Shown: piece after piece, positions 1 through 64,000 of the stretch | Layout: each line of letters starts with the position of its first letter | Position numbering within the stretch: position 1 is the first letter of the stretch | Assembly (NCBI GenBank): GCA_947561715.1 | Contig: OX387199.1 | Coordinates: forward strand, 1,865,001 to 1,929,000 | DNA length: 64,000 bases | From: Ascidia mentula | Taxonomy: Eukaryota; Chordata; Ascidiacea; Phlebobranchia; Ascidiidae | Direction: 5' to 3' | Program-made: the position numbers and the translations under genes | Notes under the pieces: model-generated | Database searches by the model: none | What the model saw: only the letters and a program-made list of their open reading frames with translations | What the model was told of the DNA's origin: nothing

Positions 1-1540
1 TTGAATATGATTGGGACCAAAAATTATTTAATATGTATGGAAAAAAGAATGCAAAGTTTTTTTTTTACGAGGTTTCCAGCTGATAGATTTTGCTTGGGAG
101 CCTGGGCCTCTTGTACCCCCTCCCTACGACTATGCGTGTTGGTATCATATGATGCAATATGGAAGGTGTCACTGGAGATGCATTGTTTGAAGTTTGGGTA
201 AAAGTAAAACATTCATCTAAACTAGGGTTGTGCAACATGTGGCTCGCGGATTGAAATTCTGCTGCCCGCTATAATTTAGACAAAAAAATTATTTTAAACT
301 AGTCCTACTACGTAGAAATGTTCCACGACACGTCATCAAGCAATCAGTCATGCATGAAGGTTAATATTAGGGCCAAGCGTTGAGCATAGACGCGTGCAAT
401 ACTCATTTCGCAAGGATAATTAAATTTTCTGCTATAAAGCCAAGTCTCATTTCACTTTAGAGTCATTTTATTATTTTGTGCTATTTGAAAATACAATTTT
501 GGTGATGAGGAGACCTTTGAATTACTCCTAACTGCTCAACGGAAGAAAACTACAGGGAATTTTTTTGAACTTGTATACATAAGCAGATGGACGCACAGGA
601 GTGACGTCACCAGGAGTTTATAATGGAACGTGAATATGTCGGGGTGATGTCACTTTTTGATGTTTCTATTTGAAGCGAGAACCGGGGGCCTCTCCGCACA
701 AACGTATACTGGTAACCGACTCATTCCGACAGGTATCTGTCGTTTCGGTTCGCGAACCCCATCGCCCACAAGCGTGTTGTAGTGCGTGCATTGTATACAA
801 GAGCGGAAATCATAGTTTCAGAGGAAGAGGCTTAAAAACAGGAGGTTGGTAATGTGCAGAATGCGATTTTAGTGAATGGCCACCCTCGTTCGTTTCTGTG
901 GCGAAACCAAGATTCCTCGCCTAAAGGTGACGAAGGGTGTGGTTGTGTTGTTATATATTTTGCAAGGCCTCCAGGTGTTTGAACGCCCGCCTGTTATACA
1001 GCGTGCTTTGTAAACTCCCTAGCACTGGCGTGGAGTACGAGACTTCGGCTTTCGTCGGTTTGAACCGTGGCAAAAATGAAGGCGCATTTCACTGCTGTTT
1101 AAACGTTCTTAACACGCAGTTTCGTTTGCCTCGTATTTGCGATCAACAATAACGCAGCACAAGCGAAACGTTTGTGACGCACACGTGGAAGGAAGAATTT
1201 ATCATTTGTGTAGAGAAAATTGACTACCGAGTTCGCCGCGAAAACATTTATTTAAAACCACGTTTAGTTTTGTCCAGTTTTTCGGTCGAAGATTACATAT
1301 ACCAATCGCCATTAAAATTGTCAACATCGAAGACCCTATAAACTGAATATTATGGCGTTCAAACAACCTTCTGAGGTTAGCATTAATACTCGCCGCATCC
1401 CGGTGATGTGCAAAACTTTACGCCTCTGCTCCCAAGGCATCGTAGATTTTAATTAATTGATCTAGTTAATGTGATTAGTAAATCAAAACTGGATCAAAAA
1501 ACCAAAGGCCCCTGGCAGGCTGTCGATCGCACACCGTATC

Positions 1541-1723
1541 AATAATAATGTATTAAAATCCCAAAACAGCGATCTGTAGACAGCTCAGATCGATTTATTG
1601 AGAGAAAAATATATTTCGCCTTAAACGGCATCATCAGTTTTTAGGCGAAATATATTTTTCTCTCAATAAATTGATCTGAGCTGTCTACAGATCGCTGTTT
1701 TGGGATTTTAATACATTATTATT
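1541..1723. repeat. Foldback (long inverted repeat) element with hammerhead-like core
   Basis: Two arms of about 75 nt are near-perfect reverse complements (AATAATGTATTAAAATCCCA ... and its complement), flanking a short centre. On the minus strand the centre reads CTGATGA (1637-1631), a GCC/GGC hairpin, then GAAA (1617-1614). The tandem copy of the unit (around 7835) lacks it and so shows the empty site. A related, damaged copy lies at 3740-3960. Confidence 0.75.
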
Positions 1724-2289
1724 GATCTAGTTAAATTACTCTATTGTTTACATTCTTGGTTGTTTTAAATTACTTCGCTGAAAGTCTTGCAGTTTCTGCG
1801 ATACACCAAATTTGTAAGTTTCGTGCACGAGCACTTAAAAGAGAAAAAATCTGGAACGTCATAGGCTTTACTCTGATTGTCCAGTGTGCTTGTGGAGATG
1901 TGTGGTTGTACATTGATTCGCATTTTCGGCTTGCTTACACCTTTCGTCTTTCTACTTCACGCCTCCCCTTTGTGTTTTTCGAGCTTTCTTATCTTTACCG
2001 TGTTGTCTACACTCACGCACTTTGTCCTGAAGAAGTTCGATTGCATGACGACAGAAACGTCGATCAAACAAATTTTATCCCGTGAGTTTTAAAATTAATT
2101 AAATATGCTTGAAAAAATTTGGAACAAAATTTTTTTTAACTCAATACGCATTTGTGCAGAAAAAAATGATATATTTTCATATAAGGTTGCCAGCTAATAG
2201 ATATTGCTTGAGAGCGTGGGCCTCTTTTACCCCCTCCCTCTGAATACGACTATGCGCGTGGGTATCATTTGTTACAACATGGAAGGTGA

Positions 2290-2423
2290 TGTTGCGCTCA
2301 CTTTACCGCATTATAACGAAGCGGATTAAATTCCTTTTTTCGCCGCGTTTCTCTTTTGCGGGTGTTGCGTGGACTCGTGGAGTCAGTCGTAAACTTTGGC
2401 AATGCAATCAAGCAGCACAACGC
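2290..2423 (+). mobile_element. Solo LTR of the second Gypsy family
   Basis: Starts TGTTGCGCTCACTTTACCGC and ends near ACAACGCT; matches the ends of the element at 20684-25010. Paralogous flanks at 58401-58412 and near 6545 read straight across (GGAAGGTGTCA), showing the empty site. A second copy is in the next tandem unit. Confidence 0.55.
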
Positions 2424-3228
2424 TGTAGTGTCATCTTGAATTACACATGGCTCCAACTTACTAACACGTTTGTGATTTTGGTCATAGTTATATGCTTGCA
2501 TTTCCACGAAAGCCAATAAAACTATTACAAGGAATAAACAAACATATTTTTGTATTCGACCTTTGAGTTGTTTTATTAATGGGTAGTGCACAAATATGTG
2601 CAAGGAATATTCGTATTCATATGCAGAGCTTTTTTATTACGGTTACTTGAGAGCAAACATTACAAACCACCAATGTCTGCGTCTGCGCTATTTTTGAAAT
2701 AAAAGACGGTTTTACGTTATAGCGAAACCTGAAGCGCATGTTTTGCGGCGGTGCGTGAGTCATAGTTTTATTTGCTTTTACTTTGAAGTAAGGTCTGGGA
2801 AATATTGAAACCAAATACAGATAGGAATAAAAACGCATATTGGTAGTCAATGAAAATTCCAACAAAAATTGTTACACTGTTAGTAACATTTAAAATTGAA
2901 TTGATAGTTAACTTGTGTCACGTGAAAGAAGTGCTGCTGGTTAGGTAGATTTCATTAAGTAAAAACATTTTATTGCTACACTGTTAGGGTTAGAAAAACA
3001 TATATTTAAATACTATCATCATTCTGGCAGAATCTAAACAAATTTATCGCCATAAGCGTTCCGCGTTAATGATTACAATTTCACATGACCGTTTAACACG
3101 AACATTCAAACTTCTTCCGGGTTTACAGTACAACAGCTTACATTTTATATATCGATAAAAACTTTGTTCAAAAACGTTATGTCACACAAATATAACGATG
3201 TTGAAATCCGAAGTATCAGAATTACTTG

Positions 3229-4118
3229 ACACCAGACGCGGTTGACGGTTGGCGACGCGGTTTCGAAGCGGCGGGGGATTCACACCAGCCGGCGTCATGC
3301 CGTGACGGCGTCATTTTCTCGCTCGAAGCGTCTGACGGCGGAGTTAAATCTGATTTAACTTTTCCGTCAGCCGCGTTGATCTGAAGTTTGTTTTCGCAGG
3401 GTTTTTGACTTGTTATGATTAATTTTAGGTGGTTTTAGGTAATTCTATTTGTATTTGGAGTGTTTGGTGATTAAATATCAAAAATTAATTGATGTATTAT
3501 TATTGTTGACAATGGCGAAAATTATTTTACGGTAATTAATTTTTTGGACTAATTAATTTTTTTGAAAACGTTTCTTTTGCGAAATATTATAGATTAGTGC
3601 CACTAACCGCATAGTTATTTGCTGTCCTAACTGTAAAAGCGAACCAAATAATACACATGTCGTATATATAAGCTCTGTGCATAAATATTACTAGATTACT
3701 AATTTAATTGTCGTATAATAAAACTAATTAAAATTTCCTATGTGATTAGTAAATCAAATCTGGATCAAAAAAACCAAAGGCCCCTGGCAGGCTGTCGATC
3801 GCACACCGTATCAATAATAATGTATCAATAATAATGTAGTTTTGGTAAATGGAGAAACTGATGATGCCGTTTTAGGCGAAATATATTTTTCTCTAAATAA
3901 ATCGATCTGAGCTGTCTGAAGATCGCTGTGTTTGGATTTTAATACATTATTAAAATTTCCTATTGACGTTTTTGCGACACGCTGTAGATATCGACATGAT
4001 TTGCCGTGTTGGCGCCAACCGCACTGCAGGTGTGAATCCCCTTGCCGTTTCAAAAAGCGCGGGAAAAATCCGCGACGGCTACGCATCGCCAGCCGCAACC
4101 GTCAACCGCGTCTGGTGT
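3229..4118. mobile_element. Non-autonomous DNA transposon with GC-rich terminal inverted repeats
   Basis: The left end ACACCAGACGCGGTTGACGG is the exact complement of the right end (4099-4118), and a second matching block (GGGGATTCACACC at about 3284; GGTGTGAATCCCC at about 4029) extends the inverted repeat to about 70-90 bp with mismatches. The interior is AT-rich, with no transposase frame. A foldback fragment (3740-3960) is nested in it. The matching part of the next tandem unit (about 9520-9550) lacks the element. Confidence 0.65.
3740..3960 (+). repeat. Damaged foldback element, same family as 1541-1723
   Basis: The leader TGTGATTAGTAAATCAAA and GGCCCCTGGCAGGCTGTCGA is shared with 1469-1540. 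Most of the left arm is lost. The core CTGATGA (3858) - GCCGTTTTAGGC - GAAA (3878-3881) is intact on the plus strand. Confidence 0.6.
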
Positions 4119-4548
4119 GCAGAGCCCTGTCACGTTCAATCAAGTGCCAAACCACTTTCCGCTCAACAGATTTTGTAAAAAAATCTCTCTATTTATCAAG
4201 AATTCGGTGCTAATTAGCGTAAGAGTAATTAAAATCGGTAGAGATCCCAGATAAAGCAAACAGCGTGAAAAGCCCGGTGTTTGTAGTCATTCTGATGAAA
4301 TACTTCGGACTTTAAAAAAATTCAACATTGTAATTTGTGAGTGCGGAACGCTTTTATCGATAAAACATTTTTTTTATTCTGCCAGAATGACGATTTAAAT
4401 TCAAACCACGGTAGTGCAACCGGTATTGTTGTTTTAATTTAACTTTTCCTAAACAGAATAAAGTTATGTGTGATGAACGATTCCAGAACATCCAAGTGTG
4501 TCGCGAGCCTAAGAAGTTTGGAAACCACTGGTCTAACATACAACTTAC

Positions 4549-4710
4549 TGGTTTCTTAAGTTGTGATATGGAATTTGCAATCTTACAGATTCCACCACTT
4601 GTCATCTCACAATTCCCCAGAGACAGATCCTCAATCCACTGAATACATGAAGCAATAGCAGATGCACTTTCATCATCAACTGTGTTGTAATCAAGTTTCA
4701 ACGACGTCAT
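4549..4710 (-). CDS. Hypervariable LRR exon, copy 1 (162 nt)
   Basis: Acceptor TTTGTTTCAG, donor GTAAGT, 54 aa, phase 0-0. Variable blocks LKLDYNT (4-10) and LGNCE (31-35), D at 28. The first block is nearly that of copy 9 and the second nearly that of copy 10. It is the last exon seen before the left edge; no stop-bearing terminal exon is recognised, so the gene's 3' end is outside the window. Confidence 0.8.
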
Positions 4711-7700
4711 CTGAAACAAATGAGAAATTGCTGGAATCAGTTTTTACGTCAACAATATCATTATTATCAATTATTACGTCACAGAGACAGAACAATTACT
4801 TGGTGAATTTAATCGTTCAGCTCCGGTAGCTCAGTCAGTTAGAGCAGGGTTTTCCAAACTTTTTTGGCCGCGGCCCCCATTTTGTGAACATGGTTTTTCT
4901 CGGACCCCTAATCTTAAGTCAGATCATTTTTCCCACGTAATTAGTGGAAAATAATTGTCTCCTATACGTATTGTAAAGCTTACGAAACCACTCAAGTTAT
5001 AAATTACTGCAGCGAATGCTGCTTACGCACTGTATGAAACGTACCAGTTGTGTTTTAGAAATATCTTTACTTGTGTAACAGTGTTGTGTTACCGAAAACT
5101 AAAACGCATGTTTTGCGGCGGTGCGTGCCCCATCGTTTCATTAGCTTTTACCAGTCGAATCCAGTAAATCGCAAACAAATATAACTGCTGGTACAACATT
5201 AAAAAACATCGACCTATCGGGTCTCATGAGCGCAGCTATGGGTTAACTAGCCAGACATACACTATTCCATTTTGTGTGCACTACTGTCTGTAACTCACTT
5301 ATCATTATTGCCTCATTGCTTGTACATATTATTTTACAAAAAGCAGGGTTTTACAATTGCTTGTTTGTATAATTGCGTTATCTTACTGAAAGATTAAATG
5401 CGTTTTTGCGTTGACACGTGCACCATAGTTTTCTTGCTTCTACTTTGGAAGATAATGCTTAAATATGAAGTCGAGTGGACGTGGAATCTCTGCTTGGACA
5501 CCTGAATTCCATTCAAATGAGTATCGAGCTCACAATGGAACGTGAATACGTCGGGGTGACATCATTTTTTGATGTTCCATTTAAAGAGAGAACCGGGGGC
5601 TAAAGGTGACGAAGGATGCTTGTACATATATTTTTTAAGAAATGCCAGGTTTACGAAATGCTACATTTTTGCAAGGCCTCCCTAGTGTTTGAACGCCCGC
5701 CTGTCAGACCGCGTGCTTTGGTTTCGCCTTCCAAAGATCGTAAAGGAGATGCGTTCGATACTGGAGGTGTAACCGCATACCCTGTGCTGACTGCGACGCC
5801 GTATGCATTGACGAGACTGGCAGCGCCTGACGAACAACGCAATAGGAACACAAACGCGACGTGCCCAACCGCGGGTACAGCGTTGTCGCAACTTACAGCA
5901 GATACAGGTGAATTTTGGAGAAACGACAGTTATGGGTTAAAAAATGACAAGTTTAAACGGATGTTTATAGAATAAATGCATATGAATTCACGCTGAATGT
6001 TAGAACGCAGACATTTTTTCCAGCAGTGTATCGACACCTGGTAAACTCCCAAAGCATCGCTGATTTAAATAATTGAGTTAAATTACGTCATTGTTTCCAT
6101 TCTGGTTTGTTTTAAATGGCATCGTTGAAAGTTATAGGCTTGACTCTAATTGTCCAGTGTGCTTGTGGAGATGTGTGGTTGTTCGCATTTTCGGCTTGCT
6201 TACACCTTTCGTCTTTCTTCTTCCCACACCCCTTGGCGTTTTTTCGAGCTTTCTTATATTTACGGTGTTGTTTGCACTCACGCACTTTATCCTAACAAAG
6301 ATTGATTGCATGACGACAGAAACGTCGATCAAATAAATTTTTACGCACGAGCTTCAAAAATTGATTAAATAATACTTGAATATGATTGGGACCAAAAATT
6401 ATTTGACTGAATACGAAGTTGTGTATGGAAAAAAGAATGCAAAGTTTTTTTTACGAGGTTTCCAGCTGATAGATTTTGCTCGGGTGCCTGGGCCCCTTGT
6501 ACCCCCTCCCTACGACTATGCGTGTTGGTATCATGAGATGCAATATGGAAGGTGTCACTGGAGATGCATTGTTTGAAGTTTGGGTAAAAGTAAAACATTC
6601 ATCTAAACTAGGGTTGTGCAACCTGTGGCTCGTGGATTGAAATTCTGCTGCCCGCTATAATTCAAAAAAATATTTTGAACTAGTCCTACTACGTAGAAAT
6701 GTTCCAGGACACGTCATCAAGCAATCAGTCATGCATGAAGGTTAATATTAGGGCCAAGCGTTGAGCATAGACGCGTGTAATACTCATTTCGCAAGGATAA
6801 TTAAATTTTCTGCTATAAAGGCAAGTCTCATTTCACGTTAGAACCATTCTATTATTTTGTGCTATTTGAAAATACAACATTGGCGATGAGGAGACCTTTG
6901 AATTACTCCTAACTGCTCAACGGAAGAAAACTACAGGGAATTTTTTTGAACTTGTATACATAAGCAGATGGACGGACAGGAGTGACGTCACCAGGAGTTT
7001 ATAATGGAACGTGAATATGTCGGGGTGATGTCACTTTTTGATGTTTCTATTTAAAGCGAGAACCGGGGGCCTCTCCGCACAAACGTATACTGGTAACTGA
7101 CTCATTCCGACAGGTATCTGTCGTTTCGGTTCGCGAACCCCAACGCGCACAAGCGTGTTGTAGTGCGTGCACTGTATACAAGAGCGGAAACCTTAGTTTC
7201 AGAGGAAGAGGCTCAAAAACAGGAGGTTGGTTATGTGCAGAGTGCGATTTTAGTGAATGGCCACACTGGTTCGTTTCTGTGGCGAAACCAAGATTTCTCG
7301 CCTAAAGGTGACGAAGGGTGTGGTTGTGTTGTTATATATTTTGCAAGGCCTCCAGGTGTTTGAACGCCCGCCTGTTATACAGCGTGCTTTGTAAACTCCC
7401 AAGCACTGGCGTGGAGTACGAGACTTCGGCTTTCGTCGGTTTGAACCGTGGCAAAAATGAAGGCGCATTTCACTGCTGTTTAAACGTTCTTAACACGCAG
7501 TTTCGTTTGCCTCGTATTGGCGATCTACAATAACGCAACAAGCCAAACGTTTGTGACGCACACGTGGAAGGAAGAATTTATCGTTTGTGTAGAGAAAATT
7601 GACTACGGAGTTCGCCTCGAAAACATTTGTTTAAAACCACGTTTTGTTTTGTCCAGTTTTTCGGTCGAAGATTACATATACCAATCGCCATGAAAATTGT

Positions 7701-10700
7701 CAACATCGAAGACCCTATAAACTGAATAATATGGCGTTCAAACAACCTTGTAAGGTTAGCATTAATACTCGCCGCACCCCGGTGATGTGCAAAACTTTAC
7801 GCCTCTGCTCCCAAGGCATCGTAGATTTTTATTAATTTATCTAGTTAAATTACTCTATTGTTTACATTCTTGTTTGTTGTAAATTACGTCGCTGAAAGTC
7901 TTGCAGTTTCTGCGATACACCAAATTTGTAAGTTTCGTGCACGAGCACTTAAAAGAGAAAAAATCTGGAACGTCATAGGCTTGACTCGAATTGCCCAGTG
8001 TGCTTGTGGAGATGTGTGGTTGTACATTGATTCGCATTTTCGGCTTGCTTACAACTTTCGTCTTTTTACTTCACGCCTTCCCTTTTTGTGTTTTTCGAGC
8101 TTTCTTATATTTACCGTGTTGTTTACACTCACGCACTTTGTCCTGAAGAAGTTCGATTGCATGACGACAGAAACGTCCATCAAACAAATTTTTTCCCGTG
8201 AGTTTCAAAATTAATTAAATACGCTTTAAAAAATTTGGAACAAATTTTTTTTTAACTCAATACGCATTTGTGCAGAAAAAAAAAGATATATTTTCATATA
8301 AGGTTGCCAGCTAATAGATATTGCTTGAGAGCGTGGGCCTCTTTCACCCCCTCCCTCTGAATACGACTATGCGTGTTGGTATCATTTGTTACAACATGGA
8401 AGGTGATGTTGCGCTCACTTTACCGCATTAAAACGAAGCGGATTAAATTCCTTTTTTCGCCGCGTTTCTCTTTTGCTGGTGTTGCGTGGACTCGTGGAGT
8501 CATTCTTAAACTTTGGCAATGCAATCAAGCAGCACAGCGCTGTAGTGTCATCCCGAATTACACATGGCGCCAACTTACTAACACGTTTGTGATTTTGGTC
8601 ATATTTATATGCTTGCATTTCCACGAAAGCCAATAAAACTATTACAAGGAATAAACAAACATATTTTTGCATTCGACGTTTTAAGTTGTTTTATTAATGG
8701 GTAGTGCACAAATATGTGCAAGGAATATTCGTATTCATATGCAGAGCTTTTTTATTACTGTTACTTGTGAGCAAACATTACAAACCACCAATGTCTGCGT
8801 CAGCGCTATTTTTGAAATAAAACACCGTTTGTGTAACTGTGTTACGTTATAGCGAAACCTGACGCGCATGTTTTTGCGGCGGTGCGTGAGTCATAGTTTT
8901 ATTTGCTTTTACTTTGAAGTAAGGTCTGGGAAATATTGAAACCAAATACAGATAGGAATAAAAACGCATATTGGTCGTCAATGAAAATTCCAACAAAACA
9001 TTGTATTTGATATAAATTTGCCCGATGCCACCCCGAGTAAATTGTAAGTCAGACAATAAGTGTTGCTTGTTAGTCCGGACCTACTGGATCCCAGTCACCT
9101 AAACCTAGATACTCCCACATATGCTAGTATTAGAAAATTACTACACAAGGTGTCAATAAAAGCAAATACACTGTTAGTAACATTTAAAATTGAATTGATA
9201 GTTAACTTGTGTCACGTGAAAGAAGTGCTGCTGGTTAGGTAGATTTCATTAAGTAAAAACATTTTATTGCTACACTGTTAGGGTTAGAAAAACATATATT
9301 TAAATACTATCATCATTCTGGCAGAATCAAAAAAAATTTATCGCCATAAGCGTTCCGCGTTAATGATTACAATTTCACATGACCGTTTAACACGAACATT
9401 CAAACTTCTTCCGGGTTTACAGTACAACAGCTTACATTTTATATCTCAATAAAAACTTTGTTCAAAAACGTTATGTCACACAAATATAACGATGTTGAAA
9501 TCCGAAGTATTAAATCAGAATGACTTTAATATAACGATCCTTTGGGGGTGACGTCACTTTCAATCAAGTGCCAGACCACTTTCCGCTCAACAGATTTTGT
9601 AAAAAAATCTCTCTATTTGTCAAGAATTTGGTGCTAATTAGCGTAAGAATGATGAAAATCGGTAGAGATTCCAGATAAAGCAAACAGCGTGAAATGCCCG
9701 GTGTTTGAAGTCATTCTGATAAAATACTTCGAAAAAAATTCAACATTGTAATTTGTCAGAAATTACTGCTATTAAAGTTTCCATCAAAATGATGTAACCT
9801 GTTGTAATATAAACCCAAAAGAAGTTTGAATGTTTGTGTAAAAAGTTATCGTGAAATGGTAATCATTGGTGCAGAACGCTTTTAACGATAAAACATTTTT
9901 TTTATTCTGCCAGAATGACGATTTAAATTCAAACCATTGAATTGAGCTTTTCCTAAACAGAATAAAATTAGGTGTGGTGAACGAATCCAGAACATCCAAG
10001 TGTGTCGTGACCCTAAAAAGTTTGGAAACCACTGGTCTAATATACAACTTACTGGTTTCTTAAGTTGTGATATGGAATTTGCAATCTTACAGATTCCACC
10101 ACTTGTCATCTTACAACCCCGCAGAGACAGATCCTCAATCCACTGAATACATGAAGCAATAGCAGATGCACTTTCATCATCAACTTTGTTCCCATCAAGT
10201 TTCAACGACGTCATCTGAAACAAATCAAAAATTACTGGAATCAGTTTTTATGTCAACAATACATCATTGTATCAATTATAACGTCACAGAGGCAGAACAA
10301 TCACTTGGTGAAATTAATCGTTCAGCTCTGGTAGCTCAGTCAGTTACAGCAGGGTTTCCCAAACTTTTTTGGCCGCGGACCCCATTTTGCGAACATGGTT
10401 TTTCTCGGAACCCTTATCTTACGTCAGATCATTTTTTCAATATAATTAGTGGAAAATAATTGTCCACTACACGTATTGTAAAGCTTACGAAATCACTCAA
10501 GTTATAAATTACTGCAGTGAATGCTGCTTAGGCACTGTATGAAACGTACCAGTCGTGTTTTTGAAAATATCTTTACGGACCCCCGTGCAGTCATTGCGGA
10601 CCCCAATTTCGGAACCCCCGAGTTACAGAAAGAACCCGAAATATTTGTGGAGATGTGTGGTTGTACGTTGATGCGCATTTTCAGCTTGCTTACACCTTTC

Positions 10701-13700
10701 GTCTTTCTTCTTTCTACATCCCTTGGCGTTTTTTCGAGCTTTCTTGTGTCACGCACTTTGTCCTAACGAAGATTGATTGCATGACGACAGAAACGTCGAT
10801 CAAATAAATTTAACGCACAAGCTTCAAAAATTGATTAAATAATGCTTGAATATGATTGGGACCAAAAATCATTTCACTGAATACGAAGTTGTGTTTTTTT
10901 TACGAGGTTTCCAACTGATAGATTTTGCTTGGGAGCCTGGGCCTCTTGTACCCCTTTGCTCTGGGTACGTCTATGCGTGTTGGTATCATGAGATGCAATA
11001 TGGAAGGTGTCACTAGAGATGCATTGTTTGAAGTTTGGGTAAAAGTAAAACATTCATCTAAACTAGGGTTGTGCAACATGTGGCTGGTGGATTGAAATTC
11101 TGCTGCCCGCTATAATTCAAAAAAATATTTTGAACTAGTCCTACTACGTAGAAATGTTCCAGGACACGTCATCAAGCAATCAGTCATGCATGAAGGTTAA
11201 TATTAGGGCCAAGCGTTGAGCACAGACGCGTGTAATACTCATTTCGCAAGGATATTCAAATTTTCTTCTATAAAGACAAGTTTCATTTCACTTTAGAATC
11301 ATTCCATTATTTTGTGCTATTTGAAAATACAACATTGGCGATGAGGATAACTTTGAATTACCCCTAACTGCTGAACGTAACAAAACTATAGAGAAAATTT
11401 TTGAACATGTACAAAAGCAGATGGACACGCAGGAGTGACGTCACCAGGAGCAAATGAATGTAATGCTGAAGCTTATTAGAAGATGAATGTTAGGACGGAA
11501 ACGTTTTATTGTTCGTGAGTGGTTCAAGTTCAGGAGTGGAAGCCAGGAGAAACCATACAAGAATTCGCGAAGATGCTGCCACCTGTGATTTTGGTTTTAT
11601 CAACGATCCACTGGACTAAGCACTGCGGGCAAGATTCGTTTGTTCCGTGAATAACAAGGAAATGTAAAGGCTCTATTTAAGGTCAAGGATGACGAACTGA
11701 AGTTCGTTTTTGTGGAAACTGAAACAGTTTTTGGTCCTGAAAGGGACTCCTCCGTCAATAAGTTTAAAGGGGGCAAGACTCAATTTTCCGGGATACCTCA
11801 AAGGAATCGTTAAAGTGCCACAGGTGCGGGAAATCTGGACATTCTGCATCGACCTGTCGTATTAAAAACTCGAGGTGTAATTTCTGCAAACACAAAGGTC
11901 ATCTGCAAGCTGTGTGTCGTTAGAAGACCCAGGTTTTTAGTGTGAGGTTGGTGACCTCTGTAAACTGCAAAACGGTGCCAAAACTTGTAATTCTACTTGT
12001 TGACTTCTTCAAATCGTTCAAGGTGGAACTCGATACCCCTGCAGGTGGTAACATTTTGTTAACTAACGTTTTGAAAAGCACTGGACGATCGAAGCTTGAG
12101 GCCACTAGCGTTTCTTACCGATCTGCCTCCGGTCTTCCCCTGAATATTATTATTTCATGCCGGTTGAAGGTTTACGTTTCAAATAAAGATATCACGAGGG
12201 TGCTTACGTTTTGCGTAACACGGCTTGACAATTGAGAGTATTCTGGGAAGAGACTCCTTTAAGGAACTGAAGATTTTTCTGGACAACATTTTGCATGGAA
12301 CAAGAAAGCTGTCCATAAAGTTGTTGTCTGGAATTGAATCGCATAAAGATGTCCAACAAGAATGCAAGAAAATTTGCATGGATTTTCCTAATTTGTTTCA
12401 AGAAGGGTTGGAAACGTTACAAGGCGTCGAGTTAGAGGTGCAGTTCAAGCACAACCCAACTCCAGTGTATCACAAACCAAGGCAGGTTCCGTTTGCTCTG
12501 CTTGACGATTTGAACCAACGTTACGAAGCAGGAATTCGAATCAGAAAATGGACGTCAGCAGGGGAACACCGGTAGTTCCAGTAAGGAAGTCTTCATTACC
12601 CGGACATCTGATAAAGTGCGTGGCGATTACTCGGTGACGGTTAATCCCCCAACTAGACACACACCGCCAGCCGCTGCCGCTGCCGTTACCAAGTGATTTG
12701 ATGCAACAATGCAAATTCGCACCTTGGGCATCTTCTCACCATGGAGGGTAGAAAAGCAAGGTCGACGTATCATAAAAATGCTCCCACCTGAAACTGTGTC
12801 GACCCTCCGATCATTTTTGGGTGCTCTTCAGTTTTACAGCATGTTTCTACCCCCGGAATTTTCAGCAGTCGCAGAACCGTTGTTCCGGCCAACGAACAAA
12901 GGCAGTTATTGGAGGTGGCAGAAGAAAGAACAAGAAGTTTTCAAGAAATTTAAACATCTTCTTTCATCAGACAATGCTCACACACATTTCGATCCAAGCC
13001 TTCCGATTGGAATAGCATGTGGTGCATCCAGTATAGAAATTAGTGCAGTTTTATTTCGTGGCGGATGGAAGTGAATGGCCCATTTGAAATATTTCAAAAA
13101 CAATGGCTGAATGTCAGAGGAGATACAGCCATATCCAGAAGGAAGCTTTGGCAATTGTGTTCGCCATAGAGAAAACGTCAAAAAATTGACTACAGGAATC
13201 AGCCTTTGCAAGTCGGTGACCGACGGATCTGTCTTTACGAATCAATATAATTCCTAGAGCTCCAAAGGGAGTAAAAGACGATCAGCGCCAGAATACGATG
13301 TTTATTTCACAGAAATATTAATTTCGCCTATTTGGCATCTTCAGTTTCTGTCTAAAACAGAATAGCAATAAAAAATAAAAAATAATAAAAACCACAACAA
13401 AACAAAAACTCAACAATAAGTCCACTATCGGGACTGCCAAGACAAAAGCCGAAGCGGTTAAAACGATAAAAACTGTTTAAACATTAATATTTCTGTGAAA
13501 TAAACATCGTATTCTGGCGCTGATCGTCTTTTACTCCCTTTGGAGCTCTAGGAATTGTGTTCGCCATTCGCAAGTTTTTTCAGTTTCTTTTCAACCGAAA
13601 ATTTATTTTTTCGACGAAGGCTGTTCCAACGTTCGCAGCAAATCGTTGGCAAGATGGGCGATGCTACTCAACCAGTTCTCTTATGATATTGAGTACAGAA

Positions 13701-16700
13701 AAACTTCCGACATTCACAATAATGCTGACGCTTTCAGTCGTCTTCCAGCTGGAAAGTATCTCACATTTAATGAGGAGGAAACCGCCGTTTATACGGACAC
13801 GGTCTGGGAGATTACTACGTTGAGTCAAGTGACGCCCGCAGACGTGACAGCTAATATGAAAGAAACGGCCAAAGACCGGATTCTGTCCAAGGTCATGAGG
13901 TATACTTAAGAAGGTTGGCAAAATTAACATTTCGACAAGGGAAGTTCGCTCAGTCGTTGCAGTCAGATTACAGATTCCTAAGCATCAGTCATGGTCGGTT
14001 ACTGTACAGCTGCAGAGTTGTGATACCTGCAAAACTTCAACCTGAAGTTCTCAAGTTGTTGCATCAAAGTCACTTGGGAATGCAAAAGATGAAGCAACTG
14101 GCTAGAACAGCTGTATACTGGTCAAATATTGACAAAGACATCATGGATACGTGTCGCAAATGCCACAACTGTGCCGAGCATCAAAATGCTTCACCGAAAG
14201 CTTCATTGTATCCTTGGGTTTACCTGAAAAACCTCGGTGTCGACCACATGAGGGCAATGCCAATGACTTTATGGGTCACAATGGACGCGTAATGGGAATG
14301 GTTATTCGAAAAGACAACTTCTCAACAATCGGAAAATGTGTACAAAGATTGACGCGCTTATACCTTCAACCCCTCATATTGCTCAGGGAAAATTGTCGAG
14401 AAAAACTTCAGTTGCGAACTCGACAAAACATCGCAGTGCACCGACTGCATATAAAGTAGGGATGCCATGCTACGCATAGCACTACGAATCCAGAACATCC
14501 AAGTGTGTCGTGACCCTAAAACGTTTGGAAACCACTGATCTAACATACAACTTACTGGTTTCTTAAGTTGTGATATTGAATTTGCAATCTTACAGATTCC
14601 ACCACTTGTCATCCAACAAAACCCCAGAGACAGATTCTCAATCCACTGAATACATGAAGCAATAGCAGATGCACTTTCATCATCAACTGTGTTCCCACGA
14701 AGATTCAACGACTTCATCTGAAATTATTTCATATACAAATTAGTTACAAGCATACAACTATTGATTTTTCCCATGAATATTTTACCGTAACTTCAAATAT
14801 ATCCAGGTTTCACATGAATACTTTTGTTAGTAAAATTAATAAAGTTGTCTTAATTTCCTGTCCCCCAACTGTTCTTCGTGAAAAACCAATTACCTGATTC
14901 AACTACAAACTGGGGGATATGCCAAAACGAACACGAACCCGAATAGATTCTGCAAATGTCAGCTTGATTTTAATATTCATGTGAAGCTGAATAATAAGTG
15001 ATATTCCAGAGCAAATATTTATTAGGGCGTATAATGATAGTTTTGTGATATAGCGTATTATGAAATTTATATAATGCTATAACCGTATTATAATTATGGT
15101 GATTGCAACAAATTTCTGTAATCAGTCGCAGCCTGAGCAACATACTTGCACGCATCATACAGGCCAAGCTACTGGTAACGTCACACTTCACAGACGTATA
15201 TATTGTCATCACTCAATGACAAGTTTCCACCGGTGTACCGACACTTGCTAGGAAATTATGCCGTTAAACATCGCGCACTCCAAAAACGATGATAACCCGT
15301 GTGGTTACTGATAATTGTACAGTGCAGGTGTGTCATTCGCCCTTTCTTATCGTTTTTTCACTTCTTTTTCTTTTGTAGCGTTTTTTCTTTGTTTCTGTGC
15401 CTCAACTTTGTCCACATTGCTTAACTTACATTTCCTACCTTCTGATGAAGGCTGCTGCATAACAGCCAAAACGTTAAGAAACGACGATTGGTGAATAATA
15501 AACGTGATACATAAAAAAGCACCGATAAAACCACAAGAATTATCATGTCAAACGTCCATTCATGACCACTAAACTGGAGTCTTTGTCAATTTGGGACATC
15601 CCCACCATACACAACTGCAATGTGACAGGAAAAATCTCATGTGTGACTTCAAGATATTTATCGGTCACCACATTTCCAATATATAACAATTTAATAAGGT
15701 TAACCCCTATTGAAAAATGCTTAGTTTTGACCAATTCAGCAAATATACCTTCTGTTTTATTGCTTCAGCCACTTCTCGTATCCCATCCCCACTAACTACG
15801 TCCATAGTAAGTTCAAGTGTGGGAGGAAATAAATGTAAAACACACGACAAAGCAAAAGCTTCTTCATCACCTCTCACTGTAAGCTTGTTTGGAATGGAAT
15901 TAATCTGAGAATAACATGTCGGTTTACACAAAGTTGTTTAACCACTAAATATGGATATTTCGAAAAAAATTGTTTTTTTGTCAACACAAATACTGGGTAA
16001 AGTGTCATATGTTAATTTGACTTAAACATATGTAAACAAAGTAACCTAAGAAAAATCCTGACTTACAGACAAGTTTATTATAACAATGCTTACAAACCTC
16101 AAACACCGAATCAACAAATTTGGTTGTTATGTCCTCTTTCTTTACTGAAGTCTGAAAAAACAAATTAATCGTCGTCATTCAGTACATATTGACAAATAAC
16201 AGCAGGGCTGACACAGAATGTTATGTAAAACAGAAAAACTATCAAGCTTTTGAAAAATGTTTTATGTAGTTCTTTGTAAATGCATCTACAATAGTAATAT
16301 TCACTCATTTACTAAAAGTGTTTTTAATTTTTTCTTGGCAAAATATTAAATGCTGGTAACCTTTGAAATGCAAGAAATAAGATCACATTTTCCAATCACA
16401 TGGATGCCCTCCTCTGATATTTGAAACTTAGATGTGTAAAGTTTGTTAACATTTTTGTGGACAGCTTCATCCATGATCAATGGTAATAGAGATTTTGAAA
16501 TCAGATTTTCACTGATGTCCAAAGATTCCATCTGTAATGATTGGAATATGTGGTTTTACACAAAAAACATTTAAAAGCCAAACAATACTCTTGCTATTTT
16601 TAAAAAGGGCGATAAAAAACTTTTAGGAATGCTTTTCAAAACTTAATTGCAGCAACCAGTCATTTTCATGCAAAAAATATTCACCCAAATTTCAGTTTAG

Positions 16701-19700
16701 TAAACAACCATAACTTGAAAATTCATAGAATTTAGTACAGAGGTTGGCAATCCACAGCTTTGCAGCCACATGTGGCTAATTTAGCTTTATTTCTAGTTCA
16801 ATATGGCAACATCATTCAAAATATTTTTTTTAGTTTGTGGAGTATTTGTACATCCAAAAGTATGCCAACCACTTTAAACTTAGGTTTTGAATAACTGAAA
16901 TTGAGTTTAGTAAAAAATCATGCTAACTTCAAACAGGCTTTAAACATTTCTAAAGTTGTTGACAAATCAGTATGGATGTTGAAACACAGGAGAACCACTG
17001 GTCTAACATACAACTTACTGGATTCAGAATAAAATTTGCAAATACTGACATTTTGGTTGTTATACAACTACCTTTATCAGGATGTACTATCAATTTCAAG
17101 CCCTGACAAAAGTTGTTGCCAATAATAAGAATGTCATTATTCAAATGTTTTACTGCCAAAAAAATAATATATGCCGACGATTCTAATCTAATTCAAAATG
17201 CCAAAAATGTAGTTGTCCAAGTCTGACATTGAACTCCCATTTACTGCAGCAAACATGGTGACTAGTATATATAAATAAATGTATCCAAATTTTTTTCACC
17301 TTCAAAGTCTATTCCATTACATTACCTCACAATGGTGTATCACCAGTTATAAGAATTATCACTTGAGCTGACAGAAAATAAAGTTTGAAATTATTGAAAT
17401 TTATGTTATAAATTAAGCAGGCAATACTCAATTATAAAAGTAAATAATAATTTGAACCGACTTGCTAACTTCTTAAATTTTTGCAGACATTACAAATTCA
17501 AGAAATATACCTTCTGCTTTATTGTTTTAATCACTTCTCGTATCCCATCCCCACTAACTTCGTCCATAGTAAGTTCAAGTGTTGGAGGAAATAAATGTAA
17601 AACACATGACAAAGCAAAAGCTTCTTCATCACCTTCCACTGTAAGCTTGTTTGGGATGGAATTAATCTGGTAATAACATATCAGTTTACACAAAGTTGTT
17701 CAACCACTAAATATGGATATTTCCAAAAAAATATTTTTGTTAAGCAAAGCATTTGTCAACACAGATGACTGGATAAAGTTGCATATGTTAATTTGACTTA
17801 AACATATGTAAACAAAGTAACCTAAGTAAAATCCAAATATACAGACAAGTTTATTTTACAATGCTTACAAACCTCAAATACTGAATCAACAAATTTGGTT
17901 GTTATGTCCTCTTTCTTCACTGAAGTCTGAAAAAAAAACAAATCATTCGTTGTCAAACACTACATATTGACAAACAACAGCAGGGCTGATGTAGAATATC
18001 AAGTAAAGCAAAAAAAAAATTAAAAAGGTTTGAAAAATGTTTTATGTAGTTCTTTGCAAATGCATCTACAATAGTAATATTCACTCATTCACTTAATGTG
18101 TTTTTAACTTTTTCCTTGGCAAAATATTAAATGCTGGTAACCTTTGAAATGCAAGAAATAAGATCACATTCTCCAATGTTATGGATGCCCTCTTCTGATA
18201 TTTGAAACTTGGACATGTAAAGCTTGTTAACATTTTTGTGGACAGCTTCATCCATGATCAATGGTAATTGAGATTTGGAAAACAGATTTCCACTGATGTC
18301 CAAAGATTCCATCTGTAATGATTGGAATATGTGGTTTTACACAAGAAACATTTGAAAGCCAAAAACATCTTTTGCTATATTTAAAAATTGACGATAAACA
18401 AACTTTTAGAAACACTTTTTAAATTAATTCCAGCAACCCATTGTTCCCATGCAAACAATAACAACTGAATTTAATCAGTTAATATGTTAAAATTAGGATA
18501 AAAATTCATATAGTTTAGTTCAAAAGTTGGCAATCCACAGTTTTGCAGCCACTTTCTGCTTTTTAATTTGTGGAGTATCTCTGTAGGGATGGGCAATATT
18601 GAATAATACACTATTCTAGAACATTCTAGAATAGTTAAGTCGTATCCAGAATACCAAATCCTATTCTGTTTTTGTTTTAGCTTGTGCACTGAAGCACAAA
18701 AAAAACATTTTTTTTACATGACTCCAACAACAAAACACAATCAAAGAATAAATTTATTGCACTGTAATATATTTAGGGTTTCTATGTGCTTGCCTGCCAA
18801 GCAACAACGTAATTTTGTGGCTGTCAAACCTGCACGTCACAATCGTAGCACCTTATTTACTCGATTGTAAGCCGCGGCTTATAAAGTTGTTTAAGCAACC
18901 ATTTGTGATGCTTACAATCAAGGGCGACTTGTATTACTCAATGTCAAGCAAATAATTTGTCTGCGGCTCTGAGTTTCAATGAAATTAACCTTTAACTCGC
19001 TCAGGCTTACCAGTACGTTTTTATCAAACATATTTATCAGTGTACCTGACAAAGAAGGCTTACATTAATTTTTTAAATACGGAAAGTTACCGTACATAGA
19101 AGTTACCGGATTTGGATAGTTTAAGATTCGAATCCTATGGATTTGCTACTCAGAATTACCGATCCCTACCTGAATATTTTAGTGTGGTTCCCTATCTCTG
19201 TATACCAAAAAAATATGCCTAACCAATTTAAACTTAGATTTTTGAGATCCGAAATCAAGTTTAGCACAAATCAATGCTTACTGGATTTAAAAATTCTGAT
19301 GACTTCATTCCAGTCATGCGAACAGATGTTGAAACATACATATAGAACCACTGGTCTAACATACAACTTACTGGTTTCTCAAGTTGTGATATGGAATTTG
19401 CAATCTTACAGATTCCATTACTTGTCATTAAGCAATATGGCAGAGACAGATTCTCAATCCATTGAATACATGAAGCAATCGCCGATGCACTTTCATCATC
19501 AACTGTGTTCCCATCAAGTCTCAAATACGTCATCTGAAATAAAAATATGTTTACAAGCCGAATCTCATCCCGCAAAAAAAAAATTGAACATCCCGACTGG
19601 CAAAGATGGAAGTGGCACTGGATTCAATCGCTCCAGGTATTAAGTAATTCGTAGATTTAAATATGAATACAACTGTTATAATACGTCACCCAACAGAGTG

Positions 19701-22700
19701 AAAGCTAAAAGTATAATGTAACTAGCAACGTTGCATAATGAAACTAAATTGGTTGCCGCCATGTATGTTATTGATACCCAATGATCTTTTGGAAAAAAAT
19801 TGGTACCTTTATCAGCAAGTACTACTTTAGGGCTTGTTGATAGTTGTCTAACAACCACAATAACAATAGTTTAATAAATATTACCAGTACTGGCATAAGA
19901 GCCTACAGTATAAAGTTTACAATAAAAGTTACATCACAAAGCAGTACTGTGTGTGTAAATTAAACTTGGGACACATTGTTACCCACAACTTTAGAGTAAC
20001 TTGCATTCCATGTTTGTAAAACATTGCTGTTTGCTACAGTTTTCTGAAGTCACCGACGATCACCAATTTTGTGTATGCATACAACTTACTGGTTTCCGAA
20101 GTTGTGATATGGAATTTGCAATCTTACAGATTCCACCACTTGTCATCTCACAAAGCCCCAGAGACAGATTCTCAATCCACTGAATACATGAAGCAATAGC
20201 AGATGCACTTTCATCATCAACTTTGTTCTCACGAAGATTCAACGACGTCATCTGAAACAAATCAAAAATTACTGAAATCAGTTTTTATATCAACAATATC
20301 ATTGTTATCAATTATGACGTCACAGAGGTAGAACAATCACTTGGTGAATTTAATCGTTGAGCTCCGGTAGCTCAGTCAGTTAGAGAAAGAACCGGAATTA
20401 CACATGCCTCCAACTAAGTAACACGTTTGCAACATTGGTCGCACTTATTGAAGTTTTAGATCGGACCTTCTAGTTTTAAAGGGAGTTTACAAATATGTTT
20501 AAGGAATTTTCTTCCTATGTTGTGATTTTGTATTACTGTTACTTGTGATAGAGCAAGAATAATTTTTTTTCATATGTCGTTGCCAGCTAAAAGATAGATA
20601 TTGCTAGGGAGCGTGGGCATCTTGTACCCCCTCCCTCTGAATACGACTATGCGTGTTGGTATCGTGTGCCGCAATATGGAAGCTGTTGTAGCGCTTTCCC
20701 TTTTTCGCCGCATTTCTTTTTTGCCGGTGTTGCATGGACTCGTGGAGTCATTCTTAAACTTTGGCAATGCAATAAAGCAGTACAACGCATTAGTGGTGAC
20801 CCCGACATGTCAAAAACGTATATTTCTTGATATAAGATTTAAATTTAGATAGATGGCAGTGATAGTCAGAACGCTGTGGCGATTAGGCTTCCCACATTTT
20901 GGATGTCGTAGCCACGTGTTTGGTTCCAGGAAGCGGAAGCTCAATTTGCTTTGAAGAAAGTGACAGCTGATGATACCAAGTACTTTTATGTGGTGTCAGC
21001 TTCAGAATACAGCAAGTGGTTTGATCGATTTAGTTAAACAACCGCCGCAAGAAGACTAGTACACAACAATCAAAGAGTGATTGCTGACAACCTTTACTTT
21101 GACACCATCGCAAAGAGCTCAACAATTACTTCATATGCCACCTTTAGGCGACTGACTGCCAACCGCCCTAATGGACGAAATGCTGGCGTTGCTTGAGAGT
21201 GAGGAAACTTGTTTTCTGTTCAACGAATTATTCTTGGAAAAGATGCCCGCTGGCGTACGCACGGATTTGGCTGGAAGAGATTTTCCTTGCTCTCGCAGTT
21301 TAGTGCAACAGGCGGATGCTTTGCTATTGGCTTGTCGGAAAGACGAGGAATACGCAGTATTTAAGGTGCGACGCTTCATGTTCAGTCCTACTTCACCACA
21401 ACAAGTAACAAACGCTCCCAAACTATGCTTTTACCACCGCCGTTTCGGTAAAAATGCACGTCAGTGTTGTCCTCCATGTTCGACGAGCAGCTTATGTTTT
21501 CTTTAACGAGCAGCTTAATTTTTCTAATGGACCGCATGTCTGGGCGCCACACAAACAGGTCCGGCAAAACCCTTGTGGCAGCGAACGGCAGCAGTATTCG
21601 GACGTACGGCTCACGTCTGATCTCGCTAAATTTGCCCGCTGGGAAGTTTAAATGGAATTTTGTTTTCGCGGATGTCTCGAGGCCACTACTCGGCGCCGAC
21701 TTTTAGGAGCACATTCATAGTTAGATGATCTTCAACGACAGCGTTTGATCAGCGCACAAACGTTTGCCAGTGTTCCTAATCGAAAAGCCGGGACCTCAGT
21801 TCAACGCATAAATGCTCTCCCCTCAGACAAGAGTACGCGCGTTTGCTGGCCGCATTTCCCGCAGTTACAGCGCCTCACTTTTCTGAATTGCTTCCCACGC
21901 ACGGAGTGCAGCATTTTATAACAACAAGTGGACCTCCAGTACACGCGCGTGCTCGGCGCCTTCCTCCTGAAAAACTTACTTTGGCCAGAAATGAGTTCGC
22001 CAATATGACAAAAATGGGAATTATATGACGCTCGTCCAGCCCCTGAGCTTCGCCGCTACACATGGTTCCAAAGTCTACGGGCGATTGGAGGCCGTGTGGA
22101 GACTACAGGCGATTAAATGCTGCTACCCAACCAGATCGTTATTCAATCCCTCACATTCGGGACTTTTCAGCAACTTGATGAATTCCTGCGCATGCCATTT
22201 GGTTTAAGAAATACCGCCCAAACATTTCAACGTTTAATGGACACAGTTTTCCAGTCTCTTGATTTTATATATGTGTATCTAGATGACATATTAGTAGCAA
22301 GCATAGGCGCCGAACACGGGTATGCCGCATACCTGAGAATCTGACCAACGTTCGTCATACGTTATTTAGATTCAGTCGGTTGTCACGGTTTACTTTCCCA
22401 AAGCAACGAGTTTCTGGACAGCAGGTAACAACGAGAGGTTTATTGCTTCCTTCACCAAATATAATACCACGAGGCCCAATTTGCCGCCACACCACAGGTT
22501 ACTTAGTGTCACTGCGTATAGCATGATGTTTACCTCATTATGCGTAATAATGTCCATTATGCTCGCAGTAAGCACTAAGTTGAGCGTAAGCAGTAAACAC
22601 AACAAGTTGTGACAGCGGTTTTATAGGGTCTTGGACCGAACCTTTAAACTGAAAATTATAGTTACGCCTGCGAAAACCAGGCACCTTGAACGGTGAAACT

Positions 22701-25700
22701 GTCAGCACGTGCTAGTCGTCTAAATTTATCTGCCGTCGGAAATCTCTTATTCAATGCGGTCTTACCGCACATAACCGTGCGTTCATTTGCAAAAGTGCTC
22801 GGCGGTAGAATTGCGTTGCGTGAAGTTTGTAAACTACAAGCCTTAACATAGTCCTACCCTATCTAGCGCCAAGAAAGATATTTGGCATTTTATGACGTCA
22901 TATAATTTTGCATACCCGAAAAAATTTAAAAGTCGGCGCCTATGGTAGCAAGCAAAACACCTGCTGATCACTACAACCATTTAAAGCGACTTTTACAAGG
23001 TTGGCAGAGCATGGTCTAGTCATCAACGTAGCCAAATATCAGTTTAGGTCGACCAAATTGATTTTCTCGGTAACAGACCATCAAGGGGCTTCAGGAATTC
23101 GAAGGTATGATAAATTTCTATCACAAGTTCATACCAAACGCAGCTCGCATCATCTCCCCAATCTATGAAGCGTTTTCGGGCAAAGCGACACAGCTCGTCT
23201 GAAACAATCGCCAGACTTCAGCATTTGAAAAAGCGAAGGCAGCACTTGTGCCCGCGACGCTTTTACACCACCCTCTACCCCAAGCGCCAACTTCTCTCAC
23301 TACTGAAGCGTCACAAACATCGGTTGGAGCAGTGCTGCAGCAATTCATTGATGGTGTCTGGCGCTCGTTAGCTTTTTTTAGTAAACGTCTTCGACCACCC
23401 GAAGTGAAGTACAGTGGAAGTACAGTGGATTTGACAGAGAACTTCTCGCTTCACATTTGTCAATCAGACATTTTCGCTACTTCCTGGAAGGTCGTTGTTT
23501 TGCCGATTACACTCTGACCACAAACCGTTGATTTTTGATTTCACAAAAGTTTCCCAACCTTGGTCTGCGCGACAACAGCGTCACTTGACCGCCATTTCCG
23601 AGTTCACTGCAGATGTGCGATACATCAAAGTAAAGCAGAATCAGGTTCCATATGCTCTATTCAGAGCCTCCATCGACTACACTGAATTTCCTTTGGACTT
23701 GCATTACTCCGCGCTTGCAACCGCGCAGCTTGATCCGTAAGTTCAAGCATACCACACGGCTGTGACCAATCTCAAATTTCAAGACATACAGTGTGGTATT
23801 TCCGAGGACACAATACTCTGTGATGTCTCCAAAAACGTTTCTTGCCCCATTGTACCAAGTCTAGGCAGCGACAATTTTTGTGTGCATGATTTGTCGCACC
23901 CATCTATTCGAGCCACCCGCCAGCTAGTTGCTTCTACATTCGTGTGACATGGGATGAAACAACAGGTTGGATTGTGGGCACACAACTGGATACAATGTCA
24001 AAAATAGAAAATCCAACAACATGTGCTTTCTCCGCCTGAAAACAACCTGTTTCCAAGGCTTGTTTTGCTCATGTTAATGTGGACATTGTCGAACCACTTC
24101 CGTCTTCACAGGGCAACATATATTTGTTTACAATGGTCGACCGCTTTACAAGATGGCCGGAAGCTGTTCCTCTTCCTGATGCTACCACGCCAACGTGTGC
24201 CAGGGCATTTGTTTACCACCGAGTGTCGAGATTTTGTGTACTATTGGACATCTCCTCAGACCGTGGTCCACAAATCACATCTGATTGATGGGAATCTTTC
24301 AATAGGTTTCTTGGTGTCAAGCTTCATCGCACGACGTCTTATCATGCCCAATCAAATGGTCTGGTCGAACGTTTCCATTCTCTGGTCGAACGTTTCCGAT
24401 TTTATTGGTTCAACACCCACCGAACCGCCCCCGCGTCGACTTTCAACCGCTTTGAGGTCAGCTGTTGGGAGGTTTCTACCGACACCTATGTCGCGACACT
24501 TACATCCCAAAGAAAATGTTCCTAAGTCATTGGACACAAGCGCTTATGTATTCTTGCGCACAGACAAACATCGCCCGCCTTTGACACCTCCGTATGAAGG
24601 GCCATACCGGGAAATAGCTAGAACAAACAAAACGTTTACACTAGACTTTGGCGGGCGTCATCAGACAGTTTCTGTCAACCGTCAAAAAAACAGCCCACGT
24701 CGACCTGACACAACCAGACCAAACAGCTCAACCACCGCGTCGAGGAAGGCCTTGCAAGCAGAGTAGAGTTCCATTCACCCGGCAATCACCATTGCCACCC
24801 GATTCCTCTATTCAACGCACGCGCTCTGGTCGCATTACTCGCCCTCCGGCTCGGTTTTGTTTCTAAATTTTGTTGTCCGCTTCTGGCGGGGGGTTATTTA
24901 GCGCTCACTTTACCGCATAATAACGAAGCGTTGTTTTTTTTTCGGCGCGATTCTCTTTTGTTGGTGTTACGTGGACTCGTGGACCCATTCTTAAAATTTG
25001 GCAATGCAATAGTGTCATCCCGAATTACACATGGCTCCAACTTAGTAACACGTTTGTGATTTTGGTCACAGTTATATGCTTACATTTCCACGCGACTCAA
25101 TAAAATCAACTAACTTATTACAAGGAATAAAGAAACTTATTTTGGAATTCCCCTTTTAGGTTTTTGATTAAGGGTAGTGCGCAAATTTATGTTCAAGGAA
25201 TATTCGTATTCGTATGTTCAGCATTTGGTATTACTGTTACTTGTGATAGAGTTTTACAAACTACCAATGCCTGCGTCTGCGCTATTTTTGCAATAAAAGA
25301 CGGTTTGTGTAACTGTGTTACGTTAGCGAAAACTCAAACGCATGTTTGGCGGTGGTGCATGCGCCATTGTTTTATTTGTTTTACTTTGAAGTAAGGTCTT
25401 TAATATATTTGGAACCAAATATAGATATGAATATATACGCATTTTCGTAGTCAAAGAAAATTGTAAATAAAATATCATTTTTTTATCGGTAGTTGCCCGA
25501 CGCCACCCAAAGTAAATTTTAAGTGCTCAAGGTAATGGTTATTGCTTGGAAGTCCGGACCTACAAGATCCGAACATTCAAACTTCTTCTGGGTTTGCAGT
25601 ACAACAGGTTACATAACATTGATGAAAAATTGTTAAAAAAACGTTATTTCACACAAATAACAATTTTGAAGTCAAAAGTATTAAATCAATATGGCTTTAA

Positions 25701-28700
25701 ACACAGGCCTTTTCATGCCTTTTTCTTTGGAGGTGACGTCACTTTCAATGAAGTGCCAAACCACTTTCCGCTCAACAGATGTATTAAAAATCTTAAGAGT
25801 TTGGTGCTGATTAGCGTAAGAGTAATTGAAATCGGTGGAGATCCCAGATAAAGCAAACAGCATGAAAAGGCCGGTGTTTGTAGTCATTCTGAATACTTCG
25901 AACTTCAAAATAATTCAACATTGTAATTTGTGAGAAATTACTGCTAACAAAGTTTTCGCACCTGAAGAAGTTTGAATGTTCGTGTTACAAGTTATCGTGA
26001 ATTGGTGCGGAACGCTTTTGACGATAAAACATTTTTAGATTCTGCCACAATGATGACGCATTTTAAACCAAGGTAGTGCAACCAGTATTGATGTTGTATA
26101 AACACAATAAAATTTGTTGTGGGGAACGAAACCAGATCATCCAAGTGTGTCATGACCCTAAAAAGTTTGGAAACCACTGGTCTAACATACAACTTACTGG
26201 TTTCTTAAGTTGTGATATGGAATTTGCAATCTTACAGATTCCAACACTTGTCATCTTACAACCATCCAGAGACAGATTCTCAATCCACTGAATACATGAA
26301 GCAATAGCAGATGCACTTTCATCATCAACTGTGTTCCTATCAAGATTCAACGACGTCATCTGAAACAAATAAAAAATTACTGGAATCAGTTTTTATGTCA
26401 ACAATATATCATTGTATCAATTATGACGTCACAGAGGCAGAACAATCACTTAGTGAATTTAATCGTTGAGCTCCGGTAGCTCAGTCAGTTACAGAAAGAA
26501 CCCGAATTGCACATGGCTCCAACTTAGTAACACGTTTGTTACTTTGGCCAAGTATTACGTTACCGAAAACAGAAACGCATGGTTTGCGGTTGTTTTGTAA
26601 CTGCTCAGGTCTGAATTTTCATTTCTGTTGCTGCACATTTAATCCAGGAGTTTGCAAAGCAAAAAATTATAAAATTAAAGTTATAAGTTGGGACAAAAGA
26701 ACAAAAGCTTGTATAATTGTCAGTAGATTCTTAGATCAAATGTTTCTGAAATTCCCAGACCTTAAACACTGTTTCTCATGGTTTTCTTTAGTTCAAAAAA
26801 TGCAAAATTTATCCTTGCAATGGCGTGTCAACTTACTAATTATGCTACCTAGTTTGGTTGAAAGGCTTTTAAACTTGCTGAGTAAAATAGATGTGAAGTC
26901 ATACCTTTTGCTTGATTGCACCAGCAACTTCTTGGATTGCAGAGTTACTGACATTTTCCATAGTAAGTTCCAGTGTTGGAGGAAATAAATGAATAACAAA
27001 TGACAAAGCACAAGCTTCTTCATTACCATCCACTGTAAGCTGGTTTGGTATGAAATCAACCTGTATATAATAAAAACAGTTTAGTTAAAATTATTTTAAA
27101 TCATTTTTATAGGCAATTTAATCACCCGATAGCAAGACAATGTATAACAAAAAGTTTCTTATTGCTTGAATAAAAATGTCTTATAAACTTCTTCAATATG
27201 CCTTTATAAAACAGTGCACCAGGATTTACTGAAGGTTGTTAAATGTCAATAATGGCAAGTTTGGCTTGTGTATATTAAATATTTATTAGAATTCTGCAAC
27301 TCAATGATGTCGTTTTTTTGCAAACAACAATGCAATGCCTTTACCACATATACTTTTTTATTTGTGCAAAACAGGAAATGATTTTTGGGAAATGACGAAT
27401 ATTCATTGACATAAAAAAGGATTTCTAAAAATTATTCAAACCTCAAATGCTGCTGTAATGTAGGTTTCAACAAGGGTCCCAGGGTGCTCTAAACTCTAAA
27501 AGATAAACAGACAATGTTTTGTTGAATGCAAATCGAAATCTTAATTGATCTGAATACACACCTATATGCCAAAACAGTGGCCATCTGTATGCAGCTTACA
27601 TATTTATGAAATTGGATCCATATTTGCTTAAATATATTATCTTAATTTGTGTGGATGAGAATTTATTTTAGTTTGTTGAAAGTGCTCCAAACATATGTTA
27701 TTGGTTTCACGTACATGGGCATTACCAGTTTCTAAGATGTTGGTGTTACTGATATTTTATTCCTTCTTTACACACTTGAACAATTACCTGTAGTGCATTG
27801 GGAAACAGATCAACCTTCCCGCATGATTTAATTCCATTGTTTGATATATTAAACTTCGGTAAAATCAGCTTGTTAACATATTTTGCTTGATTCGAAAGCA
27901 ATTGCAGAAGTGAATTTGAAACTGCATTTCCACTGATATCCAGAGTCTCCATCTATATTATTAATATCATCTCAGTTTCATGAAAAGAATGAACAGTGAT
28001 GGTGATTTCAAAAATTGAAATATTGGGATCTACCCAAAACTGCAGATGCAGGCCTAGCGATCACTGCAACTTATTTTATAATACTAAAAAAAGCAGTAGC
28101 TTTTTATACAGGATCAGCCTGGCTTATAAATCAGTAATATATATTTCGCCCCATGGGCATCTTCAGTAACTAAAGCTACTGCTTTTTTTAGTACTGTGAT
28201 GGTGATATGTTTTTGATGACTTTTTATTACAGTTGGATGACAAAACTACCAACTCTATAATGTCTGTGTGCCCAACCACAAACTAACAGAAAAAGCAAAT
28301 ATTCACTAAAATCAGAAGCGTATGTGATGTTGGAATCTTGATAAATCAGAAAAATCTTCACACATGCTGGAGTCAGCAATCTGACAACCAGCTGAATATG
28401 AATATTAGCAAAGTATGGTTAAAAAAAGTTATTAAAATTGCAGCACAAACACATAAAGCTTTATCAAAAATTTTAATTTAGATGTTTGGCACTACAACAA
28501 GCCTTTTCAGCAGAATTTGGTCTTTCTACAAAGGAATCTGGAAATTATGTGTTTTTCGTTTTCGAACATCATTACCATGGCAACTAATTTAGTTGGGGTT
28601 TTATACATAACATTCATGCTATGTTATTTTTATTAATTTTGTGTAATTAATAAACAGCCAAACCCCCAGATAAATATAAAACTTATTGTCTTCAACCATA

Positions 28701-31700
28701 ATGTAACAAATTCAACCATAAGATGTCACGTTATATAAATGCTTATGTTATCACACCACACAGAAGTAAAATCCTTTACTTAATAAATTAATTTTAACAA
28801 TGGATCTAACCCAGTTGTTCTCAAACATTTTGTTCTCAGATGATATATAAGTGGTCGTTGATTCCTTTATTTCTTGTTTAGTAAATCTGCTTTTCGGTGC
28901 CATGTCAAAATATGTTTTGTTTGCTATAACAAGGCTACATAAGTTTGCTTCCATTCTAAAATGAGAAAATATTCTTTAAAAACTGAGATTTATCAATCTT
29001 CTAACACACATGTAGACAGTGGCGCCAAGTTCGGGGAGGGTAGGCTCAACATTAAGTGACTGGAACAAAAAAATTTTCAGTGGTCATGTTGTTGCAATAG
29101 CATGCCGCTCAGTGGAAAACAATTTTTGCACTGTAGAACAAAACTAAAATCAATTCCGATTTCAAACACATTGCCAAAAAGTGCTACCAGACTACATGTA
29201 TGTTTGTTTTTTTGAGTGTTTTCTTGACTACAAACACACACTTAATTCTTTTTGGTACCAAATTTATTCACCACCTTTTTTTCTGAGTAAAGGAAACGTA
29301 TGGCGCATGTCTCATCACAAAAACTCGCATTTGAGTTTTCCATAATGTAATACAGTTCCACAAGCCACCGTTATGTATGTGTCCATTTCCAGTAGAGGAA
29401 TTTCCCCGAAATTTGCCCCCCCCCCCACCCCCAATTAGGGTTAACACTAATTATGACATCACGAGGGGACCACACCCCCGGTGATTATGAAACTTGTCCC
29501 CTATGTATGTTGACATGCTGCAGACCCTCTAACAACACTTTGTGGACAATTAGGAACCATGGGCATAAACTTTATTCTACTTTAGATATAAAAAAATACT
29601 CTCTGCCTGGTTTTCTTTCTTGTTTTATAATGGGTCCACAAAAAATACATACCTTATGTTTGATAGCACCGACAACTTCTTGGATCCCAGAGTTACTGAC
29701 ATTTTCCATAGTAAGTTTCAGTGTTGGAGGAAATAAATGAATAACAAATGACAAAGCACAAGCTTCTTCATCACCATCCACTGTAAGCTGGTTTGGAATG
29801 GAATTAAACTGTGAAGAATCAAATAAGTTGAGTTTTGAGCAATTACCACTTCATAGGTAAATGTCACAAAAAATAAGAACCTTATTCTTAACTACTGAAA
29901 AATACATTCCACTTTGTTTAAAAAATTTTTTGTCGTATTAACTTTCTGTGGACAAGTAGCATTATTTGCTCAAAGTTTAAGAACATCATTAGTATGGATC
30001 AAGTTAATGCACATGTTTAGCAAAAAAAAGACAATAAACTTTCCAAACCTCAAATGTGGATTCAATATACTTTTCAACCAATAGTTCCGGCTGCAAAAAG
30101 AATATTTATTTAGCACAGCATAAAAATATATGTTGCACCGAGAAGCAACAGCGGTGTCAAAAGCTTATTTCTTTTAACCATCAAGACATCAAATATATTT
30201 TTTGCTAGATACATGCTTTTACTTACATGGTCATAACATAATTATGCAATTTCTGTGTAACAAAAGTTATTTTTCATAAAATATACTAATCTGGATTTAA
30301 AAAAAAACTATATTCCTAATAATTGCTGCAGATTTAGTTTTATTGCAATGTCACTTTACCTTTATTATATCTGGAAATACATCAACTTTTCCACATGATT
30401 TAATTCCTTTTTCTGATATTTTGAACTTTGTTACAATCACCTTTTTAACATGGTTGAAAAGCAATTTTAGACAAGATATTGAAATCGAAAGTCCGCTGAT
30501 ATTAAGAGAGTCCATCTAAGTAATAAAGACAAATCTAAAAATCAGGGCATGGGTTTTTGCCTTTTTGACCATTTCTAGTGTTCGACAGACGGTGCCAAAT
30601 GGACAAAAAACAGGATACTGCATGCAAAGAGGAAACCTGTTATCAATACTAGTATAATTTGTAGTTGGGTTTTATCAAATACAATGTTTTTATTAACAAT
30701 ACGCCTGTTCATTTTAATGCGTTACTTTCTAGGCTTTTTTTTTTGGGTGCATACAACAATATATCTCTCAATGTTCGATACCTAATAAAAAATCGACACC
30801 CCGGTAAAAATTTAAATACAAACATTTATTTTTCAAAAACTTACTGGTTGATCAAGCTTGGATATAGCTGATGCAAGTTGTGTCATTGAAGTACAGCTTA
30901 CATTGCATTCAAAAAATGAGAGACTTTTTGTAATTTTTGCTAATGAAGCTAATGTATTTGCACTTTCATCACCAACTGTAAAACCTCTCAGCACCAGTGA
31001 TCGCAACTAGAATAAATATAATATATTGTTGTTATAAAGTACATGTACACAGTAGTGTGGCATAAAAATATAATTTAGAACAAAACACAGGAAAGTAATA
31101 ACTTTGTAAATCAGTAGCAAATGCATTTAAGACAAAAACAGACAACTTTGTTGTTTACAGGTTTAAACTTATATTCAATATATTATATAACCATTCATTG
31201 TGGTAAAGAACCTGTGCCACATATTGAATAAGAATTTTTTTAAAAACATTTCTGCATGATACTTAAAACTACAATATGATGTATCTCAAATTTACGTGAA
31301 AATTAGTACACTTACTTTTGCCTGGTTAGGTGGTGCAAAATGTTCAGAAAATCTTTCAAGAAATTCGTAAGAGTCTGATGACTGAGCATCAACTATTAAC
31401 TGCCCCTTAATTGCTGAGCATTGTTTGGCCAAATCCTTTATTACTTGATTGGTTGCAGCTGATTGGCTGATTGAGAAGTCCTTACATTGAATAAAAAATA
31501 ATTTTTACATATTGTTAAGTTTTGGTTACTCAGATCAAGATATTATTATACCTGAATATTGTGGCATGTTTGATTTAACAAAACTTCAAAAGTTCCATCA
31601 TAAAATTTACAACTTTTGGACACCTTAATGTTATAAGACTTTCTTGTATCAGTAAATACACAACCAATGCTATAAGCATCAGTTGGAAGTATGTTTCCAG

Positions 31701-34700
31701 TTAAAGTTAATGTTTCTGGCAACAACTGAAGACAATATGTGTAAAATGCTGCATCATCAACTTCATGTAACCATGAGCAAATTTGCAAAAGTTTTTTTCC
31801 CCCAACTTCAGCATTTTGTAGTTGGCCGTGGCAGAACTCCTTGAATAGGTTTTTCTTTTCAGTCATTTCTTTACACTTGGTGTCACTAAAACAAACTTTT
31901 GCAACTTCACTAACCCTGTCATTACAAAGTCCAAAAACAAACTTTGCAACAACTTCCCATCTGTTTGTTTTAAGTTGGGGAAGTATTTTGGAAAACTCAT
32001 CAACACTTGCAAAAAAGACAAGGTAACAAGCAGCAAAATATTCTAGCCATATTAGATGTGAGAAGTTGCTCATAATTTCAGAATTCATTATGGCTAAAAG
32101 CAGGTATGTCAATTAATGATTACATTGTAGAGTTTGAACACTTGCACCATCGGCTAACATTGCATTACATGAAACTGCCAAATACTATAATGGCCTTCAA
32201 ACTGCTAGATGGTACTAACTTAGGCCCAAGTGAAAGACAGTTGGCTCTCACAGTTGGCAGTGATTTGAAATTTTGTACAATGAAGTCAGCTCTAAAAAGG
32301 GTTTTTAAAAATCCTGAATCTTTTCAATCTGTTAAGGAGGAATCCTATATTGGTGGCTCAAAGTTTCTTACAAAGAAAAACACTTTTAAAAGTTCTTTTA
32401 AAAATAAACAAAATCCTCCTAACAAATCGGGCCGTTCCACTAGATGTAGGATTTGTGATTCTATCATGCATTGGGCGCCCACATGTCATCATAAAGATGG
32501 GGTACACTGTGTAGAAGAACTGACAAAAACTGACAAGATGTTAGTGCGGAACAATGTGAAGAAGTGGAGATAATATTGGCTACTGGTCTGTCTTCCAATG
32601 ACATTTTTGTAGTGGAATCTTCATGCTCAACCATTTTAGACACTACTTGCACAAAGACTGTGTGGGTTAATCTTGGTTTGATGGGTATTGTAAAAACTGA
32701 CCTTCTCAAAAATAAAATCAAAATCATTAACCAGCAATCAATCTTCAAGTTTGGAGATGGTAAAATGGTAATCTCCTTGAAGCAAGCCGTGATTCCTGCT
32801 TTTATTGCTGGAAATAGTTTATCTATTAGAGTGTGTATTGTATCGTCAGAAATCCCTCTTTCATTAAGCAAAGCATCTTTGAAAAGGGCATCAACTCAAC
32901 TTGACTTATCTCAAGATAAAGTGACCATATTTGGTAAAAAAATCAAAGCTCACTTAACAAGCAGTGGTCACTACTGCATTGATATATTACCTACTTGCAA
33001 TAATTCCAGAGAAAGTGATGATATCCTGATATTGGATAACTTGCCTCCAGACGAAGCTCTAAAGTGCATGCGGAAGTTACATGTTCAATTTGGACATGCG
33101 TCAGAAGAAAACTTGATGAAATTATTGTAACGTGCAAAGGCTCGGAAAGATGATTTTTCTGAAGTAATCTGTTCTGTGATTCAAAATTGTGAAGTTTCTG
33201 CTTTACACAAACGTCCTGTTGCAAGACCCATTGTCGCACTTCCGTTGGCAAATAATGTAAATTAAACTGTAGCAATGGATTTGCATGAAATTGAGCCCAG
33301 TTTATGGTATTTGCATATGATTGATTATTTTCACAGTTTAGTTTGCCGTAATTATCAGAACCAAGTCTGCTTCAGTCATTGTAAAAAACTTTTTGAAATA
33401 TTGGGTAAGCATTTTTGGTGCCCCAAAGAATGTACTGAGTGACAATGGCAGAGAATTTAATAACCAAGAATTCAGAGATATGTGCTCCAAGTTTGGTATT
33501 GAAGTAAAAACCACTCCTGCGTACTCTCCATGGAGTAATGGTGTTTGTTAAAGGCACAACATGATTATCACAGATATCTTGCAGAAGATCAAGCTTGATA
33601 CAGGATGTGATTTGGAAACATGTCTTGTGTGGGCACTTTCAGCTAAAAACTCACTCGTTAACAACAATGGATTTAGCCCCAGTCAGATTGTTTTTGGAAG
33701 CAATCCAAGACTACCTTCTATTTTTACAGATGGTCTTCCAGCTTTGGAAGAAGGCTGTGGTACTGTTTGGTCGCATCTGTCAGTCTTGCATGCAGCAAGG
33801 AAAGAATTTATGGCAGCAAACTGGACAAACTTACAACATTGGAGATCATGTCCTTTAGAAACGAGATGAGGCAGAATGGAAAGGACCTGGCAAAGAGGAC
33901 AAGATGGAGCAGTTATTTTTATTCGGCATGGTGGGAATTTTGTTAAAGTTCATGTTTGTCGAGTGCAGCCTGTGCACAACAAAGTGATTATACAGGAGTC
34001 TGGTGAACACCTTACACCACCAAGTATACCTCCTATCAGAGATAATGACGAAAAAGAAGTGAAGATGAAGATCCTGAGCCACAAACATCAACACAAAAAC
34101 CAACATTTAACAGAAACAGACCATTGGGTAAAAACCTCTTATACAGAAATGTAAGCTTTTCCAATTTGGATGGTGTGGATTGTACTGCAAGTGTTGAGTA
34201 GAGCTGGAAAGGCAACTGGAAAATACAAAAATACATTTAACATTGAATTCATCACTCCTGGTAACCTAGCTGGAAAAACAACATGGGTTGATTTTGATAA
34301 AGTAAATGATTTGTCGGTGATGCCAGAAACAGTTGAAGTTGTCGATGAAATTTATAATTGTGATGTTTCTTTTCAAACAGCAAAAGAGGAAGAACTGAAA
34401 AGCTGGAAAAAAAATGGCGTTTATGAAGTTGTACCCAAGAAAAATCAAAAGTACATCTCTGTGCGGTTGGTTTGCACATTAAAAGAAAATGAAAATGGAG
34501 TAAGGTCAAAAGCCAGGTTAGTTGCAAGAGGATTTGAGGAAACCAATACAGATAGGGAATCACCTACTTGTTCCAAAGACAGCTTACGAGTTCTTCTGAG
34601 CATGGTAAGACAGCAGAAATGGAAAATTAACTCAATTGACATAAAAAACGCGTTTCTACAAGGGGAAACATTGGACAGGGATATTTTTATTAAACCTCCA

Positions 34701-37700
34701 AAAGAAGCAAATTGTTCTGTTAATGTTATTTGGAAACTACAAACTGCCTTGCTTGCCAATTGAAGTTTTCACAGACAATTGCTCCCTTTGTGCAGCTGTA
34801 CATTCTTGTAAAAGCATCCTTTGGACGGGTAGGCTCTTTGTTGTTTGATATTAAAACAATCGTTAATTATTTGGATTAGCACAAATTTATTTTGATATTG
34901 TTTTTGTTGAAGAATTTTTGTTGAAAGTCCAACCAGGCAGCTAGAGGAGCTCAGTGGTTTCACTATATTGTGACCATAGTAAACTAGTGCGCCAAGTACA
35001 CAACTTGTCCGGCAAACTTCACATGTACGTAGGGGATCTCTACCACTATAATCTGACAATGCAGCAATGTTTCATGCAATGGCATGATTGCCCCACTTGG
35101 CGACTACAGCTGTAATGATGATTAACACCATGCATATCCTTTTCAAAAATGATGGCTTAAGAGGTTAGATGGTAAAAACACACACAAGCCAGTTGTTGGT
35201 TTATTTATGCATCAATTGTTATTTATTAAAGCATTATTGTTTTGTCCACTCCTGACAAAAGACCGTAAATCAATAGGAGAACTAACATAATATTGGAACA
35301 CAAAAAACCTGTCAGAGTGAAGTAGTGTAGACATACCTGACTTTCTTTGTTCTGGCCTGTACTTGAACTGTTACCATCACAACTCTGGTCCATTCTGGTT
35401 GCTGTTGATGCCAAAGTAAAACAGTTTTGATCAACTCAACTTTTTTTGCTTAATGTGTGACAAAAATTAGTTTTCTGTTTTTTATTAATAATGAACAGAC
35501 AAACATCTTTTAACATTCTAATAAATAGCACAATAATATATAACAATACTTTAAAACAGATAGAAAAAGAAAAATAACAATGCTACTGCCACTGGAAACT
35601 AGTAATTTGAGACTTAAATATTAAAATTGGAAGGTGATTGTTTACCAATATTAACTTAGCAACACTAGTACAGTTACACCAAAGAGACGTTTGATGCCAC
35701 ATCTTGTTCCACTAGTAACAGCATAAAACACACTTTCAATGCCATTCACATCTGCTTTTGACAATATCCAATACAATGTATTAATGGAGAATGAAAAATT
35801 AGTAATTGGGTGGTCACAAATCAAATACACAAAATTTTGACATTGTATTTTCACCATCTAATATGGCAATGGCCTATTACATCCCACTATTTGCAGATCC
35901 AGGGAAATCATCAAATAAATTACAAGTTTCCATAAAATAAACTTTTCAAAACATACTGATTCATTATTTTCAACGACCGAGGCACAAATGGCACATGTCT
36001 TAGAAGTGGCATAAAATCCAGGCAGACACCAGTTTCAAAATTCGGTCTTACAAAGAAATGATTGAGAGCTTAAATGGGAAACAAATTATAACAAACCAAC
36101 AGAAAATATTTTTGAAAAAGTTCAAACTGTTACAAAATACCAAAATGGTTTTCAGGCCTCCCACTCCACCAGCATGACTGTAGTAGAAATTTATGATCAC
36201 ATTGTTATAGCTAAAGACAAAAATTGCACAACACGCACAATTTTTCTTGATCTACCAAAGCTTTTGGCATGGTCAATCATCAAATTCTCCTGCAAAAATT
36301 ACAGTTTCATGGATTGAGAGGTCAAACATTCCAATTTTCCAAAAGTTATTTACAATGCTGGCAACAATTCACCATCATTTTCGAGCTACATTAACACTAC
36401 AAAATTCTCCAGTGGCGTTCCTCGGGGCTCAATTCTCAGCCCACTGCTGTTTTTAACTTTAATCGACGACCTGCCAAACTCCACAACCTTTAATACCAGA
36501 TAATTCGCAGTTGACACATGTCTATAGATGTCAGGAAAAAACCTACAAATTTTGCAAGGCTCATCAAACAAAGAAATGAAAAGAGTTGGTATTTGGCTTG
36601 AATCAAACAGACTCTCACTTAATTGTCAGAAAACCAAATATATCTAATTTGAAAACAACAACAAAATGCTTGTCTTTAGCTTCAACAATGAACAGAAAAA
36701 AAATCCTTTAACATTTCAATAAATGGCACTTTAGGGCTATGTATATAACCAAGATTGGAAAAAATGTTATGCGGATATATCCTCTGCGCACTTTTACAAC
36801 AGGGCAGAAAAATGAATATAACAATGCTACTACCACTTAAAACTAGTAATTAAACAACAAAACAAACGAACAAATTTCGTTCTGGTATTTTCACCATCTA
36901 AAATAGCCGGTCTAACAACAGCTTATTACAAACCATTATTTACAGATCTACTCAAAGAGCAATCATCAAAAAAATTTTATACACGTTTGCATTTATTTAA
37001 ATAAAGTTTCAAGAAAAAATAAACCTTTAAAAACATGCTGGTTTACCACTTCTGTTCATACAACAATTGCCTTTAGGAACACAACTCACGGGTTTTCTCA
37101 TAAAGCTGAGTATAAATAGACTGGCCCATATTGCTATTAACACTGTCATGTTAAAGACGTTTCGACAAAAACTTTTGTCATCATCAGTTTGACGAACCGT
37201 CTTTAACATGACAGTGTTAATAAGAATATGGGCCAGTCTATTTATACTCAGAATTGCCTTTATTTATGCAACTATGTATTTTGCACCTGTTTTACCTTTG
37301 ACTCTTTAGAATCAGGAACTTAATCTTGTGAAACACCAAAGCATTGTGAGTAATCCTGATTAATCTTTAACTAAATGCTATGAGGATCAATGTACAAAAT
37401 GTGTTTTGCTTAGAACTTAGAACAAATACTGATCGTTTAACACTGCATCAATTAGTACCACGAGTGCTAATGAAACACAAAAGTGTTGTTAGAAATTACA
37501 ATTGATTTGACTAAATACGTTATTACATCATAGTATTGTCATTCCTATCACTAGGCCATTGTTCCCATGTGCAGATAGTTTAGTTTACCAAAATGTGTTT
37601 GAAACAGAACTGAAAAAAAATCATAACTTAAGCAATAAACTAGCGCGCATAATAAAACTGCCAGTCAACACTTGTGCAAAGAAAAGCACTTAAACAACAT

Positions 37701-39939
37701 CCAACAAGTCATAAAAGAACTTTGAAAAAATGGTATTTAGGTGAGTGGCCAAAACGAATATCAAGATATTTAACAATATTTTTGTATACCGTCTTGACCA
37801 TAGAATACTAAAACATGCTTTGACCAAATACCTAATGCAAAGTATGCAAATCACACAACCTTATTTTTAAGCAGTGGCTTTTACATAATTCAAAATAAAC
37901 TGCAAAAAAATACACACTTAAAAATAAGGTTTTCGTTACTTTACAACTGTGGGTTTTGTTTAGCTCACGTACTTGTGTATTACAAATATGTGAAAATAAA
38001 TGCTTGCTATTCTGCTGAAATGTAAAATAAATGGGAAGAAAATAAACTCAAAGCAAGAATGAGCGATTATCTCATACATAACGCGCGAACATTCCCACCG
38101 ATGATTGGGTGATGAGCAAAAATCATGTGTGCGTGTCAAACAATAGAATACTGCACTTTCAGTATTCTATGGTCAAAAGCCAAACTCCTCTATTGTATAA
38201 AGATGAAGTGAAAACAGGGCAAAACAATTAGCAAAAAGAGCTAAAAATAAATTTCATTGGACGCCTTTTTCATTTTGGATCCATCATCCATACACTGGAG
38301 AGATATGAAAAGAAAGTGATTTTCACTGGGGGTCGCAAAAGCCCTTTCTGCAGCACAGCAAATAACGCAAACTTAGATTAACAAAAGGAAGCTGAAAGGC
38401 AAGAGAACCTTCTACTCATAAAACACCCGCCCGGAGAATCATTAACCATCAAGGAAACTTTTCCATTCCGAACAACGAACTGTTTGGTGACGAAGTAAAC
38501 AGAACTTTTACCTGCGGAACGAACGCTTGATGGTGGCAATAAAAATCCAGAACGAAATAAAAGTTAGTGGGTGATTGGCAACATCAGACAAGCGCCCAAC
38601 CCATGTACCAAGAAAAAAATCTGACCAACACTGCTGTGTCAAATATCGTTCGTTACAAGGATATTGTATTTGAAAGTTAATTGCGCGCTGTGGTGTTGCC
38701 AAAAGTTGCAGCCTAACAAAATTCAATTACAATACAAGTGCCTGTTTTTCACAAGTGAAAGTTAAACGACCGAGGTACAAAGTTTTGGAAAACATTCGCC
38801 CTGTCTGCTTTTCCACGCGAACGCGCGATGTCGGTTTTGGCTGCGTGAATTCCAACAGGAAAGTGGCACATTGGCGCCACCATGTGTCGAAATTACAGTG
38901 TTTTGTTAGTGGACTTTTTCCAACAATCAAGACCCTGTTGGAATAACATTTTGACGTTAGCGTTGTGTAAGCGATGAACTTAGAGGTTAAGTGTCGCCTA
39001 TAATAAACAAACTGGTCAAATGATTGCTGACAAAAATGATATTCTGTTCTGTTGTAAAACAACTTAAGTGCGTCCCGTTTCCATGCCAACATCGATTGGA
39101 CATTTACGAAAATATCAGCATTCAATCGTGGCTTTTAATGAGGCCTGATGTGACATTTCCACTTCATAAACCCCGCAACAACATTCATTATGTACGTCTT
39201 ACTTCACGCGATGCAAGCAATACACAATCCACCCAATAGCTGGTTTGAACGTACGGTAAACTTGTGTTTATTATCTTAACTTGAAGCAAGATAATATTCA
39301 CGTTACGTTCTTCAAAACGTGGACATGTTAACTAATTATGCTACAATACACACTTCCATCGATGGAAAGCCTAATATGCATTTACCATGTAAGTTTTGAT
39401 CATATTTTGCAAGCAAGTGGTAACAGATAAACGAATTTCATGCTACTACTGCGCGTAAATTGTAAATCAATAAAATATGTTGTAGTGTTTTGAATAAACT
39501 TACCCACAACTGACACGGAATTAAATTTTAAAACTTCCAGATGTTTCATAGAAAACTCCTGGGCAATTTCCTTCGCCAGTTGATACAGCTCTAACCGAAG
39601 CAATCCCGATTTGGCTTTCTCCATTATGATTGCTGCTTTATCGTCACCCATTTCAGCAGTACACACTATGCTGCCGTGTCTGAAGTTCGATGCAAAGATG
39701 CCCATCCTGTACAAAGCTAAGCAGAACAGAGCTGCATAGCCACCATATCTCACGACAGTCCTCGGCTCGAACTGCGCAAATAGATCAGCGCCTAAATCAC
39801 GTAGCTGACCGTCCACCCATAGCGCCATGCGACCATTGCGGACTTCTAGATTAACTGCGGCATCGCGATATTCCATTTCAACTCGAAACGTCAAGCGTAT
39901 TCCTTCCCTTTCCACTACATTTTGTGCTGGATCCTCCAT
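4549..39939 (-). CDS. NLR-like receptor gene, array A (span of discontinuous exons, 3' end beyond the window)
   Basis: This is the span of a split minus-strand gene; its exons are listed separately. Seen: an initiating exon (39504-39939), a phase-matched short exon (35337-35401), an exon with NLR-type helical sequence (31552-32093), and a long series of LRR exons of 156-171 nt plus 42/54-nt linker exons, all with AG acceptors and GT donors. Known: NLR proteins are cytosolic pattern receptors built as effector domain - NACHT ATPase - winged helix/helical domains - LRRs, and LRR exons of about 171 nt encoding two repeats are usual. Inferred: one transcription unit, with the LRR order 171/54/156/162xn repeated several times. 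No NACHT Walker A or B motif is found, and a Copia fossil fills that place, so this allele may be a pseudogene or a NACHT-less receptor. Exons at 18-26 kb and 4-15 kb could instead belong to separate duplicated genes. Confidence 0.55.
4820..4844 (+). repeat. tRNA-like box A fragment (SINE head remnant)
   Basis: GCTCCGGTAGCTCAGTCAGTT resembles the 5' quarter of a tRNA, with a box A consensus. The same fragment lies upstream of most hypervariable exons, at about 10324, 20361, 26470, 47868, 59540, 60715 and 61865. No box B or cloverleaf follows, so this is not a tRNA gene. Confidence 0.4.
4845..5100 (+). mobile_element. hAT-type MITE, right end lost
   Basis: Begins CAGGGTTTTCCAAACTTTTT then GGCCGCGGCCCCC, the common hAT MITE opening. 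It is homologous to 10350-10620. The right boundary is unclear because the unit is rearranged beyond about 5100. Confidence 0.5.
5100..6374. repeat. Intron sequence of repeat-unit composition
   Basis: Pieces recur near 46680-47150 and 56800-57700 (for example AAAACATCGACCTATCGGGT). An open frame at 5616-5975 has no recognisable protein. A GAAACGTCGATCAAATAAATTT tail ends at about 6335. No gene seen. Confidence 0.5.
6375..9540. repeat. Tandem intron unit, copy 2
   Basis: Near-identical to 1-3228 apart from scattered substitutions and the absence of the foldback element. It shows that the exon-bearing unit duplicated recently. The stretch 9550-10500 likewise matches 4130-5000 and carries exon copy 2. 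Confidence 0.75.
8407..8540 (+). mobile_element. Solo LTR of the second Gypsy family, tandem copy
   Basis: Same sequence and flanks as 2290-2423. It was duplicated with the unit rather than inserted again. Confidence 0.55.
10053..10214 (-). CDS. Hypervariable LRR exon, copy 2 (162 nt)
   Basis: Acceptor TTTGTTTCAG, donor GTAAGT, 54 aa, phase 0-0. Variable blocks LKLDGNK (4-10) and LRGCK (31-35), D at 28. It lies in the second tandem unit of the 1-11 kb region. Confidence 0.8.
10350..10620 (+). mobile_element. hAT-type MITE with 8-bp target duplication
   Basis: Starts CAGGGTTTCCCAAACTTTTT at 10350 and ends TTTCGGAACCCCCG at 10620. Flanks AGTTACAG at 10342-10349 and 10621-10628 are identical 8-mers, as expected for hAT insertion. 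Paralogous units at 59555 and 26490 read AGTTACAGAAAGAACCC without the insert. Confidence 0.7.
10853..11450. repeat. Tandem intron unit, copy 3 (partial)
   Basis: Matches 1-600 and 6375-6990, then stops where the first Gypsy fossil begins. Confidence 0.65.
11450..14460 (+). mobile_element. Ty3/Gypsy retrotransposon fossil 1
   Basis: Parts in order: gag end with two CCHC-type zinc knuckles (about 11815-11925), protease/reverse-transcriptase region (about 11940-12600), RT connection/RNase H (about 12710-13200, with FLGALQFY and a further RNase H piece at 13550-13720), and the integrase zinc-binding region (about 13920-14290, [13 protein letters not shown]...CRKCHNC). No LTRs are recognised. 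It is broken by several lesions and is interrupted by a foldback element (13249-13556). It lies in an intron of array A on the strand opposite to the gene. Confidence 0.8.
13249..13556. mobile_element. Foldback MITE nested in Gypsy fossil 1
   Basis: The left arm AATTCCTAGAGCTCCAAAGG to about 13322 and the right arm 13482-13556 are reverse complements over about 74 nt. The centre has the minus-strand core CTGAAGA (13344-13338) - GCC...GGC - GAAA (13325-13322). It must be younger than the Gypsy copy it sits in. Confidence 0.75.
14556..14717 (-). CDS. Hypervariable LRR exon, copy 3 (162 nt)
   Basis: Acceptor ATTTCAG, donor GTAAGT, 54 aa, phase 0-0. Variable blocks LNLRGNT (4-10) and LGFCW (31-35), the only copy with two aromatic residues in the second block. 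K replaces T at position 2. Its downstream flank runs into the first Gypsy fossil. Confidence 0.8.
14718..15748. other. Intron, mostly unique AT-rich sequence with one repeat tail
   Basis: Between LRR exons. The only feature is at 15442-15471 on the plus strand: CTGATGA - GGCTG...CAGCC stem - AAAACGTT, a relative of the hammerhead-like core but with AAAA in place of GAAA. Nothing else recognised. Confidence 0.4.
15749..15904 (-). CDS. LRR exon of the SIPNKLTV class, 156 nt (cassette A4)
   Basis: Acceptor TATTCTCAG, donor GTATAT, 52 aa, phase 0-0. It starts [20 protein letters not shown] and ends EVAEAIKQK. Confidence 0.75.
16098..16151 (-). CDS. Linker exon, 54 nt (cassette A4)
   Basis: [18 protein letters not shown], acceptor TTTTTTCAG, donor GTTTGT, phase 0-0. 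It is basic/acidic and helical in character and joins two LRR exon classes. Confidence 0.65.
16361..16531 (-). CDS. LRR exon of the METLDISGN class, 171 nt (cassette A4)
   Basis: Acceptor CATTACAG, donor GTTACC, 57 aa, phase 0-0. It starts [20 protein letters not shown] and ends LISCISK. Against its tandem paralogue it differs at about six residues, including position 8 of the LxxLDISxN strand (E versus G). Confidence 0.75.
16990..17150 (-). pseudogene. Decayed 162-nt class exon between cassettes A3 and A4
   Basis: The donor side is intact (ACCACTGGTCTAACATACAA then CTTACTGG on the plus strand, shared with all intact copies), and ATTTGCAA of the exon body can be matched. The rest has lost the reading frame pattern. 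It marks where a 162-nt exon stood in the ancestral cassette order. Confidence 0.4.
17511..17666 (-). CDS. LRR exon of the SIPNKLTV class, 156 nt (cassette A3)
   Basis: Acceptor GTTATTACCAG, donor GTATAT, 52 aa, phase 0-0. It starts [20 protein letters not shown] and ends EVIKTIKQK. Paralogue of 15749-15904. Confidence 0.75.
17873..17926 (-). CDS. Linker exon, 54 nt (cassette A3)
   Basis: [18 protein letters not shown]-type linker, acceptor TTTTTTTCAG, donor GTTTGT, phase 0-0. The protein matches the paralogue at 16098-16151. Confidence 0.65.
18142..18312 (-). CDS. LRR exon of the METLDISGN class, 171 nt (cassette A3)
   Basis: Acceptor CATTACAG, donor GTTACC, 57 aa, phase 0-0, the usual size for an NLR two-LRR exon. 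It starts [20 protein letters not shown] and ends LISCISK. It is the tandem paralogue of 16361-16531, about 1.78 kb away. Confidence 0.75.
18540..19371. other. Intron between cassette A3 and copy 4
   Basis: Contains a GTTGGCAATCCACAG hAT-like piece at about 18528, also present at about 16743, and AT-rich sequence. No coding potential is supported. Confidence 0.4.
19372..19533 (-). CDS. Hypervariable LRR exon, copy 4 (162 nt)
   Basis: Acceptor TATTTTTATTTCAG, donor GTAAGT, 54 aa, phase 0-0. Variable blocks LRLDGNT (4-10) and LPYCL (31-35); also Y at 3 and N at 39. It is the most diverged of the ten, with three synonymous changes in the otherwise frozen codons 11-27. Confidence 0.8.
20090..20251 (-). 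CDS. Hypervariable LRR exon, copy 5 (162 nt)
   Basis: Acceptor TTTGTTTCAG, donor GTAAGT, 54 aa, phase 0-0. Variable blocks LNLRENK (4-10) and LGLCE (31-35). The usual sequence downstream of the donor (GTTTGGAAACCACTGG on the plus strand) is missing here and replaced by unrelated DNA. Confidence 0.8.
20684..25010 (+). mobile_element. Ty3/Gypsy retrotransposon fossil 2
   Basis: Short LTRs of about 110 bp (about 20684-20792 and 24897-25010) share TAGCGCT and GGACTCGTGGA blocks. GTGGTGACCCCGAC follows the 5' LTR as a primer-binding-site region. Gag lies at about 20870-21480, protease at about 21490-21710, reverse transcriptase at about 21840-22300 ([15 protein letters not shown] and YVYLDDIL are clear), RNase H at about 23160-23700, and integrase at about 23760-24600. 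A G-rich polypurine stretch precedes the 3' LTR. It is broken by several lesions and split by a 643-bp DNA transposon. LTR divergence suggests it is not recent. Confidence 0.85.
22302..22944. mobile_element. DNA transposon (hAT-like, non-autonomous) nested in Gypsy fossil 2
   Basis: Terminal inverted repeats CATAGGCGCCGA and TCGGCGCCTATG, extended by a second matched block (GGGTATGC / GCATACCC). Identical 8-bp flanks GTAGCAAG lie at 22294-22301 and 22945-22952. No transposase frame in 643 bp. Confidence 0.8.
25011..26197. repeat. Intron sequence of repeat-unit composition
   Basis: Matches stretches at 47900-48560 and 58430-58980 (for example ACACATGGCTCCAACTTAGT and CAATCAAGTGCCAAACCACT-like blocks). 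It is the standard flank of the hypervariable exon. No gene seen. Confidence 0.5.
26198..26359 (-). CDS. Hypervariable LRR exon, copy 6 (162 nt)
   Basis: Acceptor TTTGTTTCAG, donor GTAAGT, 54 aa, phase 0-0. It encodes two LRRs. First beta-strand block LNLDRNT (positions 4-10), second LDGCK (31-35), N at 28. The scaffold ([17 protein letters not shown] and [15 protein letters not shown]) matches the other copies. Its second-repeat block is the same as in copy 9 while its first block differs. Confidence 0.8.
26905..27060 (-). CDS. LRR exon of the SIPNQLTV class, 156 nt
   Basis: Acceptor TTATATACAG, donor GTATGA, 52 aa, phase 0-0. It starts [20 protein letters not shown] and ends EVAGAIKQK. Followed 550 bp downstream by a hypervariable 162-nt exon. 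Confidence 0.7.
27442..27495 (-). CDS. Linker exon, 54 nt
   Basis: [18 protein letters not shown], acceptor TATCTTTTAG, donor GTTTGA, phase 0-0. Same place and same ending as the other linker exons. Confidence 0.6.
27788..27952 (-). CDS. LRR exon of the METLDISGN class, 165 nt
   Basis: Acceptor ATTAATATAG, donor GTAATTG, 55 aa, phase 0-0. It starts [20 protein letters not shown], a clear LxxLDISGN LRR consensus, and ends [10 protein letters not shown]. It opens the cassette 27952-26198. Nearest relative in the window is 63020-63187 in array B. Confidence 0.75.
28082..28193. repeat. Short foldback element with hammerhead-like core
   Basis: Arms of about 22 nt (TACTAAAAAAAGCAGTAGCT and its complement) flank a centre whose minus strand reads CTGAAGA (28166-28160) - GCCCATGGGGC - GAAA (28147-28144). 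Confidence 0.65.
28320..28396 (-). pseudogene. Decayed half of a 162-nt class LRR exon
   Basis: Reads [20 protein letters not shown] on the minus strand, matching the second repeat of the exon at 63407-63568 ([13 protein letters not shown]). The first repeat and a clear donor are not found. It sits where a 162-class exon would be expected between cassettes. Confidence 0.45.
28397..29652. other. Intron, AT-rich, no supported gene
   Basis: A 67-codon minus frame at 28751-28954 (with [15 protein letters not shown]) is unrecognised and may be a transposon scrap. CAGTGGCGCCAAGTTCGGGG at 29019 has the look of a DNA-transposon end. A C-run lies at about 29418-29435. Confidence 0.35.
29653..29808 (-). 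CDS. LRR exon of the SIPNQLTV class, 156 nt
   Basis: Acceptor GATTCTTCACAG, donor GTATGT, 52 aa, phase 0-0. It starts [20 protein letters not shown] and ends EVVGAIKHK. It is very close to the copies at 26905 and 62537. Confidence 0.75.
30049..30090 (-). CDS. Linker exon, 42 nt
   Basis: [14 protein letters not shown], between acceptor TTTTTGCAG and donor GTTTGG, phase 0-0. It is homologous to the 54-nt linkers (all end in S/A-x-FE) but lacks the first four residues. It lies between the METLDISGN and SIPNQLTV exon classes, as in every other cassette. Confidence 0.6.
30360..30515 (-). CDS. LRR exon of the METLDISGN class, 156 nt
   Basis: Acceptor ATTACTTAG, donor GTAAAGT, 52 aa, phase 0-0. 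It starts [20 protein letters not shown] and ends [10 protein letters not shown]. It is homologous to the 165-171-nt exons at 16361, 18142, 27788 and 63020, with a few residues lost in the inter-repeat loop. Confidence 0.7.
30845..31006 (-). CDS. LRR exon of the 162-nt class, diverged copy
   Basis: Acceptor TTTATTCTAG, donor GTAAGTT, 54 aa, phase 0-0. It starts [20 protein letters not shown], which aligns residue for residue with the ten near-identical copies elsewhere, and ends [11 protein letters not shown]. The LxLxxF/N and helix patterns are kept, but most positions have changed. It is an older relative and a useful outgroup for the recent copies. Confidence 0.75.
31316..31480 (-). CDS. 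LRR-region exon, 165 nt
   Basis: Acceptor TTCAATGTAAG before 31480, donor GTAAGTG after 31316, phase 0-0, 55 aa. It starts [20 protein letters not shown] and ends FAPPNQAK. It corresponds in place to the 156-nt exons (strand - helix - strand - helix) at the start of an LRR cassette but is diverged and unique in the window. Confidence 0.55.
31552..32093 (-). CDS. NLR-type winged-helix/helical-domain exon (NACHT-associated)
   Basis: Acceptor CTGCTTTTAG ends at 32094; the exon runs 542 nt to a GTATAA donor after 31552. It enters with two bases of a split codon and leaves in phase 0. Early in the exon is [17 protein letters not shown], matching the (F/L)xHLxxxEYFAAxYLV signature at the winged-helix/HD2 boundary of NLR and related STAND proteins. 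It continues as a helical stretch ([40 protein letters not shown]) typical of the superhelical linker before the LRRs, and the end passes into repeat-like sequence. The ATPase core that should come before it is absent: the Copia fossil begins within about 10 bases of the acceptor. The exon start might therefore be a cryptic site exposed by that insertion. Confidence 0.7.
32100..35060 (+). mobile_element. Ty1/Copia retrotransposon fossil in the NACHT position of array A
   Basis: Parts in order: gag with a CX2CX4HX4C knuckle (32106-32573, [14 protein letters not shown]), protease/integrase N-terminal part (32564-33130), integrase core remnants (about 33280-33560), integrase C-terminal part (33561-34160), reverse-transcriptase start (34170-34763, with [12 protein letters not shown]), and an RNase H remnant (about 34765-34960, [18 protein letters not shown]). 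The upstream end stops within about 10 bp of an NLR exon's acceptor. No LTRs are recognised. It is broken by several lesions and has lost much of the RT region. Orientation is opposite to array A. Confidence 0.8.
35337..35401 (-). CDS. Second coding exon of array A (65 nt)
   Basis: Acceptor TTGGCATCAACAG precedes 35401 and donor GTATGT follows 35337. Joined to the preceding exon's one-base overhang it reads [20 protein letters not shown] then SQ, open throughout, and ends in phase 0. It is polar, Ser/Asn/Gln-rich and probably a linker. No domain is recognised. The next supported exon (32093) needs a phase-1 donor, so at least one exon between them is missing. Confidence 0.5.
35455..35960. repeat. 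Direct repeat block, left copy (pairs with 36676-37030)
   Basis: AACAATGCTACTGCCACTGG ... AACTAGTAATTTGA and TATTTTCACCATCTAATATG recur in order at 36811-36910, so the LINE fragment between them is bracketed by a duplicated segment. Confidence 0.55.
36045..36700 (+). mobile_element. LINE fragment (CR1/L2-like) with reverse-transcriptase sequence
   Basis: A short endonuclease-end piece (about 36045-36105), then [22 protein letters not shown], then [21 protein letters not shown] and [11 protein letters not shown]. These match motifs of the non-LTR RT family (GVPQGSxLGPLLF; the ADD box is decayed to FAVDTC). Several frame breaks and stops and an internal deletion between endonuclease and RT. 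Dead, 5'-truncated copy. Confidence 0.75.
36701..37105. repeat. Direct repeat block, right copy
   Basis: See 35455-35960. The remainder is AT-rich without recognised features. Confidence 0.45.
37106..37251. repeat. Foldback element with the best hammerhead-like core
   Basis: Arms of about 53 nt (CTGAGTATAAATAGACTGGC ... and its complement) are near-perfect. Minus-strand centre: CTGATGA (37187-37181), stem GACAAAA/TTTTGTC, GAAAC (GAAA at 37163-37160), then GTC. The stem II equivalent is a 7-bp perfect helix. Confidence 0.75.
37252..38386. other. Non-coding AT-rich stretch
   Basis: No open frame, repeat family or RNA gene recognised. TATTCTATGGTC-type sequence near 37800 and 38165 is the only internal similarity noticed. 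Confidence 0.4.
38387..39245. repeat. Duplicated intron blocks X and Y (pair with 40885-41680)
   Basis: Block X (38387-38545, with AACCTTCTACTCATAAAACA) recurs at about 41526-41680. Block Y (38735-39240, with GCGATGTCGGTTTTGGCTGC) recurs at about 40885-41310. The orientation is the same but the order of the two blocks is swapped. They flank the first exon of array A and a LINE piece. Confidence 0.6.
39504..39939 (-). CDS. First coding exon of array A, N-terminal region of unknown fold
   Basis: Open frame from an ATG at 39939 (starts [13 protein letters not shown]) to a donor GTAAGT directly after 39504, giving 145 codons plus one base (phase 1). Another in-frame ATG lies 21 nt upstream (39960, [10 protein letters not shown]); I chose the inner one only because it opens the conserved-looking part, and the choice is uncertain. 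The region is mixed alpha/beta in character, without a signal peptide. Its segment [20 protein letters not shown] resembles, from memory, a short block found between death-fold and NACHT regions of invertebrate NLR-like proteins, which is weak evidence. The single overhanging base joins correctly to the 65-nt exon at 35337-35401, which supports both as real exons of one gene. Base composition is richer in G+C than the flanks, as expected for coding DNA. Confidence 0.6.
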
Positions 39940-40204
39940 AGTAAGGTACAACAACAACAACCTACTCCTACAAAATGCAATTTGGTAAATGTTTTGATTA
40001 TTCTTCTGTGTGCATCCTGAAACATGTTTTGCCGTAGTTTAATTGAAAAAGGTTATGGGTTTTGCAATTAAACTTTCTACATCATTTAGCCTCCACGTAT
40101 TTGTACGTTACTCATTTCTAATAATGCCATTTTTTTCCATTTTATTTCTTCGTACGTTGTTCTTACGCGTAGTTGTTTTTTTCGCAAAATAAACATGATT
40201 TGAT

Positions 40205-40900
40205 TTGATTTTTAAATTCCTACATTTGAATTCTAACATTACAGACAACAGTTTCAAAATTCAGTCACACAAACAAATGATTGAAAGCTTAATTGGGAAA
40301 CAAATTAATAACAAACCAACACACATAGCACCCTCATCTAACATGTCAACTCTTGACCACATTTACACTGATGACTTTTCACACAATGTCACCCCGGGAA
40401 TCTTAACTTACGACATATCTGATCATATGCCAGTATTTGTAGTAGTACACATCACAATCACAATTATACAATGCCAAAACTCCACAAACCTTGGAAAAAA
40501 ATACTAAAATTTGTTAAAAACAACCACAATTCACATCTCCCATCCTTCACAACAACATTTTAATATGCAAACATTGATATAGCAAATGCATTCAATGTAT
40601 ATTTCCCACATATTGGAAACAGTATGTCATCAACAATTCCTAAAACACCTCAAAACCACTAGACTACTTAAAAAAATCCATTTCAAACTCAGTTGTTTTA
40701 ATGGACATAGAACACAATAACAATGTTAAAGTCAAATAAAGCCACCAGTCTTTATAACTTGGCACTTGCCAATGAAATAAAAAAAATAAACAAAACTACC
40801 AGCTCCTGTCTTAGTACAATTTTTGTGCCAGCTGTACAACAACTGCATTGTCACATCCACTTTTCCAAATATCCTAAAACTGGCGAAGGTGACAAAGTTT
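40205..40900 (+). mobile_element. LINE fragment (same family as 36045-36700), endonuclease end
   Basis: Reads NMSTLDHIYTDDFSHNVTPG then YDISDHMPVFVV, the SDHxP endonuclease terminus of non-LTR elements, followed by a broken linker and the start of an RT region. It lies just upstream of the first exon of array A, on the opposite strand. Confidence 0.7.
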
Positions 40901-41680
40901 CGGAAAACACCGAAACTTCCGAAACAAAGTTTCGGAAAACAATCGCCCTGTCTGCCTTTCCATGCGAACGAGCGATGTCGGTTTTGGCTGCGTGAATTCC
41001 AACATAAAAGTAGCACATTGGCGCCAACAAGTGTCGATGGAACATTGTTTTGTTGGTAGACATTTTCCAACAATCAAGACCGTGTTGGATTAACATTTCG
41101 ACGTTAGCGTTGTGTAAGCGATGAACTTAGAGGTTAAGTGTCGCCTATTATAAACAAACTGGTCAAATGATTGTTGACAAAAACGATATTCCGTTCTGTT
41201 GTAAAACAACTTAGGTGCGTCCCGTTTCCATGCCAACACTCAATATCGATTGGACATTTACAAAATTATCAGCATTCAATCGTGTTATGGCTGGGGTGGA
41301 AATACTTTAAAAATAAACGTCGTAAGCCATCCACATTAATTCGCCCTTCGTGTCGCTGAACCAGACTTTAAAATCAAATTAGATCAAGTCATTTTTCTGG
41401 AGGTAGGGGGTGGAGCTTTTTTACTTTGAACTGGAAACATTCAAAAAAATGAAGGTGATATTTACTAAAGTTCGTAAAAGCCTGATCTTTACAATGCGCA
41501 ACAAACGTAAACTTAGTTTTACAGAAGGAAGTTGGAAAGCAAGAGAACCTTCTACTCATAAAACACCCGCCCGGATAATCATTAACCAGTTAAAGCAAAC
41601 TTTTCCATTCCGAACAACGAACTGTTTGGTGACGAAGTAAACAGAACTTTTATCTGCGGAACGAACATCTAATGATGGCG
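40885..41680. repeat. Duplicated intron blocks Y' and X'
   Basis: Second copies of the blocks at 38387-39245. Confidence 0.6.
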
Positions 41681-42459
41681 ACAAAAATCCACAACGTAAT
41701 GTCAATAAAGTCTGCGGGAGAATTATTTCTTACATTTAATCAATACCGCCTCCAGTGACAGAAGTGCATCTAATAAGCTTAAGGTTCTTAGCAACCGTTG
41801 CCAACTAATAATTTTCTAGTTTTTTAAGCAGTGTATTTTTACTCAACAGGTTTCTTACAAACAATTTCACAAAAACAACAAAATAATTTTTTTCAATGGC
41901 AGTTTTGCATTCGTGGCAACCAGATTCGGCCGCTAAGCTGGGTGATCAGACCTGGGATTGGGCCGCGTTCAACCAACTACAATTCATTTACTTAGTGCAA
42001 AATTACATTACATTGTAACCGTTCACCTTCAAAAGTTGCTGCTGTTCCGGCTACAGATAAGATACGCTTATATAACATCGACGTGAGAATATATTTATGT
42101 TAGCTTAGTGCTGGATTAACTATTTTTGCAAACTAGGCTACATAAATAGCTTTATGACGGAAAGTTAGCGATTAAATTAAATTTATCTTTTATTTTTGAT
42201 TGAATATTTCAGGCGTTTCACTTCACCATTATACAAAGTACTTTATATTATTTATCAGTTGTGTTTGTAAATATGAAAGGTAAAGACTATAACCTGTACA
42301 AGCTGACACCGAGATACTCACCGTTGGTGTTCGTTACATTGCATCCGGTGACTCTAAAAACGTGCAGTTATCAGTATAAGTGGAAAGCAGACGTTTGAAC
42401 TCGGGATCTTCGACGTTGATCAGACTTCCGAGTGCATACCATCTCTGCAGAGAGGCAAC
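41681..42459. other. Non-coding stretch
   Basis: No feature recognised. Confidence 0.4.
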
Positions 42460-45400
42460 TTGTTCAACCAAGGAGCCATACAATGTTTGGACTTACTGCT
42501 GGTGACTTCTTTCTGTCACCATAAATGTATTTCTCAACAATTTTGTTCCGTTGATCGAAGAAGACCCCGAAGGCGGCTAAAAGCACGAACTCAAAATTTC
42601 ACCACAAGTTTTAAGTTTCACACCCACCTTTTTATTCATTCAACACGCCTTGCGACTGCAACTATAAAGAAGTTTTTAGTCTATTACAAGTTTCACGCTA
42701 CAAAGTACACACAACACACCTAACCAAAGATAGTATTTGTATCCAACTCCATTGCTCCTAGTTTTGTTACCGGAAAGTACCAGAGGAACATTATGTCAAA
42801 ATATTGTAGACCCAAACTCTGCTGCACCACCTTGTGGTTAAATATTTTTCGGCACTATGTCCACTAGTAAGATTTGTTGTATATTGAATTCCTGCCACGC
42901 AAATACGTTTTTCTTAAATTTTATGTGTTGTCATTTGTATGAGGAAAACTTCTTACCGGTTTAGGAGGGAGTTGGTCTCCACAAAATAATTCCAATCGAT
43001 CAATCATATTTACTTGCATTAGATAAAAGGGATGGATAGGAAGGAGAAGGCGGGTTATCTCTTACACAACGTCAACTTCCATTTACACAATGCAAAGCAA
43101 CTTCTAGAACGTAATAACTCTTATATCTGAGGCTACTGCCAACATACGTGAAAGAATTCTCAAGCCGATACACTGTGGCGAGCGTTAATATTTCACGCCA
43201 AAGGCGATTGACAGCGAAACAGTCTTGGAGCGAAACGATAAGATATCGCTAACAACAAACTATGCAGTATTTTGTGATGTCATCAACCAAATCAATTACT
43301 AAACAATGTTTTCGTGCACAATTTTTCTCCAGACTAATTCTCCTAAAACCCGTTCCAATCAAAGCACGTAACTGTTAAATATTCTTCACATAATCTTCAC
43401 AAACAAGCAGAATTCCTCAACAAAACGCACAAAACATCAACCAAACATTTATACAAAGCAACTGCAAAACTACAATCTGTCCTAGAGTGGAAAAAAACGC
43501 ACACAAAGTTGCCTCTCAACGCTGGAAGCGGGAACCTTGATTGGTGTTGGAAACACAACACACTGACGTCATCAAAGTTACCTGTTCCCTCACACGGCGT
43601 AGCAAAAGTGAATGTGGATTACATGGCGTAACAAAAGTGAAAAGTGGATGATTTCATGCGACAATGGGTGGAGCGATATGAATTGTCCAAGTTGTCCGCA
43701 TCTGGACGAGTTGCTTCATGTCACAGATTTTTATGCTTGGAGTAATAAGAAACATGTACTATGTTGTCGGTTTACATGAATTAGCCGCAGATAATGCATT
43801 TTCTGTCATGGGCAACCAAACATTATTCCTCAACAAAATGCATTAAACCAGCATAGTAAGGAATTCTTGAAGTCTAATTGCAACGAAAACTAGAATTGGT
43901 GACGAAATTTAAACGGAAATATTCAGCACCGTAACTGTTTGAAACTCACAGATCAGTTTTGTTTCAGTAACGGTCGATAAAGCGACATTTAGCGGCAGAA
44001 TATATTTCCACAAACTTACACTAGACGTCGTGCTAAACCATACATCGGGTAAAAATAATGTTGGGTGACGTCATCCACGTTTATCAAGCAGAAAGCCAGG
44101 ATAACCTGGTTTCGAATATCACTGTGGTAAAAAGAAAAATGTATTGGGTGACATCGGGCAAATCAACACTTAAACATTGAAAAACAAACCTAATGAATGT
44201 CGGTCGTATCCCGGTGCTAGCTGCACAATGTAACCCACCTTTCAATACAACTTAACAGATGCCTTTACAAATATCACTTCCCAACTGTAAGCACTTTGTA
44301 TTGAAAAAACAAGTAGTACAACATATGTCGGGGATTCCCCCATAAGCAATTGACAGCATCGGTTAAACGCTGGGTGGCGACATCGAGCAGCAATGATCCA
44401 CAATAACGATTGCACAAAAACCAACATTCAATGTTCAAATATTTACAACATAAACCTTCCACTTCCAACCGTTATAACTTCATCAAACCCATAGATAGAT
44501 ACAGATTGGTTTGAAGTGAAAATAAAAAAAAAACGTGCGTCGACAAAACCGAACAGTAGTTGGTGGAAGATCGGTTGTTCTCGTCATCAAACATTTTAGA
44601 TACGAAAAAAAAAAATCGTTCAAAAACCAACAAACAGTTGCCAGAATTCACGACATAATGTATCAGAAAACAATGTAATGTGGAAATACTCGATTGTAAT
44701 CAGTCAAAAATTAATATAAGTCGCACGTAAATGTTGAAAGTAATGTTTAGTGCGGAAGTCAAAGTATTGTCACAAAATCTGTCGTTCAAAATTGTTAGGA
44801 AGGCGGATAACTTTGTACGATAAACCTCTGTTGACGGATTTACACAAGGGAGAAGTAAAGACGAAACTCAGAGCAGGAGACAAAAATATTCGTGTTTCAA
44901 AGACGTCCTTGATTGTAAGCAACACAAACAGTAAAACTTGGCGACAATTTTAACGAAACCAGATACATAGAGACGCATTTATATGTTTGGCAAAGAAGTA
45001 AAAATGAGAGTTATGGAGACAAACGGTATTGATACGTACATTGTAAATACAAATAACACACAGAAGTTGGATAAAGCACAGAAAAATGTAAGGATATTTA
45101 CGAAGCATTTGGAAATGTTTCGCCTTCGTGACATGAAGTAGAGAGGTTTATTGGTGAGAAGTGACAGAAATCCCTGTTGATTCTGGCAGCAAACAGCCTG
45201 AAATAATATATTGTTACTTGTCGTTCAACAGAGCTCAGCGCATTTCTATCTTAGCAAGATATCGACGAGAAACACTGAACTTTAGTGTGAAATGGTCAGA
45301 ATATTACGATACCGATGATATAAGTTAATTGAATTTTGAATGAGTTTTGTCGCCTGGTTGTAAATCTCAGGCCTTCTTTTCAGTATAAAAAGTCACCCGA

Positions 45401-46700
45401 TAACAGCAAAGTTTCATGATATTTGTGTGGAATTGTGTGAAGTTCGATCATTAAAAGTTTCGTCACCAATTTTACTGACATGAAACGATAATCGTTACTT
45501 ACTGAGATTTCTAGATTTTTGTGAACGCCAAATGCCGTACATGACTTTTGATAAATGTTAATTTGCAAGCACCCATATTTTACGTGGTGTTGTTGGTGAT
45601 AACAAAGTTGTACTGAAGGAGCAACCGACTACAAAAAATGTCGCAAGCACAGAAAACTACGGTAAAACTAATATTTAAAGTAAAAATGTTAAAACGCTTC
45701 TGGTTCTATAAGTCAGTTGAGATTGTTGAAATAAATCGTCGGACGTGGCCCTTAACCAAACAATGGTTTCACAAACATACAAACGAGACTGACTCTGATG
45801 CACCACCTTGTGGTGTAACGTTTGCGGGAAATACGCCAGTAGGTGGAGCAAGAGATTTTAGGGGTTTTAAAGTCGATGGTTCACAACCAACAATCGAAGT
45901 GGAAATATTTAAACTCCATGTTTTATCGATGAAAACGTCATTAAGAAAACTTCTTACCAGTTTAGGAGGGAGTTGATCTCCACAAAATAATTCCAATCGA
46001 TCAATCATATTTACTTGCATTTGTTAAACCCAAATATAAGGGATGGATTGAAGTGGAGAGTAGGAGTTAGAGATTCACTTCTTACCAAATTTTCAACTTT
46101 GGCTTCTACAATACAACGGATTAGTTATTTCATACATCGTTTAACTATAATAACAGTAGTGTTGATGAAAGTTTTGTTGTGATTTAAATTTATTTCATGA
46201 AGCAAATATTTTGTGACGTGTACTTATTTCCATAAACGCAAAATCCACTCAAACATAATAAAATACTTCTATTCAGACGAGTTTGTTTGTGTGATTTTAT
46301 TCCAAATCTTAATTCACATTTACTGAAAGTACATGGTAGGTATTGGATGATGTGGACTTTCTCTATATTAACCCAGTGATGGCAACCTGAGGCTTGCACA
46401 TGACACAAGCCTTAATAGCCATGAGGTAAACATATTATTATCGTGTTAGTTTTCATACTTACAGGGTCTGGCAGGTTCCAAAATCTCTCTTCGAAGTCGT
46501 CATCTATGTATCCACTGCCGACTGCAAGTACATCTTGTATATTGTGAACACACTTGAGTAAGGTTTCTGCCGCATCACCATATATAGCATTATGCCACAG
46601 ATTCAAAATCATTATCTGGAAATAAAAGGTGGAATTAGGAAATTATGTTCAGACAAATGTGACATTAAATGTTTAAAATAAATATAATTGCTGGTAAAAT
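42460..46700. repeat. Large segmental duplication, left copy (left of CSTF2)
   Basis: Collinear with 53975-56840: 42470-42750 matches 53980-54290; 43960-45100 matches 54400-55540; 45400-46190 matches 55545-56410; 46340-46690 matches 56405-56840 and holds an LRR-like exon. About 1.1 kb (42.8-43.9) has no counterpart. A frame around 44780-44950 (with [20 protein letters not shown]) is kept in both copies, but its product is unknown. Confidence 0.75.
46463..46615 (-). CDS. LRR-like exon of the GDAAETLL class, 153 nt, copy 1
   Basis: Acceptor TATTTCCAG, donor GTAAGT, 51 aa, phase 0-0. It starts [20 protein letters not shown] and ends [11 protein letters not shown]. The LRR strand is degraded compared with copy 2 (WHN for SYN), and the second half ([10 protein letters not shown]) has diverged. 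Confidence 0.6.
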
Positions 46701-49700
46701 ATTAAAAACATCGACCTAATGTCCACAAATCACTAAACATTATTGGCTCATTGTCTGCACATACATTTTTACAAAAAAGTCCGGTTTTACGAAATGCCTC
46801 ACTGAAAGTTTTACAAAAACGGCAGTTTGTATAATTGCGTTATCTTATTAAAAGCCTAAACTTGTGTTTTTTGAGGTGACACGTGCACTATAGTGATCTT
46901 GTTTTTAATGTGGAAGATAATGCTTTAATATGGAGTTGAGTGGACGTGGAATCTCTGCTTGAACACCTGAATTCCATTAAAACGAGTAACGAGTTCTGAA
47001 TGATACGTGAATACGTTGGGGTGATTTTATATTTTGATGTTTCCATTTAAAGTGAGAACCGGGGGTCTATCCGCGCAAACATATACTGGTAACCGACTCA
47101 GTCCGACAGGTATCTGTCGTTTCGGTCCGCGAACCCCATCCGGGTACCCGGACCCGGCCAGATATTGACCAATTTTTAATACCCGACCCGACCGGATAAT
47201 ACACTTAATTTTACCAGATAGTTGGGAAAGCATTTTTGTCCTAAAAACGGACAAACATTTCGCAAATTACTGATACTCGCCAACTTCCGTTTTTTCTGTT
47301 GTTTGTTGTTAAGGTTTTTCGTGACGTGTTATACCATATTAATAAATGACCACGTTTATTTGTTCCACTTATGATAAGCTAACCTTAACATTGCATTCTG
47401 TTTGGCAATCAAACATTTTTGCCATACTGATAAAATACACGAATCGGTGTTAACAAACTGCCGGATCCAAATTATCCGGCCGGATTTGATTGACAACTAT
47501 CCGGATCTGGCCGGGCCGGATAATTTGGAACTGTGAACATCACTAGTCGTGACCCTAAAATGTTTGGAAACCACTGGTCTAACATACAACTTACTGGTTT
47601 CTCAAGTTGTGATATGGAATTTGCAATCTTACAGATTCCAACACTTGTCATCTTACAACTCCCCAGAGACAGATTCTCAATCCAGTGAATACATGAAGCA
47701 ATAGCAGATGCACTTTCATCATCAACTGTGTTTCTATCAAGATACAACGACGTCATCTGAAACAAATGAAAAATTCCTGGAATCAGTTTTTATGTCAACA
47801 ATATCATTGTATCAATTATGACGTCTCAGAGACAGATCAATGACGGGGTAAATTTATTTGTTGAGCTACGGTAGCTCAGTCAGTTAGGGAAAGAACCCAA
47901 ATTACACATGGCTCCAACTTAGTAACACGTTTGTGACTTTGGTCACAGTTATATGCTTGCAATGCCGCAATACCCAATAAAATCAAATGGCTTATTACAA
48001 GAAATAAACAAACTTATTAAAGTTATGGATTAGCCCTTCTAGGTTTGTTAAGTGTACAAATATTCTATCAGAAATTTTCCTATGTTGATCTTTTGTATTA
48101 CTGTTACTTGTGAGTGATCGAGCTTTACAAACAACCAATGCCTGCGTTTGCGCTATTTTTGCAATAAAATATGGAATGAGTAACTGCGTTACCAAAACTG
48201 TAACGAATGTTTTGCGGTGGTGCATGCGCCATAGTTTTATTAGCTTTTCCCAATCGAATCCGGTAAATTGCAAACTTGCCAAGCTTTTTTATGTGGTCAG
48301 CCCGTAAATTTTGTGCAATTATGTGTTGAGCGGTATGTGATTCGCTGAAGTATTTTCTTAAAAAAGGATAGCCTATGGTTCAGAATTTACGAGCCCTATG
48401 CAATTAACCACATTAGCCAATTAAAAGGATTCGTACCTGGGAAGTGAGGCCTTGGAAATATTTGAAACCAAACAACGATATGAATAAATACACATTAACG
48501 TAGTCGATAAAAATACAAACAAAATATTTTACATTTACATTTGCCCGATGCCACCCTATTGACTTTTCCTAAAATTGTTGTTTAAATACAGCTGTAAAAT
48601 TAAATCCACTTAAAATTTTTTGCACGACAAAATAATGGCATCGAACTCACCATACAACTGACCCATGGTTATAGTTGTAAAACAAACAGTTGATACGTTT
48701 TAATCGGCACCAACATGTAAATGGCATTGGAACCAAATCCGTCGCATCCACGACAACTACATCTGAAACTTGCAGTTTTCTCAAAAAGAAAGAATGTTTC
48801 TGTGGCAACGATCTTCATGGCCTTCCTCCTTGCAACTGATCCTTGAGAGCAAGGATGCTGCGCCTCTGCTCATCAGGGAGCATCCGGATCTGTTCTGGAG
48901 TTAACTGGAGGACTTGCATGATCAGAGCAGCCTGGAAATACATGATGGCAAAAGTTCAACCTTTTATCCTAATATATATTTGATTGACTTTTTAAGTGTT
49001 AAAAGTGAACGAAAACATTGACCACAAAACTACACATTTTATTCACAATTTGACCAAAGTTGTTTTTAGATTTGGGCATGTGTCTAAGATTGATTGTGGG
49101 CAGACTTTTTTGTACATATACAAATACAGAACTTCAGTTGATTTCCACAATAATCGAACTTCCGATTTGTATCACAATGCAACAACAAACCTTTTCCTGA
49201 TCCTGTTCTGCAGATGGATCCATAGGGGCGTCCTCCTGAGCAGGGGAAGGTCTTCCTTTTCTTGGATCGCTTCTTTCCGGTGGTGGCGGAGGGTGTCGTG
49301 CAGGATCCCCACCCATTCCTGGACGATCCATCGGAGGTTTTCCTCCACGATCCATCGGATGATCTCTCGGAGACAATCCTCGTTCCAGAGACGAACGCCC
49401 TCGTTCATGCGAGCTACCGCGTTCTGGGGGCCCACGATCGGCGAAGCCCCGCTCATCTAGTGGAAACAATTACAAATTAACAGCATGTGCTACAAACTGT
49501 AAGACCTGCAGACACCCTCTTGACGTTAGTGTCACAGTAGTCAGCAAAGTACTTGTAAAATGCACCAGAAAATAATTATATTCATGATTTCCAGTCAGTG
49601 GCCCATTTTAGTGTAAAAACACATTGCTTTAGAAACACTAATTGGACACAGGTAGCGCAAAATTTGTCTGTGTATTTTTGACCTTTGCATTTCTTAAACA

Positions 49701-52700
49701 AATGAAGACAAGAACTAATTGATTTTCACAACTAATCTCCATGTAAGAATGTGGTCATTCTACCTCTTGGATTGGGTGGAAATCCTCGACCAAAACCTTC
49801 ATCCATATGTGGTGGTCTGTGACGATCCATCGGATCGCCCATGCCATGATCCACGGGCACACTTTCTATAACTCGCATGTCCACCTCCATTCTTCTTGGA
49901 CCTCTGAATTGTAAAATGTTTATTAGTTTTAAACATCATAGCATGTTTTTTCCAACATCAGAAAATTTTACAGAACCATGATGTTTTAACTGTGGCAAAT
50001 ATTATCTATAAGTATACATTTTCCATTGTCAATTTTATGTTTGCCAGACTTAATACAACCAATAGTTGATCAGTGTCCACGCAACTTCACCAAATTTATT
50101 GTTCATTTATGTCGGATATGAGCAAACTCGGTCCTTGGGTAAAATCACTGTTGGATCTGGCTGCCATTTTTTGTATGCTTTTCAGTTACAGCTTTTAAGC
50201 ATTAATGACTGCAAGTCTGTTAGTTTATAAATTGTTGTGTAAAATCTCTTTGTACACATGTACTCATGTGGTCCAATCCCAAATTTTTTATACTTTTTGG
50301 CCCACAAGCGGAAAAAGTTGCCCACTCCTACATTCTTGTTTATAAAAAATATCAAAAAGATACCATAGTAAAGAAGAATTTCTCAGGTCAAATAATGCCC
50401 TTCTATGTCCAACATAATAGGCCATGGAAAACTCTTTGCAGATGCATAGTATCACTACCAGATTAAACACGTAAATTTCCACCTCTCTCCTGGACCAACT
50501 TCCATTGGGTGTCCCCTACCAGGTGGTGGCTCTCTCATACGTTCACCATCCCGGCCACCTCCGAGCCCAGGCAGTGGACTGCCATTGGGCCTTGCATCCT
50601 ACAATCATTACAATAATTGGATCAATTTATGAAACATATCATATAAATTAGCTGTGGATAGTGATAATGACAAATACATTTCTTCCATTGCTTAAGACAA
50701 AATACATTTCTTAAAAGCAAACAGAAAACTTTGGTGACAAAATTTTGCTTACAGACTCTGATCGAGGACCTTCAGATGCTGGAATGAGAGGTTGAACTGG
50801 ATTTTGTCTGTGCAGCATTTTCTTCATGTAGAAGTGAAGTAGGCAAAAAACAACAACAAATAAACAACAATCAAATATTTTTTTCATTGTGCTTGAGAAT
50901 TGATTCTGGGAATCATTTCCCATTCTGTTGCAATTTGGCCCAGAAGATTTCCACCTTTTTCATGTGTCCTTATCTTATCTTCTCAACGCTTCCACCCGTT
51001 GCATGTGGCAGGTTTTTAGTTGTGTAAAGGGCGTGTTGTGAGGCAGTGGAGAGCCTTTACTTTATTTTATTTGAACCTAATTCTTAATTTGCTTTTATAG
51101 ACACTGATGATGCTTTTAACGAAGCGAAATATATATGTCTAATTAAAGAAGTCTGAAAGATTTTAACCTGAAATGAAAGTTTCCTAGACAGTTTTTTTCA
51201 TTGTTTCAACATTATTATTTTTAATTCAGCAAATATGTTTAGTTGTATTTCCTCTGATTATTTTATTGGAGCTGTGGTTTCGTTACCATGGCAATTTCTG
51301 GATCCACAATCCTCATGACAACTTGAGCTTGCAACAAAGCATATGCCAGTTGTGGGTTTTGAAGCAGCATGTTTCTGGCCTCTACTGGGTTGTTTTGAAT
51401 GCATTGCTACAATAGTTCAAAAATATTTCAAAGTTTTAAGACATATATATCCAAAGATTAATTCTGAATAAAAAAACAAAAAGAAAAATTCTCTTGCCTT
51501 CATTTGTTTCATGAGCTCAAACATTTGTTCAGGGGGGAGGCTTGCAACAGCCTTGCTGATAGCTTCTGGGGCATCTTGAGATGGAGTTGGTTCCCCGTAT
51601 TCCGACTCCACTGGGGGACCCATGGCCCTGAAGTGGTTTACTTCTTCCTGTGAACAAAACACAATGATTGGACATCATAAATATTGTGTTGATATTGCTG
51701 TCAGGCACACTACAATTTAAACAGAACTCCTCTCCTGACATAAATTATCATCCTTCATTTTCCTGACGTTTCGTCTGCCATGCATAAATACATACCTATG
51801 GTGGTGACCTAGCTAATGCTTTGGTTCTCAAACTTTTACTCGAACAATGCATGAGGAATGATTCACTGCACTTACACAGTAATTATAAATCTACAAGGAC
51901 TATTTATTCTTTAAGTTTGCAAGTTTTATTTGCATAAGACTGACATCACTGGTTATTTGCCCTCATTTTCTCCAAAACTATTTTTCGCTGAAATTTATTT
52001 TCAATCCACATGTAAATTCAAAATGACAAGACCCAATGCATAATATAGCTAAATATCTGGATGAAAATGTTCCAAAGGCAAAACAAGATTAGGTTAAATT
52101 GCATCAGACATCGAATTAATGTTGCAGTATATATATATAATTGCAAAGAGTACAGTGTACATCAACACTCAGTGTGATTAACAGCAATTACCCATACCTG
52201 AAAGTTATTGCGGTTCTTTTCACTTGTTGCATGATCAACTCTCAGTGGTCGGCCGTGTAACTCCCTTCCATTAAGATTTCTCATCGCACTCATGGCAGTC
52301 TCTTGATCTTGATACTCAGCAAATCCATATCCTTTTGGTTTGCCAGACTCACGATCAAATACAAGGCTGCATTGATATAAACATAACAATATAAAGTCAT
52401 GAGTCTGATTATACTCTTGCAAATGCCTGCATACACAACATACAAAAAAGCACATACCGAAAACTAATGACGTTGCCAACTTCATTGAAAATATCTTTCA
52501 GCTCCTCTTCTGTTGACTCATAAGGTATATTTCCAACTGAAAACAATTTTATGTCAACCGTTACTGTAAAAAAACCGACATTACTAACAGAGGAAAAATG
52601 CATGAATATAAGATATATGTAATATACACGGAGTCCACAATACTTACCAAATACGGATCGGACAGATCTTTCGTAGTCGACTGGATCACGGTCTCTTAAG

Positions 52701-55700
52701 CCGAACATTATCGTTTTCTGCCATTCGAGTCTTCTAAAGTACAAAATAAACAACGTAAACGCACACTTTCCTGCTGATCGCGACTATTGGTTTGGTGGAA
52801 ACTGGCAATTTCTCATACGAAGTACTAGTCAGTAGTTAATAACAAATACATGGTAGTCCAATATTAGGTGCGCGTTTCTTTAAGCTAAAATTTTATTATA
52901 AAGTCCTAATTTCACCCAATCTAATAAAACGAAGCACCTGCATTTGCATACACACGCCGCAGCAACAGCGTTATTTCGGCGAAATGGAAATTGGTTAAAA
53001 GCGAAATTATTTCACGCATGAGTGAACACGACGATTGTGTTCATACAAATTATAAATTAACTCGTAACAAAATTAATCAACAAAATCTCCAATATTTATA
53101 AAACAATATCTATACTTATGTAATTGCATTCTTAAAACACCTATAAAGTATATCGCAACGAAATGGGTTTGACCGCGGTCACGCTGTGTGAATCCCAGCA
53201 TTGTTCGTCAAGGAAGATACTTTTACACCGAGTCACAAATTTTTTTCCAAACTTGATCCACATATAAGTCTACGTAACACAGAAATCTGTGCGAATATTA
53301 AAGCTACGATTTTGTGTAGTATTTCAACTCAAATTTATGAACAAAAATAACAGGCGGTGGCCCTGCTCACGCCTAATCATTAAAATTTGCAGAGATTTCT
53401 GTTTTACACATACTTATGTGTAGATCAGGTTTGGAAACAACTTCGTGACCCGGTGTAGTAGTATTTTCCGTTCGTCAAAGCGTACACTGCGAGCATTTGC
53501 GGCTCTGCATAGAAGTACCAATTTAATAATGTTCCGGGCCATAGATTTTTTTAAAAATTGGCGTAGATTAGGCTTAGAGCATTTAGATCACATTACCATT
53601 GCGTTTTTAAAGACCTATAAAGTATATCGCAACGAAATGGGTCTGACCGGGCAGCACTGTAACTAGTTACTATAATTTCTATTACTGATATTAACTCTCT
53701 AACAAGGGTAAGCTTCATTTATACCTCTACCAATTACTAATTCTAAACCAATAATTGAATTGAAAACCCATATTCCTATTCACGCTCATATTTTGAAAAC
53801 CAGTGCAGGCCAAAAATACACAACCATCCGTTTTCTTAGTGAAGGCTTACATTCTTGTACCTTTGATAGACTTCAAAGTTTACGTATAAAAAACATTGGT
53901 TATGAAACGCAACCTTTCTAACTGCGTCACACACGATGTTGGTAAAACTACTTCTTTACCGTGGACTTCAGAGGAATATCAATTTTATGTTTGGACTTAC
54001 TGGTGACTTCTTTCTGCCACCATAAAAGTAGTTCTCTTCAAATTTCTTCCGTCGATCGAAGAAGATTCCGAAGGCGGCGGAAAGCACGAGGGTAACTCAA
54101 AATTTCACTACAAGTGTTAAGTTTCACACCCACCTTTAATTTTTTCAACACACCTTGCGACTACAACTATAAAGAAGTTTTTAATCTATTACCGCTTTCA
54201 CGCTACAAAGTATACAACACAACACACTCAACCAAAGGCAGTATTTGTAGCCAACTCCAATTGTTCCTAGTTTTATTCCCGAAAAGTACCGGAGACACTG
54301 AAACATTTCACCCCCTATTCTTGGTGATATTGTTGTAATAAATAACCTCAGGAAGTGACAATGTTTCATGCAAAGGCATGATTGGCAGGTTTGTTTTAGT
54401 CACAGTCGATAAAAGCGACATTTACCGGCAAATATTTTTCCACAAACTTACACTAGATGTCGTGCTAATCAATACATCGGGTAAAAATAATGTTGGGTGA
54501 CGTCAGTCAAGCTTATCAAGCAGAAAGCCAGGATACCCGGGTTACGAATATCGCTGTGGTAAAAAGAAAAATGTATTGGGTGACATCGGGCAAATCAACA
54601 CTTAAACATTGAAAAACAAACCTAATGAACGTCGGTCGTATCACGGTGCTAGCTTGCACAATGTAACCCACATTTCAATACAACTTAACAGATGTCTTTT
54701 CAAATATTACTTCCCAACCGTAAGCACTTTGTATTGAAAAAAACAAGAAGTACAACATACGTCGGGGATTCCCCATAAGTAATTGACAGCTCCGGTTAAG
54801 CGCTGGGTGGCGACATCGAGCAGCAATGATTCACAATAGCGATTGCACAAAAACCAACATTCAATGTTCAAATATTTACAACATAAACCTTCCACTTCCA
54901 ACCGCTATAACTTCATCAAACCCATAGATAGATACAGATTTGTTTGAAGTAAATATAAAAAAAACGTGCGCCCATAAAACCGAACCGTAGTTGGTGGAAG
55001 ATCGGTTGTTCTCGTCATCAGACATTTTAGTTACGAACATAAAAAAATCTTCGTTCAAAAACCAACAAAGGGTTGCAAGAATTCACGACATAATGTATCA
55101 GAAAACAATGTAATGTGGAAATACTCGATTGTAATCAGTCTAAAATTAATATAAGTCGCACGTAAATGTTGAAAGTAATGTTTAGTGCGGAAGTAAAAGT
55201 ATTGTCACAAAATCTGTCGTTCAAAATTGTTAGGAAGGCGGATAACTTTGTACGATAAACCTCTGTTGACGGATTTACACAAGAGAGAAGTAAAGACGAA
55301 ACTCAGAGCAGGAGACAAAAATATTCGTGTTTCAAAGACGTCCTTGATTGTAAGCAACACAAACAGTAAAACTTGGCGACAATTTCAAGGAAACCAGATA
55401 CATAGAGACGCATTTATAAGTTTGGCAAAGAAGTAAAAATGAGAGTTATGGAGACAAACGGTATTGATACGTACATTGTAAATACAAATAACACACAGAA
55501 GTTGGATAAAGCACAGAAAAATGTGAAGAATATTTACAAGGTTTCATAATATTTATGTGGTATTTTGTGAAGTTCGATCATCAAAAGTTTCGTTTCCAAC
55601 TTTACTGACATGAAACGATAATCGTTACTTCCACACTAACCTCGATACAGAGTTGCGGGAAATTATCAACGGTTACAGTTCAAGTAACTGCGTTGGAAAG

Positions 55701-58700
55701 TTTTATTTGTACTTGAGGTCAAAATAAATTTTTGTGAACTCCAAATGCCGTACATGACTTTTGATAAATGTAAATTTGCAAGCATCTTACGTCGTATGGT
55801 TTGTTGAAAACCAAGTTGTACTGAAGGAACAACCGACCACTAAAAATGTCGCAAGCACAAAAAACTACGGTAAAACTAATATTTAAAGTGAAAATGTTAA
55901 AACGCTTCTGGTACTATAACTCAGTTGAGATTGTTGAAACAAATCGTCGGACGTGGCCCTTAACCAAACAATGGTTTCCTTAACATGCAACTCTAAAAAA
56001 AGGAGACAGACTCTAAAGCACCACCTTGTAGTGTAACATTTGCAGGAAATACGCCAGTAAAGCAAGAGATTTTTCCGGGTTTTGAAGGCAATGGTTCACA
56101 ATTAACAAGCGTAATGGAAATATTCAAACTTCACGTTTTATCGATGAAACGTCATTAAGAAAACTTCTTACAGGTTTAGGAGGGAGTTGATCTCCACAAA
56201 ATAATTCCAATCGATCAATCATATTTACTTGCATTTGTTAAACCCAAATATAAGGGATGGATTGAAGTGGAGAGTAGGAGTTAGAGATTCACTTCTTACC
56301 AAATTTTCAACTTCTTCTTCTACAATACAACGGATTTGTTATTCATACATCGTTTAACTATAATAACAGTAGTGTTGGTGAAAGTTTTGTTGTGATTTAA
56401 AATTATTTCATGGTAGGTATTGGGTGATGCGGACTTTCTTTATATTAACCCAGTGGTGGCAACCTGAGGCTTGCACATGACACAAGCCTTAATACAAGAC
56501 AACCCATGAGGTAAACATATTATTATCGTGTTAGTATCAAATAGCAATGACAGTTTGTACGTGGAACAAATAGTTTTTATATTTACAGGCTCTGGCAGGT
56601 TCCGAAATCTCTCTTCGAAGTCTTTATCTGTCGACAAATTAGTGACTATAAGTTCATCTTGTATATTGTGAACACACTTGAGTAAGGTTTCTGCCGCATC
56701 ACCATGTGTGTCATTGTACGAAAGATCCAACTTCCTTATCTGGAAATAAAAGCTTGAATTAGGAAATTAGTTCAGACAAATGTGACATTAAATGTTTAGA
56801 ACAAACATAACTGCTGGTAAAATATTAAAAACATCGACCTATCGGGTCTCATCTGTGCAGCCAGACAATTTAGCCAGACATAGATTATTTTATTTTGTGT
56901 GCACTACTGTCTGCAACTCACTAATTATAATTGCTTCATTGCTTGTACATTTTTACGAAAAGCAGTGTTTTACAATTGCTTGTTTTTGTGATTGCACTAT
57001 CTTACTAAAAAACTTAAAAGTGTGTTTTGCGTTGGCACGTGCACCATAGTTTTCTTGCTTTTACTTTGGAAGATAATGCTTAAATATGGAGTCGATTGGA
57101 CGTGGCATCTCTGCTTGAACACCTGAATTCCATTGAAACGAGTATCGAGTTCACAATAGAACGTGAATACGTCGGGGTGATATCATTTTTTGATGTTTCC
57201 ATTCAAATAGAGAACCGGAGACCTCTCCGCACAAGCATATACTGGTAACTGACTCATTCCGACAGGTATCTGTCCTCTCGGTTCGCGAACCCCATGACCC
57301 ACAAGCGTGCTGTAGTGCGTGCATTGTGAGCGGAAACCTTAGTTTCAGAGGAAGAGGCTTAAAACAGGAGGTTGGTAATGTGCAAAGTGCGTTTAGCGAA
57401 TGGCCACCCTCGTTCGTTTCTGCGGCGAAACCAAGATTCCTCGCTTAAAGGTGACGAAAGGTTGTGTTGCTATATATTTTGCAAGGCCTCCAGGTGTTTG
57501 AACGCACGCCTGTTATACAGCGTGCTTTGGTTTCACGTCTTAAAGATCGTACATGATTGCGACGGCGTATACATTGACGAGACTTGGCCGCGCCCGACGA
57601 ACAACGTAAAAGAAACACAAACGCAACGTGGCCAACCGCGGTTACAGCAACGTCGCAACTTGTGGCGGATGCAGGTGAATTTGGAGAAACGACAGTTTTG
57701 GATAAAATAAAGATTATTCCAAACGGATGTTTATCGAATAAATGCACCTGAATTGGCACTGAATGTTAAAAAGCAAACATTTTTTCCTCCAGTTTATCGG
57801 CACCTAGTAAACTTCCAAGGCATCACAGATTATAATGTTTTTATCTTATAGTTGGTAAATATTTGTGTTAAATTACGCCATTGTTTACATTCTGTTTGTT
57901 TTAAATTACGTCAATGAAAGTGTTGCAGCTTCTGCGATACACTGAATTTGTAAGTTTCGTGCACGAGCAATTGAAAGAGAAAAAATATGGAACGTCATAG
58001 GCTTTACTCTGATTGTCCAGTGTTCTTGTGGAGATGTGTGGTTGTACGTTGATGCGCATTTTCGGCTTGCTACATCCCACCCCCAATTTATTATGTTTTT
58101 TCGCGCTTCCTCGCGTTGTTTACACTCACGCACTTTTTCATACAGAAGGTCGATTGCATGACGGCAAAACGTCGATTAAATAAATTTTACCGCAAAGTTC
58201 AAAAATTGATTAAAAATGCTTGAATAAACTTCGAACAAAATTTTTTTTCACTGAATACGACAAGACAAAATTCTTTGCAGACAAAGAATGATTTTTTTTC
58301 ATATGAGTTTTCCAGCTAAAGGAATTGCTTGGGAGCGTGGGCCTCTTGTACCCCCTCCACCTGTATACGACTATGCGTGTTGGTATCATATGATGCAATA
58401 TGGAAGGTGTCATCCCCAATTACACATGGCTCCAACTTAGTAACACGTTTGTGACATTGATCGCAGTTATATGGTTGCAATGCCACGAGGCCCAATAAAA
58501 TCAAATGGCTTATTATAAGGAATAAACAAACTTTTTTTGAATTCGCCCTTTCAGGTTTTTTTATTGTGGGGAGTGTACAAATATGTTCAAAGAATATTCG
58601 TATTCGTATGTTGAGCTTTAGTATTACTGTTACTTGCGATCGAGCTTTACAAACTACCAATGTCTCCGTCTGCCGTATTGTAACCGCGTTACGCTACCGA

Positions 58701-61700
58701 AAACTGAAACGCATCTTCAAACAGAGACCTTGTCACGCTTTTTGCATTGGAGGTGACGTCACTTTCAATCAAGTGCCAAACCACTTTCCGCTCAACAGAT
58801 TTAAAATAAAATTTCTTTTTTTAAGAATTTGGTGCTGATTAGCGCAAGAGTAATTAAAATCGGTAGATATTTCAGAAAAAGCAAACAGCGTGAAAAGGCC
58901 GGTGTTTGAAGTTCTGATGAAATACTTCGGACTTTGAATTCAACATTGTAATTTGTGAGAAAATACTGCTAACAAATTTTCCATTAATACGATGTAACCT
59001 GTTGTAATACCAACCCAGACGAAGTTCGAATGATCGTGTTACAAGTTATCGTGAAATGGTAATCATTGGTGCGGAACGCTTTGGACTGTTTTTTGATTCT
59101 GCCAAAATGACGATTGAAATTCAAACCAAGGTAGTGCAACCAGTACTTTTGTCTTACTTCGACTTTTGTTTTTTTAAACAGAATAAAGTTATGTGTGGCG
59201 AACGATTCCAGATTATTCAAGTGTGTGTGACCGTAAGAAGTTTGGAAACCACTGGTCTAACATACAACTTACTGGTTTCTTAAGTTGTGATATGGAATTT
59301 GCAATCTTACAGATTCCACCACTTGTCATCTCACAACCCCACAGAGACAGATTCTCAATCCACTGAATACATGAAGCAATAGCAGATGCACTTTCATCAT
59401 CAACTGTGTTGTTACCAAGATTCAACGACGTCATCTGAAACAAATCAAAAATTACTGGAATCAGATTTTATGTCAACAATATCATTGTATTAATTATGAC
59501 GTCACAGAGGCAGAACAATCACTTGAATTTAATCGTTGAGCTCTGGTAGCTCAGTCAGTTACAGAAAGAACCCGCATTACACATGGTTGCAACTTAGTAA
59601 CACGTTTGTGACTTTGGTCGCAGTTATATGCCCTGCAGTGCCACGTGACCCAATAAATTCATATGGCTTATTACAAGAAATAAACAAACTTATTGAAGAT
59701 TTTCAATTGGCCCTTCTGGGGTTTATGAAGGGGACTGTACAAATATTGGGTAGGAATTTTCCTATTTTACGATTTTGTGAAGCCTTAATCGTTTGCCTTC
59801 ACTATTTTTTCAATAAAAGACGGTTTGTGCAACTGTGTTACGTCAACGAAAACTGAAACGCATATTTTGCGGTGGTGCGTGCGCCATACTTTTAATTGCT
59901 TACACTACCAACAAAGTTTTATCAATATTATGTAACCTGTTATAATATAAACCCAGAAGAAATTTAAATGTTCGTGCAAAAAGGTCATGTGAAATGGTAA
60001 ACATTAGTGCGGAACGCTTTTGCCGACAAAACACTATTACATTCGACCAAAATGATGACAGATTTCGAACCAACGTAGTGTAACCAGTATTTTTGTTTTA
60101 ATAAAACTTCTTCTCAAACATAATAAAGTTAGGTTTGGCGAACGATTCCAAATCATCCAAGTGTGTCATAACCTTAAAGACAGTGATTCCCAACCTTTTT
60201 GTGATTGCGTACAACTTCGGAGGTAAAACAATTTCGACGCGTACCACCCAGTTGAGTGTTACAAAGTAACCTAGGGGATGAAGTAACGAACATTTCGGGA
60301 TCCTTTATGATTTTTCAAATTCGAAATATATCCGTAAATTACGGAAAGGTGCTCGCGTATCACCTGGAATGCCGTCGCGTACCACCGGTTGGGAAACACT
60401 GCCCTACGAAGTTTGGAAACCACTGGTCTAACATACAACTTACTGGTTTCTTAAGTTGTGATATGGAATTTGCAATCTTACAGATTCCACCACTTGTCAT
60501 CTTACAACCATCCAGAGACAGATCCTCAATCCACTGAATACATGAAGCAATAGCAGATGCACTTTCATCATCAACTTTGTTGTAATCAAGTTTCAACGAC
60601 GTCATCTGAAACAAATGAGAAATTGCTGGAATCAGATTTTATGTCAACAATATCATTGTTATCAATTATGACATCACAGAGGCAGAACAATCACTTGGTG
60701 AATTTAATCGTTGAGCTCCGGTAGCTCAGTCAGTTAGAGAAAGAACCCGATTTACACATGGCTCCAACTTAGTAACATGTTTGTAACATTGGTAGGTGTG
60801 ACATGCTTGCAATGCCACGAGACCCCAAAAAATCAAATGGCTTTTTACAAGAAATAAACAAACTTATTGAAGATTTTGAATTTGCTCTTCTGGGGTTTAA
60901 TGAAGGGGAGTGTACAAACATTGTGTAGGATTTTTCAATTTTGTTAAACCTTAATCGTTTGCCTTCACTATTTTTAATAAAAGACGTTTTGTGCAACGGT
61001 GTTACGTCAACGAAAACTGAAACGCATATTTTATGGTGGTGCGTGCGGCATAGTTTTGATTGCTTACACTACTAACAAAGTTTTTATCAATATTTTGTAC
61101 TACAAATCCAGAAGAAGTTTGAATGTTCGGGCAAAAAGGTCATGTCAAATAGTAATCATTAGTGCGGAACGCTTTTGTCGACAAAACACTTTTAGATTCG
61201 ACCAAAATTATGACAGATTTCAAACCAAAGTAGTGTAACCAGTATTTTTGTTTTAATATCACTTTATCTTAAACATAATAAAATTAGGTTTGGCGAACGA
61301 TTCCAAATCATCCAAGAGTGTCATGACCCTAAGACAGTGAATCCCAACCTTTTTGTGGTTGCGTACAACTTGGAGGTAAAACAATTTCGACGCGTACCAC
61401 CTAGTTGAGTGTTACAAAGTAACCTAGGGGATGAAGTAACAAACATTTTGGGATCACGGTTTTTTCAATTCGAAATATATCCGCTAATTACGAAAAGGTG
61501 CTCGCGTACCACCTGGAATGTCGTCGCGTACCACCGGTTGGGAAACACTGCCCTAAGAAGTTTGGAAACCACTGGTCTAACATACAACTTACTGGTTTCT
61601 TAAGTTGTGATATGGAATTTGCAATCTTACAGATTCTACCACTTGTCATCTTACAATTCCCCAGAGACAGATTCTCAATCCACTGAATACATGAAGCAAT

Positions 61701-63908
61701 AGCAGATGCACTTTCATCATCAACTTTGTTCCAATCAAGATCCAACGACGTCATCTGAAACAAATGAAAAATTGCTGGAATCAGTTTTTATGTCCACAAT
61801 ACATCATTGTATCAATTATGACGTCACAGAGGCAGAACAATCAGTTGGTGAATTAAATCGTTTAGCTCCGGTAGCTCAGTCAGTTAGAGAAAGAACCCGA
61901 ATTACACATGGCTCCAACTTAGTAACACGTTTGTGACCTAGGTGGCAGTTATATGCCTACAATGCCACGAGACCCAATGAATGGCATTGCAAGGAATAAA
62001 CCAACTTATTTTTGAATTCGCCCTTTCAGGTTTTTTAATTAAGGGGAGTTTTCAAATATCTTTACGGAATTTTCTTCCAATGTTGTGATTTTGTATTACT
62101 GTTACTTGTGATCCAGCTTTACAAACTACCAATGCCTGCATCTGCGCTATTTTTTCAATATAACACGGTATGTGTAACTGCGTTACGTTACCGAAACTGA
62201 AACGCATGTTTGCGTTGGTGCGTGCGCCATAGTTTTAATAGCTTTTCCCAATCGAATCTGGTAAATCGCAAACAAGCTTTTTTATGTGGTCAGCCAATTA
62301 GGCGTATTATTAAATCACTGTTACTTGTGATCCAGCTTTACAAACCACCAATGTCTGCGTCGGCGCAACTTTGGCAACAAAAGACGGATTGTGTAACATG
62401 TTACTGAAAACTAAAACGCACGTTTTAATAAAAGGCCTATGCTCAATCAAATTCAGTGGTCACTGTTTTGCAATAGCATGTTGCAATACTTTTTGTCTGG
62501 TTTTCTTTTTGTAACTTATCCACAAAAAATACTTACCTTATGTTTTATAGCACCTACAACTTCTTGGATTGCAGAGTTACTGACATTTCTAATGGTAAGT
62601 TCCAGTGTTGGATAAAATAAATGTATGACGCATGACAAAGCAAATGCTTCGTGATCACCATTCACTGTTAGCTGGTTGGGGATGGAATCAAACTGAAAAC
62701 AATTTAAGAAGACTGATTTTATCATGTGCAAACACTAATGTATTTAACGATTCTATTGTAAGTTTCATAACAGGAAGAAACATTTGAACAAAGAACACCC
62801 AATGAATTGAAAAAAGTTTTTTAAAATCATAAGAATTACAAGTTTTCAAACCTCAAATGCTGATTCCATGTACTTCTCGACCAACATCTTGGGATCCACT
62901 GAACTCTAAAAAAACACAAACATGGATTTTATAAGTATATGAATCAAGTTAAACTTTGGGCAAATGAAAAAGATTGAAATATTGTCAAAGTTTTAGTCCT
63001 TTAGGTTGCAGCACTTTACCAGAGGCAAATCTCCAAACAGATCAAACTTTCCACAAGATTTAATTCCATTTTTTGATACTCTGAACTTTGTTACAATCAG
63101 CTTGTTAACATGTGATGTTGCTTGATTCGAAAGCAATTGCAGAAGTGAATATGAAACCGCATTTCCACTGATATCCAGAGTCTCCATCTATCAGATTAAT
63201 GCTATTGTAGTTTTGTGAAAATTATTTCTATATACCATGTACTATGTAACAAGGGGGGCTCATGTTTTTAATTCTCTTTACAGAATTTTTTTTTTCTCTT
63301 TTCTGCAGTTGGATGACACACCTACAGACTCCAAAATGTAAGTGTGTCAAACCACAAACTAACGGAAAAAGTAAATGTTCACCAAAATACAAAACATTTA
63401 GCTTACTTGATGTTGAGATCTTAATAAAGCAGCAACAATTTTACACAAGCTGGGGCCAGCAATACTACAACCAGACAGATACAGGATTTTGATCAAATGA
63501 ACAATTGATGCTATTGCAGATGCAGCTTCATCATCAGTTTTGTTGTTGTTAAGGGTGAGTGATGTAAGCTAATACACAAAATAACAATCATTTTGGTTTA
63601 AAATGTTTGCTATCACACAGAACATAAATATGTTTCCTATGGTTTTGTTTTCTTTAATATATCAGCTTTATGTCATGTATAAGTTTCAGAAGAGCTTTCG
63701 AAGGGCCTGAGTATCAGTTTCAATGTCAAGAAAATCAGAAACCTACTTGATGTTGAGATTCCAACAAAGCATCAGCAATTTTACACATGCTGGGACCAAC
63801 AATTTGATAATGAGACAGAGACAGGTTTTCAATAAAGTGAACACTTGATGCTATTGCAGATGCAGCTTCATCATCCAATTTAATACCGTTTAGGGTGAGT
63901 GAAGTAAT
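46463..63908 (-). CDS. LRR exon array B of a second NLR-like gene (5' end beyond the window)
   Basis: Span of eleven minus-strand LRR or linker exons listed separately. The order from the right edge is 162, 162, 168, 54, 156, 162x3, 153, then CSTF2, then 162, 153. The cassette order matches array A. No NACHT or N-terminal exon lies inside the window, so the 5' part must be beyond 64 kb. The two exons beyond CSTF2 (47595 and 46463) may not belong to the same transcript: they lie in a duplicated block, and reaching them would require splicing across a same-strand housekeeping gene. Confidence 0.5.
46701..47594. repeat. Intron sequence of repeat-unit composition
   Basis: Matches 5217-5600 and 56830-57270. 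A C/G-rich CCGGATCC/GGCCGGATAA patch lies at 47140-47525 with inverted CCGG-rich ends (about 47125 and 47525), possibly a small MITE. No gene. Confidence 0.4.
47595..47756 (-). CDS. Hypervariable LRR exon, copy 7 (162 nt)
   Basis: Acceptor TTTGTTTCAG, donor GTAAGT, 54 aa, phase 0-0. Variable blocks LYLDRNT (4-10) and LGSCK (31-35); H at 24, E at 52. It is open and has intact splice sites although it lies downstream of CSTF2, so it may be a stranded duplicate or part of a third gene. Confidence 0.7.
47757..48560. repeat. Upstream flank of hypervariable copy 7
   Basis: Matches the standard unit at 26360-26530 and 25011-25500. It ends in unique DNA before the CSTF2 stop exon. Confidence 0.5.
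48815..48931 (-). CDS. CSTF2: CSTF2 exon 10 (C-terminal domain and stop)
   Basis: Acceptor GTATTTCCAG; 38 residues ending QLQGGRP and TGA at 48817-48815. This is the conserved three-helix C-terminal domain that binds PC4/PCF11-type partners in the family. Confidence 0.93.
   Translation of the reverse strand, partial: AALIMQVLQLTPEQIRMLPDEQRRSILALKDQLQGGRP
48815..52708 (-). CDS. CSTF2: Cleavage stimulation factor subunit 2 (CstF-64), ten coding exons
   Basis: Nuclear RNA-binding subunit of the CstF complex, which binds GU-rich elements downstream of poly(A) sites during mRNA 3'-end formation. Exons (minus strand): 52708-52648, 52536-52458, 52366-52198, 51647-51498, 51406-51287, 50821-50753, 50598-50483, 49903-49764, 49456-49191, 48931-48815. 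Lengths sum to 1287 nt (428 aa plus stop) and all phases join. Domains: RRM near residues 20-95 with [14 protein letters not shown] (RNP2) and KGYGFAEYQ (RNP1); hinge [40 protein letters not shown]; a Pro/Gly/Arg-rich region with MDR/RG repeats; and the C-terminal helical domain [20 protein letters not shown]. The start ATG gives [20 protein letters not shown], matching the family N-terminus. It is shorter than the human protein because the MEARG-type repeats are few. Intron 4 has a GC donor. Confidence 0.95.
49191..50821 (-). CDS. CSTF2: CSTF2 exons 6-9 (Pro/Gly/Arg-rich region)
   Basis: Exon 6 (69 nt, [20 protein letters not shown]), exon 7 (116 nt), exon 8 (140 nt) and exon 9 (266 nt, [20 protein letters not shown] then repeated MDRGG/MDRPG). 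This is a disordered low-complexity region, as in CstF-64 orthologues. The frame is set by phase continuity from exons 7 and 8; a longer overlapping frame in exon 9 is a shadow. Confidence 0.85.
51104..51129 (+). other. Hammerhead-like core in a CSTF2 intron
   Basis: CTGATGA - GCTT/AAGC stem - GAAA, followed by TATATATG. It lies in intron 5 of CSTF2, antisense to the gene. No long arms are seen here. Confidence 0.4.
51287..51647 (-). CDS. CSTF2: CSTF2 exons 4-5 (hinge, CSTF3/symplekin contact region)
   Basis: Exon 4 (150 nt) starts [20 protein letters not shown] and ends MKQMK; its donor is GCAAGAG, a GC-AG intron. Exon 5 (120 nt) starts [20 protein letters not shown] and ends VDPEIAM at GTAACG. 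In the family, the hinge binds CstF-77 and symplekin in a mutually exclusive way. Confidence 0.92.
52198..52708 (-). CDS. CSTF2: CSTF2 exons 1-3 (RRM)
   Basis: Exon 1 (61 nt) ends in phase 1 at GTAAGT; exon 2 (79 nt, acceptor GTTTTCAG) ends in phase 2 at GTATGT; exon 3 (169 nt, acceptor TATCAATGCAG) ends in phase 0. Together they encode 103 residues carrying the whole RRM, including both RNP motifs and the C-terminal [12 protein letters not shown]. Upstream of the ATG a second, out-of-frame ATG (52731, MAENDNV...) opens a 12-codon reading frame overlapping the start, a possible uORF if the transcript begins above it. Confidence 0.92.
52740..53974. other. CSTF2 upstream region
   Basis: Holds the presumed promoter; no TATA box or motif can be singled out. 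A 50-bp direct repeat (CTATAAAGTATATCGCAACG) is at about 53140 and 53617. Confidence 0.4.
53975..56840. repeat. Large segmental duplication, right copy (right of CSTF2)
   Basis: See 42460-46700. It includes the LRR-like exon 56587-56739 and the frame 55227-55436 ([20 protein letters not shown]), about 95% like its partner by eye, longer in this copy and unrecognised. Confidence 0.75.
56587..56739 (-). CDS. LRR-like exon of the GDAAETLL class, 153 nt, copy 2
   Basis: Acceptor TATTTCCAG, donor GTAAAT, 51 aa, phase 0-0. It starts [20 protein letters not shown] (LxxLDLSYN is a clean LRR strand) and ends [11 protein letters not shown]. The mid-section [12 protein letters not shown] is shared with the copy at 46463. 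The weaker donor (GTAAAT) is noted. Confidence 0.65.
56841..59272. repeat. Intron sequence of repeat-unit composition
   Basis: Contains the GACAGGTATCTGTCCTCTCG block, a GTCGATTGCATGACGGCAAA tail (58150), the empty site of the solo LTR (58401-58412), and the standard hypervariable-exon flank. Frames here are shadows. Confidence 0.5.
59273..59434 (-). CDS. Hypervariable LRR exon, copy 8 (162 nt)
   Basis: Acceptor TTTGTTTCAG, donor GTAAGT, 54 aa, phase 0-0. Variable blocks LNLGNNT (4-10) and LWGCE (31-35). Its flank has the empty version of the hAT-type insertion site seen in copies 9 and 10. Confidence 0.8.
60181..60401 (+). mobile_element. hAT-type MITE beside copy 9
   Basis: Ends CAGTGATTCCCAACC and GGTTGGGAAACACTG. 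Flanks CTTAAAGA and CCCTACGA are degenerate versions of the 8-bp duplication seen at the next copy. Confidence 0.75.
60444..60605 (-). CDS. Hypervariable LRR exon, copy 9 (162 nt)
   Basis: Acceptor TTTGTTTCAG, donor GTAAGT, 54 aa, phase 0-0. Variable blocks LKLDYNK (4-10) and LDGCK (31-35), D at 28. The first block matches copy 1 except position 10; the second is identical to copy 6. It carries the same hAT-type insertion as copy 10 at the matching site. Confidence 0.8.
61335..61550 (+). mobile_element. hAT-type MITE beside copy 10
   Basis: 216 bp. Ends CAGTGAATCCCAACC and GGTTGGGAAACACTG, with identical 8-bp flanks CCCTAAGA at 61327-61334 and 61551-61558. Confidence 0.8.
61593..61754 (-). 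CDS. Hypervariable LRR exon, copy 10 (162 nt)
   Basis: Acceptor TTTGTTTCAG, donor GTAAGT, 54 aa, phase 0-0. Variable blocks LDLDWNK (4-10) and LGNCK (31-35); R at 40 instead of G. First of three tandem copies spaced about 1.15 kb. A 216-bp hAT-type insertion lies just beyond the donor. Confidence 0.8.
61755..62536. repeat. Flank of copy 10 and intron
   Basis: Standard unit flank to about 62400 (a 60-bp piece, TTACTTGTGATCCAGCTTTA, occurs twice, at about 62100 and 62322). Then a bridge to the 156-nt exon that resembles 29090-29650. Confidence 0.5.
62537..62692 (-). CDS. LRR exon of the SIPNQLTV class, 156 nt
   Basis: Acceptor AATTGTTTTCAG, donor GTAAGT, 52 aa, phase 0-0. It starts [20 protein letters not shown] and ends EVVGAIKHK. 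Confidence 0.75.
62852..62905 (-). CDS. Linker exon, 54 nt
   Basis: [18 protein letters not shown], acceptor GTTTTTTTAG, donor GTTTGA, phase 0-0. Its last ten residues match the 42-nt linker of array A ([11 protein letters not shown]). Confidence 0.65.
63020..63187 (-). CDS. LRR exon of the METLDISGN class, 168 nt
   Basis: Acceptor TCTGATAG, donor GTAAAG, 56 aa, phase 0-0. It starts [20 protein letters not shown] and ends [10 protein letters not shown]. Close relative of 27788-27952 in array A, which ties the two arrays together. Confidence 0.75.
63407..63568 (-). CDS. LRR exon of the 162-nt class, diverged copy
   Basis: Acceptor TTGTGTATTAG, donor GTAAGC, 54 aa, phase 0-0. It starts [20 protein letters not shown] and ends [10 protein letters not shown]. 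Closest to 63747-63908, a local duplicate. Confidence 0.75.
63747..63908 (-). CDS. LRR exon of the 162-nt class, diverged copy
   Basis: Acceptor AATATGAAATATTCAG-type (CATATTCAG), donor GTAGGT, 54 aa, phase 0-0. It starts [20 protein letters not shown] and ends [11 protein letters not shown]. Same architecture as the hypervariable copies but older. Confidence 0.75.
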
Positions 63909-64000
63909 CTGAATATGAAATATTAACAAAGTATATTCCGATTCAAATTGACTACAATTAAGCAACATTGTAATACAAACATGCTTAATTTTATTTACAA

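Follow-up and report, generated by a model that had tools for sequence, protein, structure and literature searches.

In lampreys, the LRR cassettes of the VLR system are unspliced donors for somatic assembly and form a large stock differing at concave residues, and in plants the exposed LRR residues of NB-LRR proteins are under diversifying selection. We know of no plant NB-LRR genes in which near-identical, separately spliced LRR exons are common to several genes. In Podospora anserina, the NWD genes, het-d and het-e among them, encode NACHT proteins with near-identical WD repeats across many genes, and the accessible text of PMC1805685 describes concerted evolution of these repeats both inside single loci and across loci, demonstrated by comparison with the NACHT tree, together with diversifying selection on four surface residues per repeat and pseudogene loci with intact repeats. 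Fungal NLRs show an internal repeat identity above 85% and selected sites that lie mostly on the predicted concave interaction face, and the accessible part of that survey lists WD, ANK and TPR repeats and "no LRR motifs" (PMC4986451). In the zebrafish NLR-B30.2 genes, a large family, exon shuffling, domain-specific gene conversion and positive selection in the recognition module have been described (PMC4852459, accessible text). Ascidian NLRs with a NACHT-LRR architecture are already known (PMC11508797); the accessible text of that paper mentions neither exon arrays nor hypervariable LRRs nor between-gene exchange, and exon arrays are likewise not mentioned in that of PMC9505182. In the open-licence literature, covered mostly by title or abstract start, no description was found in tunicates of exons of the type reported below.

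The window analysed here is the whole stretch of 64,000 nucleotides at C52:1865001-1929000, in a genome of 195.8 Mb. When COX1 was translated under mitochondrial code tables 2, 4, 5 and 13, with its motifs judged by eye, a good reading was obtained with AGA as glycine (table 13), the tunicate code, and the genome is accordingly assigned to a tunicate. A sequence-only reading of the window had reported ten near-identical LRR exons, and their coordinates and 162-nt length proved to be correct. All ten lie on the minus strand and comprise 54 codons in phase 0 between AG/GT splice sites, with an AG acceptor and a GTAAGTTG donor:

4549-4710, minus strand: variable two-LRR exon, copy 1
10053-10214, minus strand: variable two-LRR exon, copy 2
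14556-14717, minus strand: variable two-LRR exon, copy 3, with another upstream intron family and an "MKSL" start
19372-19533, minus strand: variable two-LRR exon, copy 4, the most divergent, with another upstream intron family
20090-20251, minus strand: variable two-LRR exon, copy 5
26198-26359, minus strand: variable two-LRR exon, copy 6
47595-47756, minus strand: variable two-LRR exon, copy 7, a lone exon near CSTF2, within a repeated segment of about 2 kb
59273-59434, minus strand: variable two-LRR exon, copy 8
60444-60605, minus strand: variable two-LRR exon, copy 9
61593-61754, minus strand: variable two-LRR exon, copy 10

When copy 1 was used as BLASTN query against the window, ten full-length matches and three weak partial ones were obtained, and two of the three weak matches fell at 63.4-63.9 kb, on LRR exons of an older type. 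The residues listed in the earlier reading for codons 5, 7, 8, 10, 32, 33 and 35 (the contact codons) all matched, and codons 11-27 were indeed constant except for three synonymous changes in copy 4 and a Q-to-H change in copy 7. Variation affects 18 of the 54 codons in the ten window exons, the eleven beyond the contact codons being 2, 3, 17, 18, 24, 28, 34, 39, 40, 47 and 52, of which codon 52 is also strongly variable. The seven contact codons, i.e. 21 of the 162 sites, carry 387 of the 561 pairwise nucleotide differences (280 of 367 when copy 4 is left out), and the same variation pattern was observed in 99 exons from across the genome.

A CAGTGGTTTCCAAACTTTTTAGGG-like sequence was observed 18 bp past the exon in eight of the ten window copies, on the minus strand; in the opposite orientation there was no match:

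4507-4530, 10011-10034, 14514-14537, 26156-26179, 47553-47576, 59231-59254, 60402-60425 and 61551-61574, minus strand: CAGTGGTTTCCAAACTTTTTAGGG-like sequences

We take this sequence to resemble a hAT-type terminal repeat, and a transposon may thus be linked to the spread of the exon.

The domain content and gene order of the host genes assign them to a predicted tunicate NLR subfamily (NACHT, winged helix, HD2, LRR). In Pfam searches, the NACHT domain PF05729 scored above the cut-off in the gene at locus L051 (E 4.4e-17) and in that at locus L050 (E 7.6e-12), the L051 gene also contained NOD2_WH and NLRC4_HD2 (PF17779 and PF17776, both above cut-off), and LRR_6 was found in the variable exon with 24.2 bits versus a cut-off of 23.4. 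In L051, a linker exon, exons of three further LRR types and then variable exons about 0.9 kb apart come after an open NACHT exon, all on one strand, and the same-strand order of NACHT exon, LRR exon types and variable exons was shared by L051 and by L050 together with the window. When three variable exons joined in gene order were compared with the PDB, the top match was a chain named leucine rich repeat protein, followed by ribonuclease inhibitor, 5irm (presumably NOD2) and NLRP14. The Pfam domains, exon order and PDB matches point to NLR-type genes, and the description of the repeats as NLR-type exons was borne out by the domains and by the exon order on one strand. Order, strand and phase fit joint transcripts of the NACHT and LRR exons, which would probably be spliced together.

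The window exons belong to more than one gene. The NACHT exon of gene A lies just beyond the window at C52:1934513-1935871 (locus L050 5141-6982, minus strand), with copies 10, 9 and 8 downstream, and contains one in-frame TGA, which could make gene A a pseudogene or null allele. Of the NACHT exon of gene B, only the HD2-side part is left in the window, followed by LRRb and LRRc segments and by copies 6 to 1; no other NACHT-exon match was found in the window, and all six variable exons of gene B there are intact despite the absent NACHT part. The segments of the two genes are given below, the LRRa, LRRb, LRRc and linker types having been called by translated similarity alone:

63747-63908, minus strand: older-type two-LRR exon of gene A, 44% identical to copy 10
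63407-63568, minus strand: older-type two-LRR exon of gene A, 41% identical to copy 10
63023-63157, minus strand: LRRb-type exon segment of gene A
62537-62689, minus strand: LRRc-type exon segment of gene A
31552-32082, minus strand: HD2-side fragment of the NACHT exon of gene B
31310-31480, minus strand: linker exon segment of gene B
30369-30500, minus strand: LRRb-type segment of gene B
29653-29802, minus strand: LRRc-type segment of gene B
27788-27922, minus strand: LRRb-type segment of gene B
26905-27060, minus strand: LRRc-type segment of gene B
18160-18258, minus strand: LRRb-type segment of gene B
17511-17666, minus strand: LRRc-type segment of gene B
16379-16477, minus strand: LRRb-type segment of gene B
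15749-15904, minus strand: LRRc-type segment of gene B

Between copies 7 and 8, a CSTF2 (CstF-64) gene was recognised at about 52165-52783 on the minus strand from two joined RRM pieces that matched cleavage stimulation factor subunit 2 chains in the PDB (E 1e-39), and a proline-rich frame at 49137-49469 resembles what we take to be a possible later exon of it. A single Dscam-like gene holding all ten exons was rejected, as CSTF2 separates copies 7 and 8 and the second NACHT-exon fragment, at 31.6-32.1 kb, separates copies 6 and 7. Copy 7 is an isolated exon downstream of CSTF2; the segment of about 2 kb around it (47138-49142) has further copies at C52:1.688 and 1.802 Mb, which are 95-96% identical to it. 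The three sites of this segment (the window, L027 and L037) are about 110 kb apart, L027 and L037 being 97% identical over 3 kb, and a further match lies at C52:2.67 Mb (96% over 511 bp), the loci involved including L073. Elsewhere in the window, a Copia-type reverse transcriptase frame was observed at 34155-34760 on the plus strand (RVT_2, E 2.7e-16), some 2 kb away from what remains of gene B's NACHT exon, and a 212-aa open frame at 39403-40038 on the minus strand had no Pfam match. An Rfam scan of the window gave no family at the gathering threshold.

The family extends well beyond the window. A search with the L051 NACHT exon gave at least 28 loci at 64% identity or more, after which identity fell to 36% or less (95 of 304 candidates scored); 26 of these 28 loci are on C52, and 26 of the 28 are free of in-frame stops. 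A conserved 32-mer, allowing up to 3 mismatches, had at least 200 matches genome-wide and its reversed control had 0. From 108 extracted copies, 100 showed AG, GT and an open frame, copies truncated at the locus end being skipped in this check, and as one was of the older type 99 were analysed. Outside the window, L051 and neighbours within 3-kb loci, copies were chosen by exact match to codons 11-21, so that those codons are uninformative outside the window and L051; they were excluded from the scaffold figures of the 64-exon set, of the intron-family comparison and of the main comparison of eight window copies given below. A typed consensus exon used as genome-wide query returned mostly copies that had already been extracted (40 of 212 candidates scored).

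Other members or relatives of the family were also observed. At C71:14.2-15.3 Mb dozens of NACHT matches share one strand, and many of them have an open frame of 480 aa; they form a separate large NLR expansion. At C70:952-984 kb (L092-L102 and L114) at least 14 variable exons form an array, with splice sites checked in 11 and the other 3 in L114; no NACHT of the same subfamily was found in the 10 kb upstream of this array (L114), which may be an orphan or serve as a donor. Three segments that lie some 0.5-0.7 kb past NACHT exons, at L026 1867-2028, L012 2327-2488 and L034 2313-2474, resemble the variable exon only from about codon 9, and a variable exon at C52:1838466 ends like the L026 segment; these three segments and the C52:1838466 exon are apparent mosaics, as judged from their sequence.

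The contact codons probably map to the concave surface, as suggested by the LRR register and by the alignment to ribonuclease inhibitor. In copy 8, codon 32 aligns with a tryptophan of that inhibitor which, we assume, is the one that contacts RNase A. An AlphaFold model of one exon, built on an alignment of 12 window exons, showed helices at 13-31 and 39-49 and no strands; it was weak (mean pLDDT 61.6, pTM 0.39) and was not used for codon placement. The concave faces of LRR proteins are frequent ligand sites (PMC3138743, accessible text).

Since recombination breaks the tree, pN and pS were obtained as Nei-Gojobori-style counts. In the 64 exons with an alignable upstream intron, contact pN was 0.383 (bootstrap CI 0.355-0.412) and contact pS 0.130 (CI 0.100-0.159), the upstream intron showed a p of 0.113 (CI 0.099-0.128), and scaffold pS and pN were 0.053 (CI 0.034-0.071) and 0.026, respectively. 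In the eight window copies with an alignable intron, contact pN was 0.407, intron divergence 0.090, scaffold pS 0.000 and scaffold pN 0.004. Amino-acid divergence at the contact codons is therefore in excess of intron divergence, 0.38 versus 0.11 in the 64 exons and 0.41 versus 0.09 in the window copies, the opposite of introns diverging as much as or more than the contact codons, and the ratio of 3.4 in the 64 exons (95% CI 2.9-4.0) upholds the diversifying selection that the sequence-only reading had proposed. Its choice of seven codons fared less evenly: when 142 intron windows were used for comparison, codons 8, 32, 33 and 35 were singly above all of them and codon 7 above all but 9, but codons 5 and 10 were unremarkable, being matched by 44 and 39 windows, and codon 52, above all but 3, had been overlooked. 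Contact combinations were highly diverse, with 94 distinct septets among the 99 exons.

The same reading had offered a targeted diversification process as the alternative to selection. A mutator of this kind, whether DGR-like, deaminase-like or other, would strike the contact codons and leave selection merely to filter the outcome. Contact pN was already 0.30 for the 72 pairs with an intron distance below 0.04, compared with 0.38-0.41 at larger distances (bins that leave out 139 of 2016 pairs), and contact pS was 2.5 times scaffold pS, both of which such a mutator would explain. Silent variation was also higher at two codons: among the 64 exons, pairs sharing a residue used different codons in 16% of cases at codon 8 and 33% at codon 32, and in all 99 exons such silent differences amounted to 0.1, 13, 23, 3, 39, 7 and 2% at codons 5, 7, 8, 10, 32, 33 and 35, with 4% in the scaffold. 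Some mutational excess at codons 8 and 32 is thus possible, and their silent variation may reflect either this or repeated multi-step change. Nevertheless, in the 64 exons the same residue was always encoded by the same codon at codons 5, 7, 10 and 33, while at codon 35 this was true for 99.5% of pairs, only 0.5% differing, which leaves the targeted process unsupported. In the same exons the third positions of codons 7, 10, 33 and 35 were quiet (pi 0.03, 0.00, 0.00 and 0.06; 0.12, 0.06, 0.04 and 0.14 in all 99 exons) beside positions 1-2 averaging 0.18 to 0.60, and quiet third positions next to saturated first and second ones indicate amino-acid selection rather than regional hypermutation. 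Moreover, transition and transversion pair counts were even at positions 1-2 (5600 to 5730; intron, 18986 to 16181), and the decoupling from introns is already accounted for by reshuffling of an existing pool. We consequently regard a targeted mutator as extremely unlikely and diversifying selection on the encoded residues as the better account of the contact codons.

The comparison of whole genes revealed that the variable exon is homogenised relative to the NACHT and LRRc exons. Between the L050 and L051 genes, the NACHT exons had a pS of 0.435, whereas the variable exons had 0.054 with a contact pN of 0.386, and the LRRc segments (three of gene A versus L051) had a pS of 0.52-0.55. When exons were assigned to genes by position and strand only, the means between the 16 groups with at least 2 exons (of 20) were 0.060 for scaffold pS and 0.383 for contact pN, and gene A and the C70 array differed by a scaffold pS of 0.021, these between-gene scaffold figures including codons 11-21; contact pN within groups ranged from 0.17 to 0.58, spanning the between-gene mean. 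The near-silent scaffold is thus due to exon-level homogenisation between genes, which the earlier reading had overlooked.

The exons might instead be very recent duplicates, with amplification and positive selection but no exchange between genes. Array growth by tandem units is indeed visible, in steps of 885-887 bp on C70 and of about 1.15 kb in the window. However, NACHT pS was 0.30-0.45 in nine of ten pairs and 0.14 in the tenth (five NACHT exons, from 5 of the 28 loci), so that the host genes are older than the exons, LRRc divergence between genes reached 0.55 against a pS of about 0.05 for the variable exons, and the upstream introns of different families have a merely chance-like identity. 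Recent duplication without exchange is in our opinion highly improbable, and homogenisation between genes is preferred.

The flanking introns bear directly on how this homogenisation takes place. Six upstream intron families, with at least 4 members each, comprise 91 exons; between families, the mean ungapped intron identity was 21-37% and scaffold pS was 0.04-0.09, the exception being one copy pair from families 3 and 4 at 78% intron identity. In 43 exons taken with 1-kb flanks, 378 of the 901 exon-spanning alignments stopped within less than 20 bp on the upstream side. The upstream intron family was closely tracked by codons 1-4, 7 and 10 (z 4.5-12.6) and less so by codons 5 and 8 (2.4 and 2.6); past codon 10 the association dropped to about background, and it was absent at codons 32, 33 and 35 (0.6, -0.4 and 0.7). 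For the downstream family, compared in 81 exons, z was 0.2, 1.7 and 0.2 at codons 32, 33 and 35, and codons 2-4 were associated again. The linkage between the exon interior and the intron is therefore lost, which indicates that the interior has a history largely separate from that of its flanks and that exchange ends within the exon. In addition, 228 of 276 site pairs violated the four-gamete condition, a result that recurrent mutation can also give. Shuffling is incomplete, given that 5 of the 40 tested codons after codon 10 (28, 34, 41, 46 and 49) were still tied to the upstream intron at nominal p <0.05 and that 7 of 45 variable-codon pairs, 5-33 among them, were associated at about p 0.02 or less. 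Gene conversion would be the simplest agent of this exchange.

It could be argued that the silent sites are frozen by a function at the DNA or RNA level, e.g. splicing signals, with no need for homogenisation. Even among exons of a single intron family, scaffold pS came to roughly half the intron divergence, and the eight window exons had 0 silent scaffold changes where about 9 were expected from the intron, as constraint would produce. On the other hand, the other LRR exon types of the same genes show a silent divergence of 0.10-0.55, and the association of codons with intron families decays along the exon, contrary to what constraint predicts. Strong silent-site constraint could mimic part of the homogenisation; that it replaces homogenisation altogether appears very unlikely.

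Taken together, these results make it probable that conversion-type exchange homogenises the scaffold of these tunicate NLR exons while diversifying selection acts on their contact residues. Each 54-residue exon encodes two ribonuclease-inhibitor-type LRRs, and the 0-0 phase of the exons would allow any number of them to be joined in a single solenoid, changes in array length keeping the frame. The scaffold would be kept near-identical within genes, between genes and between chromosomes by recombination, in all likelihood gene conversion whose tracts end within the exon, together with unequal crossing-over of array units. Diversifying selection would act at the presumed ligand-facing codons, most strongly at 8, 32, 33 and 35, with 52 also high. 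The large copy number would constitute the mutational supply, and conversion would spread and re-assort contact variants and restore the scaffold, rare contact combinations being kept by diversifying selection. The exchange presumably takes place in the germline, and the products may serve in non-self recognition. A bolder proposal is conversion-driven receptor diversification, possibly somatic in blood cells, in which gene-less arrays and truncated NLRs (the C70 array and gene B) would be donors and exchange would be restricted to the exon by using the exon itself as template, through short-tract DNA conversion or conversion from cDNA. We give this little credence; if true, the sister group of vertebrates would possess an NLR-based immune repertoire of an anticipatory kind.

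The likeness to lamprey VLR cassettes drawn by the sequence-only reading holds for the outcome, a large stock of LRR modules, but not for the build, as the exons described here have the splice sites and open frame of ordinary spliced exons (100 of 108 copies). Like plant NB-LRR genes, they show selection on exposed LRR residues, but they differ from these in being near-identical separate exons across genes (PMC4986451, accessible text, for selection only). As in the Podospora NWD genes described in the accessible text of PMC1805685, the repeats are homogenised between loci relative to NACHT, amino-acid divergence is in surplus at few codons (here 8, 32, 33 and 35, by the counting method) and intact repeats persist at broken loci, here gene B; in contrast to those fungal WD40 beta-propeller repeats, the repeats are animal LRR pairs, each in its own intron-flanked exon. 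Highly similar repeats with selected sites are likewise shared with the fungal NLRs of the accessible part of PMC4986451, but here they are LRR repeats in exon cassettes. In the zebrafish NLR-B30.2 genes, selection falls on the B30.2 module and the LRRs are "not particularly variable", according to the accessible text of PMC4852459, whereas here the LRR exons are the variable module. The regime is thus the known one of fungal NLR repeats, but both the host lineage and the type of repeat are new.

The locus provides an animal LRR example of that regime, with a scaffold that is homogenised and contacts that are diversified and reshuffled, and because near-identical exons stand in unrelated introns, recombination and selection can be separated unusually cleanly. 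To judge from the exons, the arrangement looks like a means of keeping a large, shuffled stock of recognition surfaces, and it makes testable how invertebrates that lack lymphocyte receptors maintain recognition breadth, in the germline or in the soma.
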